Below, in pieces: positions 1 to 64,000 of a stretch of 64,000 nt of DNA. Made by a program: the position numbers and the translations under genes. The stretch lies in NCBI RefSeq assembly GCF_002001205.1, contig NZ_MUNZ01000180.1, positions 1-64,000 of the forward strand, read 5' to 3'. The notes under the pieces were generated by a model. That model saw only the letters and a list, made by a program, of their open reading frames with translations. It was not told the origin of the DNA and did no database searches. The stretch comes from Hydrogenophaga sp. A37 (lineage in GTDB: Bacteria > Pseudomonadota > Gammaproteobacteria > Burkholderiales > Burkholderiaceae_C). Each line of letters starts with the position of its first letter. Position 1 is the stretch's first letter.

Positions 1-218
1 GCGGGGTTCATGGCAGGGGGCAAAAAAGGTGGCAAATTGTAGGCTGGTGCCTGGGCCGAACCGCCGGCCCTTGTAATGAGAAATGCCGCAAACGATGGGT
101 GGTCGTTTGAGGGGTCTGAAATGGCCCTGTCACAAGGCAGGGGGCCGGTTAGCATGCAAACCAAATCCACTCTGAAACTGGCCTTGGTTTGACTGACTGA
201 GGCCCTGTCGTTGCCCTC

Positions 219-1376
219 ATGAAAAAACTTCTTTCTCCATCTTTGGGATGGTCCCGTCGCGAATTCGCCCGTTGCGCGGCCGGCGTTGCGGCTTTCGCTG
301 TGCCAGCGCTGCATGCGCAGTCGTCCAACCGCATCGTGCTGGGTCAGTCGGCCGCGTTTACCGGCGCGGCGGCCCAGTTGGGCATTCAGTTCCATGCCGG
401 CGCCAAGCTGTTTTTCGACCAGTACAACGCGCTAGGGGGTTCGGGTCGCCAGCGGGTGGAGATCGTGCAACTGGACGACGGTTACGAGCCGGACCGCTGC
501 GCTGAAAACACCCGCAAACTGCTGGCTGACGACGTGTTCGCGCTGTTCGGCTACATCGGCACGCCCACCAGCGTGGCAGCGCTGCCGCTGGCGACCAAAG
601 AAGAGGTGCCTTTCATCGCGCCCTTCACCGGCGCCATGTCGCTGCGTCAGCCGTTCAACCGCATGGCCTTTCACCTGCGCGCCTCGTACAACGACGAGAC
701 CGAGTTGATCGTGCGCAACCTGCACAACCTGGGCCTGACCCGGGTCGCGGTGTTTCACCAGAACGACGCCTACGGCAGGGCCGGGCTCGACGGCATGACG
801 CTGGCGCTGTCGTCGCGCAACCTGAAGCCGGTGGCGACCGCCACGGTCGAGCGCAACTCGGTGGACGTGGCCAGCGCGGTGACAACGATCAACGCCGCCA
901 ACCCACAGGCGGTGGTACAGATCAGCGCCTACAGATCGTGCGCCGCGTACATTCGCGCCGCTCGCAAGGCGGGATACGGCGGCAGCTTCTACAACGTGTC
1001 TTTCGTGGGCACGCAGGCACTGGCCGACGAGCTGGGCAAAGACGGTGCCGGCGTGGTGGTGTCCCAGGTGATGCCCAACCCCTACGCGGGTTCCAAGCCG
1101 ATCACACGCGAGTTCCGTGACGCGATCGCCGAAGGTGGCAACAAGGTGCAACCCAACTTCTCCAGCATGGAGGGCTATCTCGCCGCCAAGTTGGTGGCCG
1201 AGGGCTTGCGGCGCGCCGGGTCGCGTGTGACCCGAGACTCGCTGATCAGCGGGCTGGAGGCGCTGGGCGAGCAGTCGTTGGGCGGGTACTCGGTGTCGCT
1301 GAGTGCCCGCGATCACGTGGCCTCGTCGTTCGTCGAGCTGTCGATGCTGACGGGTGACGGCAAGATCCGGACCTGA
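219..1376 (+). CDS. ABC transporter substrate-binding protein (LivK-like)
   Basis: Predicted periplasmic solute-binding protein of a branched-chain amino acid/amide-type ABC importer (Peripla_BP_6 fold), 385 aa. The N-terminus has a twin-arginine-like motif, SRREFAR (residues 12-18), followed by a hydrophobic stretch ending near PALHAQ (about residue 34), so Tat export is inferred. The mature part begins IVLGQSAAFTG and carries GYIGTPTSVAALPL, typical of the first lobe of the family. No permease or ATPase gene lies beside it, so it is an orphan binding protein and its ligand cannot be read from the sequence. It is convergent with gluQ, the two stop codons being 6 bp apart. The family is clear; the substrate is not. 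Confidence 0.85.
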   Translation: MKKLLSPSLGWSRREFARCAAGVAAFAVPALHAQSSNRIVLGQSAAFTGAAAQLGIQFHAGAKLFFDQYNALGGSGRQRVEIVQLDDGYEPDRCAENTRKLLADDVFALFGYIGTPTSVAALPLATKEEVPFIAPFTGAMSLRQPFNRMAFHLRASYNDETELIVRNLHNLGLTRVAVFHQNDAYGRAGLDGMTLALSSRNLKPVATATVERNSVDVASAVTTINAANPQAVVQISAYRSCAAYIRAARKAGYGGSFYNVSFVGTQALADELGKDGAGVVVSQVMPNPYAGSKPITREFRDAIAEGGNKVQPNFSSMEGYLAAKLVAEGLRRAGSRVTRDSLISGLEALGEQSLGGYSVSLSARDHVASSFVELSMLTGDGKIRT

Positions 1377-1382
1377 GCGCTT

Positions 1383-2324
1383 TCAAACCGGCACCAAGTT
1401 TCTCCATGGCCAGGCGTTGACCCACTGCGCCAGCGCATCGGGCAGCGAACCGGTGGCCGCCGGCAGGCCCAGGTGCACTGCCGCCTGGTTCAGGGCCGCC
1501 AAAGGGTCAGTGAGATCCAGCGCTTGCGCCCCGTTCTGCTTGCTCAGCTTTTCGCCGTTGTCACCCATGACCAGCGGTGTGTGCAGGCAGCCCGGCGCCT
1601 GCAAGCCGAGTGCCTGTTGCAGCAGCCACTGGCGCGGCGTGTTGTCGATCAGGTCCTCACCGCGCACGATCTGGGTGATGCCCTGCTCGGCGTCGTCCAC
1701 CACCACCGCCAGTTGGTAGGCCCACAGGCCGTCGGCGCGCCGCAGCACGAAATCGCCCACCTCTGCTGCCACGTCCTGCGATTGCGGGCCCAGTCGGCGA
1801 TCACTCCAGCGAAGCACGCCAGGCTTGACCTCAAATCGCCAGGCCCGCGCTTCTCTGCCATGGAGTCCACCGCGCTCGGGTCGACAGGTGCCCGGGTAGA
1901 CCGCTGCATGGTGGCGCTCACGCGCCAGTCCGGCGGCGTTCAGGGCGGCTTCGATGTCTTTGCGCGAGCAGGCGCAGGGGTAAACCGCATCGGTGGCGAT
2001 CAGCCGGTCGAGTGCGGCCTGGTACAGGGTGCTGCGGTTCGACTGCCAGACCACGGGCTCGTCGCTGACCAGGCCACAGGTGGCCAGTTGCCGAAGGATG
2101 ATTTCATCGGCCCCTGGCACGCAACGCGGTGTGTCCACGTCTTCGATGCGGACGATCCAGGTGCCGCCGTGGACGCGCGCATCCAGCCAGCTGGCCAGCG
2201 CCGCCACCAGCGATCCAGCGTGCAAGGGACCGGTGGGGGAAGGAGCGAAGCGGCCGCGGTAGGGAAGGACTGGATCGGCTGACAAAAGAATGTCTCCGGA
2301 GCGCGTGACTGTGCCAGCAGACAC
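1383..2324 (-). CDS. gluQ: Glutamyl-Q tRNA(Asp) synthetase
   Basis: GluQ-RS, a truncated glutamyl-tRNA synthetase paralogue that attaches glutamate to the queuosine of tRNA-Asp in the cytoplasm. The protein (up to 313 aa) has [13 protein letters not shown] with the HIGH-like signature, the Cys-rich zinc site PCACSRKDI followed by VYPGTCR, and a KMSKS-like EKLSKQNGA. It lacks an anticodon-binding domain, as the family does. The start is uncertain: the GTG at 2324 lies at the edge of a repeat-like sequence, while a TTG at 2285 has a GGAG 8 nt upstream and would give 300 aa, closer to the usual length. It is followed on the other side by the FAD oxidoreductase gene on the same strand, about 30 bp away. 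Confidence 0.93.
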
Positions 2325-2325
2325 C

Positions 2326-2353
2326 GCGGAACCGGCTTCACCGGACCGCAGGG
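2326..2353. repeat. Fragment of GC-rich dispersed repeat
   Basis: The 31-bp gap between gluQ and the oxidoreductase stop contains GGAACCGGCTTCaCCGGaCC followed by GCAGGGGG. This matches, with two substitutions, the conserved box seen in reverse orientation at 12603-12624 and 56831-56850. It appears to be a degenerate short copy of the same repeat family. Confidence 0.5.
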
Positions 2354-2355
2354 GG

Positions 2356-3495
2356 TCAGATCACCGCGAGCGCCAGCTCCAGCCCGGAGACAAAGGCGTC
2401 TTCGACCCGGTGGCCCAGGCACCAGTCGCCACACAGGCCAATGCCCAGTTCCTTGTCGAAGATGTAGGAATGACCCAGCGTTTGCTGGGTTTGCGCAAAG
2501 CGCCAGCGGTGCACCACGGCATGGCTGGGCGTGGCGCGGATGCCGGTGATCTCGGCGAAGCCCTTGAGCAGCTTGGCCTTGACGCGATCGGCGTCGTCTT
2601 CCAGGTGCTTGGTCGACCAGGCGGGGCTGGCCTGGATGGTCCAGCGCTCGATGGGTTCGCGGCCGGGCTTGCTGTTTTCGCGGGCGAGCCAGCTGATGCG
2701 GTGGTGCGTGCTGCGCGCCGCGTTCCACTGCGGTCCCAGGTGCGGCAGACCGGGCTGCATCGCATTGGGGTAGGCGACCATGAGGGTCCAGCAGGGCGCG
2801 ACCTGCACCGAGGACAGCTGGTGCCGAAGGTGCGGCGCGTGGCCGGAGGCCAGCAGCAGGTCGTGGGCCTGCAGGTGCGGCAGGGCCAGCAGCACGCGGT
2901 CAAAACCGCCCATCACGTGTTGCCCGCCTTCCGCGTCCTCTGCGCGCAGCTGCCATTGTTCGGGGTGCAGCACATCGCGCTCGATGTGGGTGACGCGTGT
3001 TTCGGTGAAGGTGCGCGCTTTCAGCTTGCCGAAAAGTTCGGGATGGGCCAGCGGCTGGGCCCAGTGATTGACCAGCCCGCTCATGCCGGGTACCGCCACG
3101 AAATGGGGCTCTGTCGGGGGCGGCGCGCTGGCCAGCACATGACCCAGTTCATCGAGCACGCGCACCGTGCTCACGCTCCAGGGCCGCACCATGGCCTGCG
3201 CGGTGAGCAAGGCTCGGGCGAAGCGCTTGTCGCGCACGGTGAAGTACTGCGCACCGTGGTCAAAACCGCCGAATTCGGTGCGGCGCGTGGACATGCGTCC
3301 GCCAAAGCCGCGGCTCTTCTCGAACAGGGTGACGCGGTGCCCGGCCTGGACCAGGGTGCGCGCACAGACCACGCCGGCCATGCCCGCCCCGACCACCGCA
3401 AAATGCAAGGTGCCTGGACGGTCGGCGGCCTTGGCCTTGGGCGCACGTGCGATGGAAACAGGGGGGCGGGAGCGTGACGTCTTGTTGTTTTTCAT
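2356..3495 (-). CDS. FAD-dependent amine-oxidase/renalase-like oxidoreductase
   Basis: 379-aa flavoprotein of the NAD(P)/FAD-dependent amine-oxidase or renalase-like family. After a basic, proline-rich N-terminal tail of about 30 residues it shows the dinucleotide-binding motif [17 protein letters not shown] with the acidic end [18 protein letters not shown], which contacts FAD. The C-terminal [17 protein letters not shown] is the second FAD-contact segment of the family. The substrate is unknown. It lies just upstream of gluQ on the same strand and may be cotranscribed with it. No signal peptide or transmembrane segment is evident, so a cytoplasmic location is inferred. Confidence 0.8.
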
Positions 3496-3566
3496 GGCGC
3501 TGTGCGATGGTTGGATGGGATGGTTGCACTTTAGCAGTCCTCGTGCGCCCGACGCTCTGATTCACG

Positions 3567-4514
3567 TCAGCCGAGGTGATGGTTTTCCAGCAGGGCGCTG
3601 CGTGTGGTGGGGTGTTGCAGGCGGTCGAGCCACCAGCGCAGCGCCTGCCCCGTGTCGGCCGCGTTGCGCGAACGTCGCCAAGCGTAGGCCAGGCGAATCA
3701 CATGGTTGGGGCGCTGCACGGCCTTGACCACCAGGTGGCCCGCCGTGATGTAGGGCTGGGCCAGCGGCAGCGGCAGGAAACCGCAGCCCAGGCCGCGCAG
3801 CTGGGCTTCAAGTTTGTGCTGCATGGTGGGAACGGTCAGCACGTCCTGCCCCGGCAGGATGTTGAACGACTGGCCATTGCCGCGCTGGGTGCTGTCGGCC
3901 ACCGCCACCGCGCGGTGGTGGCGCAAGTCGTCGTCGCACAGGCTGTGCTCCAGCGCGGCCAGCGCGTGGTGGGGGGCCACCGCAAACACAAAGCGCATCT
4001 GGCCCAACGGCGCGGTCTGGATGTCGGGCAGCGAGACCTCGGCAAACACCCCCAACGCCAGATCGGCCAGGCCGTTCTGCAAGGCTTCCAGCGTGCCTGA
4101 CAGCGTTTCGGCGCGCAGCTTGAGGCGCGTGGGTGCGCCGGTCGCGTAGAAGGCTTCACACAGCTCGAACAGGGTGCCGCGCGCCATGATGGCGTCTGCC
4201 GCAATGGTGAGCTGCGGTTCCCAGCCGGTGGCGACCCGTTTGACGCGCTGAGCGACGGCGTCCAGCTCGCCCAAGAGGTACTGCCCGGCGCGCAGCAGTT
4301 CGGCGCCAGCCGGTGTGAGCTGGGCGCGGCGCGCGCTGCGATCAAACAGCAGCACGTCCAGCGCGTCTTCGATCAGCCGCACACGGTAGGTCAGGGCGCT
4401 GGGCACCATGCCCAGTTCGCGTGCTGCGGCCGCCATGCTGCCCAGCCGTGCCACGGTTTCCAGCAAGCCCAGGTTTTCCGGCGACAGGGCGGAGCGAGGT
4501 GTGTGGGTGGCCAT
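3567..4514 (-). CDS. LysR-family transcriptional regulator
   Basis: 315-aa LysR-type regulator. The N-terminal winged helix-turn-helix reads LGLLETVARLGSMAAAAREL followed by GMVPSALTYRVRLIEDAL, and the rest is the periplasmic-binding-protein-like effector domain (ELCEAFYATGAPTRLKL onward). I chose the ATG at 4514 (MATHTPRS) because the in-frame extension to 4598 would run through the divergent promoter region. It is divergently arranged from pirin-DoxX-flavodoxin genes, an arrangement common in proteobacteria, so it probably controls them. A candidate T-N11-A LysR box is present in the gap at 4556-4572. The inducer is unknown. Confidence 0.9.
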   Translation of the reverse strand: MATHTPRSALSPENLGLLETVARLGSMAAAARELGMVPSALTYRVRLIEDALDVLLFDRSARRAQLTPAGAELLRAGQYLLGELDAVAQRVKRVATGWEPQLTIAADAIMARGTLFELCEAFYATGAPTRLKLRAETLSGTLEALQNGLADLALGVFAEVSLPDIQTAPLGQMRFVFAVAPHHALAALEHSLCDDDLRHHRAVAVADSTQRGNGQSFNILPGQDVLTVPTMQHKLEAQLRGLGCGFLPLPLAQPYITAGHLVVKAVQRPNHVIRLAYAWRRSRNAADTGQALRWWLDRLQHPTTRSALLENHHLG

Positions 4515-4555
4515 GGTTCTATGGGTGCAGAAAATGGAGGTTGATCGGGGTTTTA

Positions 4556-4572
4556 ATTCAAACGGATTGAAT
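4556..4572. promoter_or_regulatory. Candidate LysR-type operator (T-N11-A box)
   Basis: ATTCAA-ACGGA-TTGAAT is a perfect 6-bp inverted repeat with a 5-bp spacer containing the T-N11-A pattern of LysR-family sites. It sits in the 150-bp intergenic region between the divergent LysR gene (start 4514) and the pirin gene (start 4665), where such an operator is expected. Confidence 0.5.
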
Positions 4573-4664
4573 GATGCCATCAAAATCATGCCAACCACAA
4601 CCGCCCAGCGCTGCCCACAATAGGTACCAAGTCAGCGCCTTGCTGACCCTATCGGAGACCCACC

Positions 4665-5366
<702 letters not shown>

Positions 5367-5419
5367 TATCCCTGTTTTTTTCCTGTCAACCCTGTCAACT
5401 TTTTCCCAAGGAGATTTCC

Positions 5420-5827
5420 ATGAATGCGCTGCAAAACCCTCTCGCCCTGGTGTCCCGCCTGCTGCTTGCCGCCGTGTTTCTGCCCGCTGGCATTGGCAAG
5501 ATCACCGGTTTCGAAGGCACCGTGGGCTACATCGCCTCGGTGGGCCTGCCGATGGCGACACTCGGCGCTGTCGTTGCCATCGTGGTTGAAGTGCTCGGTG
5601 GCCTGGCGCTGCTGGTCGGCTTCGGCACGCGCTGGGCGGCGCTGGCGCTGGCGCTGTTCACGCTGGCTGCCTCGTTCTTCTTTCATAACTTCTGGGCGGT
5701 GCCCGCTGAACAGCAGCTCATGCAACAGATGCTGTTCATGAAGAACATTGGCGTGACCGGTGGCCTGCTCGCGCTGGCGGCCTTCGGTGCCGGCGCCTTC
5801 AGTCTGGATGCCCGTCGCACGAACTGA
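5420..5827 (+). CDS. DoxX family membrane protein
   Basis: 135-aa inner-membrane protein of the DoxX family with four predicted transmembrane helices. It begins ALVSRLLLAAVFLPAGIGKI, the typical first helix and turn, and continues with TLGAVVAIVVEVLGGLALLV. An AAGGAGA ribosome-binding site lies 8 nt upstream of the ATG. DoxX proteins often accompany pirins and NAD(P)H:quinone oxidoreductases and are linked to redox stress; the biochemical activity is unsettled. It sits 53 bp after the pirin gene and 58 bp before the flavodoxin-like gene, consistent with one transcript. Confidence 0.9.
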   Translation: MNALQNPLALVSRLLLAAVFLPAGIGKITGFEGTVGYIASVGLPMATLGAVVAIVVEVLGGLALLVGFGTRWAALALALFTLAASFFFHNFWAVPAEQQLMQQMLFMKNIGVTGGLLALAAFGAGAFSLDARRTN

Positions 5828-5885
5828 ACCGTTTTCCCCGTCGTTTCAAACCCGCGCCCTGGCGCTCTCTTTCTGGAGTTATCAA

Positions 5886-6440
5886 ATGGCAAATGTTGTG
5901 GTGGTCTATCACTCAGGTTACGGTCACACCCAGCGCATGGCGCAATCGGTGGCCGAAGGCGCTGGCGCGGAGTTGATCGTGATCGACGCCGAAGGCAACC
6001 TGCCCGAAGGCGGCTGGGACACGCTGAACGCGGCCGACGCGATCATCATGGGCTCGCCGACCTACATGGGCATGGCCAGCTGGCAGTTCAAAAAGTTTGC
6101 TGACGCCTCAAGCAAGCCCTGGTTCACGCAAGCCTGGAAAGACAAGGTCTTCGCCGGCTTCACCAACAGCGCCACCATGAACGGCGACAAGCTGTCCACG
6201 CTGCACTACCTGTTCACGCTGGCCATGCAGCACAGCGGCATCTGGGTCGGCACGGGCATGATGCCCAGCAACAGCAAGGCGGCCCAGCGCAACGACCTGA
6301 ACTACGTGGGCTCGTTCAGTGGCGCCATGGCGCAAAGCCCGTCCGATGCGGGCGCCAACGAGATGCTCCCGGGTGACCTGGAAACCGCGCGCCAGTTTGG
6401 TGCCCGCGTGGCTGCCGTGACCGCTCAGTTCAAAGGCTGA
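5886..6440 (+). CDS. Flavodoxin-fold NAD(P)H:quinone oxidoreductase-like protein
   Basis: 184-aa flavodoxin-fold protein related to WrbA/NADPH-dependent FMN reductases. The FMN phosphate loop is VVVYHSGYGHTQRMA (residues 4-18) and the second flavin-contact loop is IIMGSPTYMGMASWQFK. The start at ATG 5886 (MANVVVV) was chosen over the longer frame because it begins directly at the first beta strand and has a TCTGGAG sequence about 8 nt upstream. As the last gene of the LysR-controlled pirin-DoxX group it probably performs two-electron quinone reduction in the cytoplasm. It is shorter than classical WrbA (about 200 aa) but complete. Confidence 0.85.
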   Translation: MANVVVVYHSGYGHTQRMAQSVAEGAGAELIVIDAEGNLPEGGWDTLNAADAIIMGSPTYMGMASWQFKKFADASSKPWFTQAWKDKVFAGFTNSATMNGDKLSTLHYLFTLAMQHSGIWVGTGMMPSNSKAAQRNDLNYVGSFSGAMAQSPSDAGANEMLPGDLETARQFGARVAAVTAQFKG

Positions 6441-6486
6441 TGTGGTCTGAGCGCGGTGCATGTCCCGGATGGGTAACATCCGAGAC

Positions 6487-7182
6487 ATGAAAATCTTCTC
6501 GCTCCTTCCCTGGGCAGATTGGCTGGCGCTGGTCTGCTTTTTTGCTTTGTGGATCGGGTACGCCTGGTTTGCGAGGGTGTGGGGGCAGCGGCGCTCGTCG
6601 CTGCTGGTCACCACCAACCGCTATCGGGGGTACTGGATGCGCCAGGCGGCCATGCGCGATCCGCGCATGCTCGATGGCCTGATCACGCAGACGCTGTCGA
6701 ACACCCCCGCCTTTTTTTCCTCCACCTCGATCCTCGTGATCGGCGGATTGTTCGCGCTGCTGGGCACAAACGACAAGGTCACCGAGCTCATGAGCGAAAT
6801 CCCTTTCGCACAGACGACCTCACTGGTGGTGTTCGAGTTCAAGATCTTGGTGTTGGTGGCGATCTTTGTTTACGCCTTCTTCCGCTTTTCCTGGTGCATG
6901 CGGCAGTACACCTTTGTGGCCCTGGTGATCGGCGCCATGCCGCCGCCAGCGGAGTTCAAGTCGGGCAAATTCGACGCGCTGAAGTACGCAGACCGAGCCG
7001 CCGCCATGGTGGGAGCGGCGGCAGAAACCTTCAACGACGGCCTGAGGGCCTACTACTTTTCGTTTGCCGCGCTGGCCTGGTTTGTGTCGCCTCTCATCAT
7101 GGTGATGGGCACGCTCACGGTGGTGGCCATTCTCTACAGCCGCGAGTTTCACTCTGACGTGTTGCGGGTGCTTCGGGACTGA
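6487..7182 (+). CDS. DUF599 family membrane protein
   Basis: 231-aa predicted inner-membrane protein of the DUF599 family, function unknown. Hydrophobic segments are visible at DWLALVCFFALWIGYAWF, SILVIGGLFALLG, FKILVLVAIFVYAFFRFSW and FAALAWFVSPLIMVMGTL. The start MKIFSLLPWAD at 6487 fits the first helix better than the in-frame ATG at 6460. Its stop codon lies inside a 6-bp hairpin that also contains the stop of the convergent PAP2 gene. Confidence 0.8.
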   Translation: MKIFSLLPWADWLALVCFFALWIGYAWFARVWGQRRSSLLVTTNRYRGYWMRQAAMRDPRMLDGLITQTLSNTPAFFSSTSILVIGGLFALLGTNDKVTELMSEIPFAQTTSLVVFEFKILVLVAIFVYAFFRFSWCMRQYTFVALVIGAMPPPAEFKSGKFDALKYADRAAAMVGAAAETFNDGLRAYYFSFAALAWFVSPLIMVMGTLTVVAILYSREFHSDVLRVLRD

Positions 7183-7206
7183 GCGCTGGCTCAGGCCGTG
7201 TTTTTC
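7179..7206. terminator. Candidate shared terminator hairpin between convergent genes
   Basis: CTGAGC-GCTG-GCTCAG is a perfect 6-bp stem that spans both the TGA of the DUF599 gene (7180-7182) and the TGA of the PAP2 gene (7191-7193 on the other strand). It is followed on the + strand by GCCGTGTTTTT. The stem is short, so termination is a suggestion only. Confidence 0.4.
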
Positions 7207-7922
7207 ACGTGGGCCAGCGATGCGGCCGCGAACACCAGGCCCACAGCGATACCCGCAAACACGTCCAGCGCGACGTGCTGCAAAGTCGCCATGGTGGACC
7301 AAATGATGGCGACGCACTGCACCGCCGAGATCCATTGCAGCACGGCAGGGGTTCGCAGCTGTCGGAGGATGCGCTGAAGCCAGCAGAAGCTGAACACCGC
7401 CGAAGCCACGTGCAGCGATGGGCACGCGTTGCCCGGCGCATCCATGTCTTTGACGAAAGACACGCCCGGATAGAGGCTCCAGTCCATGTCGAACACCGGC
7501 GTCTGGGTCGGAAACCACCAGAACAAGGCCAGGCAGAACAGGCACATGGCCCCCACCCACACGCCAAACCACACCAGGGCACGCAAATTTCCCAGCACCG
7601 CCGGTGGCAGAAAGACATAGAGCCACAGGCTCAGATACACCGGGAACGCGGTCGGTGTGAATTCGATCCAGCGATCAAGCCAGATCTCGGGCATGACCAC
7701 GGCATCGGTGCGCGGGTTTTTCAGGATCCAGAAGTAGCTCCAGAAAAACAGGAACATGAAGGTGGTGGTGCCCACGCCCTTCAGCGGCCAATAGACGACA
7801 AACCGGCGGCCCAGCCGGCCGAGCCATCCCGATGTGTCGGGCGGACCCTGGGCTGCATCGGTGGGTAGCGGATCAAAAGGGGCTCGTTGGACGCACGCGG
7901 GGTCGCGCTGTGGGTGGGTCAT
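7191..7922 (-). CDS. PAP2-superfamily membrane phosphatase
   Basis: 243-aa membrane protein of the PAP2 (type 2 phosphatidic acid phosphatase) superfamily, close to the inositol-phosphorylceramide-synthase-like group. The conserved histidine motifs are visible: GNACPSLHVASAVF (the PSxH motif) and STMATLQHVALDVFAGIAVG (the SxxxxxxH-x-x-x-D motif). Several hydrophobic helices surround them, for example TTFMFLFFWSYFWIL and VYLSLWLYVFLPPAVLG. The start MTHPQRDP (7922) was preferred to the in-frame start at 7967. It would dephosphorylate a lipid phosphate at the membrane; the substrate is unknown. It is divergent from the pigment cluster and separated from it by 180 bp. Confidence 0.82.
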   Translation of the reverse strand: MTHPQRDPACVQRAPFDPLPTDAAQGPPDTSGWLGRLGRRFVVYWPLKGVGTTTFMFLFFWSYFWILKNPRTDAVVMPEIWLDRWIEFTPTAFPVYLSLWLYVFLPPAVLGNLRALVWFGVWVGAMCLFCLALFWWFPTQTPVFDMDWSLYPGVSFVKDMDAPGNACPSLHVASAVFSFCWLQRILRQLRTPAVLQWISAVQCVAIIWSTMATLQHVALDVFAGIAVGLVFAAASLAHVKNTA

Positions 7923-8101
7923 GGTGGCAATGGGAGAGCGGCTTCGTGCATTGTGCCGGCTGTACAATCAAAAGCTGAAAATTCTGTGCTGATCGGCGGT
8001 GTGAGCCGGGCCTCCGGCGCTTTGCTGGCCCTTCGCACCTGCTCAGCATGTGTGAGCGGAGGCAGGGTCGAAGCAAGACAGCCCATCATGAAATGTATGC
8101 C

Positions 8102-8356
8102 ATGCAATCGACCGAACTGATTCGCCAATTTCTCCATGAGCGTGTGGGAATCCAGCCAGACCAGGTGGTCAATGAGGCATTGCTTGCCGATCTCGGTGTT
8201 GACTCGCTGATGCTCGCCGAGTTGATGTTCGAAGCCGAAGACCGCCTGGGCATCTCCATCGAATCCAGTGTGACCATTCCGAAAACGGTTGGCGAAATGG
8301 TTCGGTTGATCGACAACCTGCTCGCGGCCAAAGCAGCCAAAGCCGCGCAATCATGA
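8102..8356 (+). CDS. Acyl carrier protein (pigment cluster ACP 1)
   Basis: 84-aa acyl carrier protein with the phosphopantetheine attachment motif LADLGVDSLMLAELMFEAE (serine in VDSLM). It is the first gene of the + arm of the aryl polyene-like cluster, and its stop overlaps the start of the adjacent ketosynthase by 4 bp (ATGA). It likely carries the growing polyene chain or the aryl starter. The exact start is uncertain: ATG 8102 (MQSTEL) and ATG 8093 (MYAMQS) are both possible and neither has a strong ribosome-binding site. Two different carrier proteins are a hallmark of aryl polyene clusters; the second is at 9629. Confidence 0.85.
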   Translation: MQSTELIRQFLHERVGIQPDQVVNEALLADLGVDSLMLAELMFEAEDRLGISIESSVTIPKTVGEMVRLIDNLLAAKAAKAAQS

Positions 8357-9612
8357 TCCGCCACCGTGTGGCCATCACGGGCCTGGGAATGGTCAGCCCG
8401 TACGGAGGAGGCGTGGACGCTTTCTTCGAGCACCTGCTTACCGGTCGCTCTGCGGTGCGTTACCTGCTGACCGAAGACAAGCCACGGCCCTTGTCCATGC
8501 CGTTCGTGAGCTGCAGTGAGTTTGACCCCGCTGCCGCGCTGGGCAAGCCGCTCGCGGCCATGATGGATCGCTTTGCCCATCTCGGCGTGTCGGCGGCCTT
8601 TGACGCCTGGCAAGACGCGGGTCTTGAACGATTGCCATCCAACCCCGAAGACCGCAATGACTGGGCTTGCATCTGGGGCACCGCGCTGGGCGGCATTCTG
8701 GCCTTTGAAAAGGGCTACCGAGAGATGTGGCAAAACGGGCGCGAACGCGTCTCGCCGCTGTCGGTGGTGATGGGCATGAACAACGCGGTCAATGCCCATC
8801 TGTCCATTCAGCTCGGGTTGGGTGGGATCAGCATGAGCCACACGGTGGCTTGCGCCTCGTCCACGGTGGCGATCGGTGAGGCCTTTCGCCGCGTGCGCTC
8901 AGGCGAGGCCACAGTGGCCATCACCGGGGGATCCGATGCCACCCAGGCTTATGCCGTGGGCAAGGCCTGGGAGGCCATGCGGTTGGTGGCGCCGGGCAAT
9001 GTCGATACAGCCCCCATGGCCTGTCGACCTTTTGCGGCGGATCGCGCTGGGCTGGTGTTGGGCGAAGGGGGTGCCGCCATGGTGCTCGAGGACTGGGACC
9101 ATGCGATGGCAAGAGGGGCCCGCATTCACGCAGAGATCGTGGGCTACGGCGCCAGCTGCGACCGCAGTCACCTGGTTCGTCCCGAGGCGGAGGGCCAAGC
9201 CCGTGCGTTGCGGGCGGCGCTGGCGGACGCCGGTCTGGTCACCAGCGACATCGGCTACGTCAATGCCCACGGCACCGCCACCGTGGAGGGGGACCCCATC
9301 GAAGTCAGCGCGCTCAAGACGGTGTTTGGCGAACATGCTTCTTCGCTGGCGGTGAGCGCCACCAAGTCCATGCACGGTCACCTGATGGGAGCGGCGGGTG
9401 CCATCGAGGCGCTGGCCACGGTGCTGGCGCTGCGCGAGCAGGCCATTCCCCCGACGGCCCATCTTCGGGGCCGGCTCGATCCGGTCTGCGAAGGGGTCGA
9501 TCATGTCTTTGAAGGGCGACGAGGTGTCCCGCTGGGTGCTGCCTTGTCCAACTCTTTTGCCTTTGGTGGCAGCAACGCCGTGTTGGCCTTCCGTGCTGCG
9601 CCTCACCCCTGA
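8353..9612 (+). CDS. Beta-ketoacyl-ACP synthase (pigment cluster KS 1)
   Basis: 419-aa FabB/FabF-type ketosynthase. The catalytic triad is visible: Cys167 in HTVACASSTVAIGEA, His306 in VNAHGTATVEGDP, and His343 in KSMHGHLMGAAGAIEA. The C-terminal NSFAFGGSNAVL closes the thiolase fold. It condenses malonyl-ACP with the carrier-bound chain; by context it works in aryl polyene synthesis rather than housekeeping fatty acid synthesis. It overlaps the upstream ACP gene by 4 bp, and the second ACP gene begins 16 bp downstream, so the three genes form a tight carrier/ketosynthase unit. A second full ketosynthase and a chain-length-factor-type protein lie at 17913-19903. Confidence 0.92.
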   Translation: MIRHRVAITGLGMVSPYGGGVDAFFEHLLTGRSAVRYLLTEDKPRPLSMPFVSCSEFDPAAALGKPLAAMMDRFAHLGVSAAFDAWQDAGLERLPSNPEDRNDWACIWGTALGGILAFEKGYREMWQNGRERVSPLSVVMGMNNAVNAHLSIQLGLGGISMSHTVACASSTVAIGEAFRRVRSGEATVAITGGSDATQAYAVGKAWEAMRLVAPGNVDTAPMACRPFAADRAGLVLGEGGAAMVLEDWDHAMARGARIHAEIVGYGASCDRSHLVRPEAEGQARALRAALADAGLVTSDIGYVNAHGTATVEGDPIEVSALKTVFGEHASSLAVSATKSMHGHLMGAAGAIEALATVLALREQAIPPTAHLRGRLDPVCEGVDHVFEGRRGVPLGAALSNSFAFGGSNAVLAFRAAPHP

Positions 9613-9628
9613 TTCCGAGAACCACGAC

Positions 9629-9910
9629 ATGTCCCAAGTACCTGATATTTCTTTCGACGACCTCATGGCTGAGGTGGCCGCGCTGATCGTGGAGGCCCTC
9701 AACCTGGAGGTGCAGCCCCAGGATGTGAAGCCCGACGATCCGCTCTACGGCGAGGGGCTGGGCCTGGACTCCATCGACATGCTGGAGATCTCATTGGTGA
9801 TCTCGAAACACTACGGTTTCCAGTTGCGTTCGGACAACGAGAACAACGACAAGATTTACGCGTCGTTGCGTGCGCTCTCAACCCACGTCGCCAGCCAACG
9901 CACCAAATGA
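9629..9910 (+). CDS. Acyl carrier protein (pigment cluster ACP 2)
   Basis: 93-aa carrier protein with the 4'-phosphopantetheine site EGLGLDSIDMLEISLVIS (serine in LDSID). The start is ATG 9629 (MSQVPDIS), 16 bp after the ketosynthase stop. Its sequence differs clearly from ACP 1 (for example SKHYGFQLRSDNENNDK in helix III), which suggests distinct roles, such as loading versus elongation. The pair of ACPs next to a ketosynthase and an AMP-ligase is characteristic of aryl polyene and xanthomonadin clusters. Confidence 0.88.
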   Translation: MSQVPDISFDDLMAEVAALIVEALNLEVQPQDVKPDDPLYGEGLGLDSIDMLEISLVISKHYGFQLRSDNENNDKIYASLRALSTHVASQRTK

Positions 9911-9989
9911 CCTTGGGCGTTTTGCGGGTCCCAGCAGCGGGGTGGCCAGGGGTGTTCGGCGCAGGGGCTCCTTGCTTGAAGGCGTTCCC

Positions 9990-11339
9990 ATGAGTTACCT
10001 ACCGCTGATCAGCGACCGCGGTCTGGACGACATCCTGGCCTGGCGCCCCACTGGCCCCGTGACGGTGGGCGAGTTTGTGGCCGATGCCCAGGCACTTGCG
10101 GCGGTGCTTCCTGCAGGCGACGGGGTGCTCAACCTGTGCGAGGACCGCTACCACTTCGCGGTGCTGTTTGCCGCCTGTTTGCTGTCCGGCAAGACCAGCC
10201 TGCAACCGGCTTCTCACTCGGCCGAAACCCTGCAACGGCTCGTGCTCGACCAGCCCGATTCGTTCGGCGTCGTGGATGGCGCGTTTGAATCGGCCGGGCT
10301 GGCCTGTATCGATTTCCCTGATCTGGCCACGCTGCCCCGTCCTCGTGTGGTCGAGATGCCCATGGTGGACGCTGACCGCGTGGCTGCGATCCTGTTCACC
10401 TCGGGCTCCACCGGGCTGCCGCAGCCGCACGCCAAAACCTGGGGTCGGCTGGTGCAAAACGGCCGGGCCGAGGCCATCGGTCTGGGTTTGACGGAGCGGC
10501 CGCCCGTGCTCGTGGGCACCGTGCCGGCGCAACACAGCTACGGGTTCGAGTCCACCTTCCTGATGGCACTCCACGGTGGCTGCAGTTTCTGGAGCGGCAA
10601 GCCGTTTTACCCACAAGACGTGGTGGACGCGCTGAACGCCGTGCCGCGCCCGCGCATGCTGGTGACCACGCCTTACCACCTCTCGGCCCTGCTGGCGTCC
10701 GATGTGACGTGGCCAGCACTGGACACCTGCCTGTCGGCCACCGCGCCGCTGGGCGCCGAGCTGGCCGCGCGCGCTGAAGCCCGGGGCGGGGCGCCGGTCC
10801 ATGAAATCTACGGTTCCACCGAGTCGGGTCAGCTGGCCTGCCGGCGCACCACCGATGGCCCGCTGTGGAAGCTGTTGCCCGGTGTGGTGCTGGAGCAGGA
10901 GAACGACACCACCTACGCCCGTGAGGGCCATGTGGAAGGCCGGGTGCCGTTGTCGGACATCATCGAATTGAAAGATGCCGGGAGCTTCCTTCTGCACGGT
11001 CGGCATGCCGATCTGATCAACATCGCCGGCAAACGCAGTTCGCTGGCTTATCTGAACCACCAGTTGTGCGCCATCGAGGGTGTGCTTGATGGTGCTTTTT
11101 TCCTGCCCGATGACACCGCAGAAGACGCTGGTGGCATTACCCGTTTGACCGCGTTCGTGGTCGCGCCCGGTCTGGCGGCGGATGCGCTGCAGCGCGCGCT
11201 GCGCCAACGCATCGACCGCGTGTTTCAGCCACGCCCGTTGGTGCTGGTCGATGCACTGCCTCGCAACAGCACGGGCAAGCTGCTGCGCACGACGCTGCAG
11301 GCGCTGTACCAGGAGCGCGTGGCGCATGGCCGTGTTTGA
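9990..11339 (+). CDS. AMP-forming acyl-activating enzyme (aryl/acyl-ACP ligase)
   Basis: 449-aa member of the ANL adenylate-forming superfamily. The ATP-binding loop AILFTSGSTGLPQPHAKTW, the EIYGSTESGQLACR motif and the C-terminal PRNSTGKLLRTTL with the catalytic lysine are all present. It is shorter than fatty acyl-CoA ligases, as are the cluster-encoded ligases of aryl polyene pathways. It probably activates an aromatic acid (hydroxycinnamate or hydroxybenzoate) and loads it on one of the upstream ACPs. The ATG at 9990 (MSYLPLIS) starts at the domain; the longer frame overlaps ACP 2. The following dehydratase gene overlaps it by 14 bp. Confidence 0.88.
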   Translation: MSYLPLISDRGLDDILAWRPTGPVTVGEFVADAQALAAVLPAGDGVLNLCEDRYHFAVLFAACLLSGKTSLQPASHSAETLQRLVLDQPDSFGVVDGAFESAGLACIDFPDLATLPRPRVVEMPMVDADRVAAILFTSGSTGLPQPHAKTWGRLVQNGRAEAIGLGLTERPPVLVGTVPAQHSYGFESTFLMALHGGCSFWSGKPFYPQDVVDALNAVPRPRMLVTTPYHLSALLASDVTWPALDTCLSATAPLGAELAARAEARGGAPVHEIYGSTESGQLACRRTTDGPLWKLLPGVVLEQENDTTYAREGHVEGRVPLSDIIELKDAGSFLLHGRHADLINIAGKRSSLAYLNHQLCAIEGVLDGAFFLPDDTAEDAGGITRLTAFVVAPGLAADALQRALRQRIDRVFQPRPLVLVDALPRNSTGKLLRTTLQALYQERVAHGRV

Positions 11340-11631
11340 GCGGGCCTGGCAGGTGCCACTGGACCACCCGGCCTTTGCCGGCCACTTTCCTGGGCACCCC
11401 ATCGTGCCTGGTGTGCTGTTGCTGGACCAGGCCGTGTTGCTGGCTCAGCAGCACCTGGGGCGTCAGGGGGGTGCCTGGCAGGTGACCCAAGCCAAGTTTC
11501 TCAGCCCCAGCGGCCCTGGGGACGAGTTGGTGTTCTTGCTTCAGGACGGCGTGCGTGGCGGGGTGTCGTTTGTGGTGCGCTGTGGCGATCGTGATGTCGC
11601 TTCGGGCAACCTGCAGCCCTCGATCCCATGA
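11326..11631 (+). CDS. FabA/FabZ-like hot-dog dehydratase (dehydratase 1)
   Basis: 101-aa hot-dog protein related to 3-hydroxyacyl-ACP dehydratases. It has the family signature HPAFAGHFPGHPIVPGVLLL, in which the GHFPGHP histidine is the usual catalytic residue. It overlaps the ligase gene by 14 bp and the acyltransferase gene by 4 bp, indicating tight translational coupling. It probably forms, alone or with the second hot-dog protein at 19897, the dehydratase that introduces the conjugated double bonds. It is shorter than FabZ (about 150 aa), matching the short dehydratases of aryl polyene clusters. Confidence 0.82.
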   Translation: MAVFERAWQVPLDHPAFAGHFPGHPIVPGVLLLDQAVLLAQQHLGRQGGAWQVTQAKFLSPSGPGDELVFLLQDGVRGGVSFVVRCGDRDVASGNLQPSIP

Positions 11632-12545
11632 AGGGCGCCTCCCACCCGACCGAAGCGCAACCCGAGTGGATGCGGCGCCAGGAGCGCAGCAACCTGGCCA
11701 TCCTCCGTCTGATGGTCTGGATTTCACTCTCGTTCGGCCGCCGTGCGGGTCGGATCGTGTTGCACGGCATTGCCACCTACTTCGTGCTGTTTGCCCCGGC
11801 CGCGCGTCGGGCGAGCCGTGCCTACCTGCGCAAGGTGCTGGGGCGCTGGGCGGGATGGCGCGACGGTTACCGCCACGTGTTCAGTTTTGCGAGCACCATC
11901 CACGACCGCATCTACCTCCTCAATGACCGCTTCGATGTGTTCGACGTGGAGGTGGTGGGCGACAAAGCCTTGCTGGAGCAGCTTCAGAAGCAGCCGGGTG
12001 CGCTGCTCATGGGTGCCCACCTTGGCAGCTTCGAGGTGCTGCGCGCCATGGGGCGTGGCAAGAAGGGGCTGCGGGTGGCCATGCTGATGTACGAGCAGAA
12101 CGCGCGCAAGCTCAATGCCACACTCTCCGCCATCAACCCCAAGGCGATGCAAGATATCATCGCTCTCGGGCGTCTGGAGTCGATGCTGGAGGTCCGCGAC
12201 AAGCTCGACGAAGGCTTTCTGGTGGGCATGCTGGCCGACCGCTCACTGGGCGATGACGCCACGCTGAATGTCGATTTTTTGGGTGAAACGGCGGCCTTTC
12301 CGCTCGGCCCCTGGCGCATGGCGGCGATGCTCAAGCGCCCGGTGTTCCTGATGGCGGGGCTGTACCTGGGCGGCAACCGTTACCAGCTGCACTTCGAGCC
12401 GCTGGCCGATTTTTCCCAGATCGAGCGCGGCGGGCGCGACGCGGCGATCAAGGGCGCTGTGCAGGCCTACGCAAACAGCCTGGCCCGCCTGTGCAAACTG
12501 GCGCCGTACAACTGGTTCAACTTCTTCGACTTCTGGAAACCATGA
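11628..12545 (+). CDS. LpxL/HtrB-like lysophospholipid acyltransferase
   Basis: 305-aa acyltransferase of the LpxL/HtrB (lipid A late acyltransferase) family. The H-x4-E active-site motif is visible in GAHLGSFEVLRAMGR, and MLADRSLGDDATLNVDFLG matches the family's second block. An N-terminal hydrophobic segment (RIVLHGIATYFVLFAP) suggests association with the inner face of the inner membrane. In this context it is expected to transfer the aryl polyene acyl chain onto a lipid or lipid-like acceptor, rather than to acylate lipid A. It shares 4-bp ATGA-type overlaps with both neighbours. Confidence 0.85.
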   Translation: MKGASHPTEAQPEWMRRQERSNLAILRLMVWISLSFGRRAGRIVLHGIATYFVLFAPAARRASRAYLRKVLGRWAGWRDGYRHVFSFASTIHDRIYLLNDRFDVFDVEVVGDKALLEQLQKQPGALLMGAHLGSFEVLRAMGRGKKGLRVAMLMYEQNARKLNATLSAINPKAMQDIIALGRLESMLEVRDKLDEGFLVGMLADRSLGDDATLNVDFLGETAAFPLGPWRMAAMLKRPVFLMAGLYLGGNRYQLHFEPLADFSQIERGGRDAAIKGAVQAYANSLARLCKLAPYNWFNFFDFWKP

Positions 12546-13213
12546 GAAACCCCCCTGCGTCGCTTCGCGCCCTCCCCCCTTCTGCGAAGGGGGACGCACC
12601 CTGTGGCCCGGCGAAGCCGGTTCCACGGGCGCCCTGGGGGGTGCTTCTGCGCTCCGTCGTGCTGGCTTTGGCGGGGTTGGGTGTCTTGACGGCCGCGCAC
12701 GCGGCGTACGACATCGATCAGCTGATGACCGATCTGGCGGGGCAAAAGGGCGGGCGGGCACGCTTTGTCGAAAAGCGCCACGTGGCCCTGCTCGACAAGC
12801 CGGTGCAGGCCAGCGGCGAGATGGTGTACAGCCCACCCGACAGGCTGGAGAAGCGCACCTTGCTGCCCAAGGCGGAAACCATGGTCCTGGACAAAGACAC
12901 GCTCAGCATGGAGCGCGGGCAGCGCAAGCTCACCATCAACCTGCAGAGCCGCCCGGAGGCGCTGGCTTTCGTCGACAGCATCCGCAGCACGCTCGCTGGC
13001 AACCGCAAGTCGCTGGAGCAGAACTACGCGCTCAAGCTGCAGGGTGAGAGCGCCCAGTGGGTGCTGACCCTGGTGCCGAGCGAGCCCGCCATCGCGGCGC
13101 TGCTCCAGCGCATCACCGTGACAGGGAGCAAGAGCCAGGTTCGCCACATCGAGTATCTGCAGGTGGACGGCGACCGTTCGGAGATCAGCATCGAACCGAT
13201 CGAGGCGCAATGA
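12542..13213 (+). CDS. LolA-like outer-membrane lipoprotein carrier protein
   Basis: LolA-fold protein (223 aa from ATG 12542) with signal peptide LLRSVVLALAGLGVLTAA ending at AHAAYD, followed by QLMTDLAGQKGGRARFVEKR, the usual first strand of the LolA fold. It would carry a hydrophobic molecule across the periplasm. The first 33 codons come from a GC-rich repeat element, so a GTG at 12641, giving a conventional signal peptide directly, is a serious alternative start; the ATG at 12542 is supported only by its ATGA overlap with the acyltransferase. It lies directly before an MMPL exporter, as in aryl polyene clusters. Confidence 0.85.
   Translation: MRNPPASLRALPPSAKGDAPCGPAKPVPRAPWGVLLRSVVLALAGLGVLTAAHAAYDIDQLMTDLAGQKGGRARFVEKRHVALLDKPVQASGEMVYSPPDRLEKRTLLPKAETMVLDKDTLSMERGQRKLTINLQSRPEALAFVDSIRSTLAGNRKSLEQNYALKLQGESAQWVLTLVPSEPAIAALLQRITVTGSKSQVRHIEYLQVDGDRSEISIEPIEAQ
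12550..12640. repeat. GC-rich dispersed repeat inside the LolA-like gene
   Basis: The segment runs from CCCCCTGCG to CCTGGGGG and contains a perfect 8-bp hairpin, CCCCCTTC-TGC-GAAGGGGG, and the box GGCCCGGCGAAGCCGGTTCC, which recurs at 56831-56850 and, degenerate and inverted, at 2328-2348. It occupies codons 3-33 of the annotated LolA-like gene and stays in frame. Confidence 0.6.
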
Positions 13214-13327
13214 GCCCCGCCCGGCCGCCCGAAGGGGCTCGCACCGCAGTCCGCCGGACGGAGGTCTCAATAGGCCCCGCCCGGCCGCCCGAAGGGGCTC
13301 GCACCGCAGTCCGCCGGACGGAGGGTC
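13208..13327. repeat. 60-bp perfect-period tandem duplication
   Basis: Two 60-bp units (13208-13267 and 13268-13327) are nearly identical: both contain CCCCGCCCGGCCGCCCGAAG, GGGCTCGCACCGCAGTCCGC and CGGACGGAG, differing mainly at the unit ends. They fill the gap between the LolA-like stop and the MMPL exporter start. Confidence 0.9.
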
Positions 13328-13335
13328 TCCAGTGA
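13210..13335 (+). CDS. Possible 41-aa coupled ORF in tandem repeat
   Basis: An ATG at 13210 overlaps the LolA-like stop (ATGA) and opens a 41-codon frame through both 60-bp repeat units. Its TGA (13333-13335) overlaps the GTG start of the exporter (GTGA). The peptide is a near-duplicate, with PARPPEGARTAVRRTE occurring twice, very Arg-rich. It has no recognisable domain and may simply be a ribosome relay or an accident of the repeat. I list it because the overlaps at both ends copy the coupling style of the rest of the operon. Confidence 0.25.
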   Translation: MSPARPPEGARTAVRRTEVSIGPARPPEGARTAVRRTEGLQ

Positions 13336-15674
13336 GGTCGTCTGCGGTCAAGGTGTTTCTGGTCTGGCTGGCGCTGATGCTGGCTGGGGTGGCCGTGGTG
13401 TGGAACAGCCGCTTCTCGGCGGACATGTCGTTCTTTCTGCCATCCAAGCCCACGGCGGAGCAACAGGCGCTGGTGGGGCAGCTGAAGGACGGCACGGTCT
13501 CGCGCCTGCTGATGCTGTCGATCGAGGGTGGCGATGCGCCCCAGCGCGCGGCGGTCTCGCGCGAGCTGCGCAAACGCCTGGCCAGCGACCCGGCCTTTGT
13601 GTCGGTGCAGAACGGTGAGGCGGGCGGGTTGGAGAGCGAGCGCGATGTGCTGCTGCGCCACCGGTACCAGCTCAGCCCGGCGGTCTCGCCCGAGCGCTTC
13701 ACGGAAGAGGGCCTGAGGTCAGCGGTGACCGATACCATCGATCTGCTGTCGTCGCCAGCGGGCGTGTTGCTCAAGCCTTATCTGGCGAACGATCCCACGG
13801 GTGAGGTGTTGGCCGTGCTGGGGCAGCTGAACCCGGCGACGCAGCCGCAGACCCGTGCGGGCGTGTGGGCTTCGCGCAATGGCGAACGCGCCATGCTGCT
13901 GTTGCAGACGCGCGCGCTCGGTTCCGACACCGACGGTCAGGCCGCAGCGATCAACACCGTGCGCCAGGTCTATGCCCAGGCGCTGCAGACCACCGGCCAT
14001 TCGGCGCTGACGCTCAACCTGTCCGGGCCGGGCCAGTTCGCGGTGCAGTCACGCGAAACCATCAAGGAAGAGGTCGCTCGGCTGTCGCTCATCAGCTCCG
14101 TGGCCATCTGGCTCGTGCTGTTCTGGGTCTACCGGTCGTTTCGCCTGCTCGCCCTGGGGCTGATCCCGGTGCTCAGCGGCACGCTCGCCGGCATCGTGAT
14201 GGTCAGCCTGGTGCACGGCACGGTGTTTGGCATCACCGTCGGCTTCGGGTCGGCGCTGATCGGCGAGGCGGTCGACTACGCCATCTACTATTTCGTGCAG
14301 GCCGGCCACCAGGGGGTCGATCAATGGCGCCGGGTGTTCTGGCCGACCATCCGGCTGGGCGTCATGACCACCGCCATTGGTTTCGGTGCCTTGTTGTTCT
14401 CGGGTTTTCCGGGCCTCTCGCAGCTGGGCCTGTACGCCTTGTCGGGCGTGGTCACTGCGGCCCTGGTGACCCGTTTCGTGCTGCCCGCGCTGACCGGTGC
14501 GGGCGTCAACGTGCCGCAGTCCGGGCCCTGGGTAAAGAAGGGTCTGTCGCTGTTGAACCAGGCCCACCACCTGCGCTGGGTCGCGTTGGTGTTGGCCGTG
14601 GTGGTGGGCGCCTACCTGTGGCAGGTGCGCGACGGTCTGTGGGACGGCAATCTCTCGGCGCTGTCCACCGTGAGCGAGGCCGAAGCCTCGGCCGATTCGC
14701 GCATGCGGACGGACCTGGCCGCGCCCGATGCGCGTTACCTGGTGACCGTGACGGCGCCCGATCAGGAGGGCGCTTTGCAGGCAGCGGAACGCGCGGGTGA
14801 GCGGCTGGACCAGCTGGTGGAGCAGGGCGTGATCGGGGGCTATGACAGCCCCGCCCGTTTCCTGCCCAGCGAACAGCTGCAGCGCCAGCGCCTGTCCAGC
14901 CTGCCCGAGCCGGCCGAATTGCAGGCCCGGCTGGAGCGGGCGCTGGTCGACTCGCCTTTATCGGCCAGCAAGCTCGGACCGTTCCTGAGCGACGTGGCGG
15001 CGGCCCGTGGACAAGGCGTGATGCGCCGAGCCGATCTGGAGGGCAGCGCCCTGGCGCTGGCGGTGGACTCGATGCTGACCCGCACCAAGGACGGTGGATG
15101 GAGCGCGATGATGCCGCTGCGCCCCACGGCGGATGCTGACGAGTCCAGCCTGCCGGCCGACCGGCTTCGCACCACGCTGGCCGGCAGCGGGGCGGTGTTT
15201 GTCGATCTCAAGACCGAATTTGAATCCCTCTACGGTGGCTACGTGAGCGAGGCGGTGCAGTTGTCGCTGGCGGGTGTGGCCGCGATCGCTCTGCTGCTGG
15301 GGTTCACGATGCGTTCGGCCGCGAGGCTGTCGCGGGTGTTGTTCACGCTGGCGCTGACCGTGGCCTGCGTGATTGCCCTGCTGCACCTCTCGGGCGCGCG
15401 CCTGCACCTGCTGCACCTGGTGGGCATGCTGCTGATCGTGGCCGTGGGCTCCAACTACGCACTGTTCTTTGACCGCGCCGCAGCGGGAGAACCGCTGGAC
15501 GAGGCCACGCTGATGTCCATGGCCGTGGCCGTGCTCACCACCGTGATCGGGTTTGGCACGCTCGCCAGTTCCAGCGTGCCGGTGCTGCAGGCCGTGGGCA
15601 TCACGGTCGGGCCGGGCGCGTTGCTGGCGCTGCTGTTGTCGGCCGTGCTGGTGTACCCCAAAGGTGGGAAGTGA
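13332..15674 (+). CDS. MMPL/RND-type exporter
   Basis: 780-aa inner-membrane exporter of the MMPL/RND superfamily (COG4258-like). There is an N-terminal helix (VKVFLVWLALMLAGVAVVW), a large periplasmic loop, and two bundles of transmembrane helices: one begins SLISSVAIWLVLFWVYRSF and includes GSALIGEAVDYAIYYF, the other AVQLSLAGVAAIALLLGF with VGSNYALFFDR. In aryl polyene clusters this protein with the LolA-like carrier is thought to move the lipid-linked pigment toward the outer membrane. The GTG start at 13332 is used because no ATG lies near and it overlaps the upstream 41-codon frame. The downstream gene overlaps by 4 bp. Confidence 0.9.
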   Translation: MRSSAVKVFLVWLALMLAGVAVVWNSRFSADMSFFLPSKPTAEQQALVGQLKDGTVSRLLMLSIEGGDAPQRAAVSRELRKRLASDPAFVSVQNGEAGGLESERDVLLRHRYQLSPAVSPERFTEEGLRSAVTDTIDLLSSPAGVLLKPYLANDPTGEVLAVLGQLNPATQPQTRAGVWASRNGERAMLLLQTRALGSDTDGQAAAINTVRQVYAQALQTTGHSALTLNLSGPGQFAVQSRETIKEEVARLSLISSVAIWLVLFWVYRSFRLLALGLIPVLSGTLAGIVMVSLVHGTVFGITVGFGSALIGEAVDYAIYYFVQAGHQGVDQWRRVFWPTIRLGVMTTAIGFGALLFSGFPGLSQLGLYALSGVVTAALVTRFVLPALTGAGVNVPQSGPWVKKGLSLLNQAHHLRWVALVLAVVVGAYLWQVRDGLWDGNLSALSTVSEAEASADSRMRTDLAAPDARYLVTVTAPDQEGALQAAERAGERLDQLVEQGVIGGYDSPARFLPSEQLQRQRLSSLPEPAELQARLERALVDSPLSASKLGPFLSDVAAARGQGVMRRADLEGSALALAVDSMLTRTKDGGWSAMMPLRPTADADESSLPADRLRTTLAGSGAVFVDLKTEFESLYGGYVSEAVQLSLAGVAAIALLLGFTMRSAARLSRVLFTLALTVACVIALLHLSGARLHLLHLVGMLLIVAVGSNYALFFDRAAAGEPLDEATLMSMAVAVLTTVIGFGTLASSSVPVLQAVGITVGPGALLALLLSAVLVYPKGGK

Positions 15675-16312
15675 GCTCCACGGAGCGCCATAAATGCGGC
15701 GCCGACAGCGTGCTGATCATGCTGCCTGGTGCCCTCATGACGCCCCAGCACATGGTGGCGGCCGGGTTGTTTGCCGAGGTGAAGCAGAGGGCGCTGGCGC
15801 TCGACCTCATCGCGCCCGACCTGCACGCCGAAGGCGCCGACAACCAACTGGCGTTGCGCACCCTCGAAACCGATTGGCTCGCCCCTGCGCGCGAACGCTA
15901 CCAACGGGTGTGGCTGGGTGGCATCTCACGCGGTGGCCAGCTGGCTTTGTCGTGCCTGGCGGGGCGCCAGGGTGAGATGTACGGCCTGTGCCTGCTCGCC
16001 CCTTATGCCGGTGGGCGCATCACCACCAATGCGATCCGGCGGGCCGGTGGGCTGCACGCCTGGCAGGCAGGAGCTGCCCAACAAACCGATCCCGACGTGC
16101 GCCTCTGGCAGTGGCTGAAAGAACCACTGCCCTCGGTGCCGGTCTTCATGGGCTATGGCGCACAAGACCGTTTCGCTGACGGCATGCAGATGCTGGCCGA
16201 GCAGTTGCCCGATGCGACCCACCTCACCGTGCCGGGCGAGCACGACTGGGCGGCTTGGTTGCCGCTCTGGCAGCGCTTCCTCGACCTGGGCCACTTTTCC
16301 ACCCTGCCATGA
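15671..16312 (+). CDS. Alpha/beta-hydrolase-like protein
   Basis: 213-aa protein with an alpha/beta-hydrolase pattern: a strand-turn VLIMLPGALMTPQHM, a nucleophile elbow RVWLGGISRGGQLALSC with serine in GISRGG (G-x-S-x-G), PVFMGYGAQDRFADGMQML carrying a likely acidic residue, and LTVPGEHDWAAWLP with the likely catalytic His. No signal peptide is seen. The GTG start overlaps the exporter stop (GTGA), and its stop overlaps the next ATG. It is not a standard aryl polyene gene that I recognise; it could act as an editing or release thioesterase, since no hot-dog thioesterase is encoded nearby. That role is inference. Confidence 0.7.
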   Translation: MSSTERHKCGADSVLIMLPGALMTPQHMVAAGLFAEVKQRALALDLIAPDLHAEGADNQLALRTLETDWLAPARERYQRVWLGGISRGGQLALSCLAGRQGEMYGLCLLAPYAGGRITTNAIRRAGGLHAWQAGAAQQTDPDVRLWQWLKEPLPSVPVFMGYGAQDRFADGMQMLAEQLPDATHLTVPGEHDWAAWLPLWQRFLDLGHFSTLP

Positions 16313-17109
16313 GCCGCCCCTGGACCGTGTCTCCCGCGCTCAAGGCGTCTGCCGTCCTGCACGCAGGCGCTGTGGTCGGCGCCCTGGCGGTGCCGGCCCT
16401 CTGGCCATGGGCACTGGGCGCAGTGGCGCTGAACCACGCTGTGATCACCGGCGCGGGCCTGCTGCCGCGCACCAGCCTGCTCGGCCCCAACCTCACCCGC
16501 CTGCCGGCAGCGGCGCAAGCGCGGCGCGAGCTGGCGCTGACCATCGACGACGGCCCCGACCCACAGATCACGCCGCGCGTGCTCGACCTGCTGGACGCCG
16601 CCGGCGCCCAGGCCAGTTTTTTCTGCATCGGCTGGCGCGCACGCCAGAGCCCTGCGCTGTGCCGTGAGATCGTGGCGCGCGGTCACCGGGTCGAGAACCA
16701 TGGCGACTCGCACTCCAACGCGTTCTCCCTCTTTGGTCCCCGGCGCATGCATGCCGACGTCGCAGCCGCTCAGGCCACGCTGTCTGACATCACCGGCCAG
16801 GCACCGCTGTTTTTCCGCCCCACCGCCGGCCTGCGCAACCCGTTTCTGGAGCCGGTGCTTGCCAGCCTCGATCTGCGGCTCGCGGCCTGGACCCGCCGGC
16901 CCTACGACACCCGCGACGGTCGCCCGCAGCAGGTGCTGCAACGCCTGACCCGAGGTCTGGGCCCCGGCGACATCCTGCTCATGCACGACGGCCACGCCGC
17001 CCTCACGCCCGAGGGGCAAGCCGTCATCCTGGCCACCTTGCCACTGCTGCTTCAGCGGCTGAAGGCCGAGTCCTTGCAGGCCGTGACGCTGCAGCAGGCG
17101 CTCTCATGA
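16309..17109 (+). CDS. Polysaccharide deacetylase (NodB-like) family protein
   Basis: 266-aa protein with a NodB-homology domain (carbohydrate esterase family 4). The first motif ELALTIDDGPDPQITPRVL has the catalytic Asp pair, RVENHGDSHSNAF the H-x3-H metal ligands, and FFRPTAGLRNPFLEPVL motif 3. An N-terminal hydrophobic region (AVLHAGAVVGALAVPALWPW and following) probably anchors it in the membrane with the domain outside. In the pigment cluster it might deacetylate a sugar head group added by the family 2 glycosyltransferase (23667). It overlaps both neighbouring genes by 4 bp. Confidence 0.85.
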   Translation: MSRPWTVSPALKASAVLHAGAVVGALAVPALWPWALGAVALNHAVITGAGLLPRTSLLGPNLTRLPAAAQARRELALTIDDGPDPQITPRVLDLLDAAGAQASFFCIGWRARQSPALCREIVARGHRVENHGDSHSNAFSLFGPRRMHADVAAAQATLSDITGQAPLFFRPTAGLRNPFLEPVLASLDLRLAAWTRRPYDTRDGRPQQVLQRLTRGLGPGDILLMHDGHAALTPEGQAVILATLPLLLQRLKAESLQAVTLQQALS

Positions 17110-17855
17110 GCGAAACACAAGGCGACGCTGAGCCAGCGACCCGGGCGTTTCTGAAAACCCTGCGGGCCGACGCGAGCCGCCGCTTCTGGGCGGGAGGCCG
17201 TTTCGCTTTTTTCCATGCCTGGGGCAAGCTGGGCGGTGACCCGATCTTTCGGGAGCTGCTCCGGCGCGGCCTGTTGCCCTCGGGTGCCCGGCTGCTCGAT
17301 CTGGGTTGCGGGCAGGGTTGCCTGTTTGCCTGGTTGCTGGCCGCTCAAAGCCTGTCTGAGCGGGGGCAGTGGCTTCCCGACTGGCCGCCCGCACCGAGCT
17401 TCCAGTATCTGCGCGGTGTCGAATTGCTGCCGCGCGACGTGGAGCGCGCGGCAGCGACGTTCGGCGGGCACCCGCTGGTGCAGGTGGAGCAGGGCGACAT
17501 GACCCAGGTGGATATCGGGTCGGTGGACGCCGTCACCATCCTGGATGCACTGCACTACGTGGACCACGCCGCCCAGGAGCGCTTGCTGCAACGCATTCGC
17601 GCCGCGCTGCCGCCCGGCGGCCTGTTCCTGACCCGTGTGGGCGATGCCAGCGCGGGGTGGTCGTTCAGGATGTCGAACTGGGTTGATCGCGCCGTGACCC
17701 TGGCGCGCAGCCACCAGCCGCCGCACCTGTTTTGCCGCAGCCTGGGCGAGTGGCAGGCGCTGCTGACCGGGCTGGGTTTCGAGGTCGACACCGAACCGAT
17801 GAGCGAGGGCAAGACCTTCGCGAACGTGATGCTGGTGTGCCGCGCTCCGGCTTGA
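17106..17855 (+). CDS. Class I SAM-dependent methyltransferase
   Basis: 249-aa methyltransferase with SAM-binding motif I in ARLLDLGCGQGCLFAWLLA and the acidic motif II region LRGVELLPRDVERAAATF. Motif IV-like VDAVTILDALHYVDHA and AALPPGGLFLTRVGDA follow. The N-terminal FLKTLRADASRRFWAGGRFA is typical of the methyltransferases of aryl polyene and xanthomonadin clusters. It would methylate the aryl head or a hydroxyl of the pigment. It starts 4 bp inside the deacetylase gene; a 57-bp gap follows before the next ketosynthase, the first real gap in the + arm after ACP 2/ligase. Confidence 0.85.
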   Translation: MSETQGDAEPATRAFLKTLRADASRRFWAGGRFAFFHAWGKLGGDPIFRELLRRGLLPSGARLLDLGCGQGCLFAWLLAAQSLSERGQWLPDWPPAPSFQYLRGVELLPRDVERAAATFGGHPLVQVEQGDMTQVDIGSVDAVTILDALHYVDHAAQERLLQRIRAALPPGGLFLTRVGDASAGWSFRMSNWVDRAVTLARSHQPPHLFCRSLGEWQALLTGLGFEVDTEPMSEGKTFANVMLVCRAPA

Positions 17856-17885
17856 ACGCGTTCGTTTGAACCCTTCCTCTACACT

Positions 17886-17904
17886 GCGGGTTTTGACGAC
17901 CCGC
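17886..17904 (+). other. Small hairpin before second ketosynthase
   Basis: GCGGGT-TTTGACG-ACCCGC forms a 6-bp stem with a 7-nt loop in the 57-bp gap between the methyltransferase stop and the GTG of the ketosynthase at 17913. It has no following U-run, so it is not an obvious terminator. It could be a processing or pausing site, or chance. Confidence 0.3.
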
Positions 17905-17912
17905 CGCCCCAC

Positions 17913-19103
17913 GTGACCCCTCTGCAACTCTCCACCTACACACTGACCACCGCCCTCGGGCGCGGGCTGGAGGCCACTCGCGAGGCCTTGCGCGCCGAAC
18001 GCTCTGCCCTCGCACCCTGTGCGTTCGAATCGGTGGAACTCAACACCTGGGTCGGCGAGGTTCAGGGTGTGGATGCCCAGGCGCTGCCAGAGGCGCTGGC
18101 CCGCTACGACTGCCGCAACAACCGCCTGACCCTGATGGGTCTGGAAACCGATGGGTTTGCCGAGCGTGTGCGTGAGGCGGTTGCCCGGTATGGCGCTGAT
18201 CGCGTGGGCGTGTTCCTCGGCACCAGCACCGCCGGCATCCTGCAGACCGAGCTGGCCTACCGGCGGCGCGACCCGACCAGCGGCACACTGCCCGACGACT
18301 TCCACTACCGCACCACGCACAACGCTTTCTCGCTCGCCGAGTTCACGCGCGACCACTTCGCGCTGGAAGGCATGGCGATGGCGATCTCCACCGCGTGTTC
18401 GTCCAGCGCCAAGGTGTTCGCTGCCGCCGCGCGCCAACTCGCGCTGGGCACCATCGACGCGGCCATCGTGGGCGGTGTCGATTCGCTCTGCCTGACCACG
18501 CTCTACGGCTTCGCCTCGTTGCAACTCACCTCGTCACAACCCTGCCGGCCCTACGACGCGGCGCGCGACGGCATCTCCATCGGCGAGGGTGCGGCCTTTG
18601 CACTGCTGGAGCGTGCCGAACAACCCGTGCCTGGCACGGTGATGTTGCTCGGCGTGGGCGAGTCCAGCGACGCGTACCACATGTCGGCGCCGCACCCGCA
18701 GGGACTGGGCGCGCGTTTGGCGATGGAGTCCGCGCTGCGCTCGGCGGGCCTGGCCGCTGGCGACATCGATTACATCAACCTGCACGGCACCGCCACGCCC
18801 GCCAACGACTCGGCCGAAGGGCAGGCCGTGAGCGCGCTGTTCGGCGACAGCGTGCCGGGCAATTCCACCAAGGGCTACATGGGCCACACCCTGGGCGCTG
18901 CGGGCGCCATCGAAGCGATCATCTGCGCCATGGCGCTGACCGACGGGCGACTGCCCGGCAGCCCGGGCACTGGCGCGCTGGACCCGGCCATACCGATCCG
19001 CTACCAGCTCAAGGGGGGAGACGCCTCACTGCGCTACACGCTCAGCAATTCGTTCGGGTTCGGCGGCAGCAACTGCAGCCTCGTGTTGGGGATCACGGAA
19101 TGA
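17913..19103 (+). CDS. Beta-ketoacyl-ACP synthase (pigment cluster KS 2)
   Basis: 396-aa ketosynthase of the FabF superfamily. The nucleophile is Cys162 in AISTACSSSAKVFAAA, with His in INLHGTATPANDSAEG and KGYMGHTLGAAGAIEA, so all three catalytic residues are present. The C-terminus is NSFGFGGSNCSLVLG. It is followed with 4-bp overlap by a chain-length-factor-type partner, and then by a dehydratase and ketoreductase, forming a type II polyketide-like elongation module. The GTG start at 17913 is the first in-frame start after the gap; ATGs lie only much further in. Confidence 0.92.
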   Translation: MTPLQLSTYTLTTALGRGLEATREALRAERSALAPCAFESVELNTWVGEVQGVDAQALPEALARYDCRNNRLTLMGLETDGFAERVREAVARYGADRVGVFLGTSTAGILQTELAYRRRDPTSGTLPDDFHYRTTHNAFSLAEFTRDHFALEGMAMAISTACSSSAKVFAAAARQLALGTIDAAIVGGVDSLCLTTLYGFASLQLTSSQPCRPYDAARDGISIGEGAAFALLERAEQPVPGTVMLLGVGESSDAYHMSAPHPQGLGARLAMESALRSAGLAAGDIDYINLHGTATPANDSAEGQAVSALFGDSVPGNSTKGYMGHTLGAAGAIEAIICAMALTDGRLPGSPGTGALDPAIPIRYQLKGGDASLRYTLSNSFGFGGSNCSLVLGITE

Positions 19104-19903
19104 ACGCCCAACCTCTGCAAGCCTGGATCAACGGCATCGGCCTGATTGCGCCCGGCCTGCCCGACTGGGCCACCGCAGCGGCGGTGCTGCGCGGTGAGGC
19201 GGCTTACGTGTCGGCACCGAGTGTGCTGCCCGTGCCGCTGCTGCTGCCCCCGGCCGAGCGCCGCCGTGCCAGCCGCGTCATCCGGCTCAGCCTGGGCGTG
19301 GGCCTGGAGGCGGTGACGCATGCCGGTGCCGACGCCTCCGCGCTGGCCACCGTGTTTGCCGCCTCTGGCGCCGACGGCCACAACTGCCATTCCCTGTGCG
19401 AGCAGCTCGCGGGCGAAGACCGCCAGATTTCGCCCACGCGCTTCCACAACTCGGTGCACAACGCCGCCGCCGGCTACTGGGGCATCGCCATGCACAGCAT
19501 GGCGCCGTGCCAAGTGTTGGGCGCGTTCGACGCCAGCTTCGGCGCCGGCCTGCTCGACGCATTGGCCCAGGTGGCGATGGACGGCCAACCGGTGCTGCTG
19601 GTGGCCTACGACAGCGAGTACCCCGAACCGCTGCACGCCAAGCGCGACACGCCCGACTGCGGCGGCGTGGCCTTGTTGCTGAGCGCCCAACGCGGCGCCG
19701 CTTCGCTGGCGTCGATCACGGTGACGCCCAGCCGGGTGGCAGCGGAGGTGCTGGGCGACGCCGCCATGGAAGGGCTGCGCCAGAACATCCCGGCCCTGCG
19801 CGCCTTGCCCCTGCTGCAGCGCCTGGCGCGCGGCACGGCCGGCCCGGTGGTGCTCGACTACCTCGTGCCCATGCAGCTTCAGGTGGACCTGCAACCGTGT
19901 TGA
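19100..19903 (+). CDS. Beta-ketoacyl synthase chain-length-factor-type protein
   Basis: 267-aa protein corresponding only to the N-terminal half of a ketosynthase (the 'beta-ketoacyl synthase chain length factor' family). It begins AWINGIGLIAPGLPDWATA and contains ISPTRFHNSVHNAAAGYWG. The position of the ketosynthase nucleophile loop has no ACSS motif, so it should be catalytically inactive as a condensing enzyme. In characterised aryl polyene systems such a protein pairs with a full ketosynthase and sets chain length; here the partner is the overlapping KS at 17913. Start ATG 19100 overlaps the KS stop (ATGA). Confidence 0.85.
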   Translation: MNAQPLQAWINGIGLIAPGLPDWATAAAVLRGEAAYVSAPSVLPVPLLLPPAERRRASRVIRLSLGVGLEAVTHAGADASALATVFAASGADGHNCHSLCEQLAGEDRQISPTRFHNSVHNAAAGYWGIAMHSMAPCQVLGAFDASFGAGLLDALAQVAMDGQPVLLVAYDSEYPEPLHAKRDTPDCGGVALLLSAQRGAASLASITVTPSRVAAEVLGDAAMEGLRQNIPALRALPLLQRLARGTAGPVVLDYLVPMQLQVDLQPC

Positions 19904-20331
19904 ACAGAGACTGGATCGCCGCGCACATTCCCCACCAGGGCAGCATGTGCCTGCTGGAGAACGTGCTCGAGTGGAGCGAGCAGCGCATCGTCTGCGAGGC
20001 GCTGAGCCACACCGACCCCCTGAACCCGCTGCGCGCGGCGGACCGCCTGGGCGCGGCCACCGGTGTGGAGTACGCCGCGCAGGCCATGGCGGTGCACGGC
20101 GCCTTGCTCGCGCAGTCGGCCGCTGCGCCCACCCAGGGTTACCTCACCAGCGTGCGGGCCTTAAGCCTGCACGTGGACCGGCTGGACGACCAGGTCGGGC
20201 CGCTGCGCATCAGCGCCGAGCGCCTCTCAGGCGACGCGCGGCTCATCCTCTACCAATTCCACATCCACCACGGTGAGCGCTGCCTGATCGAAGGCCGAGC
20301 TTCGGTGGTGCTCGACGCACAGACCCTATGA
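19897..20331 (+). CDS. Hot-dog 3-hydroxyacyl-ACP dehydratase-like protein (dehydratase 2)
   Basis: 144-aa hot-dog-fold protein resembling the second dehydratase of aryl polyene clusters. It begins DWIAAHIPHQGSMCLLENVL, the N-terminal signature of this branch, and contains GVEYAAQAMAVHGALLA, matching the central helix. The start is GTG 19897 or the adjacent TTG 19900; both overlap the chain-length-factor stop. It overlaps the ketoreductase gene by 4 bp. Together with the short dehydratase at 11326 it may act as a heterodimer. The assignment rests on fold motifs and context. Confidence 0.8.
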   Translation: MLNRDWIAAHIPHQGSMCLLENVLEWSEQRIVCEALSHTDPLNPLRAADRLGAATGVEYAAQAMAVHGALLAQSAAAPTQGYLTSVRALSLHVDRLDDQVGPLRISAERLSGDARLILYQFHIHHGERCLIEGRASVVLDAQTL

Positions 20332-21065
20332 CTTTTTCAGCGAAAAGCAGGCGCGCCTTGGTCACCGGCGGCAGTGGCGGCATCGGCGCCGCGATCTGCC
20401 AGCGCCTGGCCGCCGACGGCCACCACGTCATCGTGCACGCCAACCGGGGCCTGGAGAAGGCGCAGGCCATCGCGGCGCAGATCGTGGCAGAGGGCGGCAG
20501 TGCCGAGGCCGTGGCCTTCGACATCACCGACCGTGCCGCGACCGCTGCCGCGCTCGAAGCGCTGACCGAGGTGGGCGCCATCCAGATCCTGGTGAACAAC
20601 GCCGGCATCCACGACGACGCGGTGTTCCCCGGCATGAGCGGCGAGCAGTGGGACCGCGTGCTCGACGTGTCGCTCAACGGCTTCTTCAACGTCACCCAGC
20701 CGCTGACCATGCCCATGATGCGCACCCGCTGGGGCCGCATCGTCAGCATCTCGTCGGTTGCGGCCGTGGCGGGCAACCGGGGGCAGGTGAACTACTCGGC
20801 GGCCAAGGGCGCCCTGCACGCCGCGAGCAAGTCACTCGCACTGGAGCTGGCGAGCCGGGGTGTGACGGTCAACGCCGTGGCACCCGGGCTCATCGCCACC
20901 GGCATGATCGAGGGCACGTTCGATGCGGACATGGTCAAGCGCATGGTGCCGATGCAGCGGGTCGGCCAGCCGAAAGAGGTGGCCGACCTCGTGGCCTTCC
21001 TCGCCTCCGATCAGGCGGGCTATATTTCCGGGCAGGTGATTTCGATCAACGGCGCGATGATCTGA
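20328..21065 (+). CDS. fabG: 3-oxoacyl-ACP reductase (pigment cluster ketoreductase)
   Basis: 245-aa short-chain dehydrogenase/reductase of the FabG type. The NADP(H)-binding motif is ALVTGGSGGIGAAICQRL, NNAG appears in QILVNNAGIHDDA, and the catalytic Ser-Tyr-x3-Lys set is in IVSISSVAAVAGNRG and NYSAAKGALHAASK. It would reduce the beta-keto group after each condensation. It is a dedicated copy within the pigment operon and overlaps the dehydratase gene by 4 bp. The housekeeping fabG would normally sit with fabD/acpP, which are absent here; fabG is therefore a family label. Confidence 0.92.
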   Translation: MTFSAKSRRALVTGGSGGIGAAICQRLAADGHHVIVHANRGLEKAQAIAAQIVAEGGSAEAVAFDITDRAATAAALEALTEVGAIQILVNNAGIHDDAVFPGMSGEQWDRVLDVSLNGFFNVTQPLTMPMMRTRWGRIVSISSVAAVAGNRGQVNYSAAKGALHAASKSLALELASRGVTVNAVAPGLIATGMIEGTFDADMVKRMVPMQRVGQPKEVADLVAFLASDQAGYISGQVISINGAMI

Positions 21066-21108
21066 GCGCGCCAACGCTGCCATCAACCGGCGGCAAGGAG
21101 TTCAAGTC

Positions 21109-21588
21109 ATGAAGCAACGCAAGGTGTTCTGGGGTCTGGTGGTGGCATGGGCAGGCCTGATGGCCCCCGGTCTGGCCCAGGCCCAGGCAGACAGCCCGGC
21201 GCTTGAAGCCTGCCTGCAGGCCTGGGGCAACAACCACCCCTTCGGCAGCCGCCCCACCTACCGAACCCTGGCCACCTCGGTGAAGGTGTTCGGGCGCGGT
21301 CCCAGCACCGCCGACCGCGAGGTCACCGACACGCCCGCGCTGATCCTGGTCAACCCAGGGGTGAACGTGATGGGTGCTTCCGAGATCGAGCTGCTCAACC
21401 CCAACGGCTGGTACTGCCTGCGTTCGGCCGTCAACGTGATGGGGGGCATGGACATCAAGCTGCACTGCCGCGCGCGCCTGGCCTCGGCCTCGGGTGGCAC
21501 CACCGTCTGGGGCGGTGACAACGCGGCCAAGGGGGTGACGGTGATGGGCGCGATCACGGTTGAGCGGGTCGGTTGCCCGGACACCTGA
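21109..21588 (+). CDS. Secreted protein of unknown function with VNVMG repeats
   Basis: 159-aa protein I do not recognise. It has a clear Sec signal peptide (FWGLVVAWAGLMAPGLAQAQA, cleavage near AQA-QAD). The mature part holds three spaced copies of a V-[NT]-V-M-G motif (NPGVNVMGASEIEL, SAVNVMGGMDIKL, KGVTVMGAITVERV), a periodicity that suggests a short beta-helix or repeated beta-hairpin. Four cysteines may form disulfides. It lies 43 bp after the ketoreductase with an AAGGAG site, so it is probably the last gene of the + arm, and its stop codon lies within a terminal inverted repeat of the 109-bp element. Confidence 0.6.
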   Translation: MKQRKVFWGLVVAWAGLMAPGLAQAQADSPALEACLQAWGNNHPFGSRPTYRTLATSVKVFGRGPSTADREVTDTPALILVNPGVNVMGASEIELLNPNGWYCLRSAVNVMGGMDIKLHCRARLASASGGTTVWGGDNAAKGVTVMGAITVERVGCPDT

Positions 21589-21694
21589 TACGGCTTTGCC
21601 TTCAAACGTATAACTTCGTTGCTTCGCCTTGCCGTGCTGTAGCACTGTCTGCGGCTTCGCGCCTTGTTCTACGCTTGAATGCAAAGCCGTATGA
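21586..21694. repeat. 109-bp MITE-like element with 25-bp terminal inverted repeats
   Basis: The arms 21586-21610 and 21670-21694 are inverted repeats matching at 22 of 25 positions, with the shared core ATACGGCTTTGC. The 59-bp interior is rich in short palindromes, such as GTGCT-GT-AGCAC. It lies exactly between the convergent arms of the pigment cluster, including the last stop codon of the + arm. As RNA either strand would form a long hairpin, so it may also terminate transcription. Confidence 0.75.
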
Positions 21695-21713
21695 TGCCCG
21701 CTTCTGTTCGGGG

Positions 21714-22907
21714 TCAGCCGCCTGGCGTCTGACCCATGCGCCGCAGTTTCGGCGCCACCACCGGCACCGTCAGCATGGTGCTGGCCACGGCCATCAACAG
21801 CAGGGCGGTGAAGGTCTCGTTGGTGATGATCTGTTTGTCCAGCAGGATGTTGGCGAAGATGATCATGATCAGCGCCTTGGTCTGCAGCAGCCAGCCGATG
21901 AGCGACGCCTCTCCCTGGCCCCAGCCCAGCACCTTGCCGGCGATGCGCACACCGATCAGCTTGCCCGCCACCGACACCACCAGCAGCAAGGCAGCCGCCG
22001 CAAACACCTCGACACCCCCGACCGCCCAGTTGGTGCGCAAACCGGTGGAAAGGAAAAACACCGGCATCATCACCAGCAGCACGTGGTGGCGCAGCTGATC
22101 GAGCTTTTCCTGGTTGAACCAATGCGCGTCCATGATGGCGCCCGCGAGGAATGCACCGACCATGAAGTGCAGGCCCGACCAGTCAGCGCCGAAGCCGCAC
22201 AGCGCCAGCCAGATCAGCGCCACGTACCAGCGGTCTTTCTCGTCCAGCCAGGCCATGAGGCGGCGAAACGCCCAGCCCAGCACCACGAAGCCCACGAGAA
22301 ACACCACCTGCTTGCCGATGCGGCTCCAGTCCATCAGGATCAGAGCCAACACCCCCCAGATCGCGATATCGTCCAGGCTCGCGTAGCGCAGGATGCGCTG
22401 GCCCAGCGGGGCACGCAGGATGTCGAGCTTCTCCATCAGCAAAATCAGGATGGGCAGGGCCGTGACCGCGCAGGCCATGCCAATGCCCACCACGAACTGC
22501 CAGCCCAGCGCCTTGGGGCCGATCCAGCCGTCGAACCCCAGCAGCACGACCGCCGCGCCGCAGCCCAGCAGCAGCGGTGCACCCAGCGCCAGGCCAGCGG
22601 TGATGCCGCTTTCGCGGCGGTGTTTCCAGGCCTGGCCGAGGTCCAGCTCGATGCCGGCGATCATCACGAACAGCATCACCGCCCACCAGGCCACGCCGTT
22701 CAGCGACTGCACCACGGGCGGGGTGAACACGAACTGGTAGTACTCGGGAAACCATTGGCCGAGCACCCCAGGGCCGAGCACGATGCCCATGAGGATCTGC
22801 ACCACCACCAGAGGCGCGAAGTAGTCGGTCTTGAACACCCGCCACACCAGCCAGGGCAGGCTGAAAATGATGAGCATCGCAATGAGGAAGAGTTCGGTGG
22901 CGTTCAA
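21714..22907 (-). CDS. Cation:proton antiporter (Kef/NhaP-type)
   Basis: 397-aa membrane protein of the monovalent cation:proton antiporter-2/Na+-H+ exchanger fold, with about 12 hydrophobic segments: FLIAMLIIFSLPWLVWRVF, LVVVQILMGIVLGPGVLG, AWWAVMLFVMIAGIELDLG and others. ACAVTALPILILLMEKLDIL matches the conserved fold centre. No C-terminal TrkA-N regulatory domain follows. The start is TTG 22907, whose TTGA overlaps the upstream methyltransferase stop; the in-frame ATG at 23117 lies inside that gene. It is the last gene of the - arm. An ion antiporter in a pigment cluster is unexpected; it may energise export or be a passenger. Confidence 0.85.
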   Translation of the reverse strand: MNATELFLIAMLIIFSLPWLVWRVFKTDYFAPLVVVQILMGIVLGPGVLGQWFPEYYQFVFTPPVVQSLNGVAWWAVMLFVMIAGIELDLGQAWKHRRESGITAGLALGAPLLLGCGAAVVLLGFDGWIGPKALGWQFVVGIGMACAVTALPILILLMEKLDILRAPLGQRILRYASLDDIAIWGVLALILMDWSRIGKQVVFLVGFVVLGWAFRRLMAWLDEKDRWYVALIWLALCGFGADWSGLHFMVGAFLAGAIMDAHWFNQEKLDQLRHHVLLVMMPVFFLSTGLRTNWAVGGVEVFAAAALLLVVSVAGKLIGVRIAGKVLGWGQGEASLIGWLLQTKALIMIIFANILLDKQIITNETFTALLLMAVASTMLTVPVVAPKLRRMGQTPGG

Positions 22908-23665
22908 GGTTTGGTTCCGGTGAATTCGCGAAAAATGCCCAGGCTGACCGAGCAGTCCACGTCGGCAAAGCCGGCGTGGCGCAGCGCGTCCAGAATGGTG
23001 TCGGGGTCGAGCGCGGCTTCGATGGTGTCGCCGTAGTAGGCCCAGAGGCGCTTCACGTCGGCGTGGCGGCCGGTCAAGCGGGCGAGCAACGGCACCAGCA
23101 CCGAAATGTGAAACCACAACGCGCCCCGCAGCAGGCGGCTGCGCGGGCGGCTGATTTCCATGATGCAGACCTTGCCGCCGGGGCGCAGCACGCGCAGGTA
23201 CTCGGCGAACGCGCTGCTGAGGTCACCGACATGGCGCAGGGCGTAGCCCATGGAGACAAAGTCCACCTGCGCCTCGGGCAGGGGAATCGACTCGGCATAG
23301 CCCTCCAGGGTGTCCACGGCCACTTTCTTGCGCAGCTCGGCGAGCATGCCGGGGGAAGGGTCGAGCGCGATCACGCGCCCCTTCGGTCCCACCAACTCGA
23401 CGCCCGCCACCGTCACCAGGCCGGTACCGGCCGCCACGTCGAGCAAGCTCATGCCCTCACGCAGGCCATTGCGGCGCAGCACCTCGCGGCGGTACCAGGC
23501 GCCGCTGCCCAGGGCGGTGAGGGCTTCGGCACTGTCGTAGCCGGTGGCCGCTTCGTCGAACATCGCCTGCGTGACGCGGCGGCGCTCGTCTTCGTTGTGG
23601 AAATAGGTCTGCAGGCGCGGATCGGCCTTGAGTGCACCGCTGCGGTGCGCTTCGGGTTCGCTCAT
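22904..23665 (-). CDS. UbiE/COQ5-like SAM-dependent methyltransferase
   Basis: 253-aa methyltransferase with UbiE-family motifs: SAM motif I SLLDVAAGTGLVTVAGV, acidic motif II RVIALDPSPGMLAEL, VDFVSMGYALRHVGDLSSAF resembling the UbiE DNALR region, and VLRPGGKVCIMEISRPRS. By context it probably methylates an aromatic hydroxyl or ring carbon of the pigment head group rather than a quinone; the true ubiE is expected elsewhere. It lies one base before the glycosyltransferase end and overlaps the antiporter start. Confidence 0.85.
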   Translation of the reverse strand: MSEPEAHRSGALKADPRLQTYFHNEDERRRVTQAMFDEAATGYDSAEALTALGSGAWYRREVLRRNGLREGMSLLDVAAGTGLVTVAGVELVGPKGRVIALDPSPGMLAELRKKVAVDTLEGYAESIPLPEAQVDFVSMGYALRHVGDLSSAFAEYLRVLRPGGKVCIMEISRPRSRLLRGALWFHISVLVPLLARLTGRHADVKRLWAYYGDTIEAALDPDTILDALRHAGFADVDCSVSLGIFREFTGTKP

Positions 23666-23666
23666 C

Positions 23667-24449
23667 TCAAGCTCCCGTCGCGCTCAACCGGCGCCAGATC
23701 AACAACGGCAGCCGCCACACAAACCCGATGAACAGCCGGGTGTGCATCCAGGTCAGCAGGGTGTTGTCGCGCAGGTATTTGAAGTGCGACACACCGCCTT
23801 CTTCGGCGCTCAGGTAGCGCACCGGCGCGTCGATGTTGACCGGCCGCACGCCCGCCCAGCACAGGCGCACCACGGCCTCGGGGTCGAAGTCGAAGCGGCG
23901 CATGAAGCGGTTGCCGCGCATGACCTTGATCAGCGGCGCGATCGGGTAGACGCGAAAACCGTAGAGCGAGTCGCCCACACCCATCCACAGCGTCTCCAGG
24001 TTGGCCCAGCCGTTGGACACCTTGCGGCCGTTGACGCGAAGCGCGGGCGCTTCCGGGCCGAACACCGGCTTGCCCAGCACCATGGTGCCAGCGTCGCGCT
24101 GCGAGGCGGCCATGAAGGTGGGGATCAGGTCGGCCGGGTGCTGCCCGTCGGAGTCCATTGTGAGCGCGTGCGTGAAACCGGCCTGGGCCGCCAGGGAGAT
24201 GCCTTCGAGCACGGCGGCACCCTTGCCCTGGTTCTGCGGGAGCACGATGACCTTGAGGCCCGGGTCGCCCTGTGCCAGCGCCTGAAGGCTTTGGTCGGTG
24301 CCATCGGTGCTGCCATCGACCACGACCCAGACAGGAGCCCATTGCGCACGCGCCTGGCGCACGGTTTCCAGCACGCCGGGACCGGGGTTGTAACTAGGGA
24401 TCAGCACCAGGTGGGTGGTGGAGGGGGTGGGCGTGGTGCGCTCAGTCAT
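23667..24449 (-). CDS. Family 2 glycosyltransferase
   Basis: 260-aa GT-A-fold glycosyltransferase. It begins HLVLIPSYNPGPGVLETV, with WVVVDGSTDGTDQSL for nucleotide-sugar binding, QNQGKGAAVLEGISLA, and the metal-binding DxD variant ALTMDSDGQHPADL. A C-terminal hydrophobic stretch (LFIGFVWRLPLLIW) suggests a membrane anchor. Glycosyltransferases of this kind occur in xanthomonadin and some aryl polyene clusters. The start ATG 24449 (MTERTTPTP) overlaps the acyltransferase stop by 8 bp. It may build a polyprenyl- or glycolipid-linked acceptor for the pigment. Confidence 0.85.
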   Translation of the reverse strand: MTERTTPTPSTTHLVLIPSYNPGPGVLETVRQARAQWAPVWVVVDGSTDGTDQSLQALAQGDPGLKVIVLPQNQGKGAAVLEGISLAAQAGFTHALTMDSDGQHPADLIPTFMAASQRDAGTMVLGKPVFGPEAPALRVNGRKVSNGWANLETLWMGVGDSLYGFRVYPIAPLIKVMRGNRFMRRFDFDPEAVVRLCWAGVRPVNIDAPVRYLSAEEGGVSHFKYLRDNTLLTWMHTRLFIGFVWRLPLLIWRRLSATGA

Positions 24450-25221
24450 CTTGGGCAGGTGGGGCGGGCGGGACGATCTCGCGGCGGAAATACGCGTCCA
24501 GTTCCTGGGTGAAAGCGGTGAAGTCGGCGGGGGCGTCGAAGCGCCGGCCCAGGCGGGCACGGACATGGAGCGGCAGCACCGGCCGGCGGAACAGCGGCCA
24601 GGCCTTGCCCAGGTAGGGCGTGGAGAACTCCAGGATCACGGTCTGCACCGGGGCCTTGGCGCGGCTGGCGATCATGCCCAGCGTGAGCGTCAAGGGGTTG
24701 ATCGGGAACGCGGTGGTGCGGGTTCCCTCGGGAAAGATCAGCACCTGCCCGCCCGCTTGCAGCCCCTCGCGGCTCTGCCCGACGATCTGCATCACGCCGT
24801 CGTTGCGGATGTAGCGCGCCAGCCGGGCGGCCGAGCCGAACAGCAGGTTGTCCATCAGGCCGGCCTTCATGACGCAGATCACGTTGGGCAGGCGCGAGAT
24901 GATCAGCACCGCGTCGAGCAGGGAAGGGTGGTTGGCCGCGATGACCAGCGGGCCTTGATCGCGCAGGCCGTCGAGTTCGCTCAGGTCGAAGCGGCAGGCG
25001 CACAGCGTGCTCAGGATGCGCAGGTAAAAACGGAAGCCGTGCATGATGACGCGCCGGCCCACACGCTGGCCCAGCGGCGCCGGCAGCAGGGGGTGGAGCA
25101 GCATCGCGAAGGGCAGCCAGGCGAGGCAGAGCGCCGCCAGGCTGCCCAGGCCGATGTGCATGGCCACGCGCTCGTACAGGGCCCACAAGGGGCCGCTGCG
25201 GCGCAGGCTTTGCTCACTCAT
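24442..25221 (-). CDS. PlsC-type 1-acylglycerol-3-phosphate acyltransferase-like protein
   Basis: 259-aa acyltransferase with the H-x4-D motif in VIAANHPSLLDAVLII and the second block VLIFPEGTRTTAFPIN. An N-terminal hydrophobic region (LGSLAALCLAWLPFAMLLHP) anchors it to the inner membrane. Aryl polyene clusters commonly encode such a lyso-lipid acyltransferase, thought to build the lipid acceptor. The start MSEQSLRR at 25221 overlaps the upstream barrel gene by 8 bp. A role in general phospholipid synthesis is less likely given the context. Confidence 0.87.
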   Translation of the reverse strand: MSEQSLRRSGPLWALYERVAMHIGLGSLAALCLAWLPFAMLLHPLLPAPLGQRVGRRVIMHGFRFYLRILSTLCACRFDLSELDGLRDQGPLVIAANHPSLLDAVLIISRLPNVICVMKAGLMDNLLFGSAARLARYIRNDGVMQIVGQSREGLQAGGQVLIFPEGTRTTAFPINPLTLTLGMIASRAKAPVQTVILEFSTPYLGKAWPLFRRPVLPLHVRARLGRRFDAPADFTAFTQELDAYFRREIVPPAPPAQDD

Positions 25222-26080
25222 CAACCACGACGCGCTCTGCCGATTCACCCAGGATCCAGGAGACCGCCACACCGGCGGCGACGTAGTTCTTGGTGCGCAC
25301 CAGCGGGCTGTCGGCGAAGCGCGCCCCGCTCAGGTTGTCGTAGCGCAGGAAGGCGCCGACCCAGTGTTTCGGGTAGCGCTTGGACACGCCCACGACGTAC
25401 TGCATGCCCGCGAAGCCGCCGCCAGCGGCGTAGGCCGGGCGATTGGCGGTGGCATAGGCGGCATCGACGCCGTAGAAGTAGTGGTGCTGCTTGCGGTCGC
25501 CGAAGAGCGGGCCGAGTTGCATCCCCAGGTTCCAGTCGGGCAGGCCGGACAGGTCGCCGATGTCGAGGTTGAGCTTGGGGTGCACGACCCAGCCCAGGCT
25601 TCTGGAATTCTTCTCCAGCGTGAAGGCCGCGCGCATGGGCAGCAGCAGCTTGAGCTGGCGGGCGCGGTTCTCGGTGCGCCACAAGGTCAGGTTCAATTGA
25701 GGCCCGAGCTCGAAGTTGGCCTTCAGGTCGGGCATACCGGAGCGCACGCGGATGTCGTCGCTGGAGGCGGGCGGCGACAGCGCCACTGAGAAGGTCAGTT
25801 CCGCGAGGTCCGAGTCGAACAGCTCGGCGCGCACGCCGTCGCGGTCGGCCTTGAGGAACTCACCCCGGTAGACGAAGTAGGGCGAGGGCAAAAGAAAGTT
25901 GTGGCGCTGGTCGGACCCGCGGTAGGCGGGGAAGCTGACCGCGGCGACGCCGACACCAGCCTCCCACAGGGGCTTTTCTTCGGCCGCTAGGGCGGACTGG
26001 CCGACGGCGCACAACAGCAGGGCGCCAGCAGCCGTCCGTTTGAAGGAAGACATCGGCAGAGGGCTGTGGGTGGGGGTCAT
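25214..26080 (-). CDS. MipA/OmpV-family outer-membrane protein
   Basis: 288-aa predicted outer-membrane beta-barrel of the MipA/OmpV family. The signal peptide is FKRTAAGALLLCAVGQSALA, followed by WEAGVGVAAVSFPAYRGSDQ, the typical first strand and YxGSxx motif. Alternating aromatic/hydrophobic strands fill the rest, to VAAGVAVSWILGESAERVVV. The start is ATG 26080, which overlaps the upstream stop (ATGA), or ATG 26053 directly before the signal peptide. In the pigment operon it may form an outer-membrane scaffold or receptor; MipA itself links peptidoglycan enzymes, so a cell-envelope role is plausible but unproven. Confidence 0.85.
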   Translation of the reverse strand: MTPTHSPLPMSSFKRTAAGALLLCAVGQSALAAEEKPLWEAGVGVAAVSFPAYRGSDQRHNFLLPSPYFVYRGEFLKADRDGVRAELFDSDLAELTFSVALSPPASSDDIRVRSGMPDLKANFELGPQLNLTLWRTENRARQLKLLLPMRAAFTLEKNSRSLGWVVHPKLNLDIGDLSGLPDWNLGMQLGPLFGDRKQHHYFYGVDAAYATANRPAYAAGGGFAGMQYVVGVSKRYPKHWVGAFLRYDNLSGARFADSPLVRTKNYVAAGVAVSWILGESAERVVVDE

Positions 26081-27411
26081 GCGTTGTACAGAGCGTGGTC
26101 GTCCACCCGGCGGATGTTGAAGCGGCGTCGTTGCCAGGCCATGAACGCGCGTTTGGGTTGCAGGATGTTGGCGGTGTAGTACAGCGCTTTGAAGAACAGG
26201 ATCGAACGCCAGATCGGCGTCTTGCCGAACACGTCGCCCGCCAGCACCGACAGGATGGCTTCTTCGACACGGAAGATGTTTCGGGGGCCCATCAGGAAGT
26301 CCCGCATGATGGGGTTGGTCACGCGGTAGATGAACCACGAAAACGCCTTGGGGCCGTGGCGCATCACGCGGTCAAAGCGCTTGAGCGCGGCGCCAGCCTT
26401 CTTCGGTTCGCGAAGGCAGGTGTCAACGGTGTCCGCCCCCACCACCGCGCTGTGCATGGCCAGCCAGACGCCCGATGAGAACACCGGGTCGATGAAGGCG
26501 TAGGCGTCGCCCAGCATCAGGTAGTTGGTGCCGTGGTTGCTCTGCGAGACATAGGAGAAGTTGCCGGTGGCCTCGACCGGGCTCACCTGGGTGGCGTTCT
26601 TGAGGCGCTCCACCAGCTGTGGGCTGGTTGCGATGTTGTCCATCATGAACTGCTGCAGGCTGCGCTGCCCACGCGTTTTCATGTGGTACGGCCAGGTGAC
26701 CATGCCAATGCTGGTGGTGCCGTTGGTCAGCGGGATGAACCAGAACCAGCCGTGGGCGAACCAGAAGATGCTGATGTTGCCTTCGTCGCTGCCTGCCCTC
26801 CGCTGCGCGCCGTCGAAGTGGGCGTAGACCGCCGAGCTGTTGTGGCGCGGGTTGCGCTGCTTGATCTTGAAGCGGTTGGCGAGAAAGGTGTCGCGACCCG
26901 AGGCGTCGATCACGAAGCGCGCCCGCCACCGTTTCTCATGGCCTTCGTCGCCGCGCGCGGTGATGTCGGCGCCACCATCGGCCAGAAAATCCACCGCCGT
27001 GACCTTGACGCCTTCGTGTGTCTCGGCACCTTTGGCTGCCGCGTGGCGGAACAGGATGTCGTCGAAGTCGGCGCGGCGCACCTGGTAGGCGGCGGGCATG
27101 GATTTGTCCCAGGCGCCTGCGAAATGAAACGTCTGTGTCCAATCGTGATCGGGCGACACGAACTCGGCGCCGGGCTTGTGCATGCCGATGGCCTTGACCT
27201 GTTCGGCGATGCCCATCTTTTCAAACAGAGGCAGGTTCGCCGGCAGCAGCGATTCGCCGATGTGGAAGCGCGGGTGGTGGGCTTTTTCGAGCAGCACCAC
27301 GTGGTGCCCCTTCTCGGCCAGCAGGCTGGCCACGGTGGAGCCAGCGGGGCCGCCACCGATCACGAGCACGTCACAGCTTGGGCCGGGTTCGCCCTGGGCC
27401 TTTGGATTCAT
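26077..27411 (-). CDS. Flavin-dependent halogenase-like protein 1
   Basis: 444-aa flavoprotein of the flavin-dependent halogenase/geranylgeranyl-reductase-like superfamily. The FAD-binding motif is VLVIGGGPAGSTVASLLA and HIGESLLPANLPLF follows, with the conserved lysine region MHKPGAEFV. The halogenase marker WxWxIP is present as WFWFIP in FAHGWFWFIPLTNG. FVIDASGRDTFLA and YLMLGDAYAFIDPVFSSG are further FAD contacts. It likely halogenates the aryl ring of the pigment, as proposed for xanthomonadins, with a separate FAD reductase supplying FADH2. A perfect 18-bp palindrome lies in its 5' leader. The start is ATG 27411 (MNPKAQGE). Confidence 0.82.
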   Translation of the reverse strand: MNPKAQGEPGPSCDVLVIGGGPAGSTVASLLAEKGHHVVLLEKAHHPRFHIGESLLPANLPLFEKMGIAEQVKAIGMHKPGAEFVSPDHDWTQTFHFAGAWDKSMPAAYQVRRADFDDILFRHAAAKGAETHEGVKVTAVDFLADGGADITARGDEGHEKRWRARFVIDASGRDTFLANRFKIKQRNPRHNSSAVYAHFDGAQRRAGSDEGNISIFWFAHGWFWFIPLTNGTTSIGMVTWPYHMKTRGQRSLQQFMMDNIATSPQLVERLKNATQVSPVEATGNFSYVSQSNHGTNYLMLGDAYAFIDPVFSSGVWLAMHSAVVGADTVDTCLREPKKAGAALKRFDRVMRHGPKAFSWFIYRVTNPIMRDFLMGPRNIFRVEEAILSVLAGDVFGKTPIWRSILFFKALYYTANILQPKRAFMAWQRRRFNIRRVDDHALYNA

Positions 27412-27429
27412 GGGATGGGACTCTGAAAG

Positions 27430-27447
27430 GCCGACCGATCGGTCGGC
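27430..27447. promoter_or_regulatory. 18-bp perfect palindrome, candidate TetR-type operator
   Basis: GCCGACCGATCGGTCGGC reads identically on both strands. It lies 18 bp upstream of the halogenase 1 ATG and about 25 bp downstream of a -10-like TATCAT (27478-27473, - strand). Palindromes of ACCGA-type half-sites are common TetR-family operators, but no TetR gene is in the window. Confidence 0.6.
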
Positions 27448-27551
27448 GTTGATACGAGGCGAATGGCCCCAAATGATAGTCGCTTCGGTGTCGCTGAAGG
27501 CATTGGGCAGGCCCGGAAGCTGGGTCGTGGTCGACCCCACTCAGACGATGT

Positions 27552-29189
27552 TCAGTTGACCGCTTCGGGCAGCATGCGGGCCATGTCGGACGGCCCGCCG
27601 TCGAGCATGCTGGCCGGGAGCAACAACACCAGTTCGTCGGCCTTCAGCCCCGGGTGATCGCTCTGGGCCCGCTGAAGAATGTCGGTGGCGAGCCGTTGCA
27701 GCTGCGTGTGGGAGCCACGGATGCGGGCCACGAAGCCTTCGGTGTCCAGATCGTCGTTCAGGCTGCGGTTGAGTTCGGCAAACCAGGGAATCGCGGCCTG
27801 GTCCAGCATCACCGCCGGGTTGCGCTTCAGGCTCAGCGTGGACCACTGGCGCAGGAAGTTCTGCACCGCCACGTTGAGCTGCTGGCACTCGGCCAGTTCG
27901 GTGCGCAGGGACGCGAGAACCGACAGGTCGGTCAAGCGCTGGTGGAAGAAGAACTGGGCCAGCACGCCCCAGTAGTAGGTGTAGTCCCAGATCACCTTGA
28001 CCGGCAACACTTCGGGGTCGCCAAACAGCGGGTACTGGTCTTGGTACAGCGCCATGGTGCTGTCGTAGAACGAATGGAACAGCTGGTCGAAGATCTGCGC
28101 GCGCGCGCCCAGGCGCTCGCCCCGGCGGTCCATCGCGATCAGCTCAGTGATGTAGGTGTTGCTGATGGCAATGAAGTCGCTGCCTGGCGAGTAGAACGGG
28201 TCAAGGAACAGGCCAGCCTCCCCCGTGAGCGCCCAGCGGTCGGCGGAAAACACCTGCTTGCAGCCATAGGAAAAGCGCTTGAAGAAAGCGAAGTCCTGCA
28301 GCAACTCGCGTTTGGGGTCCAGTTCGTCGAACAGCAACGGCTGGTAGCGCTCCAGCCAGGTCATGGCCTTGTCGAAGCTGTCCATGGCGGCGAGCGGGTG
28401 GATCGCCGGGTCGGCCACGATGCCCACCGAATGCGAGCCCGAGGCCAGGGGAATCAGCCAGACCCAGTAGCCCGCGCCCACGAGGTGGTTGGTGGAGAGC
28501 CAGCGCGCCTGTGGATTGCAGCGCTCGCGCCACTCGATGTTGTCGCTCCATTGGTCGAGGTGGATGCGGTCCTTGATGCGGAACCACACCGCGTGGGCCG
28601 CGTGACCGTTGGGCTCGGCCAGGTTGAGCTTGCGCTTGAGCAGGCCCGCGCGGCCGCAGGCGTCCACCACCCAGCGTGCGTTGACGGTATGCGACACGCC
28701 TTCGTGTTCGTACACCACCTGGTGCCTTGCATCAGGACCTGTCTGATCGTCGGTCAACTCGATTTGCCGCACCATGGCGCCTTCGATGAGCTCGATGCCA
28801 CGGTGCTGTACCTCGGCCCCCAGGAAGTTCTCGAAGATGCCGCGATCGATCTGGAAGCTGGTCACCGACAGGAAGCGGCTCGCGCCGATCTCGGTCACCT
28901 GATCGATGTCGCGGCGGCCCTCGGAAAAGAAGAACCGGAAGCCGAACTTGCGCAATTGCTTGTTCTGGAGGTGGTCACCCAGCCCGAGCACTTTGTCGAA
29001 GTAGTGGGCGCCGATCTCCACCGACGACTCGCCCACCTTGTGCGCCGCTTCCGGGGCCGGGAGCGCGCGCCGCTCCAGCACCAGGATGCGAATGTCGGGG
29101 TCGCGCTGTTTCAGCTGCAGGGCCAGCGTGAGGCCGGCCAGCCCGCCACCGAGGATGACGACGTCGTGAAGAGGGGGTGTATGGACCAT
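27552..29189 (-). CDS. Flavin-dependent halogenase-like protein 2 (tryptophan-halogenase family)
   Basis: 545-aa flavoprotein of the tryptophan-halogenase family. It shows DVVILGGGLAGLTLALQL (FAD Rossmann motif), HKVGESSVEIGAHYFDKV with the GES signature, the candidate catalytic lysine in LRKFGFRFFFSEG, and the WxWxIP marker as WVWLIP in GAGYWVWLIPLASGSH. ALTGEAGLFLDPFYSPGSDF is the late FAD-contact segment. It is only distantly similar to halogenase 1, so the two are not a recent duplication. Its stop is 140 bp before the halogenase 1 start; the operator-like palindrome in that gap suggests separate promoters. It is divergent from the membrane protein gene at 29384. Confidence 0.82.
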   Translation of the reverse strand: MVHTPPLHDVVILGGGLAGLTLALQLKQRDPDIRILVLERRALPAPEAAHKVGESSVEIGAHYFDKVLGLGDHLQNKQLRKFGFRFFFSEGRRDIDQVTEIGASRFLSVTSFQIDRGIFENFLGAEVQHRGIELIEGAMVRQIELTDDQTGPDARHQVVYEHEGVSHTVNARWVVDACGRAGLLKRKLNLAEPNGHAAHAVWFRIKDRIHLDQWSDNIEWRERCNPQARWLSTNHLVGAGYWVWLIPLASGSHSVGIVADPAIHPLAAMDSFDKAMTWLERYQPLLFDELDPKRELLQDFAFFKRFSYGCKQVFSADRWALTGEAGLFLDPFYSPGSDFIAISNTYITELIAMDRRGERLGARAQIFDQLFHSFYDSTMALYQDQYPLFGDPEVLPVKVIWDYTYYWGVLAQFFFHQRLTDLSVLASLRTELAECQQLNVAVQNFLRQWSTLSLKRNPAVMLDQAAIPWFAELNRSLNDDLDTEGFVARIRGSHTQLQRLATDILQRAQSDHPGLKADELVLLLPASMLDGGPSDMARMLPEAVN

Positions 29190-29383
29190 GGGCGGAAGTA
29201 TCGCCTCAAACGGCGGCCGGGGGAGCGGGCGTCGGATGCTGCTGCCGACGGCAAGGGACTCGTTAAAATCGACAGCTTCCCCACCGGGTCTGCCGCGCAC
29301 CTTCTGAGTCGCCGGCACGGCATCCGTACCGCGCGCCCACCACCTCGGGGAGTGCTCCCCCTTTCCTCGATCAAGCGCAACCC

Positions 29384-30094
29384 ATGCCACCCCACCTGCC
29401 TGCCGTCACCGAAGTTCTGCCGCCTGACGGGATCGCCGAGCCGAGGTCCTCGGTGTGGCACTGGGTTCGTGGGGTCGGGCTGGCCGTGCTGGCCGTTGCC
29501 TGGGCGCTGACGGCCCATTTCACCAGCGCCCATCAGGAGTCCTCGGGTTGGGGGGCTCTGCTGGCGCTGACGCCCATGAGCACCGCCTTGGCGGTGGTGT
29601 TGTGGCGCATGCCCGCTCGCTGGCTCGGCACCTTGCTGGGTGCGGTGGTGCTGGCCGGGCTGGTCTGGTTCTGGCCGTTTCTGAAGGGGCAGGTGGCGCT
29701 GCTGTACTACCTGGAGCACCTGGGCGTGTACCTGCTGCTGTCGGTGTTCTTCGGGCGCACGCTGTCGGGCCCCGAAGAGTCGCTGGTGACGCGCATGGCC
29801 CGCAGCGTGCACGGTGGCGTGCTGTCGCCCGCGCAGGCCGTCTACACCCGGAAAGTCACCCTGGCTTGGTGCGTTTTCTTTGCCGGCATGGCGCTGGTAT
29901 CCACGCTGCTGTTCCTGCTGGCCCCCATCGTGGTCTGGTCCACGTTCGCCAACCTGCTCGGCGGTCCGCTGATCGCCCTGATGTTCGTGGGGGAATACCT
30001 CTGGCGCCGCCGCGTGCTGCCCGAAGAAAAGCCGGCCTCGATGGCCGATGCCGTGCGCGCCTGGAAGGCCCAGCGCTCGGACAAGGCTCGATGA
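29384..30094 (+). CDS. Small membrane protein (COG4648-like)
   Basis: 236-aa protein with about six predicted transmembrane helices: VRGVGLAVLAVAWALTAHF, GALLALTPMSTALAVVLW, LGTLLGAVVLAGLVWFWPFL, LGVYLLLSVFFGRTL, LAWCVFFAGMALVSTLLFLL and GGPLIALMFVGEYLW. It resembles the COG4648-type membrane proteins that accompany aryl polyene clusters (recognition from memory, not a search). Its function is unknown. It is divergent from halogenase 2 across 194 bp and closes the cluster on the dnaE side; its stop lies at the left end of a 165-bp repeat element. Confidence 0.72.
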   Translation: MPPHLPAVTEVLPPDGIAEPRSSVWHWVRGVGLAVLAVAWALTAHFTSAHQESSGWGALLALTPMSTALAVVLWRMPARWLGTLLGAVVLAGLVWFWPFLKGQVALLYYLEHLGVYLLLSVFFGRTLSGPEESLVTRMARSVHGGVLSPAQAVYTRKVTLAWCVFFAGMALVSTLLFLLAPIVVWSTFANLLGGPLIALMFVGEYLWRRRVLPEEKPASMADAVRAWKAQRSDKAR

Positions 30095-30256
30095 GAGGCT
30101 GAGAGGAAATCGGTCATGCCCGCCTTGACGCCCCCAACCACCGCCAGCCGCGTTGCAAATGCGCGCCGTAGCCCGAGCTACGGCTGTGCTTTGCGCCTTG
30201 CCAGCAGCGCTTTGGGACGCCCTTTCGGGCATGCCCAATTCCCTCTCAGCCTCTGA
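30092..30256. repeat. 165-bp MITE-like element between membrane protein gene and dnaE
   Basis: The ends form inverted repeats of about 19 bp: AGAGGCTGAGAGG at 30094-30106 and its complement CCTCTCAGCCTCT at 30242-30254, extended with two mismatches on both sides. Inside are two hairpins, CCGTAG-CCCGAG-CTACGG (30167-30184) and GCCC-TTTC-GGGC (30219-30230). The left end covers the stop codon of the membrane protein; the right end stops about 50 bp before dnaE. It has no ORF of note. Confidence 0.7.
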
Positions 30257-30307
30257 CGCCGCACGCACCTCCCGCTCGCAGACCCTCCCCCGAGACAAGA
30301 TTCACCG

Positions 30308-33300
30308 ATGTTCATCCACCTTCGTCTGCACACTGAGTTTTCTGTCGTCGATGGCACCAACCGCATCGACGATGTGGTGGCCGCGGCGGCCGCCGACGGC
30401 CAGCCCGCCCTGGCCATCACCGACCTGAACAACCTGTTTGGCGCGGTCAAGTTCTACAAGGCCGCACGCGGCGCAGGCGTGAAGCCGCTGCTGGGCGCCG
30501 AGGTGATGCTGCAGGGCTTTGCCGAAGACACCCCAGGCGCCATGCCCGGCAGCCACCAACCGGCCGCGCCGCGCGTGATCCTGCTGGTGCAGGACAAGCA
30601 GGGTTACCTCAACTTGAGCGAGTTGCTGGCCCGCGCCTGGACCCGCAGCGAAGGGCGCAGCGGCGCGCTGGTCCACCGCGAGTGGCTGCAGGAGCTGAAC
30701 GCCGGTTTGCTGATGATCTCGGGCGCGCAGGCCGGACCGGTCGGCCAGGCGCTGATCCAGGGCGACACCGAGCGCGCCGCCGACATCGCCCTGCAGCTGG
30801 CCAGCCTGTTCACGCACCGCTTCTACATCGAGCTGCAGCGCGCGGGCCGTCCCGACGACGAGCGCCACGTGGTCGCCTCGGTGCAACTGGCCGCCCGCCT
30901 GCATCTGCCCGTGGTCGCCACGCACCCGGTGCAGTTCCTCGAGACCGACGACTACGAGGCGCACGAGGCCCGGGTCTGCATCTCCGACGGCGAGATCCTG
31001 AGCAACAACCGGCGCGTGCGCCGTTTCACGCGCGAGCAGTATTTCAAAAGCGCCGCGCAGATGGAGGCGCTGTTCGCCGACATCCCCAGCGCCGTCGCCA
31101 ACACGCTGGAGATCGCCAAACGCTGCAGCCTCACGCTGGTGCTGGGCAAGCCACAACTGCCCAACTTCCCGATCCCGCCGGTCAATGGAGTGGTGATGTC
31201 GGTCGACGAGTACTTCCGTCACGTCTCGCACGAAGGGCTGGAGGGCCGGCTGAAGCACCTCTTCCCCGACGCAGCCAAGCGCGAAGCGGTGCGCGCGCGC
31301 TACGTGGAGCGCCTGGAGTTCGAGCTCAACACCATCCTGAAGATGGGCTTCCCGGGCTACTTCCTCATCGTGTCGGACTTCATCAAGTGGGCCAAGGAAA
31401 ACGGCTGCCCGGTGGGCCCGGGCCGGGGCTCCGGTGCCGGCTCGCTGGTGGCCTACGCGCTGCTGATCACCGACCTCGACCCGCTGCAGTACAACCTGCT
31501 GTTCGAGCGCTTCCTGAACCCCGAACGCGTCTCGATGCCTGACTTCGACATCGACTTCTGCCAGTCCAACCGCGACCGCGTGATCGACTACGTGAAGGAC
31601 CTCTACGGCAAGGACGCCGTGAGCCAGATCGCCACCTTCGGCACCATGGCCGCGCGTGCGGCGATCCGCGACGTGGGCCGCGTGCTCGACTTTTCCTACG
31701 GCTTCTGCGACGGCATCTCCAAGCTCATCCCCAACAAACCGGGCATGAGCGTCACGCTGCAGTACCCGCCCAGCCCGAAGGTGGAAGGCGACAAGAACAA
31801 CTACGCCATCGAGATGGAGCCGGTGCTGGCCGAGCGCATCCAGAAGGAAGAAGACGTCAAGACCCTGATCGAGCTGGCGCAGAAGCTCGAAGGCATGACG
31901 CGCAACATCGGCATGCACGCCGGGGGCGTGCTGATCGCGCCGGGCAAGCTCACCGACTTCTGCCCGCTCTACATGCAGCCGGGCAGCGATTCGGCGGTGA
32001 GCCAGTTCGACAAGGACGACGTGGAGGCCATCGGGCTGGTGAAGTTCGACTTCTTGGGCCTGGCCACGCTCACCATCCTGGAGATCGCGCGCGAGTTCAT
32101 CATGCAGCGGCACAAGGGCCAGGAAAACTTCCGCTTCGAAGACCTTCCGCTCGACGACCAGCGGGTCTACGCGCTGTTCTCGCGCGGCCAGACCGAGGCC
32201 GTGTTCCAGTTTGAAAGCCGCGGCATGCAGGGCATGCTGCGCGACGCCAAGCCCTCGCGGCTGGAAGACCTGATCGCGCTCAACGCGCTGTACCGTCCGG
32301 GCCCGATGGACCTGATCCCCAGCTTCGTGAACCGCAAGCACGGCAAGGAGCCCATCGAGTACCCGCACCCGCTGGTGGCCGAGATGCTCTCCGAGACCTA
32401 CGGCATCATGGTCTACCAGGAGCAGGTGATGCAGACCGCGCAGATCCTGGGCGGTTATTCGCTCGGTGGTGCCGACATGCTGCGCCGGGCGATGGGCAAA
32501 AAGAAGGCCGAGGAGATGGCCGAGCACCGCGCCATCTTCCGCGCCGGTGCGGCCAAGAACAACATCAGCGAAGAAAAGGCCGACGAGGTCTTTGACCTGA
32601 TGGAGAAGTTCGCGGGCTACGGCTTCAACAAGTCGCACGCCGCCGCCTACTCGCTGCTGGCGTACCACACCGGCTGGCTCAAGGTGCACTACACCGCCGA
32701 GTTCTTCTGCGCCAACATGACGGTGGAAATGGACGACACCGACAAGCTCAAGGTGTTGTGGGAAGACGCGCAGAAGATGGGCCTGGCCTTCGAGCCACCG
32801 GACGTCAACCGCGGCCGCTACCGTTTCGAGCCGGTGACCGACAAGCTGATCCGCTACGGCCTGGGCGCCGTCAAGGGCACGGGCCAGCAGGCCATTGAGG
32901 CCATCGTCGCGGCGCGCGAAGGGCGAGGCGAAGGCCCGAACGGCAGCGAGTCAGGCCCGTTCACCAGCCTGTTCAATTTCTGTCTGCGCGTGGACCGCCA
33001 GCGCATGAACAAGCGCACGGTGGAGGCGCTGATCAAGGCCGGCGCCTTCGACGCCTTGCACCTCAACCGTGCCGAGCTGCTGGCCTCGGTGGACGTGGCT
33101 TTTGAATACGCCGCCGCCACGCAGGCCAACGCCAACCAGGGCGGTCTGTTCGACATGCTGGGTGGCGACGACCACGGATCCAGCACCCAGGAGCCCGATC
33201 TGGTGCCCACCACGCCCTGGGGTGTGAAGGAGTGCCTGACGCTGGAAAAGACCGCCATCGGGTTTTATTTCTCAGGCCATCTGTTTGACGAGGTGCGGCG

Positions 33301-33874
33301 CGAGGTGCGGCGCTTCGCGCGCACCGAGCTGGGCGATGTGAAGGAGAGCCGCGACCCGGTGATCCTGGCCGGCATCGTGACCGACTTCCGCATCATCAAC
33401 GGCCAGCGCGGCAAGCTCGCGCTGTTCAAGATCGACGACCGCACGGCGGTGCTGGAGGTCAGCGCCGACGAGAACCTGATCAATCTGCACCGCAACCTGC
33501 TGAAAGACGATGAACTGATCGTGGTGCAGGCGGTGGCCCAGCCCGACCGGTTTTCGGGCGGCCTGCGGCTCAAGATCCAGCACATCTGGGACCTGGCCGC
33601 CGCGCGCTGCCGCTTCGGCAAGTACCTGCGGGTGGCGGTCAACGGGCACCCGCCCGCCGTGGCCGAGCTGGTCAAGGCGTTCCCGCCTCGGCGCGAGGTC
33701 ACCGAGCTGGGCGAGGTGGCGCGCGGGCTGCCGGTGCGGCTTGCGCTGCTCCGGCCCAGCGCGCAATGCGAGTTGCAACTGGACGACCGGGCGCTGTTCT
33801 TTCCCACCGACGCGGCCCTGGCGAACTGGATGGCGCAGGCCCACGACCGGCGGGCCGAAATCGTGTTCGATTGA
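30308..33874 (+). CDS. dnaE: DNA polymerase III alpha subunit
   Basis: 1188-aa replicative polymerase, full length for betaproteobacterial DnaE. It begins FIHLRLHTEFSVVDGTNRID, the PHP domain start. The polymerase core has GPGRGSGAGSLVAYAL and the catalytic Asp motif MPDFDIDFCQSNRDRVIDY. GYGFNKSHAAAYSLLAY lies in the fingers/palm region, and the C-terminus has the OB-fold segment PVILAGIVTDFRIINGQRG. It works in the cytoplasm as the polymerising subunit of the holoenzyme. It is not functionally linked to the pigment genes beside it. Confidence 0.97.
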   Translation: MFIHLRLHTEFSVVDGTNRIDDVVAAAAADGQPALAITDLNNLFGAVKFYKAARGAGVKPLLGAEVMLQGFAEDTPGAMPGSHQPAAPRVILLVQDKQGYLNLSELLARAWTRSEGRSGALVHREWLQELNAGLLMISGAQAGPVGQALIQGDTERAADIALQLASLFTHRFYIELQRAGRPDDERHVVASVQLAARLHLPVVATHPVQFLETDDYEAHEARVCISDGEILSNNRRVRRFTREQYFKSAAQMEALFADIPSAVANTLEIAKRCSLTLVLGKPQLPNFPIPPVNGVVMSVDEYFRHVSHEGLEGRLKHLFPDAAKREAVRARYVERLEFELNTILKMGFPGYFLIVSDFIKWAKENGCPVGPGRGSGAGSLVAYALLITDLDPLQYNLLFERFLNPERVSMPDFDIDFCQSNRDRVIDYVKDLYGKDAVSQIATFGTMAARAAIRDVGRVLDFSYGFCDGISKLIPNKPGMSVTLQYPPSPKVEGDKNNYAIEMEPVLAERIQKEEDVKTLIELAQKLEGMTRNIGMHAGGVLIAPGKLTDFCPLYMQPGSDSAVSQFDKDDVEAIGLVKFDFLGLATLTILEIAREFIMQRHKGQENFRFEDLPLDDQRVYALFSRGQTEAVFQFESRGMQGMLRDAKPSRLEDLIALNALYRPGPMDLIPSFVNRKHGKEPIEYPHPLVAEMLSETYGIMVYQEQVMQTAQILGGYSLGGADMLRRAMGKKKAEEMAEHRAIFRAGAAKNNISEEKADEVFDLMEKFAGYGFNKSHAAAYSLLAYHTGWLKVHYTAEFFCANMTVEMDDTDKLKVLWEDAQKMGLAFEPPDVNRGRYRFEPVTDKLIRYGLGAVKGTGQQAIEAIVAAREGRGEGPNGSESGPFTSLFNFCLRVDRQRMNKRTVEALIKAGAFDALHLNRAELLASVDVAFEYAAATQANANQGGLFDMLGGDDHGSSTQEPDLVPTTPWGVKECLTLEKTAIGFYFSGHLFDEVRREVRRFARTELGDVKESRDPVILAGIVTDFRIINGQRGKLALFKIDDRTAVLEVSADENLINLHRNLLKDDELIVVQAVAQPDRFSGGLRLKIQHIWDLAAARCRFGKYLRVAVNGHPPAVAELVKAFPPRREVTELGEVARGLPVRLALLRPSAQCELQLDDRALFFPTDAALANWMAQAHDRRAEIVFD

Positions 33875-33986
33875 ACCGGTGGGTTCCTCCCGGTGCCTCA
33901 AATCGGCCGGTTGCGCCAAGCCTGTCACGCGAAGGCCGATCTCCTGGTTCAAGGCGGGTTCTGGCACGCCGATGATCTAATGAACC

Positions 33987-36191
33987 ATGAAACTCCAACA
34001 CAAGGCTTGGGCGCTCGTGCTCGTGATCGTCGGCCTGTCAGCCCTGGGCACGATGTTTGGTGCACGCCACATCGTCGCCGACTCCTTCCGCCAACTGGAA
34101 TCCGAGCGGGCCACGCGGGAGGGTGAGCGCGCGCGCCGCGTGCTCAACCAACAGCTGATGGGACTGTCTTCGACCGTCAAGGACTACGCCCATTGGGCGG
34201 ATGCCGTGCGCTTCGCCCAGGGGCGGGCCCCCACGTTCATGGATGACAACTTTGAAGTCAGCAACCTGGGCTACCTGCGCATTTCAGAGGTGATGGTGTT
34301 CGACACGCAGGGGCGCTTGCTGTCCAGCATCACCTTGACGCCCGATGGCGGGTTGGGGACCGTGCCAGTCGAGCGGGCCACGCAACTTTCTGGATTGGTC
34401 GCGCCGGTGCTGGCCGATGTGAGCGCTCAGACCACACTGCAAACCTACCGCGCCGAGACCGGCCGTCTGGAAATGCTGACCGCCGCCGCGATCCGTGACC
34501 CCGGCCAGCCCGGCGATGTGCCACACGGGGCCATCCTGATGGTGCGTCATTTCGACGATACCGAGCTCCAGCGCTTCAGCGACGTGCTCATGGTGCCGGT
34601 GAAACTGTCTTTTGATACCCCGGACCATGAAACGAACAGTGCCCACCTGGTTCCGACGGACGGGGAGCGGGATGAGCTCCACGCGGTGGTGAAAGACGCC
34701 GACGGGCGCGCGGTCGTCGAGCTGGTGCTGAGCCTGGACCGCGATCTGCAGCGGGTGGGCAGCGCCCTCGCGTGGCAGGGTATGGGGCTGTCATTGGTGG
34801 CGGGGCTGCTGGCGAGTGTGGTGCTCGTGGTGCTGCTGGACCGGTGGGTTTTGCGCCGTTTGCAACGCCTCCTGGGCGAGGTGCAGGCCATCACCGAACG
34901 GGGTCCGACGGCCGCCGGTGAGGTGGTGGTGGAAGGTCGTGATGAACTCGGCCGCCTGGGTGAAGGGGTGAACCTGCTGCTGGCCCGCGTGCGGGCCGAT
35001 GCACAGCATCAGCACGCAGCCCATGAGCGCCATGAGGCGCTGCAGATCCAGCTGATGCAGAGCCAGAAGACCGAGGCGCTGGGCCGGTTGACCGGTGGCA
35101 TTGCGCACGATTTCAACAACTCGCTGGCCGCCATCACCGGCTGGGTGCGGCTCGCGGCCGAAGACGTGGCCACCGAACACCCCAGCCAGGAAGCACTGCA
35201 ACAGGCGCTCAAGGCCACGCGTTATGCCGATGGTCTGATGCGGCAGCTGCTGGCGTTTGGCCGGCAATCGGCACCCAAGCTGCGGCGGCTGCATTGGTCC
35301 AGCCTGATTGAGGAAACCCGCCAGATGGTGACCTCCGGGTTGGCGCGCGAGTGCGACGTCTCAGTGGCCTACGAGGTGGACGACGACGAGGTGGATGCCG
35401 ATCCGACGCAAATGCAGCAGGTGCTGGTGAACCTGCTGATCAACGCGGCCGACGCCATGCAAGGGAAGGGGCGCATCGAGCTCAGGCTCAACGCGCTGGT
35501 GATGCCGACTGGTGAGGGGTTGCCGCTGCCGCCCGGTGCCGCCGTGCTGAAGCCGGGGCGCTACCTCGTGCTCAGCGTGCGCGATCACGGCCCAGGCATC
35601 GCGGTGGAGCTTCTGGACCGCGTGTTCGAACCCTTCTTCACCACCAAGGCCAAGGGGCGCGGAACCGGTCTGGGCCTCTCGGTGGCGCAGGGCATCATGG
35701 CCCGCCACCACGGCACCATTGGCCTGGTCAGCGGCTCCGACGGTGCGTGCTTTTACCTGTACTTGCCCGTCAGCCGGCGCGACGAGGCCATCACGCCCGC
35801 CACCTCGCCCGGCGGGCCTGGCCAGGGTCGGCAACTGCTGTTTGTCGATGACGACCAGTCGGTGCGCCATGCCTGGAGCGCGCTGCTGGATCGCAAAGGC
35901 TGGCACGTGACCCGTTCGCGCGACGGCGAAGAGGCCTGGGCGCAGTTCTCGCAGACCGGCAAGCACTGGGACGTGGTGCTCACCGACCAGTCGATGCCTC
36001 GGCTCGATGGCGTGGGGCTGGCCCAACGCATTCGGGCCACCCAGTCACCACCGCCGGTGGTGCTGATGAGCGGTCATGTCGATGAAGTGAGCCCCGAGCT
36101 GCTCAAGACGCTGTTTGCGGCCGTGTTGCACAAGCCGGTGGATGCGGCCGAACTGGACCGGGTGTTGCAGGGGGTGGTGCAGAGTGCGTAG
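33987..36191 (+). CDS. Hybrid sensor histidine kinase with CHASE4-like domain
   Basis: 734-aa membrane-bound hybrid kinase. An N-terminal helix (AWALVLVIVGLSALGTMFG) is followed by a periplasmic CHASE4-like domain (SSTVKDYAHWADAVRFAQG is characteristic), a second helix LSLVAGLLASVVLVVLLDRW, a HAMP-like linker, the phosphoacceptor LTGGIAHDFNNSLAAITGW, and the ATPase boxes QVLVNLLINAADAMQGKG (N), DHGPGIAVELL (G1) and GRGTGLGLSVAQGI (G2). A C-terminal receiver domain, LLFVDDDQSVRHAWSALL with phospho-Asp in VVLTDQSMPRLDG, ends the protein. The signal is unknown. No partner response regulator is adjacent. Confidence 0.92.
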   Translation: MKLQHKAWALVLVIVGLSALGTMFGARHIVADSFRQLESERATREGERARRVLNQQLMGLSSTVKDYAHWADAVRFAQGRAPTFMDDNFEVSNLGYLRISEVMVFDTQGRLLSSITLTPDGGLGTVPVERATQLSGLVAPVLADVSAQTTLQTYRAETGRLEMLTAAAIRDPGQPGDVPHGAILMVRHFDDTELQRFSDVLMVPVKLSFDTPDHETNSAHLVPTDGERDELHAVVKDADGRAVVELVLSLDRDLQRVGSALAWQGMGLSLVAGLLASVVLVVLLDRWVLRRLQRLLGEVQAITERGPTAAGEVVVEGRDELGRLGEGVNLLLARVRADAQHQHAAHERHEALQIQLMQSQKTEALGRLTGGIAHDFNNSLAAITGWVRLAAEDVATEHPSQEALQQALKATRYADGLMRQLLAFGRQSAPKLRRLHWSSLIEETRQMVTSGLARECDVSVAYEVDDDEVDADPTQMQQVLVNLLINAADAMQGKGRIELRLNALVMPTGEGLPLPPGAAVLKPGRYLVLSVRDHGPGIAVELLDRVFEPFFTTKAKGRGTGLGLSVAQGIMARHHGTIGLVSGSDGACFYLYLPVSRRDEAITPATSPGGPGQGRQLLFVDDDQSVRHAWSALLDRKGWHVTRSRDGEEAWAQFSQTGKHWDVVLTDQSMPRLDGVGLAQRIRATQSPPPVVLMSGHVDEVSPELLKTLFAAVLHKPVDAAELDRVLQGVVQSA

Positions 36192-36244
36192 GTCGCAGTG
36201 ACGGACGCATTTTTGAGCCAGCTGACGGATTGAATGATCGAGTG

Positions 36245-37171
36245 TCAATCGTTTGGCCGAATCCCGATGGTGTAAGGAGACGGTACCCGTCCATCTACGT
36301 CCTTTGGCATAGATCCCATTCTGTCAATGGCGCGGAGCGCTTGGTCATCCCATGCATCATTCCCGCTTGACCTGGACACACGGCGGCTGACGATGTTGCC
36401 GTCGGGTGAAGAGCGCACCTCAATGTCTGTCACAAGATTGCTTGGATATTCAATGGGTGATCGAATGTTGGGCTTTACCCGAGCAGCCACGCGTCCTCCA
36501 TAGCCCGACGACGGGCCACTGGACTGCTGGGCGGAACCGCGCGCCTCCGGGCCACCGCTGGCGCCAGCTTGGCCCATGATGCGGCGCATCTGGTCTTCGC
36601 GTGCAGCCGCAGCCGCACGATCAGCCCTGAGGTCTTCAGCGGCCTTGCGCTCTTGGTCCTGTTTCTTTTTCTCGGCCAGCTTCTTAGCGTCTTCCTTCTT
36701 CTTCGCGTCGGCGAGTTTCTTCTCTTCCTGCTTGCGCTCCAGCTCTTCCTGTTTCTTTTCAGCGAGCTTTTTCTTCAGTTCTTCGGCCTTCTTCTCTTCG
36801 AGCTCGCGTTTTTTCTCTTCCTGCTTTTTCTTCTGCGCGGTCGCGATGTCGGCCTGCTTCACCACCGGTTCGGGAGGGGGCGGCGCCGGTTTGGGTTCTG
36901 GCTTGGGTTCTGGTTTCAGCTCGGGTTTGACCTCCGGCTCGGGCGGCGGTGGAGGCGGGGGGGGCTGCACGGCGCGCGGCGCAGCCTCGCGCGGCACGGC
37001 CGACCAGATCTCGGCCTCGAAGCTGACCGGCTCTTCGTCCTTCTTCCAGTGCACGCCCCAGGTGAGCGCGGCCATCAGCAGCGCGTGCGCGACCAGTGCC
37101 AACCCCACGGGCACGGTCCAGCGGCCTGAGCGCGGCGGCTTGAGGTCGAGGGTGTCGGCGGTGACCTGCAT
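36245..37171 (-). CDS. tolA: Cell envelope integrity protein TolA
   Basis: 308-aa TolA/TonB-like protein. A single N-terminal transmembrane helix (VPVGLALVAHALLMAALTW) anchors it to the inner membrane. A Pro-rich segment precedes a long Lys/Glu/Ala-rich helix (about residues 105-200, for example KKKQEEKKRELEEKKAEEL) that spans the periplasm, and a compact C-terminal domain (RVAARVKPNIRSPIEYPSN onward) would meet TolB/Pal. It sits 3 bp after tolR. The gene order normally continues with tolB and pal, but here the oppositely oriented kinase gene follows within 53 bp. Confidence 0.93.
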   Translation of the reverse strand: MQVTADTLDLKPPRSGRWTVPVGLALVAHALLMAALTWGVHWKKDEEPVSFEAEIWSAVPREAAPRAVQPPPPPPPPEPEVKPELKPEPKPEPKPAPPPPEPVVKQADIATAQKKKQEEKKRELEEKKAEELKKKLAEKKQEELERKQEEKKLADAKKKEDAKKLAEKKKQDQERKAAEDLRADRAAAAAREDQMRRIMGQAGASGGPEARGSAQQSSGPSSGYGGRVAARVKPNIRSPIEYPSNLVTDIEVRSSPDGNIVSRRVSRSSGNDAWDDQALRAIDRMGSMPKDVDGRVPSPYTIGIRPND

Positions 37172-37174
37172 GGT

Positions 37175-37618
<444 letters not shown>

Positions 37619-37620
37619 GG

Positions 37621-38313
37621 TCAGTGTCCCGAGGCGGATTGGTTGCCGAGGTTGCGCTGCAGGATGTTGGAGAACTCTTCCATGAAGGTCTCCATGCGGT
37701 TCGCGACGCGGTCAATGTCGGTGGCGAATCGGTTGTAGGCGACCACGGCCGGGATGGCGGCAAACAGGCCGATGGCGGTGGCCACCAGCGCTTCGGCGAT
37801 GCCCGGTGCGACGGTGGCCAGCGTCACCTGGGCCAACGCGGCCAGGCCGGTGAAGGCGTGCATGATGCCCCAGACCGTACCGAACAGACCCACATAGGGC
37901 GCCACGGAGCCGACGGTGCCGAGGAAGGAGAGGTTGGTTTCCAAGGCGTCCAGCTCACGCTGAAAGCTCGCGCGCATGGCGCGGCGCGCGCCGTCGAGCA
38001 AGGAGCCGTTGTCGGTGATGCGGCGCTCGCGCAGCTTCTGGTATTCGCGCATGCCGCTGGCGAAGATGCGTTCCATCGGGCCGCCGTGGCGCGCGCTCTG
38101 GGCGGCGGCGGCGTACAGGTCGTTGAGGTTGGCCCCCGACCAGAACTCGCGCTCGAAGTCTTCGTTGTGCGAGTTCACGCGCCGGATGGCAAACACCTTT
38201 CGGATGATGGCGGCCCAGCTGATGATGGACACCACCCCGAGCAGGACGACCACGGCTTGAACGACCCAACTGGCGTTGAGCAGCAACTGGACAATGGAAA
38301 GTTCTTGAGGCAT
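37621..38313 (-). CDS. tolQ: Tol-Pal system protein TolQ (ExbB family)
   Basis: 230-aa inner-membrane channel protein of the MotA/TolQ/ExbB family with three transmembrane segments: ASWVVQAVVVLLGVVSIISW, APYVGLFGTVWGIMHAFTGL (the conserved core with GLFGTVWGIM) and IAEALVATAIGLFAAIPAVV. It forms the stator with TolR that drives TolA for outer-membrane constriction at division. It follows ybgC by about 31 bp on the same strand. Confidence 0.95.
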   Translation of the reverse strand: MPQELSIVQLLLNASWVVQAVVVLLGVVSIISWAAIIRKVFAIRRVNSHNEDFEREFWSGANLNDLYAAAAQSARHGGPMERIFASGMREYQKLRERRITDNGSLLDGARRAMRASFQRELDALETNLSFLGTVGSVAPYVGLFGTVWGIMHAFTGLAALAQVTLATVAPGIAEALVATAIGLFAAIPAVVAYNRFATDIDRVANRMETFMEEFSNILQRNLGNQSASGH

Positions 38314-38344
38314 GTTGGCGTTGCGGTTGGGACAGGTTCAGAGG

Positions 38345-38863
38345 TCAAAGGTTCCCGGCGGACAGCGCGTGGATCACGCTGGCGGGAATGCGTTGGGGTC
38401 GCAGGGTGGCGGCGTCCACCCAGCCGATGCGGATGCTGCCTTCGCAGAGCACCGTGGGGGTTGCGCCTTCGTGTTGCAAGAGCGCACTTTGCTCGATTGT
38501 GAGTGAGGCCTTGCCCGATTCGGTCACACGCGCCGTCACCAGAAGTAAATCGTCGAGCCGGGCAGGGCGGTGGTAGCGCAGTTGTGTGCTGGTCACGACG
38601 AACATGCCACCGACCTGCTCGCGCAGCGCCTGCTGCCCCACGCCCAGGTGGCGCAGCCATTCGGTGCGGGCACGCTCGAAGAATTTGAGGTAGTTGGCAT
38701 AGAACACGATGCCGCCGGCATCGGTATCTTCCCAGTAGATGCGCACAGGCCAGCTGAAGATCGCCCCCACGCTCCCCGCTGCGCTGGTGTCGCTGCCCCC
38801 CGAGGGGGCTGGCCCCGCCTTGGGGCGGCCCGGCGGCGGTGCTGCGAGCCTTGGCTCGCTCAC
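38345..38863 (-). CDS. ybgC: YbgC/FadM-family acyl-CoA thioesterase
   Basis: Hot-dog thioesterase at the head of the tol cluster. The active-site segment is VRIYWEDTDAGGIVFYANYL with the catalytic Asp, then LKFFERARTEWLRHLGV. It hydrolyses short-chain acyl-CoA or acyl-ACP. No ATG is near. GTG 38863 overlaps the aminotransferase stop (GTGA) and has GGAGG 7 nt upstream, giving 172 aa, but the first 31 codons are then a GC-rich repeat translated as Pro/Gly/Ala. GTG 38770, after GGGGAG, would give 141 aa, the usual family length. I record the longer form with that caution. Confidence 0.85.
   Translation of the reverse strand: MSEPRLAAPPPGRPKAGPAPSGGSDTSAAGSVGAIFSWPVRIYWEDTDAGGIVFYANYLKFFERARTEWLRHLGVGQQALREQVGGMFVVTSTQLRYHRPARLDDLLLVTARVTESGKASLTIEQSALLQHEGATPTVLCEGSIRIGWVDAATLRPQRIPASVIHALSAGNL
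38762..38845. repeat. GC-rich dispersed repeat at the 5' end of ybgC
   Basis: CGCCCCCACGCTCCCCGCTG, a hairpin CCCCC-GAG-GGGG region, and GGCCCCGCCTTGGGGCGGCC form a compact palindrome-rich block. Its opening CGCCCCCAC matches the copy at 56788. It fills codons 8-31 of the long form of ybgC, between the thioesterase domain and the aminotransferase stop. Confidence 0.55.
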
Positions 38864-40080
38864 AGCGCAGCCTCCAGCCTGGCCACGGCTTCCTGCAACT
38901 GGGGCAGGGCGTTGGCGGTGGAGAAGCGCAGGTAGCGGCCGGGGTCGGCGAGGCCGAAGTCGCGGCCGGGCGTGGTGGCGATTTGGCAGCGGCGCATCAG
39001 CTCGAAGGCCAGTGCCCAGCTGCCGCCTTCGTCGGGCCGGCCGCCCTGGGGTGGAATGCCCCAGCGTTCGCACAGGCCACGCACGTCGGCCCAGGCGTAA
39101 AACGCGCCGTCGGGCATCACCGGCACCGTGAGGCCGAGCCGGTTGAGTGCGGGAATGAAATGGTCTCGGCGCGCCTTGAATTCGGCGCGTCGCCGTTCGT
39201 ACTCCGCCAGGCTTGCTGGCTCGAAGCAAGCGAGGGCGGCGTGTTGCGCAATGGTGCTGGCGCAAATGAACAGGTTTTGCGCAAGGCGCTCCACGGCGGG
39301 CACCAGCGCGGGTGGCACCACCAGCCAGCCCAGGCGCCAGCCGGTCATGTTGAAGTACTTGGAGAAGCTGTTGATGCTGATGACCTCGTCGCCCAGCCCG
39401 TCGGGCAGGCCGAGTGCGCTGTGGCCGTAGGCCTCGTCGTAAGACAGGCCGAGGTAGATTTCATCGACCAGCGTGGCACCGCCCTTGTCGCGCACAAAAC
39501 GCGCGATGCGCTCCAGCTCGTCGCGGGCAATGGAGGTGCCGGTGGGGTTGGACGGCGAGGCGAGCAGCACCCCGCGCGTGGCTGGGCCCCAGGCCGCGGC
39601 CACGTGCTCGGCGCTCAACTGGAACCGGTCCTCAGGCCCCGAAGGAATCAACACTGGCGTGCCCTCGGCGGCCTGCACGAACTGGCGGTTGCAGGGGTAG
39701 CTGGGGTCGGGCATCAGCACCTCGTCACCCGCCTCGATCAGCGCCAGGCAGGCGAGCTGCAGCGCGGCCGAGGCACCGGCCGTGACCACGATGCGGCCGG
39801 GGGCGATGCCCAGCCCGAAGCGGCTGGCGTACCAGCCACTGATGGCTTCGCGCAAGGCGGGCAGGCCGGTGGCGGGGGTGTACTGGCTGCGCCCGTCGTG
39901 GATGGCGCGCTCGGCGGCCGCCTGCACCAGCGGCGGCGCGGTGAAGTCGGGCTCGCCGATGTTCAGGTAGACCATGGGGCGCTGCCCGGGCCGCGCTTCG
40001 CGGGCCATCTCGGCGGCGGCCTTGGCCAGCTCCATCACATAGAAAGGTTCGACGCGTTGGGCGCGTTGTGAAATCCGCAT
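38860..40080 (-). CDS. Pyridoxal-phosphate-dependent aminotransferase (class I/II)
   Basis: 406-aa fold-type I aminotransferase of the aspartate aminotransferase superfamily. PLP contacts are visible in VTAGASAALQLACLALIEAG and ASPSNPTGTSIARDELERI, with the Schiff-base lysine in INSFSKYFNMTGWRLGW. The N-terminal MRISQRAQRVEPFYVMELAK is typical of a subgroup often sited beside nusB in Burkholderiales. The amino donor and acceptor are not determinable. Its stop overlaps the possible GTG start of ybgC; it starts 15 bp after nusB on the same strand. Confidence 0.9.
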   Translation of the reverse strand: MRISQRAQRVEPFYVMELAKAAAEMAREARPGQRPMVYLNIGEPDFTAPPLVQAAAERAIHDGRSQYTPATGLPALREAISGWYASRFGLGIAPGRIVVTAGASAALQLACLALIEAGDEVLMPDPSYPCNRQFVQAAEGTPVLIPSGPEDRFQLSAEHVAAAWGPATRGVLLASPSNPTGTSIARDELERIARFVRDKGGATLVDEIYLGLSYDEAYGHSALGLPDGLGDEVISINSFSKYFNMTGWRLGWLVVPPALVPAVERLAQNLFICASTIAQHAALACFEPASLAEYERRRAEFKARRDHFIPALNRLGLTVPVMPDGAFYAWADVRGLCERWGIPPQGGRPDEGGSWALAFELMRRCQIATTPGRDFGLADPGRYLRFSTANALPQLQEAVARLEAAL

Positions 40081-40095
40081 CGGTCTGGGCAGGCC

Positions 40096-40608
40096 TCAGG
40101 CGGGCCGCGAAGCGGGCTTGCGCGCTGGCGAGGGCGACGCGGCCACCTCATCGGGGCGCAACTGCGCGGCGATCTTGTGCAGCACGCCATTGACGTACTT
40201 GTGACCGTCGGTGCCGCCAAAGGACTTGGCCAGCTCCACACACTCGTTGATCACCACGCGCCATGGCACATCAAGGCAATGCTGGAATTCGTACGCGCCG
40301 ATCCACAGCACCGCGCGTTCGATGGGCGAGAGCTCGACCAACGGACGGTCGAGCAGCGGGGTGATCAGTGCGTCGAGCGCACCCGCCTGTTCCACGCAGC
40401 CGTGCAGCAGCGCGTCGTAGTGCACGCTGTCGGCCTTGTGGAAGCCCGCGAGGTCGCGGGTGAACGCGTCAATGTCCCCCGCGTCGTTGCGGCCCACCAT
40501 GTGCTGGTAGAGGGCCTGCAGAGCGAATTCGCGCGCGCGGGTGCGGGCCGATTTGTCGGCGGCTTTGCGCGGCTTGGGGGTCAGGGTGGTGGGTTCGGTC
40601 ATGTTCAT
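40096..40608 (-). CDS. nusB: Transcription antitermination factor NusB
   Basis: 170-aa NusB with the RNA-binding N-terminal helix [20 protein letters not shown] and the conserved [17 protein letters not shown] and [19 protein letters not shown] helices, ending [14 protein letters not shown]. It binds boxA RNA with NusE in rRNA antitermination. Basic tails extend both ends. It overlaps ribH by 4 bp, the usual ribH-nusB arrangement. Confidence 0.95.
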
Positions 40609-41069
40609 GCGATGTCGTCGAGCAGGTGGGCCATCTCGATGGCCACGCGGGCCGCGTCGCGCCCCTTGTCCACCTGGCGGGCCACGGCCTGTTCCAGGTT
40701 TTCAGTGGTCAGGATGGCGTTGGCGATGGGCGTGTTGGTGTCCAGCGAGACGCGCGTGACGCCGGCCCCGGACTCGTTGGCCACCAGCTCGAAGTGGTAG
40801 GTCTCGCCGCGGATGATGCAGCCCAGCGCGATCAGCGCGTCAAAGTCGTCGCGCTCGGCCAGCGCCTTGAGGGCAATGGGCACTTCCAGCGCGCCGGGCA
40901 CGGTGACGTGGGTGATGTGTTTCTCCAGCACGCCCAGGGCCAGCAGCTCGGCATGGCAGGCATCAAAGAGCGCGTTGGTGATGCCTTCGTTGAAGCGGGC
41001 CTGCACGATGCCAATGGACAGCTTCTTGCCGTCGAGCAGGTTGGAGGTGCCTTTGTCTGCGCCAAACAT
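40605..41069 (-). CDS. ribH: 6,7-dimethyl-8-ribityllumazine synthase
   Basis: 154-aa lumazine synthase, the penultimate riboflavin enzyme. The core motifs are [35 protein letters not shown], and [20 protein letters not shown] with the catalytic-site His region. The ATG at 41069 (MFGADKGTS) is used because the upstream extension is low-complexity intergenic sequence; GAGAACC lies just upstream. It lies 67 bp after ribE with no ribBA between, which is unusual for this order. Confidence 0.95.
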
Positions 41070-41136
41070 GGGTGGTTCTCTCTCGGTGGTCGTTGGAGTG
41101 AATGGGAGGGTTGGGTGGCGTGGCTGGTGCCCGTCT

Positions 41137-41769
41137 TCAGGCCGCGTTGGTCGGGGTGCCCAGCATGCGTTCCACATAGCGCGCCACGGTGTCGATTTCG
41201 AGGTTGACGGCGCTGCCATCGGTCAACTGACCGAGCGAGGTGTTTTGCACCGTGTGGGGAATCAGGTTGATGCTGAATTCGCAGCCGGCGGCACTGTCCA
41301 CGAAGCTGTTGATGGTCAGGCTCACGCCGTTGACGGTGATCGAGCCCTTGTAGGCGAGGTACTTGCCCAGTGAGGCGGGCGCCAACACGCGCAGTTCCCA
41401 GCTTTCGCCCACCTGGGCGAACCGGGTGACCTCACCCACACCGTCCACATGGCCCGACACGATGTGACCGCCCAGACGGTCGTTGGCGCGCAGGGCTTTT
41501 TCCAGGTTCACCTGGCGGCCTTGCTCAGACAGGCCGGCCGTGCGCGCGAGCGATTCCGCTGAGATGTCGATGGAGAACCGCCGTTCGGCGGGGTTCAGGG
41601 ATGTGACAGTCATGCAGGCGCCGTTGAGCGCGATGCTGTCGCCAAGGGACACGTCGTCCAGGTAGCCAGGCGGCGCCTCAATCGAGAGACGCTTGCCGTG
41701 GTCCAAAGAGCTGCCCTGGGCGTGGAGGTCGGCGATGCGCCCCACGCCGGTGATGATGCCGGTAAACAT
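41137..41769 (-). CDS. ribE: Riboflavin synthase alpha subunit
   Basis: 210-aa riboflavin synthase made of two lumazine-binding domains. It starts [15 protein letters not shown], the family signature, with the first-domain motif [16 protein letters not shown] and the second [17 protein letters not shown]. It converts two lumazines into riboflavin and the pyrimidine precursor. It is about 100 bp downstream of ribD on the same strand. Confidence 0.96.
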
Positions 41770-41868
41770 CGGCGTATTTTCGCAGGGTTTGGGCCGGCTT
41801 CCTCTGGGCCGTCCAACGAAAGATGAAAAGCACGAATGGCGGCGGCCTTCACGGGCCGCCAGACGGGT

Positions 41869-43014
41869 TCAGGCGCGCAGAAAATCGTCTCGCCCGCGCA
41901 CCCGTGCCACGACGCGGAGGTCGTCGCCCACCGGGTCCACCGATTGAAAGGCCAGTGCAAGGCCTTCGTCCAGAGACTGCAGTGGCCCGAAACCCGCCAT
42001 GCCCATGCCGCCGACGCCCAGCAGCGTGGGGGCCAGGTACAGCAACAGCTCGTCCACCAGACCTTCGCGCACCCACGACCCATTGAGCTTGTGACCGGCC
42101 TCCAGGTGGAGCTCGTTGACCTCGCGGCTGGCCAGGTCGTGGAGCATGGCGTTCAGATCAACCTTGCCCTGGGGGTTGGGCAGGGCGATCACGGTGGCGC
42201 CCAAGGCTTCTAGCGCCTGCTGCTTGCGTGGCTCAGGCTCGGCACAGTAGATGAAGATTTTCCGGGTCAAACCGTGAGCGGGTGCCTGAAACAGGCGTGC
42301 GGTCAGCGGCGTCTCGAGCCGGCTGTCCACGATGACCAGGTGCGGCTGGCGTGGTGTGTCCACCAGCCGCACGTCAAGCATGGGGTCGTCTTCGAGCACG
42401 GTGCCAATGCCGGTGAGCACCGCACAAGCGCGGGCGCGCCAGGCGTGGCCGTCGGTTCGAGCCGCTTCGCCGGTGATCCACTGGCTGACGCCCTTGCCCA
42501 GCGCTGTGCTGCCGTCCAGCGATGCCGCGACCTTCATGCGCACCCAGGGGGTCTTGCGGACCATGCGGCTGAAGAAGCCGATGTTGAGTTCGCGCGATGC
42601 CCGAGCGGCGGCGCTGTCTGCCGCGAGCACCTCCACCTCAATGCCCGCCGCCCGCAATCGCGCAACGCCTTGGCCGGCCACCAGCGGGTTGGGGTCGAGC
42701 GTGGACACCACGACCTTGGCGACCTTTGCGGCGATCAGGGCGTCGCAGCACGGCGGTGTGCGGCCGTGGTGAGAGCAAGGTTCCAAGGTGACGTAGGCGG
42801 TGACACCTGCGGTGGATTCACCCCGCGTTTGCGCATCTCGCAGGGCCATCACCTCGGCGTGAGGGCCGCCGGCTTGCTGGGTGTGGCCAGTGCCGATGTG
42901 ACGACTTTCCGCTGTGGTGAGAATGCAGCCAACTCTTGGGTTGGGATTGGACAGGGAAAGACTGCAAGCTGCCGCTTCAAGCGCCGAATTCCATGGGTGA
43001 GATGTCTCGTCCAA
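41869..43014 (-). CDS. ribD: Bifunctional pyrimidine deaminase/reductase RibD
   Basis: 381-aa bifunctional riboflavin enzyme. The N-terminal deaminase domain has zinc ligands in GGPHAEVMALRDA and LEPCSHHGRTPPCCDAL. The C-terminal reductase domain follows, from PWVRMKVAASLDGSTALG to VDELLLYLAPTLLG. It catalyses the second and third steps of the pathway. It starts 9 bp after the stop of pilE and may be transcribed partly by read-through from the pilin operon. No FMN riboswitch is visible upstream, since pilE occupies that position. Confidence 0.95.
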   Translation of the reverse strand: MDETSHPWNSALEAAACSLSLSNPNPRVGCILTTAESRHIGTGHTQQAGGPHAEVMALRDAQTRGESTAGVTAYVTLEPCSHHGRTPPCCDALIAAKVAKVVVSTLDPNPLVAGQGVARLRAAGIEVEVLAADSAAARASRELNIGFFSRMVRKTPWVRMKVAASLDGSTALGKGVSQWITGEAARTDGHAWRARACAVLTGIGTVLEDDPMLDVRLVDTPRQPHLVIVDSRLETPLTARLFQAPAHGLTRKIFIYCAEPEPRKQQALEALGATVIALPNPQGKVDLNAMLHDLASREVNELHLEAGHKLNGSWVREGLVDELLLYLAPTLLGVGGMGMAGFGPLQSLDEGLALAFQSVDPVGDDLRVVARVRGRDDFLRA

Positions 43015-43023
43015 GGGGCCCTT

Positions 43024-43515
43024 TCAGCGACCCCAGCAGTCAATCGTCAGCATCGCTCGGTTGTCCAACACGTTGTTGGCACCCTTCAGGTTTTGCTGGT
43101 TGAGCAGCAAGGTCCCGCAAGTGTCACTCGCTTGTGCTCCCACTGGTACCGCCTGCAAGGTGAATGTGCCGGCGGTTGGCTGGCCCAGGACAAAGCTGAT
43201 GTTGTACCGGGTCGCTGGGCCACCGCCAAGCGGAACTGCGCTCATTCCCGTGGCCGCTATGAATGCGGCCCCCACCGCAACACCATCCTGCGTGGCGTTG
43301 TAGCTGCCAGACAGTGAGTAGTTTTGCTCCATGCGTTGTGCAATCGCCTGCAGGAAGTTCTTGGCCTCCGCCCTGTGACTCCGCAATATATAGGCGTTGT
43401 AGCTGGGAAATGCGATAGCAGCCAAAATCCCAATGACCGCAACCACAATCATCAACTCGATCAGTGTGAACCCCCTGGCGGCGGATGGGGGACGGTGATG
43501 TTTCATCATGTTCAT
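43024..43515 (-). CDS. pilE: Type IV pilin-like protein PilE
   Basis: 163-aa type IV prepilin with a leader ending in Arg-Gly (PSAARG) before the cleavage site, then [20 protein letters not shown], the N-methylated hydrophobic helix with Glu5. A C-terminal cysteine pair ([11 protein letters not shown] and LTIDCWGR) forms the D-region loop. In betaproteobacteria this last gene of the FimT-PilV-PilW-PilX-PilY1-PilE series is a minor pilin. Start ATG 43515 overlaps the PilY1 stop (ATGA). Confidence 0.9.
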
Positions 43516-46500
43516 TTGGTCAGGATCTCACGCCAGTTGTAGCGCCCTTTCGGTGCACCACTGCCCAAGACCTTGTTGGTGGGATCTTCGCAGGTTACCG
43601 GATTGTTGCTGCTGTCCCTGCATGTGCAGGTTGAATCCGTCGCCGGGTCACAGGGTTCAGGTTCTTTGGGCTTGCATCCATCCTGATTGCACACCACCAC
43701 CTGGTCATTGTCTGGGTTCGAGTAGGTATTGCTGACCTTGACCACACCCGTTGAGTTCACCGACAGACCGCCTGTCAGTTGACCATTCACCAACAATGTA
43801 CTGGCGCCTCCAGTTTCCAGCTTCACACCCATGATGAATCCTGAGTTTGTGGGGTCGCACGCGTCACCCGAGGGTCTGGTCGTGGCAAAAAGCACGGTAC
43901 CGGTGTCGGGCGGCAAGGTCGAGTTGGACAGCACCCGCTCACCGCCAGTGAAGGCCATGCGCCATCCCTTTTTACCGGTGAGATCGGGGTTGGACCAGTT
44001 CCTTCCTATCAGACCATCGCCAAGATTCTGGGTGCTGTACGAAATCACTTCCAACTGGTTCAGAAGAACAGTCAAAGAGGTGGATGGTTCGTTGTCAACC
44101 AGACTGTAGAAGCCGGTCACCGAAGTGCTGTCGGTGTAGTCACTGTCTTCGTTCAACTTGCCCGTGCCGAACGAAACAATCCAGCCCTGGTCGCCCTTTT
44201 CTATGGATGGTGCCGTGGTGATGGGTTGACCGGTGGCCAGCAAAACCCCGAGATAGCGCCAGGCGCCGCCCGCAACGGCAGGGTCCGCGACCACGTAGGC
44301 ACCACCCTGCAACTTGGAAAACTGGAACTTGTGCAGGTTGCCTTCGAGGTCTCCGGCGTACACCGTGTCGATCAAGCCATCCCGATCCGTGTCCACAGGC
44401 GTTGGCGTGGCAAGTCCGTTGTCGGTGCCGTTGGCGGCTTGCAGTTTAATGTCGCTCGCTCCCGTCACGGCGTTCAGCATGAACAGAACGGCGTCACCAG
44501 TGGTCGCCCCAAAGCCATTGCCCACGATCACCCGCCACACGCCGCCCGGCACGGTTGCGTCGGCCACTTTGGCGATTTGCTGATAGGCACCAGAGACCGG
44601 GTCTACCGAAGGTTCGTTGAAGGTGTACCCCAGATCAGCGTCTTGGGCTGGCGTGAATTCCCACATCGGAATCGCGCTCAACGCGGCCTCTGTCAAAGTT
44701 GCAAAGTCCTCTTGATCGGTAATGTCCAGTGCATAGAACCCCCTGCCACCAGCGCCGAGACCGCCCACGAGCATGGTGCCCCATGTGCTTGCTGTTTTCT
44801 GGAAGTCGCCGGTCATGGGCGTGCTGTCGACAAAAAATTTGTGCTGAAAATTGAGGTTGGACAGGCCTGACAGGTTGGCATACACCGAGCTGGGAATGTA
44901 GCCAAACAGTTCCTTGCCATTGGTTCCCGAAAATGCATGGAGCATTCCATCATTGCTTCCCACATAAACAACCGGCGGGCGGTCCTTGTTGGTCAGCCGA
45001 TAGGCAGCGTGGCCGTTGAATGTCGCACCGAACAACGCAGGCCCGGGGCCGGAAACGTAGTTAACACCCGAGTTGACGATGTCTCCCAGCAGCTTTTCGT
45101 GGCGCCGGCGGAAAACACCGGCATTTTCATTGGTCCGATCACCCCTGAGGTAGTTGACGCGGTCTTGACCCAAGGTGTCGCTGGGTTGCAGCGCTGCCTG
45201 CTGGGCTGTGTTCAGATCGTTCCACTGAAACGCCATCTTCGAAAAGCTGGCGGAGGTGCGCCAGGAGGTGAATATCTTTCTTGTGGTGGCGGTCAACGGA
45301 GTGGTCTGCAGCGTGGGCGCAGTGGTTTTGAACCAGCTTGATGCCTCCCATGCTGGGTTGTCTGTGCACTGTCTGGCTGTTTGTGCAGTACCACAAGCCC
45401 GCAGCGTGCCACTCCAGTTTTGAGGGTTGTAGCCGGCGTAAAGAATCTGGCTGTCCGATGTCTGACGGCTGGAGCTCACTGCCGCGCTCGATGCGGAGTT
45501 GACGCTGGATCTGGTGGCAATGTCTGCAAACGCAGCAGACAGCCCGGCCCGCATCAGGGAGGGTGTGCTGCCCGCAAACCATGTGTCGGGCACGCCGTCT
45601 GCGTTCGCATCCCACGATGCAGCGGCCGTATTGGGATTGTTGCCGGCTACAGCTGTCGTATCAAAGCCACCGTATTTGGCGGCCAGCCAATACTGTGAAC
45701 GCAAAGTACCCGCATTCGGCATACCGCCTACTCCGTTGCCGTTTTCGAGCACGTCCACAAAATAGGTGGAAATACGTTGGTCACCGGCCAAATCGCTGCG
45801 GATGTCGTTGGTGTTGGCCCAATGGGCGAGGCCAGCAACATATGGTGTCGGTGTTCCAGCGCCACCTGCCCAGCCGTTGACGCCGGATCCATCCCGTGCA
45901 TCCGGCATGTTTTCCAAGCCTCTCGTGATGTTCCAGAGATTCTGCACATTCAGGTTATTGGGGTCTGCGGGCAAATTCCCGGGACAGCCGGAATTGGTGG
46001 AGCCCGGCAGATCGCCATCGCAATGGGTGTAGATGTCACCGATCGCCAGCATGAAGTTCTTCTGGCAGGTATTGATCATCGGATCACGGCTGTTGCCGCG
46101 CAACAATGTATTGCCCGTGATCACCGGAAACCCGTCCAAGAGCGCAGGTGTCAGATTGTTCGTGTATTCGGCGGGCAGGGCATATCCGCGCATATATAGT
46201 TGAGCGGCATAAAAAAGTTCACTGACTGGGTCGTTGCCTTTGTAGCCTGCTGCGTAGCCGAACTTGTTCAGGTAATTCATCAAGCCTGAGTTGGTTACAC
46301 CGTTGGCAGCCGAATCGGTAGGATCCGGATCACCCCAAATGACACCGGTGGTGCTGTTCCACTCGGGATTGGGGTTGGTAATCACACCTGTTTGGGTGGC
46401 CGCCAAAGGGCCGACACTCTTCATGGCGGCGCGAAGCACGCCACCGTTCCGGTCATTGCCTGATTGATTGAGATAGCCAAACGCGCCGAAGCGCAAGGCA

Positions 46501-47300
46501 TTGGCGTATTCCTGGATCAGCCCCTCGGGCTTGGCAACACCCGTGTATCTGGCCTGGCAGTTGGCTTCCCTCGCCACGCCACCGACAGCGATACAGGCCT
46601 CAACCCGGATGTTGAAGCATTGGCTGGTATTGGCAGCGCCAGGGAGCGGTGAGTTGGCACAGGTGTCCCGCTGGTCGGTGGCATCCCAGTTCGCCCAATT
46701 GTCGTTGCGGTTGTTGATGACGAACTTCGAACCGTACCCCCCAGACCGAACCCATCTGTTCACTGTCCTCATGGCAGCCGGTACGCCGGGTGTGGTGGTC
46801 AGGATCCGTTTGATATCGTTGTATTCATTCCGGTCACTGAAAGACCGGATCAAAACGGTGCGGGTGGTATTGTCGCCAGGGTGTGTGGCCGACTTGGTGG
46901 AGAAATCATCACGCGTGCCACCCGTCATGACCGACCTGAATTGGTCCAGGTTGGTCATGGTCAGCCAATTCAGCAGATTTCCATTCCATTGGGTGTTCGC
47001 CGGGCAGGATCGGTCTGCGTTCGCCGCACTCGCAGGGTTGAACACTTCATTGGCTGTTGAGTATGTGTAGCACTTTCGGTTGTCGAAGTAGCCGTCATAA
47101 CTTTGCAATGCCACGTAGTCTTGATTTCTGTACGACACCTGAAGACCAGTGGGATGCTCAACCGACAATGCCAGCATCACATTGCCCGGAACCGCGGTGC
47201 TCTGTGGCGGTTGGGTGCTGGGCGTGAAGGCGGACGCAGCCGTGACCATTAACAAGGTCAGCAAGGCGATGCTGGAGCGGTGCAAGACTGAGGTGTTCAT
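43512..47300 (-). CDS. pilY1: PilY1-like type IV pilus tip adhesin
   Basis: 1262-aa secreted protein with signal peptide [19 protein letters not shown]. The C-terminal half is a PilY1 beta-propeller ([38 protein letters not shown]) with a canonical calcium-binding loop, [16 protein letters not shown] second DxNxDGxxD loop, DANADGVPD, lies in the middle, and a cysteine-rich tail (CNQDGC to CTCRDSS) ends the protein. PilY1 sits at the pilus tip with the minor pilins and controls extension, adhesion and surface sensing. The start ATG 47300 follows the leader gap after pilX; in-frame sequence to 47462 is discarded. Confidence 0.93.
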
Positions 47301-47319
47301 GATGTGCTCTGTGTAGACG

Positions 47320-48039
47320 TCATGCAGGTGAAAAAATGGACTGCAGCGTGACCGAAGTTCGACCGTTGGGCCCGGATGTGCGGCCAAATCCCACGGCCGT
47401 GATGCGGAAAAACACCTTTTGACTTTTCGATTGCAACAAGCTGGGTGCGGGGAAGACTTCAATCAGGTAGCGAGGAGGCGTCACGCCTTGAGGGGCGTTG
47501 CCATCCGGTCCAACGAATGGAGCTTCGGTGAATTGGCCGTATGCCACTGTGGGAACGGCTGCCGCAATCGTGCCCGCACACGCACGGGCGGGCGCCGCAT
47601 TGTCCAGCCAATCAGCACCGGTCCAAACGGGTTGCCCGCATTCAGTGGAAGCGTTGTATGTGAAAACGCCTTGAAAGGGAGTGGTTTGGCCCCGCCCCCC
47701 ATCTGCAAAGGCTACTTCTGGATTGGTCGCTGTATCTGTATTCCAGAAATTAGCGGCTTCAGACGTTGTTTTTGGACGAGTCCCATCGGGTCGGAGCGGA
47801 TTGCATGCGACGAGCGCACAAAGTTGGCCGTCAAATCGCAGACCCAAAACGTCTCGCTCTGCATCACGCAACGCCATCTCGGCGTATTCCCGGGCGAGCG
47901 CCCTGTCTCTGTCGTTGGCGGACATGCGCTCTTCAAACAAGGATCCGCGCAGCGCCATGACGCCAAGCGATGACAACACGATAAGAAAAATCAAGGCCGT
48001 GACCAGCACGAACCCTTTTTGTTGGTGGGAGTGGTTCAT
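47320..48039 (-). CDS. pilX: Minor pilin assembly protein PilX
   Basis: 239-aa PilX-type minor pilin. It begins SHQQKGFVLVTALIFLIVLS with a Gly-Phe cleavage site and hydrophobic helix, but lacks the usual Glu5, as PilX proteins often do. RDRALAREYAEMALRDAERD is the PilX family helix. Several cysteines may form disulfides. It acts in the tip-priming complex with PilV, PilW, FimT and PilY1. Confidence 0.88.
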   Translation of the reverse strand: MNHSHQQKGFVLVTALIFLIVLSSLGVMALRGSLFEERMSANDRDRALAREYAEMALRDAERDVLGLRFDGQLCALVACNPLRPDGTRPKTTSEAANFWNTDTATNPEVAFADGGRGQTTPFQGVFTYNASTECGQPVWTGADWLDNAAPARACAGTIAAAVPTVAYGQFTEAPFVGPDGNAPQGVTPPRYLIEVFPAPSLLQSKSQKVFFRITAVGFGRTSGPNGRTSVTLQSIFSPA

Positions 48040-48045
48040 GGCGAA

Positions 48046-49131
48046 CTAGAGCGGAGTGGCAAACACCGCATTGCGGAGAGAGACAACGGACGTGAAGCGC
48101 TTCCAGAGACGGGTGTCGCCCGCGACCCGGTCGATGTTGGGCAAGAAGGCTCCTACCCCGTCTCTTTGGCAGGTGGGTCGTGTGGGTTGAAGCACGGTGG
48201 TGCCTTGCGCAGCCGGCCCCCGGTTCACTTGATCGGTCGCAGAAACGATGCAAATCTCAACCGCCGTCACACCCGCCCACCCTTGGGTGCTGGCTGACAC
48301 CAGGGCGGCGTTGATGTACTGCGATTGAGCGCCCCCAGCGGCCGCCTCGTTGGCTGCAAGTCCAGGAGCCGCCATCTGATACCTAAGGATGAATTCTTCA
48401 ACGCCGGAGGCAATGTCTTGAATAGCTGCGCCTCCGGATCCTCTGCAGCCCAACTGGGACACTCCACCTGTCACTCGCACCGAGAATTGATTGATGACCA
48501 AGCTGTCGCCATCCGTGGTTCCTGCGTCGGCGGAACCGGGTGTTGCTGGGGCCTGCTGGAGGCAATCCAGTCCATCGCCAGTGTTGGTGTCGGCGGGGAG
48601 CAGGCTGTTGGTTGCGTTGGCCGCAGTGATGGGAACACCTTGGTATGCGACGCGCAACGTGTGCTGTGTGGCATTGGCCGCGCCACAGCTTTGCACAAGT
48701 GGCGGAGCCGCTGATGTGATGCCTTGAGGCGTGTTGTTCATGGCACCATCACAACCATACACAGGTGTCAACCCAGCATAAAAACGAGAGATGGGTGTGG
48801 CAATGGTGCCAATGGCGGGATCCCTGACATAAATGTTTGACAGAGAAACTTTCTTCGCGTCAAACAATGATTCGGCCTGTGGGTTGCCCGCCAGATCCAA
48901 GTCAAATAGATCAACATAGCCGGCCTGCATCAAATTTTGCCGGAGAAGGCGCATCACAATCCGCGCGGGATCGTTCAGTTGCGCCTGATCTTCGCGTTGA
49001 CGAAGTGAATTGTTTGAATTGACATACACCGTTCCAATCGCAGTGAGAATGATCAATCCGATTGCCAGGCTGACCATGACTTCAATCAGAGAAGTGCCTG
49101 ATTGAAGCGAGCGCCGTGAAATATTGTTCAT
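48046..49131 (-). CDS. pilW: Type IV pilus assembly protein PilW
   Basis: 361-aa minor pilin of the PilW family. The leader SRRSLQSG precedes TSLIEVMVSLAIGLIILTAI, the pilin helix with a Glu at the conserved position. LNDPARIVMRLLRQNLMQAG is the family marker. Its C-terminal region is the extended globular domain usual for PilW. The ATG at 49131 overlaps the PilV stop (ATGA), deciding the start; a longer in-frame sequence exists upstream. Confidence 0.88.
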   Translation of the reverse strand: MNNISRRSLQSGTSLIEVMVSLAIGLIILTAIGTVYVNSNNSLRQREDQAQLNDPARIVMRLLRQNLMQAGYVDLFDLDLAGNPQAESLFDAKKVSLSNIYVRDPAIGTIATPISRFYAGLTPVYGCDGAMNNTPQGITSAAPPLVQSCGAANATQHTLRVAYQGVPITAANATNSLLPADTNTGDGLDCLQQAPATPGSADAGTTDGDSLVINQFSVRVTGGVSQLGCRGSGGAAIQDIASGVEEFILRYQMAAPGLAANEAAAGGAQSQYINAALVSASTQGWAGVTAVEICIVSATDQVNRGPAAQGTTVLQPTRPTCQRDGVGAFLPNIDRVAGDTRLWKRFTSVVSLRNAVFATPL

Positions 49132-49748
49132 GGTGTCACCCACAGATTGAGGCATCGAACCCCATCCACCAAAGGGGGAGGACAAGAGGGATCGGTGGGA
49201 TCCACGTTCAAATTGGCCTGTGTGTCTGTTTCGAGTTGCGCCTTCTCTCTCCACATCACGACAACACGTCTTGCGTTTGCCTCGGTCGCCGCAGCGCCGT
49301 CTGTCACTGGGAACAGGGACCCCCGACCTCCTGGTAATGAGCGCGCCAAGGACTCGCGCCACTCGCGGAGATCACGTTGGGCTGCCTGGGCCGCGGTGCA
49401 AACAAGTTGCCCGCTCAATCCACACCCTGGATTTGCAGGCAGGTCATCCGCGTTGTCGTAGTCATCTGCGGCCAAATACCCCGATTCAGGAGTGATGGTG
49501 GCGGCTGCGAGGTTGGTGCGGGTCAAAATGGAACTGTTGACCCGCATTTTTTCAATGATGAAATCGGCTTGGAGCAGCGCTTCAGTTCGCGCGGATGACG
49601 TTTGCTGGAAACGGGTGGATGCGAGTTGAAGCCCTGCGGCGCCAAGCAAGCCGATCGCCACAACAAACATGGTGATCAGCACCTCGATCAGCATCGCCCC
49701 TGACTCTGCAGTGGGATATTGCCTGCCTGAAATCCGGGTCTTCTTCAT
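49128..49748 (-). CDS. pilV: Type IV pilus modification protein PilV
   Basis: 206-aa minor pilin of the PilV family. The leader KKTRISGRQYPTAESG precedes AMLIEVLITMFVVAIGLLGA with Glu at the conserved position. LQLASTRFQQTSSARTEALL is the following family helix, and DDLPANPGCGLSGQLVC shows cysteines. The ATG at 49748 overlaps the FimT stop (ATGA); a TTG at 49757 is a weaker alternative. Confidence 0.88.
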   Translation of the reverse strand: MKKTRISGRQYPTAESGAMLIEVLITMFVVAIGLLGAAGLQLASTRFQQTSSARTEALLQADFIIEKMRVNSSILTRTNLAAATITPESGYLAADDYDNADDLPANPGCGLSGQLVCTAAQAAQRDLREWRESLARSLPGGRGSLFPVTDGAAATEANARRVVVMWREKAQLETDTQANLNVDPTDPSCPPPLVDGVRCLNLWVTP

Positions 49749-50299
49749 ATTGAGCAACTACCTGGAGTGGAAAGGGTAATTCTTCCTGCCCGATTGATGG
49801 TGATGGCCCGGGTCATGGCTGCAAAATGGGTGTCAGTTGGGCATGCTTGGATCGTCGCACCAGCGAAATTGCTGGCGGGAAGGCCGTTTGGCAAAAAGGT
49901 AAAGATGCGTGTGGCTGCCGTGGTTGCGTCAAGCCGGAACAACGCGTTTGGCAGCGTGTCTTGCAAAATGATTTGTCCCGCAGCATTGGCTTGAGGTCCG
50001 GTTCGAACGATCCAACCCAAGTTGTAGCCAGTGTTGGTGCAGTTGACACCGTCCGAGCTGGGGCAGATCGTGACGGGATTGTTCAGACGAACGGCTTCCG
50101 ACCTTGCAAATTGAAGTGAAGAGGTGAAATCGTTGACCGATGAACGCAAGGCGTTGCGGATGCGCATTTCTGTCCAACTTGGCGTTGCCAGCATCGCGAG
50201 AATTGCCACGAGCGCAACCACGACCATCAGCTCAATCAGCGTGAAGCCAGCCTGGCGTGCTCTCGGCGAGGTTTTGGGGTGCATGGATTTCGACGACAT
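49745..50299 (-). CDS. fimT: FimT/GspH-family pseudopilin
   Basis: 184-aa GspH/FimT-type minor pilin, first gene of the minor-pilin operon. The leader PRARQAG precedes FTLIELMVVVALVAILAMLA, the pilin helix with Glu5, then SVNDFTSSLQFARSEAVRLN, the FimT signature. The start is uncertain: in-frame ATGs lie at 50299, 50284 and 50332, the last having a GGAAG about 8 nt upstream. FimT proteins can bind DNA during natural transformation, but that role is not evident here. Confidence 0.85.
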   Translation of the reverse strand: MSSKSMHPKTSPRARQAGFTLIELMVVVALVAILAMLATPSWTEMRIRNALRSSVNDFTSSLQFARSEAVRLNNPVTICPSSDGVNCTNTGYNLGWIVRTGPQANAAGQIILQDTLPNALFRLDATTAATRIFTFLPNGLPASNFAGATIQACPTDTHFAAMTRAITINRAGRITLSTPGSCSI

Positions 50300-50422
50300 G
50301 ACAAGAGTGTGCATCGTCTTAATCGAGAGCATTGGCATGCTTCCGATGAAGGTTGGGAAAGATACGACAAGCGGCAAAAAGTACTCTTGTCAGATCTGCG
50401 CATCCCACAAGCTCGACTGAAT

Positions 50423-50872
50423 TCAGCGTCGCACTTCGTCCACCAGCGCCCGGAATTCATCAATGTCTTCAAAGCTGCGGTAAACACTGGCGAACCGGAT
50501 GTAGGCCACTTTGTCGAGCTTCTTGAGTTCGCGCATGACCATTTCGCCCAAACGGGCGGCGGGTATCTCCCTGACGCCGAGGTTCAGCAGCTTTTCTTCG
50601 ATGCGCTCGATGGCGGCATCCACCTGTTCGGTGCTCACGGGGCGCTTGCGCAGCGCCAGCGCAAAGGATGCGCGTAACTTGGCCGGCACGTAATCGACGC
50701 GCCGGCCATCTTTCTTCACCACGGCCGGAAAGCTGACTTCCGGCCGCTCGTAGGTGGTGAAGCGCTTCTCGCAATGGCCGCACTGGCGACGGCGGCGGAT
50801 GAAGTCCGCGTCTTCGGAAACCCGGGTCTCAACGACCTGGGTTTCCAGGTGGCCGCAGAAGGGGCATTTCAT
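50423..50872 (-). CDS. nrdR: Transcriptional repressor NrdR
   Basis: 149-aa NrdR, the zinc-ribbon/ATP-cone repressor of ribonucleotide reductase genes. The N-terminal ribbon is [17 protein letters not shown] followed by [13 protein letters not shown], with the basic RRRR stretch between. The ATP-cone spans [20 protein letters not shown] and onward. It is downstream of glyA on the same strand, 22 bp away, a widespread pairing. Confidence 0.96.
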
Positions 50873-50894
50873 CGCGCAGCGTGGCCAGCCGGTA

Positions 50895-52139
50895 TCACTT
50901 GTAGACCGGGAAGCGGGCGGTCAGCGTGTTCACCTTGGCGCGCACGGCCTCGATGTTCGCCGGGTCGCGCGGGTTGTCGAGCACGTCGGCGATCAGGTTG
51001 GCGGTGAGGCGGGCTTCTTCGTCCTTGAAGCCGCGGGTGGTCATCGCGGGGGTGCCGATGCGCACGCCGCTGGTGACCATCGGCTTTTCAGGGTCGTTCG
51101 GGATGGCGTTTTTGTTGATCGTCATGTGGGCGCTGCCCAGCACGGCTTCGGCTTCCTTGCCGGTGATGCCTTTGGCGCGCAGATCGACCAGCATGACGTG
51201 GCTCTCGGTGCGGCCGCTGACAATGCGCAAGCCACGGGAAACCAGGGTTTCAGCGACGATGCGCGCATTGGTCAGCACCTGTTCTTGATAGACCTTGAAG
51301 TCGGGCTGCAGCGCTTCCTTGAAGGCGACGGCCTTGGCGGCGATCACATGCATCAGTGGGCCTCCCTGCAGGCCGGGGAAGATCGCGCTGTTGATGGCCT
51401 TCTCGTGTTCGGCCTTCATCAAAATGATGCCGCCGCGCGGGCCGCGCAGGCTCTTGTGGGTGGTAGAGGTGACCACGTCGGCGTGAGGTACCGGATTGGG
51501 GTAGACGCCAGCGGCGATCAGGCCGGCGTAGTGAGCCATGTCCACCATGAAGATGGCGCCCACGTCTTTGGCCACTTTAGCGAAGCGCTCGAAGTCGATG
51601 CGCAGGCTGTAGGCCGAGGCGCCAGCGATGATGAGCTTGGGCTTGGTCTCTTGGGCCTTGCGCTCCATGGCTTCGTAGTCGATCTCTTCCTTGTCGTTGA
51701 GACCGTAGGAGACCACATTGAACCACTTGCCGCTCATGTTGAGCGCCATGCCGTGGGTAAGGTGACCACCTTCGGCCAGGCTCATGCCCATGATGGTGTC
51801 GCCGGGCTTCAGAAAGGCCAGGAACACAGCCTCATTGGCCGATGCGCCGCAATGCGGCTGCACGTTGGCCGCGTCAGCGCCAAAGATCTGTTTGACCCGG
51901 TCGATGGCGAGTTGCTCGGCCACGTCCACGTACTCGCAGCCACCGTAGTAACGTTTGCCCGGGTAGCCTTCGGCGTATTTGTTGGTGAGTTGGGTGCCTT
52001 GAGCGGCCATGACGGCTGGCGAAGCGTAGTTTTCGCTGGCGATCAGCTCGATGTGGTGTTCCTGGCGCGCGTTTTCCAGCTGGATGGCCTTGAACAGCTC
52101 GGGATCGGTTTGCTCGATGAGGATGTTGCGGTCGTACAT
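50895..52139 (-). CDS. glyA: Serine hydroxymethyltransferase
   Basis: 414-aa SHMT, which interconverts serine and glycine with tetrahydrofolate. It begins [20 protein letters not shown] and has the substrate region [34 protein letters not shown], and the PLP lysine in [16 protein letters not shown]. The length equals the family norm, and the start at ATG 52139 is where homologues begin. It heads a glyA-nrdR operon. A 270-bp region upstream (52140-52409) shows no ORF or riboswitch I can recognise. Confidence 0.97.
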
Positions 52140-52409
52140 GGGTGGCAGTCTTGGGTAACGTGGATCCCCATGGCCCGGCGGTTCCGGTGGATGGGGGCTG
52201 CCCAGGCGAACGGCTGAACGCCCTTCGATGGGCGGTACGCTTCCCAGTGGTTGTCCCGGCCGCCGCGATGTCGCAGGGCAGGGGGGCCACGTCAGCACGT
52301 TGCTTCCAATGTTGGAATGTGCCTATCGCCAGTTGCGTACAGGGAGAGTTTATCCGAGAGGCACCTTGCACTGCACGCCGGCCCCGAGACTTTGGGGGCT
52401 GCCAAGCAA

Positions 52410-53327
52410 TCAGGAGCTGGACAGGTCGTTCTCCACAGCGGGTGTTTGTGGATGAACAACGTTCCTCTCTGTTGGCGCTGTTTCCAAGAACCCGGTTTGT
52501 GTGGGGTGGGCAAGCTCGGGCTCGACGGGTGCCGGCACAGGCATGGCCGAGTAGATGGGAAACGTGGTGGGCATGGGTTTGCCCAGGGCCACGCTCTGGA
52601 TCCGCAGGTGTTCTGCCATCACTTTGTTGATGTAGTCACTGCCGTCTGTGGTCACCGCGCCGACGTACAAGCGCAGGCCACCTTCAATGGAGCCGGCCCG
52701 CTTGATGCACTCCTGCAAGACTTTGACACCCACGCGCAAGTTCGAGAGGGGATCGAACGCCGCCATCTGGCCGCCAAAATCTTCGTATTTATCTGAGTGC
52801 ACACGGGTCAACACCTGCATCAGCCCCTGAGCGCCCACAGGACTCTGGGCGTAGGGATTGAAGCGTGACTCAATTGCCATCACGGCGAGGATGAGCGTGG
52901 GGTCCATGTGAACCTTTTCACCGACGGTGAAGGCTTCAGCCACCAAGGTGCTCAAGGGTTCGGGGGCCACCCGGTACTTTCGGCTGAGCCACTGAGCCAC
53001 GTTGGCCTGCTGTTTCGGCAGCTGATTGGGGGTGACCGCCGTGACGCGCTCTACCAACTCCGGCTCGGCTGCCGCCACCGGATCAACTGGAATGCCCATG
53101 TCCTGACGCTGAAGCAACCAGCCCAGGGCCTTTTGCTCGACGCTGTCGCGTAGATCGCCGCGTGCGGCCAAGGCAATGGCGGCGATGGCCAGCGCGCAGC
53201 CAAGGAGCGCCATGCCGTTGTGGGTGAACTCCACAAAACCGCGGTACATGTCGGAGAGCGCGGTGCGGAGGGTGGTGGCCGTGGCAACTGAGTTGCTCTT
53301 GGAGGGCCATAAGGTTTGCGTTGTCAT
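52410..53327 (-). CDS. Membrane-anchored lytic transglycosylase (SLT domain)
   Basis: 305-aa peptidoglycan lytic transglycosylase. A hydrophobic N-terminal segment (LLGCALAIAAIALAARG, about residues 41-57) anchors it to the inner membrane. The SLT domain shows the catalytic Glu in ILAVMAIESRFNPYAQS, followed by PVGAQGLMQVLTRVHSDKY and the AFDPLSNLRVGVKVLQE and YVGAVTTDGSDYINKV motifs. It cleaves glycan strands to anhydromuropeptides in the periplasm. The C-terminal 60 residues are Pro-rich and probably unstructured. It is divergent from the ncRNA-like region at 53642-53939. Confidence 0.9.
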   Translation of the reverse strand: MTTQTLWPSKSNSVATATTLRTALSDMYRGFVEFTHNGMALLGCALAIAAIALAARGDLRDSVEQKALGWLLQRQDMGIPVDPVAAAEPELVERVTAVTPNQLPKQQANVAQWLSRKYRVAPEPLSTLVAEAFTVGEKVHMDPTLILAVMAIESRFNPYAQSPVGAQGLMQVLTRVHSDKYEDFGGQMAAFDPLSNLRVGVKVLQECIKRAGSIEGGLRLYVGAVTTDGSDYINKVMAEHLRIQSVALGKPMPTTFPIYSAMPVPAPVEPELAHPTQTGFLETAPTERNVVHPQTPAVENDLSSS

Positions 53328-53502
53328 GCTTTCGCTCCTTGCAAGGCTGCGCCGACCGTGTGAGGTGGGGCAACTGGGTGGGGCGCCATCGGCGACGCAC
53401 CCTTGGGGCGCGCGGTCGGTTGAAACGGATTCAATGGCGATGCGGGTTTACCCTGGATGGGTAAGCGGAGCGAATGGTAGGTGCAGGTTAATGCCAAGTC
53501 AA

Positions 53503-53525
53503 TGTTTTAAACGGTGTTTAAAACA
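53503..53525. promoter_or_regulatory. 23-bp inverted repeat, candidate operator
   Basis: TGTTTTAAAC-GGT-GTTTAAAACA has perfect 10-bp arms in an AT-rich patch within otherwise GC-rich sequence, about 180 bp upstream of the lytic transglycosylase start and 120 bp upstream of the candidate ncRNA promoter. The half-site AAAC-N3-GTTT resembles TetR-family fatty-acid regulator sites, but no regulator is assigned. Confidence 0.45.
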
Positions 53526-53641
53526 ATAATTGGTTATATGGAGGGGTTGTTGACTGTCCGGTCGCAGTTTTCTAGCAGGGTCGTTAGTCAGGCTGGGCTT
53601 TGCCGGGCGAGGGCAGGATCGAACCGTTGATCGGGTGGAGG

Positions 53642-53670
53642 TTGAAGTTTCCTCTGGGTTCAGATGTATT
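53642..53670 (+). promoter_or_regulatory. Candidate sigma-70 promoter of structured RNA
   Basis: TTGAAG (53642-53647) and TGTATT (53665-53670) are separated by 17 bp; each matches the -35 or -10 consensus at 4 of 6 positions. The predicted start (about 53676) falls at the 5' end of the closing helix described for the candidate RNA. Confidence 0.4.
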
Positions 53671-53939
53671 GAGGGATGTTCTCTGTCAGTGGGCGCAACC
53701 CAATGTAACGACCAGGGTGAAGGCTTGATGTTCAAGGGATTCGAGCGTAGTCTGCGGTTGTCGGTCATCACGACCGGCATTCAGCCAGCAACGCGGTGCA
53801 GCCGCTCACTGGCCCCCAACGGGAGCAATCTCTTGCTTCCAGGCTGGAGAGACATCCAACTCCCTCCGCCAAAACCGACGGCAAGTGCAAATTGCCCGCC
53901 GTCAACCCCGGAGGGCCCTGCCCGCCGGGGTTTCTTTTT
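53671..53939 (+). ncRNA. Candidate structured non-coding RNA (6S-like architecture, unassigned)
   Basis: The 721-bp gap 53328-54048 has no convincing ORF. Its + strand can form a closing helix between GAGGGA (53671-53676) and TCCCTC (about 53861-53866), continued by TGTTCTC with GAGAGACA. An inner helix pairs CAGTGGGC (53687-53694) with GCTCACTG (53804-53811). A small hairpin GGGAGCAA-TCTC-TTGCTTCC (53821-53840) lies on the 3' side, and further hairpins are CTTGA-TGT-TCAAG and CGGTC-ATCAC-GACCG. The rod with a 3'-side hairpin recalls 6S RNA, and the length (about 190 nt before the terminator) fits, but I cannot match sequence. A terminator follows. Confidence 0.45.
53877..53939 (+). terminator. 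Strong rho-independent terminator preceded by a second hairpin
   Basis: AACCCCGG (53904-53911) pairs with CCGGGGTT (53925-53932) around a 13-nt loop and is followed by TTTCTTTTT, a classical intrinsic terminator on the + strand. Directly upstream GACGGC (53877-53882) pairs with GCCGTC (53898-53903). It lies 110 bp before the DUF349 gene, so it must end a transcript that starts in the intergenic region. Confidence 0.8.
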
Positions 53940-54048
53940 GGGGGTGCGCGGGCGGAAAGGGCGTTCCTGGCAACACCAGCGACAATAGAGTGGTTTGTCC
54001 ATGACACCGGCCCGGTGCTGACACATCCTCTCTTTTCGAACCACCTGT

Positions 54049-56787
54049 ATGTCGCTGTTCTCTCTGCGCAAGAACCCTGTTCAGTCCAATACTCCCGCCC
54101 CTGCTGTGAACACGTCTGTCTCCTCAAAAAGTGCTTCTTCCTCTCAACCACACCCCCTTGATGCGGTGACGGGCGGGGCTTTCTCGGCGCCCACATCCGG
54201 TGAGCGGGCTGCCCGCATCCGTGAGTGGCTGGTCACCGAGCCAGGGTTGGAGCAGATGAACGAGGTGTTCAAAGAGCTGTCGCAGCGAGATCGGGGCGCC
54301 GCCAAGCCCCTGAAAGAGAAACTGGATGAATACAAGCGTCAGAAGGCGCAGGAGCACATCGCGGTGGAATGGGCTCAGAAGGCCGAGAGCCTGATCGCGC
54401 AGCCCCGCCTGAATCTCGCCGATGCCATGGCCTGGCAGCGAGACGCTGCAAGGGCGGGTGCGCCGCTGTCACGTGAGCCCCTGGCAGGGCTCAAGGTCTC
54501 GCTCGCCGAGCGGGTCAAAGCGATTGAAGATCTGCAGCACCGGGTACAAGTTGAGCGTGAATCTGCGGTGTTGATGGCGCAGCGCATTGAAGTGCTGTCC
54601 ACAAAGCCATGGCGTGAAGCCCTGGCGAGCGCGCCGTCCTTGCAGGCCGATGTGGTGGAGTGGCAGCGCCAGGCCAGCGGTCTGGCCGACGATGCCCAGT
54701 GGCCCAGCGTCGAACCCAAGTTTCCGCCCATGCTCGACGCCTCGCGCAACCAGCTCCAACTGGTGTGGGACGCCTTTGAAGCCGCACTGGCCCAGGCCGT
54801 GGCGGCCGACGCCGATGCCAAGGCTCCGCTGCCTGCGGTGCCTGTGTGGGCCGACGAGTTGCGTTTGGCGAGGGGCGAGGCGGCTGCGGTTCCGGCCGAA
54901 AAGGCCGCGCACGATGCGCAGGCCGCTCAGGAGCGCCGTGCCAAGGTGCTGGCCGAACTTGATCGCGCCCTGGGCGTGCTGGAACGCGAGCTCGCCGAAG
55001 GGCATGGCAAGGCCACGCCCAAGGCCGCAGCCGATGTGCGTGCGGTGCTCAAGTCGCACAGCCGCCTGATCGGCCCTGAACTTGAAGCCCGTGCCCACGC
55101 CGCGCTCACGCAGGCCGGCGATCTGGAGGACTGGCAGCGCTGGCGCGCCGACCAGCTGCGCGAGGAACTGGTGAAAAAAGCCGAAGCCTTGCTGCAGGCA
55201 CCCGAAGGCCAGCGCATCGGCGGGCGCAAGATGCAGGAGACCCTGCGCAGCCTGCGCGACCAATGGAAAACCACCGACCAAGGTGGCCAAGCCAATCACG
55301 CGCTGTGGAAACGGTTTGACGAAGCCTGCTCCGAGGCTCACAAAGTGGTCGAGATTTGGCTCATCCAGGTGCGCCAGCAGGCCGACGCGCACAGGGCGCA
55401 GCGCCTGGCCATCATCGAAGAACTCAAGGCTTGGACCGACGCTCATACGGACAACACCGACTGGAAGGCCCAGGTGCGTGAGTTGCATGCGTTCTCGGAG
55501 CGCTGGCGAGAAGCCGGCCACCTAAGCGAGAAGGCGTTCGCCGAGATGCAGCCGCTCTGGAAAGGCGCCATGCACACGGCGCACGCTGGGCTGGAAGCTG
55601 CACAAGCGCAGAGCGTCGCACGGCGCCGTGCACTGATCGAAGAGGCCGCCACCATGGGCGCTGCGCCGCAGTTGCGAATCGATGCCGTCAAGGCACTGCA
55701 GCAGCGCTGGCAGGCCGAAGCCCATGCTGTGCCGTTGGAGCGCAAACAGGAGCAAAAGCTCTGGGAGGCCTTCCGCCAGCCGATCGACGAGGCCTTCGCC
55801 CGCAAGAGCAGTGAGCGCGAGAAGGCCGCAACCGCACTGAACGCGCACGACCAAAGTGTGCTGGATGCTTCGCAAGCTGTGGATGCCGCCATTGCCAGTG
55901 GCGACGCCCCGCAGATCCGTGCAGCGATGGCCGCGCTGGAAGCGGCGTTGCGGGGGCAGGCTTTGGCTGCGGCTGCTGCGCCGGCACCCGAGGCCGCCGT
56001 CAAGGCTGTTGCGGCGGAGCCAATCGCAGCATCTGCTGATGAGTCACTGATGGACGAGGCTGCTGGCGAATCGGTGCCAGTTGAGGCAACCACCGCCGAA
56101 GCTGTGGTGCCTGCCAAACCCGTTGCTCCACCGAAGAAGATTGTGGCCGTGCGCGGCGATGATCGCCCAGGCATGAAGAAAACCGAGCCCGCTGGCCGAG
56201 ACGACCGCCGTGGCCCCGCGGGCCGCGACAGCCGAGATGCGCGGGGTGGTTTCGGTGCGCGTGGGGAGGGGCGTGAGGGCAGGGGTGGTGAGCGTTTTGA
56301 TCGCGAACCGCGTGGCCCGGCCTTGCCTCGTTTGGGTGATGCCGCCTTCCGCGCTCAACGCAATGCCATCGAACACGCTGAGGCCGCGCTGCGCAAGCTT
56401 GCTGCCCAGGCTCACGGCGAGGTGCTGACCCAACTGATGACGGCATGGGAGCAGCGCGACGCGGCCCAATTGCCCGCGGCCCAGGCCTTGGGTTCTCGTG
56501 TGAATGCGGGAACGCGGAGCACCTGGACGCAGAGCGTGGCGGCTCCAGCGGTCGCTGCGGTGCCGTCCGATGCCTTGTTGCGCCTGGAAATGGCGGCCGA
56601 GGTGCCGACGCCAGCCGAGCATTTGGACGCGCGCCGCATGCTGCAGCTGCAACTTCTGACGCGCCGCCACGACGCGCCGCCGACCGAAACCTGGGCGCAA
56701 GACGTGGGCCGTGTGTTGGCTGGACCTTTCGAGGCGAACGCCGCTCGGCGCCTGCAGAACACGCTTAAGGTGTTGTTGAAAAAGTAA
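54049..56787 (+). CDS. DUF349 domain-containing protein
   Basis: 912-aa cytoplasmic protein with repeated DUF349 segments, helical and rich in Ala, Glu, Gln and Trp. Examples of the repeated pattern are GGRKMQETLRSLRDQWKTTD (about residue 391 onward), NTDWKAQVRELHAFSERWRE and RIDAVKALQQRWQAEAHAV. A low-complexity Arg/Gly/Asp-rich region (ARGGFGARGEGREGRGGE, about residues 740-760) suggests RNA or DNA contact. The function is not established. The start ATG 54049 (MSLFSLRKN) follows the terminator region. It ends just before a GC-rich repeat. Confidence 0.85.
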   Translation: MSLFSLRKNPVQSNTPAPAVNTSVSSKSASSSQPHPLDAVTGGAFSAPTSGERAARIREWLVTEPGLEQMNEVFKELSQRDRGAAKPLKEKLDEYKRQKAQEHIAVEWAQKAESLIAQPRLNLADAMAWQRDAARAGAPLSREPLAGLKVSLAERVKAIEDLQHRVQVERESAVLMAQRIEVLSTKPWREALASAPSLQADVVEWQRQASGLADDAQWPSVEPKFPPMLDASRNQLQLVWDAFEAALAQAVAADADAKAPLPAVPVWADELRLARGEAAAVPAEKAAHDAQAAQERRAKVLAELDRALGVLERELAEGHGKATPKAAADVRAVLKSHSRLIGPELEARAHAALTQAGDLEDWQRWRADQLREELVKKAEALLQAPEGQRIGGRKMQETLRSLRDQWKTTDQGGQANHALWKRFDEACSEAHKVVEIWLIQVRQQADAHRAQRLAIIEELKAWTDAHTDNTDWKAQVRELHAFSERWREAGHLSEKAFAEMQPLWKGAMHTAHAGLEAAQAQSVARRRALIEEAATMGAAPQLRIDAVKALQQRWQAEAHAVPLERKQEQKLWEAFRQPIDEAFARKSSEREKAATALNAHDQSVLDASQAVDAAIASGDAPQIRAAMAALEAALRGQALAAAAAPAPEAAVKAVAAEPIAASADESLMDEAAGESVPVEATTAEAVVPAKPVAPPKKIVAVRGDDRPGMKKTEPAGRDDRRGPAGRDSRDARGGFGARGEGREGRGGERFDREPRGPALPRLGDAAFRAQRNAIEHAEAALRKLAAQAHGEVLTQLMTAWEQRDAAQLPAAQALGSRVNAGTRSTWTQSVAAPAVAAVPSDALLRLEMAAEVPTPAEHLDARRMLQLQLLTRRHDAPPTETWAQDVGRVLAGPFEANAARRLQNTLKVLLKK

Positions 56788-56865
56788 CGCCCCCACAGTG
56801 CTGCGCGCGCCCTCATGGGGCGACGTGAGCGGCCCGGCGAAGCCGGTTCTGCCGCCGGCCGCCGC
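56788..56865. repeat. GC-rich dispersed repeat between DUF349 gene and mtfA
   Basis: The segment starts CGCCCCCACAGTGCTGCGCG and includes the box GGCCCGGCGAAGCCGGTTCT, almost identical to the box at 12605-12624. It fills the 80-bp gap between two convergent genes exactly. It may act as a bidirectional terminator or be a mobile REP-like unit. Confidence 0.6.
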
Positions 56866-56867
56866 AT

Positions 56868-57761
56868 TCAGGGTGGGTAATGAACCCCACTCCTGATCGC
56901 TGCTGGGGCCGCTCTGAAGAACCCATCGTATAGCTGCAGCAGGCGGGGGAACTCATGGGCAAACCGCTCGCGGCTGACGAAGTAAGCCTCGCAGGTCACT
57001 GCAAAAAACTCCGCCGGGTGGGTGGCCGCGTAGTCGTCCAGCCAAGGTGCTTCACCGCCGAAACGCTCGGCCATGGCCACTGACTCGCAAAACTGTGAAT
57101 ACGCTGCTTGCATGACACTGCGCCAGTGTTCGCGTGCGGCGGCCGCATTGGGTTTGTCCAAGAACCCAATGGGCAAGGGCGGCGCGCCATCGGGGCTTTG
57201 CCCTCGTTGAATGCCATGCATGTCGAACTTGTGAACAAACTCGTGGATCACGACGTTTTTTCCCTGCGGGGCCAGCTCGGCGGCTCGGGCCACGTCTTGC
57301 CAGCTCAGCATGATCGGCCCGCGGTCCATGGCTTCGCCCGCCAGCACTTCGCTGTAGCGGTGCACCACCCCCACCCCGTCAGTGACTTCACGCTGAGCCA
57401 CCGCAGCGCCGGGTTGCACCACGATACCGACGAAATCGCTGTACCAGTTGAGGGCCTGTATCGGGTTTCGTGTTATCTCTCCCGAAGGCAGGCCGACATG
57501 CAGCAGCGGCAGACAGGCCTGAGCCGCAATGTTCAAAGCCATGGCGTCGGTGATCTTCAGTCCGTGCGCGCCATGAAATTCTTTCTCTTGCAGAAAGTGC
57601 CCACAGAGGACACGGAGCTGCGCCAGCGATGTTGGAGAAAGCTCGGCCAGAAAGGGCAACGTGTGCACCGTCTGGTTCCATAGGCGGTCGTTGATGGTGG
57701 GGGTGGGGCGGATGCGGCGCGGCAGCCAGGACTGGATCGAGCGGAGCAGGGTGTGGACCAT
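56868..57761 (-). CDS. mtfA: Zinc-dependent peptidase, MtfA family (M90)
   Basis: 297-aa MtfA-like metallopeptidase. The zinc motif is NVVIHEFVHKFDMHGI (HExxH form HEFVH), and the third ligand region is HPAEFFAVTCEAYFVSRE. FLAELSPTSLAQLRVLCGHF is the N-terminal family signature. In E. coli MtfA binds Mlc and regulates ptsG; here the physiological target is unknown. The start is ATG 57761 (MVHTLLRS), with GTG 57770 as an alternative. It follows lpxH by about 20 bp. Confidence 0.9.
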   Translation of the reverse strand: MVHTLLRSIQSWLPRRIRPTPTINDRLWNQTVHTLPFLAELSPTSLAQLRVLCGHFLQEKEFHGAHGLKITDAMALNIAAQACLPLLHVGLPSGEITRNPIQALNWYSDFVGIVVQPGAAVAQREVTDGVGVVHRYSEVLAGEAMDRGPIMLSWQDVARAAELAPQGKNVVIHEFVHKFDMHGIQRGQSPDGAPPLPIGFLDKPNAAAAREHWRSVMQAAYSQFCESVAMAERFGGEAPWLDDYAATHPAEFFAVTCEAYFVSRERFAHEFPRLLQLYDGFFRAAPAAIRSGVHYPP

Positions 57762-57780
57762 TTGCCGCACATGGAGGCGC

Positions 57781-58599
57781 TCACGCCGTCTTCAATGGCA
57801 GGCGCTGCAGTCCTGTTGCGGTGAGCCGCAGCACTTCGGCTCGGGGGGGCTGGGCCTCGGCGTCCCAGTCGCTGAGCACGAAGCGTTTCAGGCCATCGCC
57901 CAGATCGTGGGTGGCGGGTCGGTGGGTGTGGCCGTGAATCAGCGTTTGGGCTCCGGCTTGCTGCAGCCACTGGCGCGCGGCTGGAGTGTCCACATCTGCC
58001 CAGAGCTGAGGGTCGTGGGCACTGTTGCGTTTGCGGGCCTCGCTCTGCGCACGAAGTCCGCGCGCGACGGCTTCCCGTTCGATCAGCGATTGCGCAAGAA
58101 AGGCGGATTGCCACTCGGGGCTGCGCACCTCTGCGCGAAATTGCATGTAGTCGGTGTCGTCCAGGCACAAGGCGTCGCCGTGGCTGAGCAGCCAGCGCTG
58201 TCCCTGGAACGCCAGCACCGTGGGGTCGGCGAGGGCATGCATGCCGAAGGCGCTCATGCCCTCATGGCCGAGCAGGAAGTCGCGGTTGCCGGCCATGAAA
58301 TACACCGGTGTGTGTTGGCTGTGGGCATGTAGCAGGTCGGCGCAGCGGCGCCAGAACGCGGGGTCAATCCTGTCGGCAGGTGCCTCCAGCACATCGTCGC
58401 CTACCCAGACTTCAAACAGGTCACCCAGGATGAACAGCGCATCGGCCCGCTCGGTGGGGGGGCGCTGCAGGAACCGCTGCCAGCAAGCGAAGGTGGCGGG
58501 GTGGGATGCCTGCAGATGCAGGTCGGAAATGAAATCGACCGCTTGCCACTGCGCGGGAGCACGCAATTCGGCGAAGCGGTCGGTGAGCGAGGCGTTCAT
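57781..58599 (-). CDS. lpxH: UDP-2,3-diacylglucosamine diphosphatase
   Basis: 272-aa LpxH, which hydrolyses UDP-2,3-diacylglucosamine to lipid X in lipid A synthesis at the inner face of the inner membrane. All metallophosphoesterase motifs are visible: VDFISDLHLQ (D-x-H), FILGDLFEVWVGDD (GD-x2-D), MAGNRDFLLG (GNRD), LLSHGDALCLDD, and LIHGHTHRPATHD (GHTH). It precedes mtfA and follows ppiB. Confidence 0.96.
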   Translation of the reverse strand: MNASLTDRFAELRAPAQWQAVDFISDLHLQASHPATFACWQRFLQRPPTERADALFILGDLFEVWVGDDVLEAPADRIDPAFWRRCADLLHAHSQHTPVYFMAGNRDFLLGHEGMSAFGMHALADPTVLAFQGQRWLLSHGDALCLDDTDYMQFRAEVRSPEWQSAFLAQSLIEREAVARGLRAQSEARKRNSAHDPQLWADVDTPAARQWLQQAGAQTLIHGHTHRPATHDLGDGLKRFVLSDWDAEAQPPRAEVLRLTATGLQRLPLKTA

Positions 58600-58629
58600 G
58601 AAGAAGGGGGCCGAAGCCCCCGCAGGTGG

Positions 58630-59142
58630 TCAGAGTGCGACGGCTTTTTCGATGATCACGTCGTCCTTGGGCACATCGTCGTGGAAGCCTTTGCGGCCTG
58701 TGGCAACGCCCTCGATTTTTTTCACGATGTCCGAACCCGACACCACCTTGCCGAACACGGCGTAACCCCAGCCTTGCGCGCTGGGCGCCGTGTGGTTCAG
58801 GAAGCCGTTGTTGGCCACGTTGATGAAGAACTGCGCACTGGCGGAGTGCGGGTCGTTTGTGCGGGCCATGGCGACCGTGTAGAGCTCATTGCGCAGACCG
58901 TTGTTGGCTTCGTTGTTGATGGGGGCGTCCGACGGCTTTTGGTTCATGCCGGGTTCGAACCCGCCACCTTGCACCATGAAGCCCGGGATGACCCGATGGA
59001 ACACCGTGTTGTTGTAGTGACCCTTGTTCACGTACGACAGAAAGTTGGCGGTGGACAGCGGCGCTTTGTCGGCGTCGAGTTCGAGTGTGATGACGCCAAA
59101 GTTGGCGATGTGCAGTTCGACTTGGGGGTTGGCCATGTTCAT
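58630..59142 (-). CDS. ppiB: Peptidyl-prolyl cis-trans isomerase (cyclophilin, cytoplasmic)
   Basis: 170-aa single-domain cyclophilin without signal peptide. The active-site segments are [20 protein letters not shown] (catalytic Arg in FHRVI) and [18 protein letters not shown], then [16 protein letters not shown]. It catalyses prolyl isomerisation in the cytoplasm. The start 59142 overlaps the ppiA stop; the second Met (59136, MANPQVE) has better spacing from GGAGA and may be the true start. Tandem cytoplasmic and periplasmic cyclophilins are common in Burkholderiales. Confidence 0.93.
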
Positions 59143-59861
59143 TTCTCCAGAGTGGCTTTGAGGATGGTGACTTGTGTTTTGGGTACGTCGGAAGGGAAGG
59201 GGCCGCCTGAACCGGTGGGCACTTCCTTGATCTTGTTGACCACGTCCATGCCGCTCACCACCTTGGCGAACACCGTGTAGCCGAACAGCGGGTCCGCACG
59301 CAGAAGGTTGGCACGGGGCGTGTTCTCGTACACGCGGCCGCCGTATTCAAAGCGGGGCACCGGATCGCCAGGAGGGATGGGCGTCGGGTCCAAAAAGGCA
59401 TTGTCCTTCACGTTGATGAAGAACTGCGACGAAGCCGAGTTTGGATCGTTGGTGCGGGCCATGGCCACGGTACCGACCACATTGCGAGGGCCTCCGCGCT
59501 CGATGGCGGCCTGGCCTTCGTGGACCACTGGGGCGCGTGTGGGCTTTTGTTTGTAGCTGCTGTCGAATCCGCCGCCCTGGACCATGAAATTGCTGATCAC
59601 GCGGTGAAAGACCGTGCCGTCGTAGTGCTTGTCGCGGACGTACTGCAGAAAGTTGTCGACGGTTTTGGGTGCTTTGTCTGGATACAGTTCCATCACGATA
59701 TCGCCCATGGATGTGGTCAGGCGCACTTTCGGGTGGGCTGTCGGCGCAGGAGCAGGCGCCGGGTTCTGTGCATGGGCAGAAAAGGACAGCAGTGCGGCCA
59801 CAGCCGATGCGGTCAAAAGACGGCGACAAGCGCCAGATGTTGCCTTGCGCAAACGGGACAT
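59139..59861 (-). CDS. ppiA: Peptidyl-prolyl cis-trans isomerase (cyclophilin, periplasmic)
   Basis: 240-aa cyclophilin with a signal peptide ([20 protein letters not shown], cleavage near AHA-Q) and a short Pro/Ala linker. Motifs are [20 protein letters not shown] and [18 protein letters not shown]. An insertion after FLD ([20 protein letters not shown]) is longer than in E. coli PpiA. It folds periplasmic or outer-membrane proteins. Start ATG 59861 shares one base with the L,D-transpeptidase stop. Confidence 0.92.
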
Positions 59862-61363
59862 CAAGGGATTCCTTCGTAGAAAATTTTCCACTGGCCGCTT
59901 TCGCGCGCCCAGTATTGGCGACGGGTGATACCACGGCTCTGGCCCAATGCCACCTCTCCGAAAGTCACCACCATGGTGTCTTGATTGTCTTGCCAACGCA
60001 GCATGGACAGGTCTTTGAGTTGCAGCTCACGTGGACCTTTGGGGCCGAGCATCTCCGACTCCATGCGCGTCCACCATTGATCGCGCTCTTTGCCAGGGTT
60101 CTGAAAGCGACTGGAGTAAAAGTCTTTGAATCGATCGATGTGCCCTTCGCTTTTCGCGTTGCGCCACGACTCAAGCGAAGCTTCGAAGTCTTTCCGGTCT
60201 GTGCTCAGCGTGTCAGGCTGCACCCACTGCAGCTCGGGTGCGATCACCACCGGGGTGGTTCGAATCTGAATGGTCGAGAGCAGCTTTTCCAGGTCAGGAT
60301 TCGATAACACCACACAGCCGTCCGAAGCCTGCGGCGCGCGCACAAATTGCTCCCTGGGCGTGCCATGCAGCCAGATGCCGCTGCCGGTCTTGCCGCGCTG
60401 CACGTCGAGCGGATTGGGGTAATTGATCGGCAAGGCGCCCACCCCGTAAAGGTCGGGCAGATTGTCTGGGTTGAGGTTGCTGGTGATGTAGTACACGCCC
60501 AGCGGCGTGCGCTTGTCACCTTCCACCGCTTTTTCGATACCCGACAGGCCCACCGAAATGTAGAAGTCGCCCAGCAACTTCAGCTTGGGTGGTGGCGCAA
60601 GCACGCTGCCAGAGGCCGATGGCGTCTGGTTTTCAAACAGGTACAGCCTGGAGCGCGACGCATCCACCGCAATGGCATGGCGGCTCTGAGACGACAGGGC
60701 AAGGAACTGGGTAGGAATGCTGCCTTCGGGTGGACGCTCGGTCAGCGCGCTCAGTCGGCGGCGAGATTCTTCACGGAGCGCCGCCAACTGCTGCGCGGCG
60801 GCGCGGGCCTTGGTGTCAGGCACATCGCCGAGTTGGCGAACCGGGCGCATCTGCAGGCTCAACAGGTCACCATGCACCAGGTGGGCGAGGTGAAAATTGG
60901 GGTGGTCACGCACCAGCTGATCGGTTTTTGCTAAAGCCTCCCGGTGCTTTCCCTCACTGATCAGGCGGTAGACCGCGATCAAACGCGCTTCGGCTTGCCC
61001 CAGCAGTGGCGAGACGCGAGCGAGCCCTTCTTCCGACAAACTTTGAGACTGAAGACCCGAAATGACAGTGTCTTTGATGCTTGTCTGAGTCGCGCCTTGC
61101 ATCTTGGCCAGCGCACTGTCCAGCATAGAGGGTGTCGCTGGGGACGACGCGGAGAGCGAGCTGGTGCTGAACTTCAGCTTGTCCAGCGAGGTCTCATGTG
61201 AACCATCGCGATCGACATAAGCAGAAAAAGCAAGCCAAGTTGCAATCGCCGCTCCCAAGGCCAACGTGCCCGTTAACCACCGAGGGACACTGCTGGAGCC
61301 TGTGGGCAGGTAGGCGGTCGGGACGCTGGCGTGCCCTCGTTGAAAGAACCGCCGACCGGCCAT
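59861..61363 (-). CDS. L,D-transpeptidase (YkuD domain) with Cds6-like C-terminal domain
   Basis: 500-aa inner-membrane-anchored L,D-transpeptidase. A transmembrane helix, WLTGTLALGAAIATWLAFSA (about residues 29-48), is followed by a helical region with TPR-like character (SEGKHREALAKTDQLVRDHP), then the YkuD domain: YFISVGL-type strand region, GIWLHGTPREQFVRAPQ and SDGCVVLSNPDLEKL with the catalytic Cys. The C-terminal 110 residues (WRNAKSEGHIDRFKDFYSS to KIFYEGIP) form a Cds6-type SnoaL-like domain. It makes 3-3 cross-links or attaches proteins to peptidoglycan. It shares one base with the upstream TPR gene. Confidence 0.9.
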   Translation of the reverse strand: MAGRRFFQRGHASVPTAYLPTGSSSVPRWLTGTLALGAAIATWLAFSAYVDRDGSHETSLDKLKFSTSSLSASSPATPSMLDSALAKMQGATQTSIKDTVISGLQSQSLSEEGLARVSPLLGQAEARLIAVYRLISEGKHREALAKTDQLVRDHPNFHLAHLVHGDLLSLQMRPVRQLGDVPDTKARAAAQQLAALREESRRRLSALTERPPEGSIPTQFLALSSQSRHAIAVDASRSRLYLFENQTPSASGSVLAPPPKLKLLGDFYISVGLSGIEKAVEGDKRTPLGVYYITSNLNPDNLPDLYGVGALPINYPNPLDVQRGKTGSGIWLHGTPREQFVRAPQASDGCVVLSNPDLEKLLSTIQIRTTPVVIAPELQWVQPDTLSTDRKDFEASLESWRNAKSEGHIDRFKDFYSSRFQNPGKERDQWWTRMESEMLGPKGPRELQLKDLSMLRWQDNQDTMVVTFGEVALGQSRGITRRQYWARESGQWKIFYEGIP

Positions 61364-62430
61364 CAGGAACCTGTGGATTCGCGCACGATCAGCCAGCGAT
61401 TGCCACTCTTGACCATGTCCAGTGTCTTGCGGCTGGACACGCTGAGCGAGTCGGAGGTGTAGTCTTGCTTGAAGCGAGCAGACGCACGGTCGCCCGTGAC
61501 CGTCACGGTGACATCGCTCAGGTCCACGCCAATGCGGTTGCGAGGCATGATCCGCGCCTTGCGATCAGCTTCCCAGGCGCTGCGTGACTGGCCTCCGGGC
61601 GGCGTGAAATTACCGGCGTATGCGCCCAAATAGCCTGTCATGTTTTTGCTGGCCCAGGCCTTGGCCCAGGCCTGAACCGCCGCCTCGACATCGGCCTGGG
61701 CATTGCCAGCCGCGGGGGCTTGTATAGCAGCAGTTGAAGGAGGTGTTGCCGATGGCGTCGTTGCAGTAGCAGGTGGTGCAACGGGCGGTTTGGTTGCAGA
61801 GGCCACAGGTGGCGTCACCGTGGTTGTGGGCTTGGTGCCCTTGGTGTCTACAGCAAATAGGTTGCGGATCAGATTCAGCTTGGGAGCAACCGCAGGGTTT
61901 CCAGCATCGAGCTGCAGGGCTTTGCTGTAAGCCTGACTGGCCAGCTTGGCGTACACGTCGCCCAAGTTTTCATGGGCTGTGGCGTAGCTTGGGTTGGTTC
62001 GGATGGCCATTTCCAGCGCTGCACGCGCCTTGTCGAACTGGCTCTGGCCGGCGTACAACACGGCCAAGTTGTTGTAGGGCTCGGGCAACTCGGGGAAATC
62101 TTCCGTCAGTTTGGAAAACGTTGCTATGGCCTCTGCGGGTTTGCCGCCTTCGGTCTGTATGACGCCCTTGATGAAGCGCATCTGAGGATCACGAGGCTTT
62201 CCTGCGAGGTACTGGTCCACCTTGTTGAGCGCTTCTGTTAATTGGCCAGCTCGCATCAGGCGGTTGACTTCGGCATAGTCGTCAGTTTGAGCCATGACAA
62301 ATGACGAGGCCAAGGCGGCTGACACGGCCACGGTCAATGCCATCAGGCGCAGCGGGGCCGCGACCCGGGTGTGGACAAGGCCACGAACGGAAGTGGTCAG
62401 GACAGAGGATGTTTTCATGGGGTGGATCAT
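61363..62430 (-). CDS. TPR protein with Cds6-like C-terminal domain
   Basis: 355-aa exported protein. Its signal peptide is RLMALTVAVSAALASSFVMA, followed by TPR repeats (LMRAGQLTEALNKVDQYLAG, YNNLAVLYAGQSQFDKARAA, ENLGDVYAKLASQAYSKALQ). A low-complexity Thr/Pro/Ala linker joins a C-terminal SnoaL/Cds6-like domain (VQAWAKAWASKNMTGYLGAY to WLIVRESTGS), the same type as in the L,D-transpeptidase downstream. It probably assists that enzyme in the periplasm. The start 62430 has GAGG 5 nt upstream; ATG 62418 is the alternative. Confidence 0.85.
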   Translation of the reverse strand: MIHPMKTSSVLTTSVRGLVHTRVAAPLRLMALTVAVSAALASSFVMAQTDDYAEVNRLMRAGQLTEALNKVDQYLAGKPRDPQMRFIKGVIQTEGGKPAEAIATFSKLTEDFPELPEPYNNLAVLYAGQSQFDKARAALEMAIRTNPSYATAHENLGDVYAKLASQAYSKALQLDAGNPAVAPKLNLIRNLFAVDTKGTKPTTTVTPPVASATKPPVAPPATATTPSATPPSTAAIQAPAAGNAQADVEAAVQAWAKAWASKNMTGYLGAYAGNFTPPGGQSRSAWEADRKARIMPRNRIGVDLSDVTVTVTGDRASARFKQDYTSDSLSVSSRKTLDMVKSGNRWLIVRESTGS

Positions 62431-62708
62431 GGGACCTCAGGTGGCGAAAGCGGCAAGGCGAGGGCCTGAAACGGTCAGCTTACAAGACTATAGCGCTCTG
62501 GCAGGCACGGCTGAATGGCATCAGGCTGGCTATACTGACACATTGTATCTGAGGGTACTCGCCAGGAGGCTCCTCGCTGGCGCGATGTCAGCCTCGTCTG
62601 CGCACCCACTCCCCCTTGTTTTTATTGCTCCAGATTGCCTCGTTTGAGCGCTCCGTCGGCTTTCTATCGTCGAGGTCGGTACAACGTGTTTCTGGCAATG
62701 TTTCCTAC
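62431..62708. promoter_or_regulatory. Divergent promoter region between TPR gene and cysS
   Basis: 278 bp without a gene. It contains a -10-like TATACT (62531-62536, + strand) toward cysS and TATAGT (62492-62487, - strand) toward the TPR gene, but neither has a good -35 partner. No riboswitch or T-box element was recognised. Confidence 0.35.
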
Positions 62709-64000
62709 ATGACTTTGCGAATTTTCAACACCCTGTCGCGCAGCATTGAGCCATTTGCGCCCCTGGAACCAGGTCATGTGCGCATGTATGTGTGTGGCAT
62801 GACGATCTACGACCTGTGCCACATCGGTCACGCCCGGATGATGATGTCCTTTGACGTGGTGCAGCGCTGGCTCAAGACCAGTGGTTACCGTGTGACCTAT
62901 GTGCGCAACATCACCGATATCGACGACAAGATCATCAAACGGGCGGTGGAGCGGGGCATCACCCTGCGCGCATTGACCGATGAGATGACTGTTGCCATGC
63001 ACGAGGACATCGCCCAGCTGGGGATCGAACCTCCCAGCATTGAACCGAGGGCCACCGAGTACGTGCCGCAGATGCTCTCGTTGATTGAACGTTTGAGGGC
63101 CAATGGACTGGCCTATCAGGCGGAGAACGGCGACGTGAACTACGCCGTTCGCAAGTTCGAGGGCTACGGCAAGTTGTCGGGTAAGTCGCTGGATGACCTG
63201 CGCGCGGGCGAGCGCGTGGCCGTCGCTGGCGACAAGAACGATCCTCTGGATTTTGTCTTGTGGAAATGCTCCAAACCGGACGAGCCGGACGAAGCGCGCT
63301 GGGCGAGTCCGTTCGGGCCGGGCAGACCGGGGTGGCACATTGAGTGCTCCGCCATGTGCGGTGCCACGCTGGGCGAGACTTTCGACATCCATGGCGGCGG
63401 TGCCGATCTCCAGTTTCCGCATCACGAGAATGAGATCGCGCAGTCAGAAGGTGCGACCGGTCAGCCGCTGGCCCGTTTCTGGATGCACAACGGCTTCGTC
63501 CGGGTGGACAACGAAAAGATGTCCAAGAGCCTGGGCAACTTTTTCACCATCCGTGAGGTGTTGGAAAAATACGATGCCGAGACGGTGCGATTTTTCATTC
63601 TTCGCGCCCACTACCGCAGTGCCCTCAATTACAGCGATGTGCATCTGGACGACGCGCGGGGCGCGCTCAAGCGCCTTTACACCGCGTTGTCGCAAGTTCA
63701 ATCTTGCCCGCCCGAGCTGATCAATTGGGGTCAACCATTTGCAGCGCGTTTTCGCGCCGCCATGGACGAGGACTTCGGCACGCCGGAGGCGGTGGCCGTG
63801 TTGTTCGACCTGGCGACCGACGTCAACCGAAGCAAGGATGTACAACTCGCCGGTCTGCTCAAGGCGCTGGGTGGTGTGCTGGGTCTGCTGCAGCAGGACC
63901 CACAGGTTTACCTGAAATCGGGTGGAGCCTCCGAGGGGTTGGATGTGGTCCACATTCAAGAGTTGATGGCTGAACGTGCCGCCGCCAAGGTGGCGAAGAA
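62709..64000 (+). CDS. cysS: Cysteinyl-tRNA synthetase (3' end beyond window)
   Basis: Partial: 430 codons are in the window, with no stop before its end; the family has about 460. The start ATG 62709 encodes [20 protein letters not shown]. The zinc cysteine and HIGH signature appear in [10 protein letters not shown] and [21 protein letters not shown]-like WHIECSAMC contains further zinc ligands, and the KMSKS loop is [12 protein letters not shown]. It charges tRNA-Cys. It is divergent from the TPR/L,D-transpeptidase operon. Confidence 0.97.

Follow-up and report, generated by a model that had tools for sequence, protein, structure and literature searches.

The closest described relative of the locus analyzed here is the arcuflavin cluster (arcA-X) of Azoarcus sp. 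BH72. According to the accessible part of its description (PMC3949708), the two share genes for a ketosynthase (KS), a half-length chain-length factor (half-CLF), two dehydratases, a reductase, a ligase and an acyl carrier protein (ACP), together with LolA, exporter, acyltransferase, GT2, deacetylase, MipA, antiporter and halogenase genes, all in a closely similar order. The xanthomonadin-like cluster of Lysobacter enzymogenes OH11, whose half-CLF is essential and has a conserved Gln, shares the KS and half-CLF, dehydratases, reductase and transport genes (PMC3691225, accessible text). Likewise, apeA-R of E. coli shares ACPs, the ApeO/ApeC KS-CLF pair, ApeR, ApeI/ApeP, a reductase and transport genes (PMC8253772, accessible text). 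In the available excerpts of the literature, Hydrogenophaga is described as yellow-pigmented (PMC5632844) and an arylpolyene region has already been reported in another Hydrogenophaga.

We analyzed a stretch of 64,000 nucleotides from Hydrogenophaga sp. A37 (contig NZ_MUNZ01000180.1; hereafter the window) and found at 7191–30094 a complete aryl polyene cluster of the xanthomonadin/arcuflavin type, a type of gene cluster already known to give bacteria a yellow pigment. Genes were called with a codon-usage script, which gives approximate starts, and domains were assigned with Pfam. All genes listed in the sequence-only reading of this DNA (ACPs, ketosynthases, CLF, ligase, dehydratases, FabG, acyltransferases, carrier, exporter, methyltransferases, GT2 and halogenases) were recovered, as were its two convergent arms, on the plus strand up to 21588 and on the minus strand at 21714–29189.

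The cluster probably starts at the gene of a PAP2-family phosphatase (7191–7922, minus strand; Pfam PAP2), because this gene adjoins ACP1 in several relatives (loci L069, L070, L083, L085, L087, L088 and L091). The plus-strand arm begins with ACP1 (8093–8356; PP-binding, E 8e-9), an accessory ketosynthase KS-R (8353–9612; ketoacyl-synt; best NCBIfam match fabF, under the cut-off), which lies far from KS-O in the tree and may play an ApeR-like role, and ACP2 in the ArcV position (9593–9910; PP-binding), located upstream of the ligase also in relatives. The ArcT-like AMP ligase (9990–11339; AMP-binding, E 1.6e-20) would activate the aryl starter, a role taken from the accessible text of PMC3949708. 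Further downstream are an ArcS/ApeI-like hot-dog dehydratase (11326–11631; FabA, E 8e-8; ApeI-like under the cut-off), an ArcR-like LpxL-type acyltransferase (11628–12545; Lip_A_acyltrans), an ArcQ-like, LolA-like periplasmic carrier (12641–13213; LolA_3, E 6.5e-22) and an ArcP-like MMPL/RND exporter (13332–15674; MMPL, E 1.7e-15). The ArcO position is occupied by a protein that we take to be alpha/beta-hydrolase-like (15671–16312; no Pfam or NCBIfam match), found in 28 of the 53 full-length named loci that were used for all counts of gene presence and orientation. The polysaccharide deacetylase family gene (ArcN-like, 16309–17109; Polysacc_deac_1), present in 50 of these loci, is followed by an ArcM-like methyltransferase (17106–17855; Methyltransf_23), the ArcK-like elongating ketosynthase KS-O (17913–19103; ketoacyl-synt; placed in the KS-O clade of the tree), the half-length CLF similar to ArcJ and Lysobacter ORF16 (19100–19903; Ketoacyl-synt_2, E 2.7e-25), an ArcI/ApeP-like hot-dog dehydratase (19897–20331; ApeP-like, E 3.6e-4, under the Pfam cut-off; 53/53 loci), an ArcH/FabG-like SDR ketoreductase (20328–21065; adh_short, E 7e-55) and a small exported-looking protein (21109–21588; no Pfam or NCBIfam match; 5/53 loci).

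The minus-strand arm consists of an ArcG-like Na/H antiporter (21714–22907; Na_H_Exchanger), a UbiE-type methyltransferase (22904–23665; Ubie_methyltran), an ArcE-like GT2 glycosyltransferase (23667–24449; Glycos_transf_2), an ArcD-like PlsC-type acyltransferase (24442–25221; Acyltransferase), an ArcC-like MipA outer-membrane barrel (25214–26080; MipA, E 9.5e-42), the ArcA-like HalA (26077–27540; Trp_halogenase; PDB 5buk, E 9e-61) and the orphan halogenase-like HalB (27552–29189; Trp_halogenase; PDB CmlS 3i3l, E 1e-15). A membrane-protein gene at the right edge, beside dnaE (29384–30094, plus strand; no Pfam match), belongs to the cluster but has been displaced: in many relatives, its homologue occupies the ArcU position between ACP2 and the ligase.

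The aryl polyene/xanthomonadin-like class, already proposed in the sequence-only reading, is supported by the KS adjoining a half-length CLF, the AMP ligase, the ACP, the two hot-dog dehydratases (the second under its Pfam cut-off), the FabG-type reductase and the envelope-export set (LolA, MMPL exporter, acyltransferases and GT2), as well as by the near match to the Azoarcus BH72 arcuflavin genes (accessible text of PMC3949708) and by an unlinked XanB2-type chorismatase gene. The KS has the catalytic residues Cys-His-His and the CLF has the Gln; this residue, Q157, is conserved in 26 of 30 aligned cluster CLFs and, judging from its motif, would be the equivalent of Lysobacter Q166. The dehydratases do not reach the Pfam cut-offs of the E. 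coli-type ApeI and ApeP families (21.3 vs 28.5 and 20.6 vs 27 bits).

The cluster had also been regarded as a hybrid or unusual subtype. This idea was not confirmed: the supposedly odd genes are published members of the arc cluster, namely arcA (halogenase), arcC (MipA), arcG (antiporter) and arcN (deacetylase), as given in the accessible part of PMC3949708, and a hybrid is therefore rejected. Nor is the convergence a sign of an unusual subtype, since the same orientation is conserved in the loci of relatives. Our synteny set included 120 loci (39 stretches from 20 genomes, 80 named loci and one unrelated stretch). The opposite orientation was found for GT2 in 42 of the 44 loci having it, for HalA in 28/28, the antiporter in 21/21 and MipA in 18/18, the UbiE-type methyltransferase being less consistent (12 of 16 loci with the gene). 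The gene set is not due to chance, because the same genes recur in relatives in much the same order. What is unusual in the cluster is only its second halogenase-like gene, halB.

HalB contains GxGxxG, WxWxIP, an aligned Lys and FxDPxxSxG, which we take together to be motifs of flavin-dependent halogenases. WxWxIP was present in all 45 rows of the HalB alignment (two genes were entered twice) and in all 30 HalA rows, FxDPxxSxG was invariant, and the Lys was found in all rows reaching that position (K122 in HalA, 30/30 homologues). Both proteins have their best PDB matches in named halogenases, including CmlS and PltA. HalA and HalB are thus predicted members of the flavin-dependent halogenase family. 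These motifs and matches speak against the view that both proteins act on the polyene chain as flavin oxygenases or dehydrogenases, a view that nevertheless has points in its favor: HalB scores 77 bits, far under the cut-off of 900 for the CmlS equivalog (NCBIfam NF033113); one annotated distant homologue is a NAD(P)/FAD-dependent oxidoreductase, another being a tryptophan 7-halogenase; and arcuflavin is non-brominated though its cluster holds arcA (PMC3949708, accessible text). We see this view as a real possibility, though less likely than not.

HalB was revealed in 24 of 299 genomes of the family, and in relatives it is usually the last gene of a compact KS2-CLF2-HalB operon. This trio stands alone in 11 of the 24 genomes and lies in or beside the pigment cluster in five; six, including that of the window, have HalB in the cluster without KS2 and CLF2, one shows neither arrangement, and one is interrupted by a contig end. 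In several Hydrogenophaga both KS-CLF pairs are found together beside the cluster; H. pseudoflava, for instance, contains KS-O/CLF, KS2-CLF2 and HalB. In the KS tree, which does not include trio loci whose gene calls were doubtful or that ran into contig ends, KS2 and KS-O form separate clades. In the CLF tree, CLF2 joins gammaproteobacterial CLFs encoded next to HalB (98/94) and is separate from the cluster CLFs (97/93), the support for CLF2 alone being weak (86/16). On the basis of this separation in both trees, we rejected a recent duplication of KS-O/CLF as the source of KS2/CLF2. In four gammaproteobacterial clusters, KS-CLF-HalB is the only KS-CLF pair seen. It should be mentioned that genome G415 has kept KS2-CLF2 with no HalB in the 60 kb examined (L305, L268, L298); therefore, HalB is not needed for this engine. 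The legend of Figure 5 in PMC3691225 suggests that Variovorax has a KS/half-CLF locus in which a halogenase is present and a GT2-type gene is not; judged from the legend alone, this locus may be the same trio.

A search of the window's own genome found neither KS2 nor CLF2, and their relocation within it was rejected. Comparison of the window with four relatives gave omega values of 0.17–0.23 for HalB, corresponding to purifying, mildly relaxed selection; given also its intact frame and conserved motifs, HalB is not a pseudogene. With the two nearest relatives, omega was 0.23 for HalB vs 0.07–0.09 for HalA, and this faster evolution of HalB in the window lineage fits partial decay. HalB appears to be a leftover of a second set of chain-building enzymes that replaces the cluster's own set in related bacteria.

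The proposed replacement was traced through CLF matches, at most eight candidates being scored in each genome. Eight of 16 trio genomes had no other CLF match; the trio stands alone in seven of these, while in G587 it adjoins the cluster. All eight checked genomes whose only detected CLF is that of the trio contain a pigment cluster that lacks exactly its own KS and CLF, the absence of KS-O resting on the empty slot together with the missing CLF. The gap between the methyltransferase and dehydratase genes was 15–87 bp in the eight clusters, with no KS or CLF match inside even at E 1, and 1984–4160 bp in 15 canonical clusters (16 tried). An ArcT-type ligase was found elsewhere in all seven stand-alone-trio genomes (47–50% identity); the same search can miss ligases, as it gave none in G566 despite the cluster-type CLF of this genome. 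The eight clusters represent four genus codes (g203, g250, g220 and g145), hence few independent events. G415 and G557, outside the eight checked genomes, also have a single, CLF2-like CLF match.

Gene content, synteny, separate KS and CLF clades, reciprocal absence and motif retention are thus directly observed, and their natural reading is that KS-O/CLF and KS2-CLF2-HalB may be two interchangeable elongation engines. We propose that HalB came from a second engine, consisting of a KS/half-CLF pair that evolves separately and of a dedicated halogenase-like enzyme. This engine would stand in for KS-O/CLF in some other Burkholderiales, mostly from an unlinked locus, and the window lineage would have lost KS2 and CLF2 and kept HalB. 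Most likely, HalB would then act on intermediates made by KS-O/CLF. In the accessible main text of PMC3949708, PMC3691225, PMC8253772, PMC12993520 and PMC5632844, we found no description of such an engine swap.

Alternatively, the cluster could be an ordinary aryl polyene cluster; HalB would then be a passenger in decay that takes no part in the pathway, and KS2-CLF2-HalB would make an unrelated compound and lie near the cluster by chance in some genomes. The accelerated evolution of HalB is in line with this, as are the KS2/CLF2 genes missing or in pieces at 5 of 14 Hydrogenophaga HalB places and distant HalB homologues in different contexts, such as the vicinity of a type I PKS in Janthinobacterium. 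However, the invariant HalB motifs, the location of gammaproteobacterial KS-CLF-HalB among aryl-polyene-type genes (four loci, the ligase seen in one) and the loss of precisely KS-O/CLF in 8/8 genomes make it unlikely; the idea of an unrelated pathway for the stand-alone trio is weakened by the engine-less pigment cluster in 7/7 such genomes, to which G587, with its trio beside the cluster, adds an eighth cluster of this kind. With good confidence, we therefore prefer to explain the locus as a xanthomonadin/arcuflavin-type cluster with HalB derived from a second, interchangeable KS2-CLF2-HalB engine. The chances are about even for a broader hypothesis, namely that the engine of Burkholderiales aryl polyene pathways is replaceable: of two KS/half-CLF pairs that separated long ago, one of which comes packaged with a flavin halogenase, each would have displaced the other, often acting in trans from an unlinked locus; the halogenase could persist after the loss of its engine and decorate what the other engine makes, as it would in the window; and pigment length and halogenation would evolve by module swap.

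The substrate and chemistry of the pathway can be predicted as follows. The unlinked XanB2-type chorismatase (G000:C33:78220-79059, same genome; TIGR04444, E 7e-69, 233 bits, under the cut-off of 325; FkbO_Hyg5-like_N and L-PSP domains) would make hydroxybenzoate, the AMP ligase would load it on ACP, and KS-O with the half-length CLF would extend it by malonyl units. In each round, reduction by FabG and dehydration by the two hot-dog dehydratases would lead to a polyene, which the methyltransferases and HalA may decorate and which GT2, the acyltransferases, MMPL, LolA and MipA would attach and move to the outer membrane. That the pigment is an arcuflavin-like dialkylresorcinol ester instead of a xanthomonadin-like acid or lipid seems improbable: the arc genes are the closest match, and both gene types occur together in genomes of Azoarcus, Dechloromonas, Variovorax and Sideroxydans (accessible text of PMC3949708), but a KAS III search of the own genome revealed just three candidate places, none of them convincing. 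One of these is located next to fatty-acid genes, the neighbours of another are unrelated, and the third is under the cut-off.

By analogy with relatives, the pigment is presumably yellow and protective. In the own genome and in those of H. taeniospiralis and H. pseudoflava, the cluster CLF is present while no crtI match exceeds the NCBIfam cut-off, and an aryl polyene is therefore a likelier source of their color than a CrtI-dependent carotenoid; H. flava has both genes. Among 60 Hydrogenophaga genomes, a CLF match was found in 33 (in one, G592, CLF2 only) and crtI over the cut-off in 22. The cluster CLF and crtI occurred together in 7/60 vs about 12 expected by chance, but since many of these genomes are incomplete MAGs, we make no firm claim from this lower co-occurrence.

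If KS2-CLF2-HalB does replace KS-O/CLF, the engine of a type II polyketide pathway would already have been exchanged in nature, which would open a direct route to the determinants of polyene chain length and to the range of ACPs and dehydratases accepted by an engine. For genome mining, the eight clusters lacking KS-O/CLF are a warning, as they would look broken though a second engine is present elsewhere or alongside.

Comparison with the known systems, within the accessible text of the respective papers, revealed the following differences. The Azoarcus arc genes form two unlinked loci, split between the KS and the methyltransferase, whereas those of Hydrogenophaga form one convergent locus; arcB (XanB2) is inside the Azoarcus cluster, while the Hydrogenophaga chorismatase is unlinked; a UbiE-type methyltransferase is found where Azoarcus has arcF; and KS-R/ACP1 and the second halogenase-like gene distinguish Hydrogenophaga (PMC3949708). 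The Lysobacter enzymogenes OH11 cluster, unlike that of Hydrogenophaga, has no halogenase (PMC3691225). In contrast to E. coli ape, the Hydrogenophaga dehydratases are under the ApeI/ApeP cut-offs given above, and the halogenases, the antiporter and MipA follow the arc type (PMC8253772). Finally, flavin-dependent halogenases of the CmlS/PltA type belong to the same sequence family as HalA and HalB and have the same motifs, but HalB is only distantly related to them and is coupled to a KS/half-CLF pair.

Every gene class named in the sequence-only reading was present in the pigment cluster of Hydrogenophaga sp. A37 (5.55 Mb in 195 contigs), and its two convergent arms were confirmed by gene calls and Pfam at 8093–21588 (plus strand) and 21714–29189 (minus strand). 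A PAP2 gene (7191–7922) probably also belongs to the cluster, since it adjoins ACP1 in several relatives. Beyond the minus-strand arm lies a membrane-protein gene (29384–30094, plus strand), followed by a gene that we take to be dnaE; in many relatives the homologue of the membrane-protein gene is flanked by ACP2 and the AMP ligase, while the window copy is displaced beside dnaE. Of 80 named relatives fetched, 53 are full-length. In these the opposite-arm orientation was kept by GT2 (42 of the 44 having it), PlsC (41 of 43), the flavoprotein gene halA (26077–27540, minus strand; 28 of 28), the antiporter (21 of 21) and MipA (18 of 18), and by the UbiE-type methyltransferase in only 12 of 16; gene absence is uninformative here because these loci end at 10 kb. 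Elsewhere in the window, the lower-GC stretch 43024–49155 (57–58%) shows, by eye, a type IV pilin-like start together with a 1262-aa protein that resembles PilY1 in size.

The second flavoprotein, HalB (27552–29189, minus strand), is uncommon. It was found in one of the 53 full-length named clusters (loci to 10 kb), in at least 24 of 299 family genomes (E 1e-60) and at least eight of 369 class genomes, own included (best 3–4 candidates per genome scored in both), and in 16 of 60 Hydrogenophaga genomes (E 1e-40). Its surroundings were examined in all 24 family cases. In 11 of them HalB is the last gene of a compact operon with another ketosynthase and chain-length factor (KS2-CLF2-HalB, the trio), with no further pigment gene in the 15–20 kb read except a weak hydrolase match in L203; one of these loci, L217, starts within KS2. 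The trio lies inside or beside a pigment cluster in five genomes (G571, G487, G558, G351, G587), and six cases, including the window, have HalB in a cluster without KS2 and CLF2. One case (L219) shows neither trio partner nor cluster setting, and one is at a contig end.

Within Hydrogenophaga, 14 of the 16 HalB places were read: eight hold the trio, one CLF2 and HalB at a contig end, one pieces of KS2 and CLF2, and four neither (the window, L242, L247, L249). Loci L201 and L240 have the order HalA-HalB-CLF2-KS2-membrane protein-dnaE, which is the window order plus KS2 and CLF2; neither gene was found in the window or elsewhere in its genome. In L239, the nearest relative by HalB, an intact HalB is preceded by pieces at 10259–10896 (KS2 residues 296–396, CLF2 1–24 and 222–259); this is the decay of KS2 and CLF2 caught midway. 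A distant HalB homologue (41%) on the Janthinobacterium lividum plasmid NZ_CP139977.1 (L306) adjoins a cation:proton antiporter, with a phosphopantetheinyl transferase and a type I PKS nearby.

In the KS tree (54 rows; the trio loci L208, L213, L215, L217 and L243 were left out for uncertain gene calls or because they run into a contig end), ketosynthases of the cluster's own type (KS-O, window 17913–19103; 24 rows, 100/97) and KS2 (21 rows, 94/88) are separate, and four gammaproteobacterial ketosynthases beside HalB form a further group. The CLF tree (60 rows) unites CLF2 (24) with four gammaproteobacterial CLFs (98/94), opposite the cluster CLFs (window 19100–19903; 30 rows, 97/93); CLF2 by itself is weakly supported (86/16). 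Outside the family there are seven class-level HalB matches. The trio is present in L258; in L259 about 2 kb separate HalB from KS2-CLF2, and L260 is too short to judge. In the gammaproteobacterial L261–L264 a single KS-CLF pair was seen, with HalB directly behind it; the surrounding genes are of aryl polyene type, with a ligase seen only in L264. The separate clades and the loci outside the family argue that the trio is an old unit and not a recent copy. In two family genomes (L269, L270) a further KS/CLF clade is accompanied by a ligase, a DH, LpxL and FabG, and these loci seem to represent a third type of cluster.

Four of the 11 stand-alone trio genomes also hold a cluster-type CLF elsewhere (G493, G304, G566, G394); the other seven gave no second CLF match at E 1e-3 (best eight or fewer candidates per genome scored). 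The expectation that these seven have no pigment pathway was overturned, as all carry an ArcT-type ligase (47–50% identity) and a cluster; the same search found the ligase in five of six comparison genomes, the exception being G566. The order round the ligase is ACP2-membrane protein-ligase-DH-LpxL-LolA-MMPL-deacetylase-methyltransferase-DH-FabG. Between the methyltransferase and the second dehydratase only 15–57 bp remain, without a KS or CLF match at E 1 in any of the seven, whereas in 13 of 15 canonical clusters (16 tried) the gap measures 1984–2193 bp, and in the other two about 4.1 kb. G587, with a trio beside the cluster and a single CLF match, is an eighth case (87 bp). Exactly KS-O and CLF are absent from the eight clusters, which stem from four genus codes (g203, g250, g220, g145). 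Two more genomes, G415 and G557, have a single CLF2-like match. HalB is no simple substitute for HalA, since HalA lies close to the engine-less cluster in four of the seven genomes followed for it (G484, G368, G546 and G587); the sequence read for G576 did not show it, and G507 and G469 showed no minus-arm gene in the 20 kb fetched.

HalB and KS2-CLF2 are separable both ways, because the window keeps HalB alone and G415 keeps KS2-CLF2 alone: there (L268, G415:C20) the pair occupies its congeners' locus with about 175 bp from CLF2 to the next gene, and HalB is absent from the 60 kb read. In an alignment of 45 HalB rows (two genes entered twice, L102/L241 and L220/L267), WxWxIP and FxDPxxSxG are invariant and a lysine is aligned in all 43 rows extending to it, all of which we take to be motifs of the halogenase family. 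The nearest solved structures are CmlS and other halogenases. Window HalB is under purifying selection with somewhat relaxed constraint, since its omega against four relatives (0.17–0.23, Nei-Gojobori script) exceeds that of HalA in the same pairs (0.07–0.14).

No chorismatase lies inside the cluster. A XanB2-like chorismatase is encoded unlinked to it, elsewhere in the genome, at G000:C33:78220–79059 (10077–11075 of locus L082); it matches TIGR04444 at E 7e-69 but scores less than the curated cut-off. Its neighbours look like dtd and ybeY/phoH. The domains are FkbO/Hyg5-like (N-terminal) and L-PSP (C-terminal), which agrees with the account of XanB2 and ArcB as carrying a YjgF-like domain at the C-terminus (PMC3949708). 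Of 60 Hydrogenophaga genomes, 33 gave a CLF match, and in 22 crtI scored over its cut-off; the yellow colour of the genus may have two unrelated sources.

The two-engine account, KS2-CLF2-HalB versus KS-O/CLF, and the part proposed in it for HalB are readings drawn from comparative genomics. The window cluster itself, judged by its genes, belongs to an already known kind. Its gene set closely matches the Azoarcus BH72 arcuflavin genes, with counterparts in Table 1 of PMC3949708 for the halogenase (arcA), MipA (arcC), acyltransferases (arcD, arcR), GT2 (arcE), antiporter (arcG), reductase (arcH), dehydratases (arcI, arcS), half-CLF (arcJ), KS (arcK), methyltransferase (arcM), deacetylase (arcN), exporter (arcP), LolA (arcQ), ligase (arcT) and ACP (arcV). 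Given this match and the conserved arm orientation, the antiporter, MipA, deacetylase and convergence, earlier read as marks of a hybrid, are no sign of one. In the same work, arcK and arcT insertion mutants were colourless, and the proposed pigment is a methylated, non-brominated heptaene linked to dialkylresorcinol; halogenation of the window pigment is by analogy not assured, since arcuflavin is non-brominated although arcA is present. The half-CLF type was proven essential in Lysobacter (PMC3691225), and for Hydrogenophaga sp. SL48 PMC12993520 gives an antiSMASH arylpolyene region and xanthomonadin I among the known clusters that its regions resemble.
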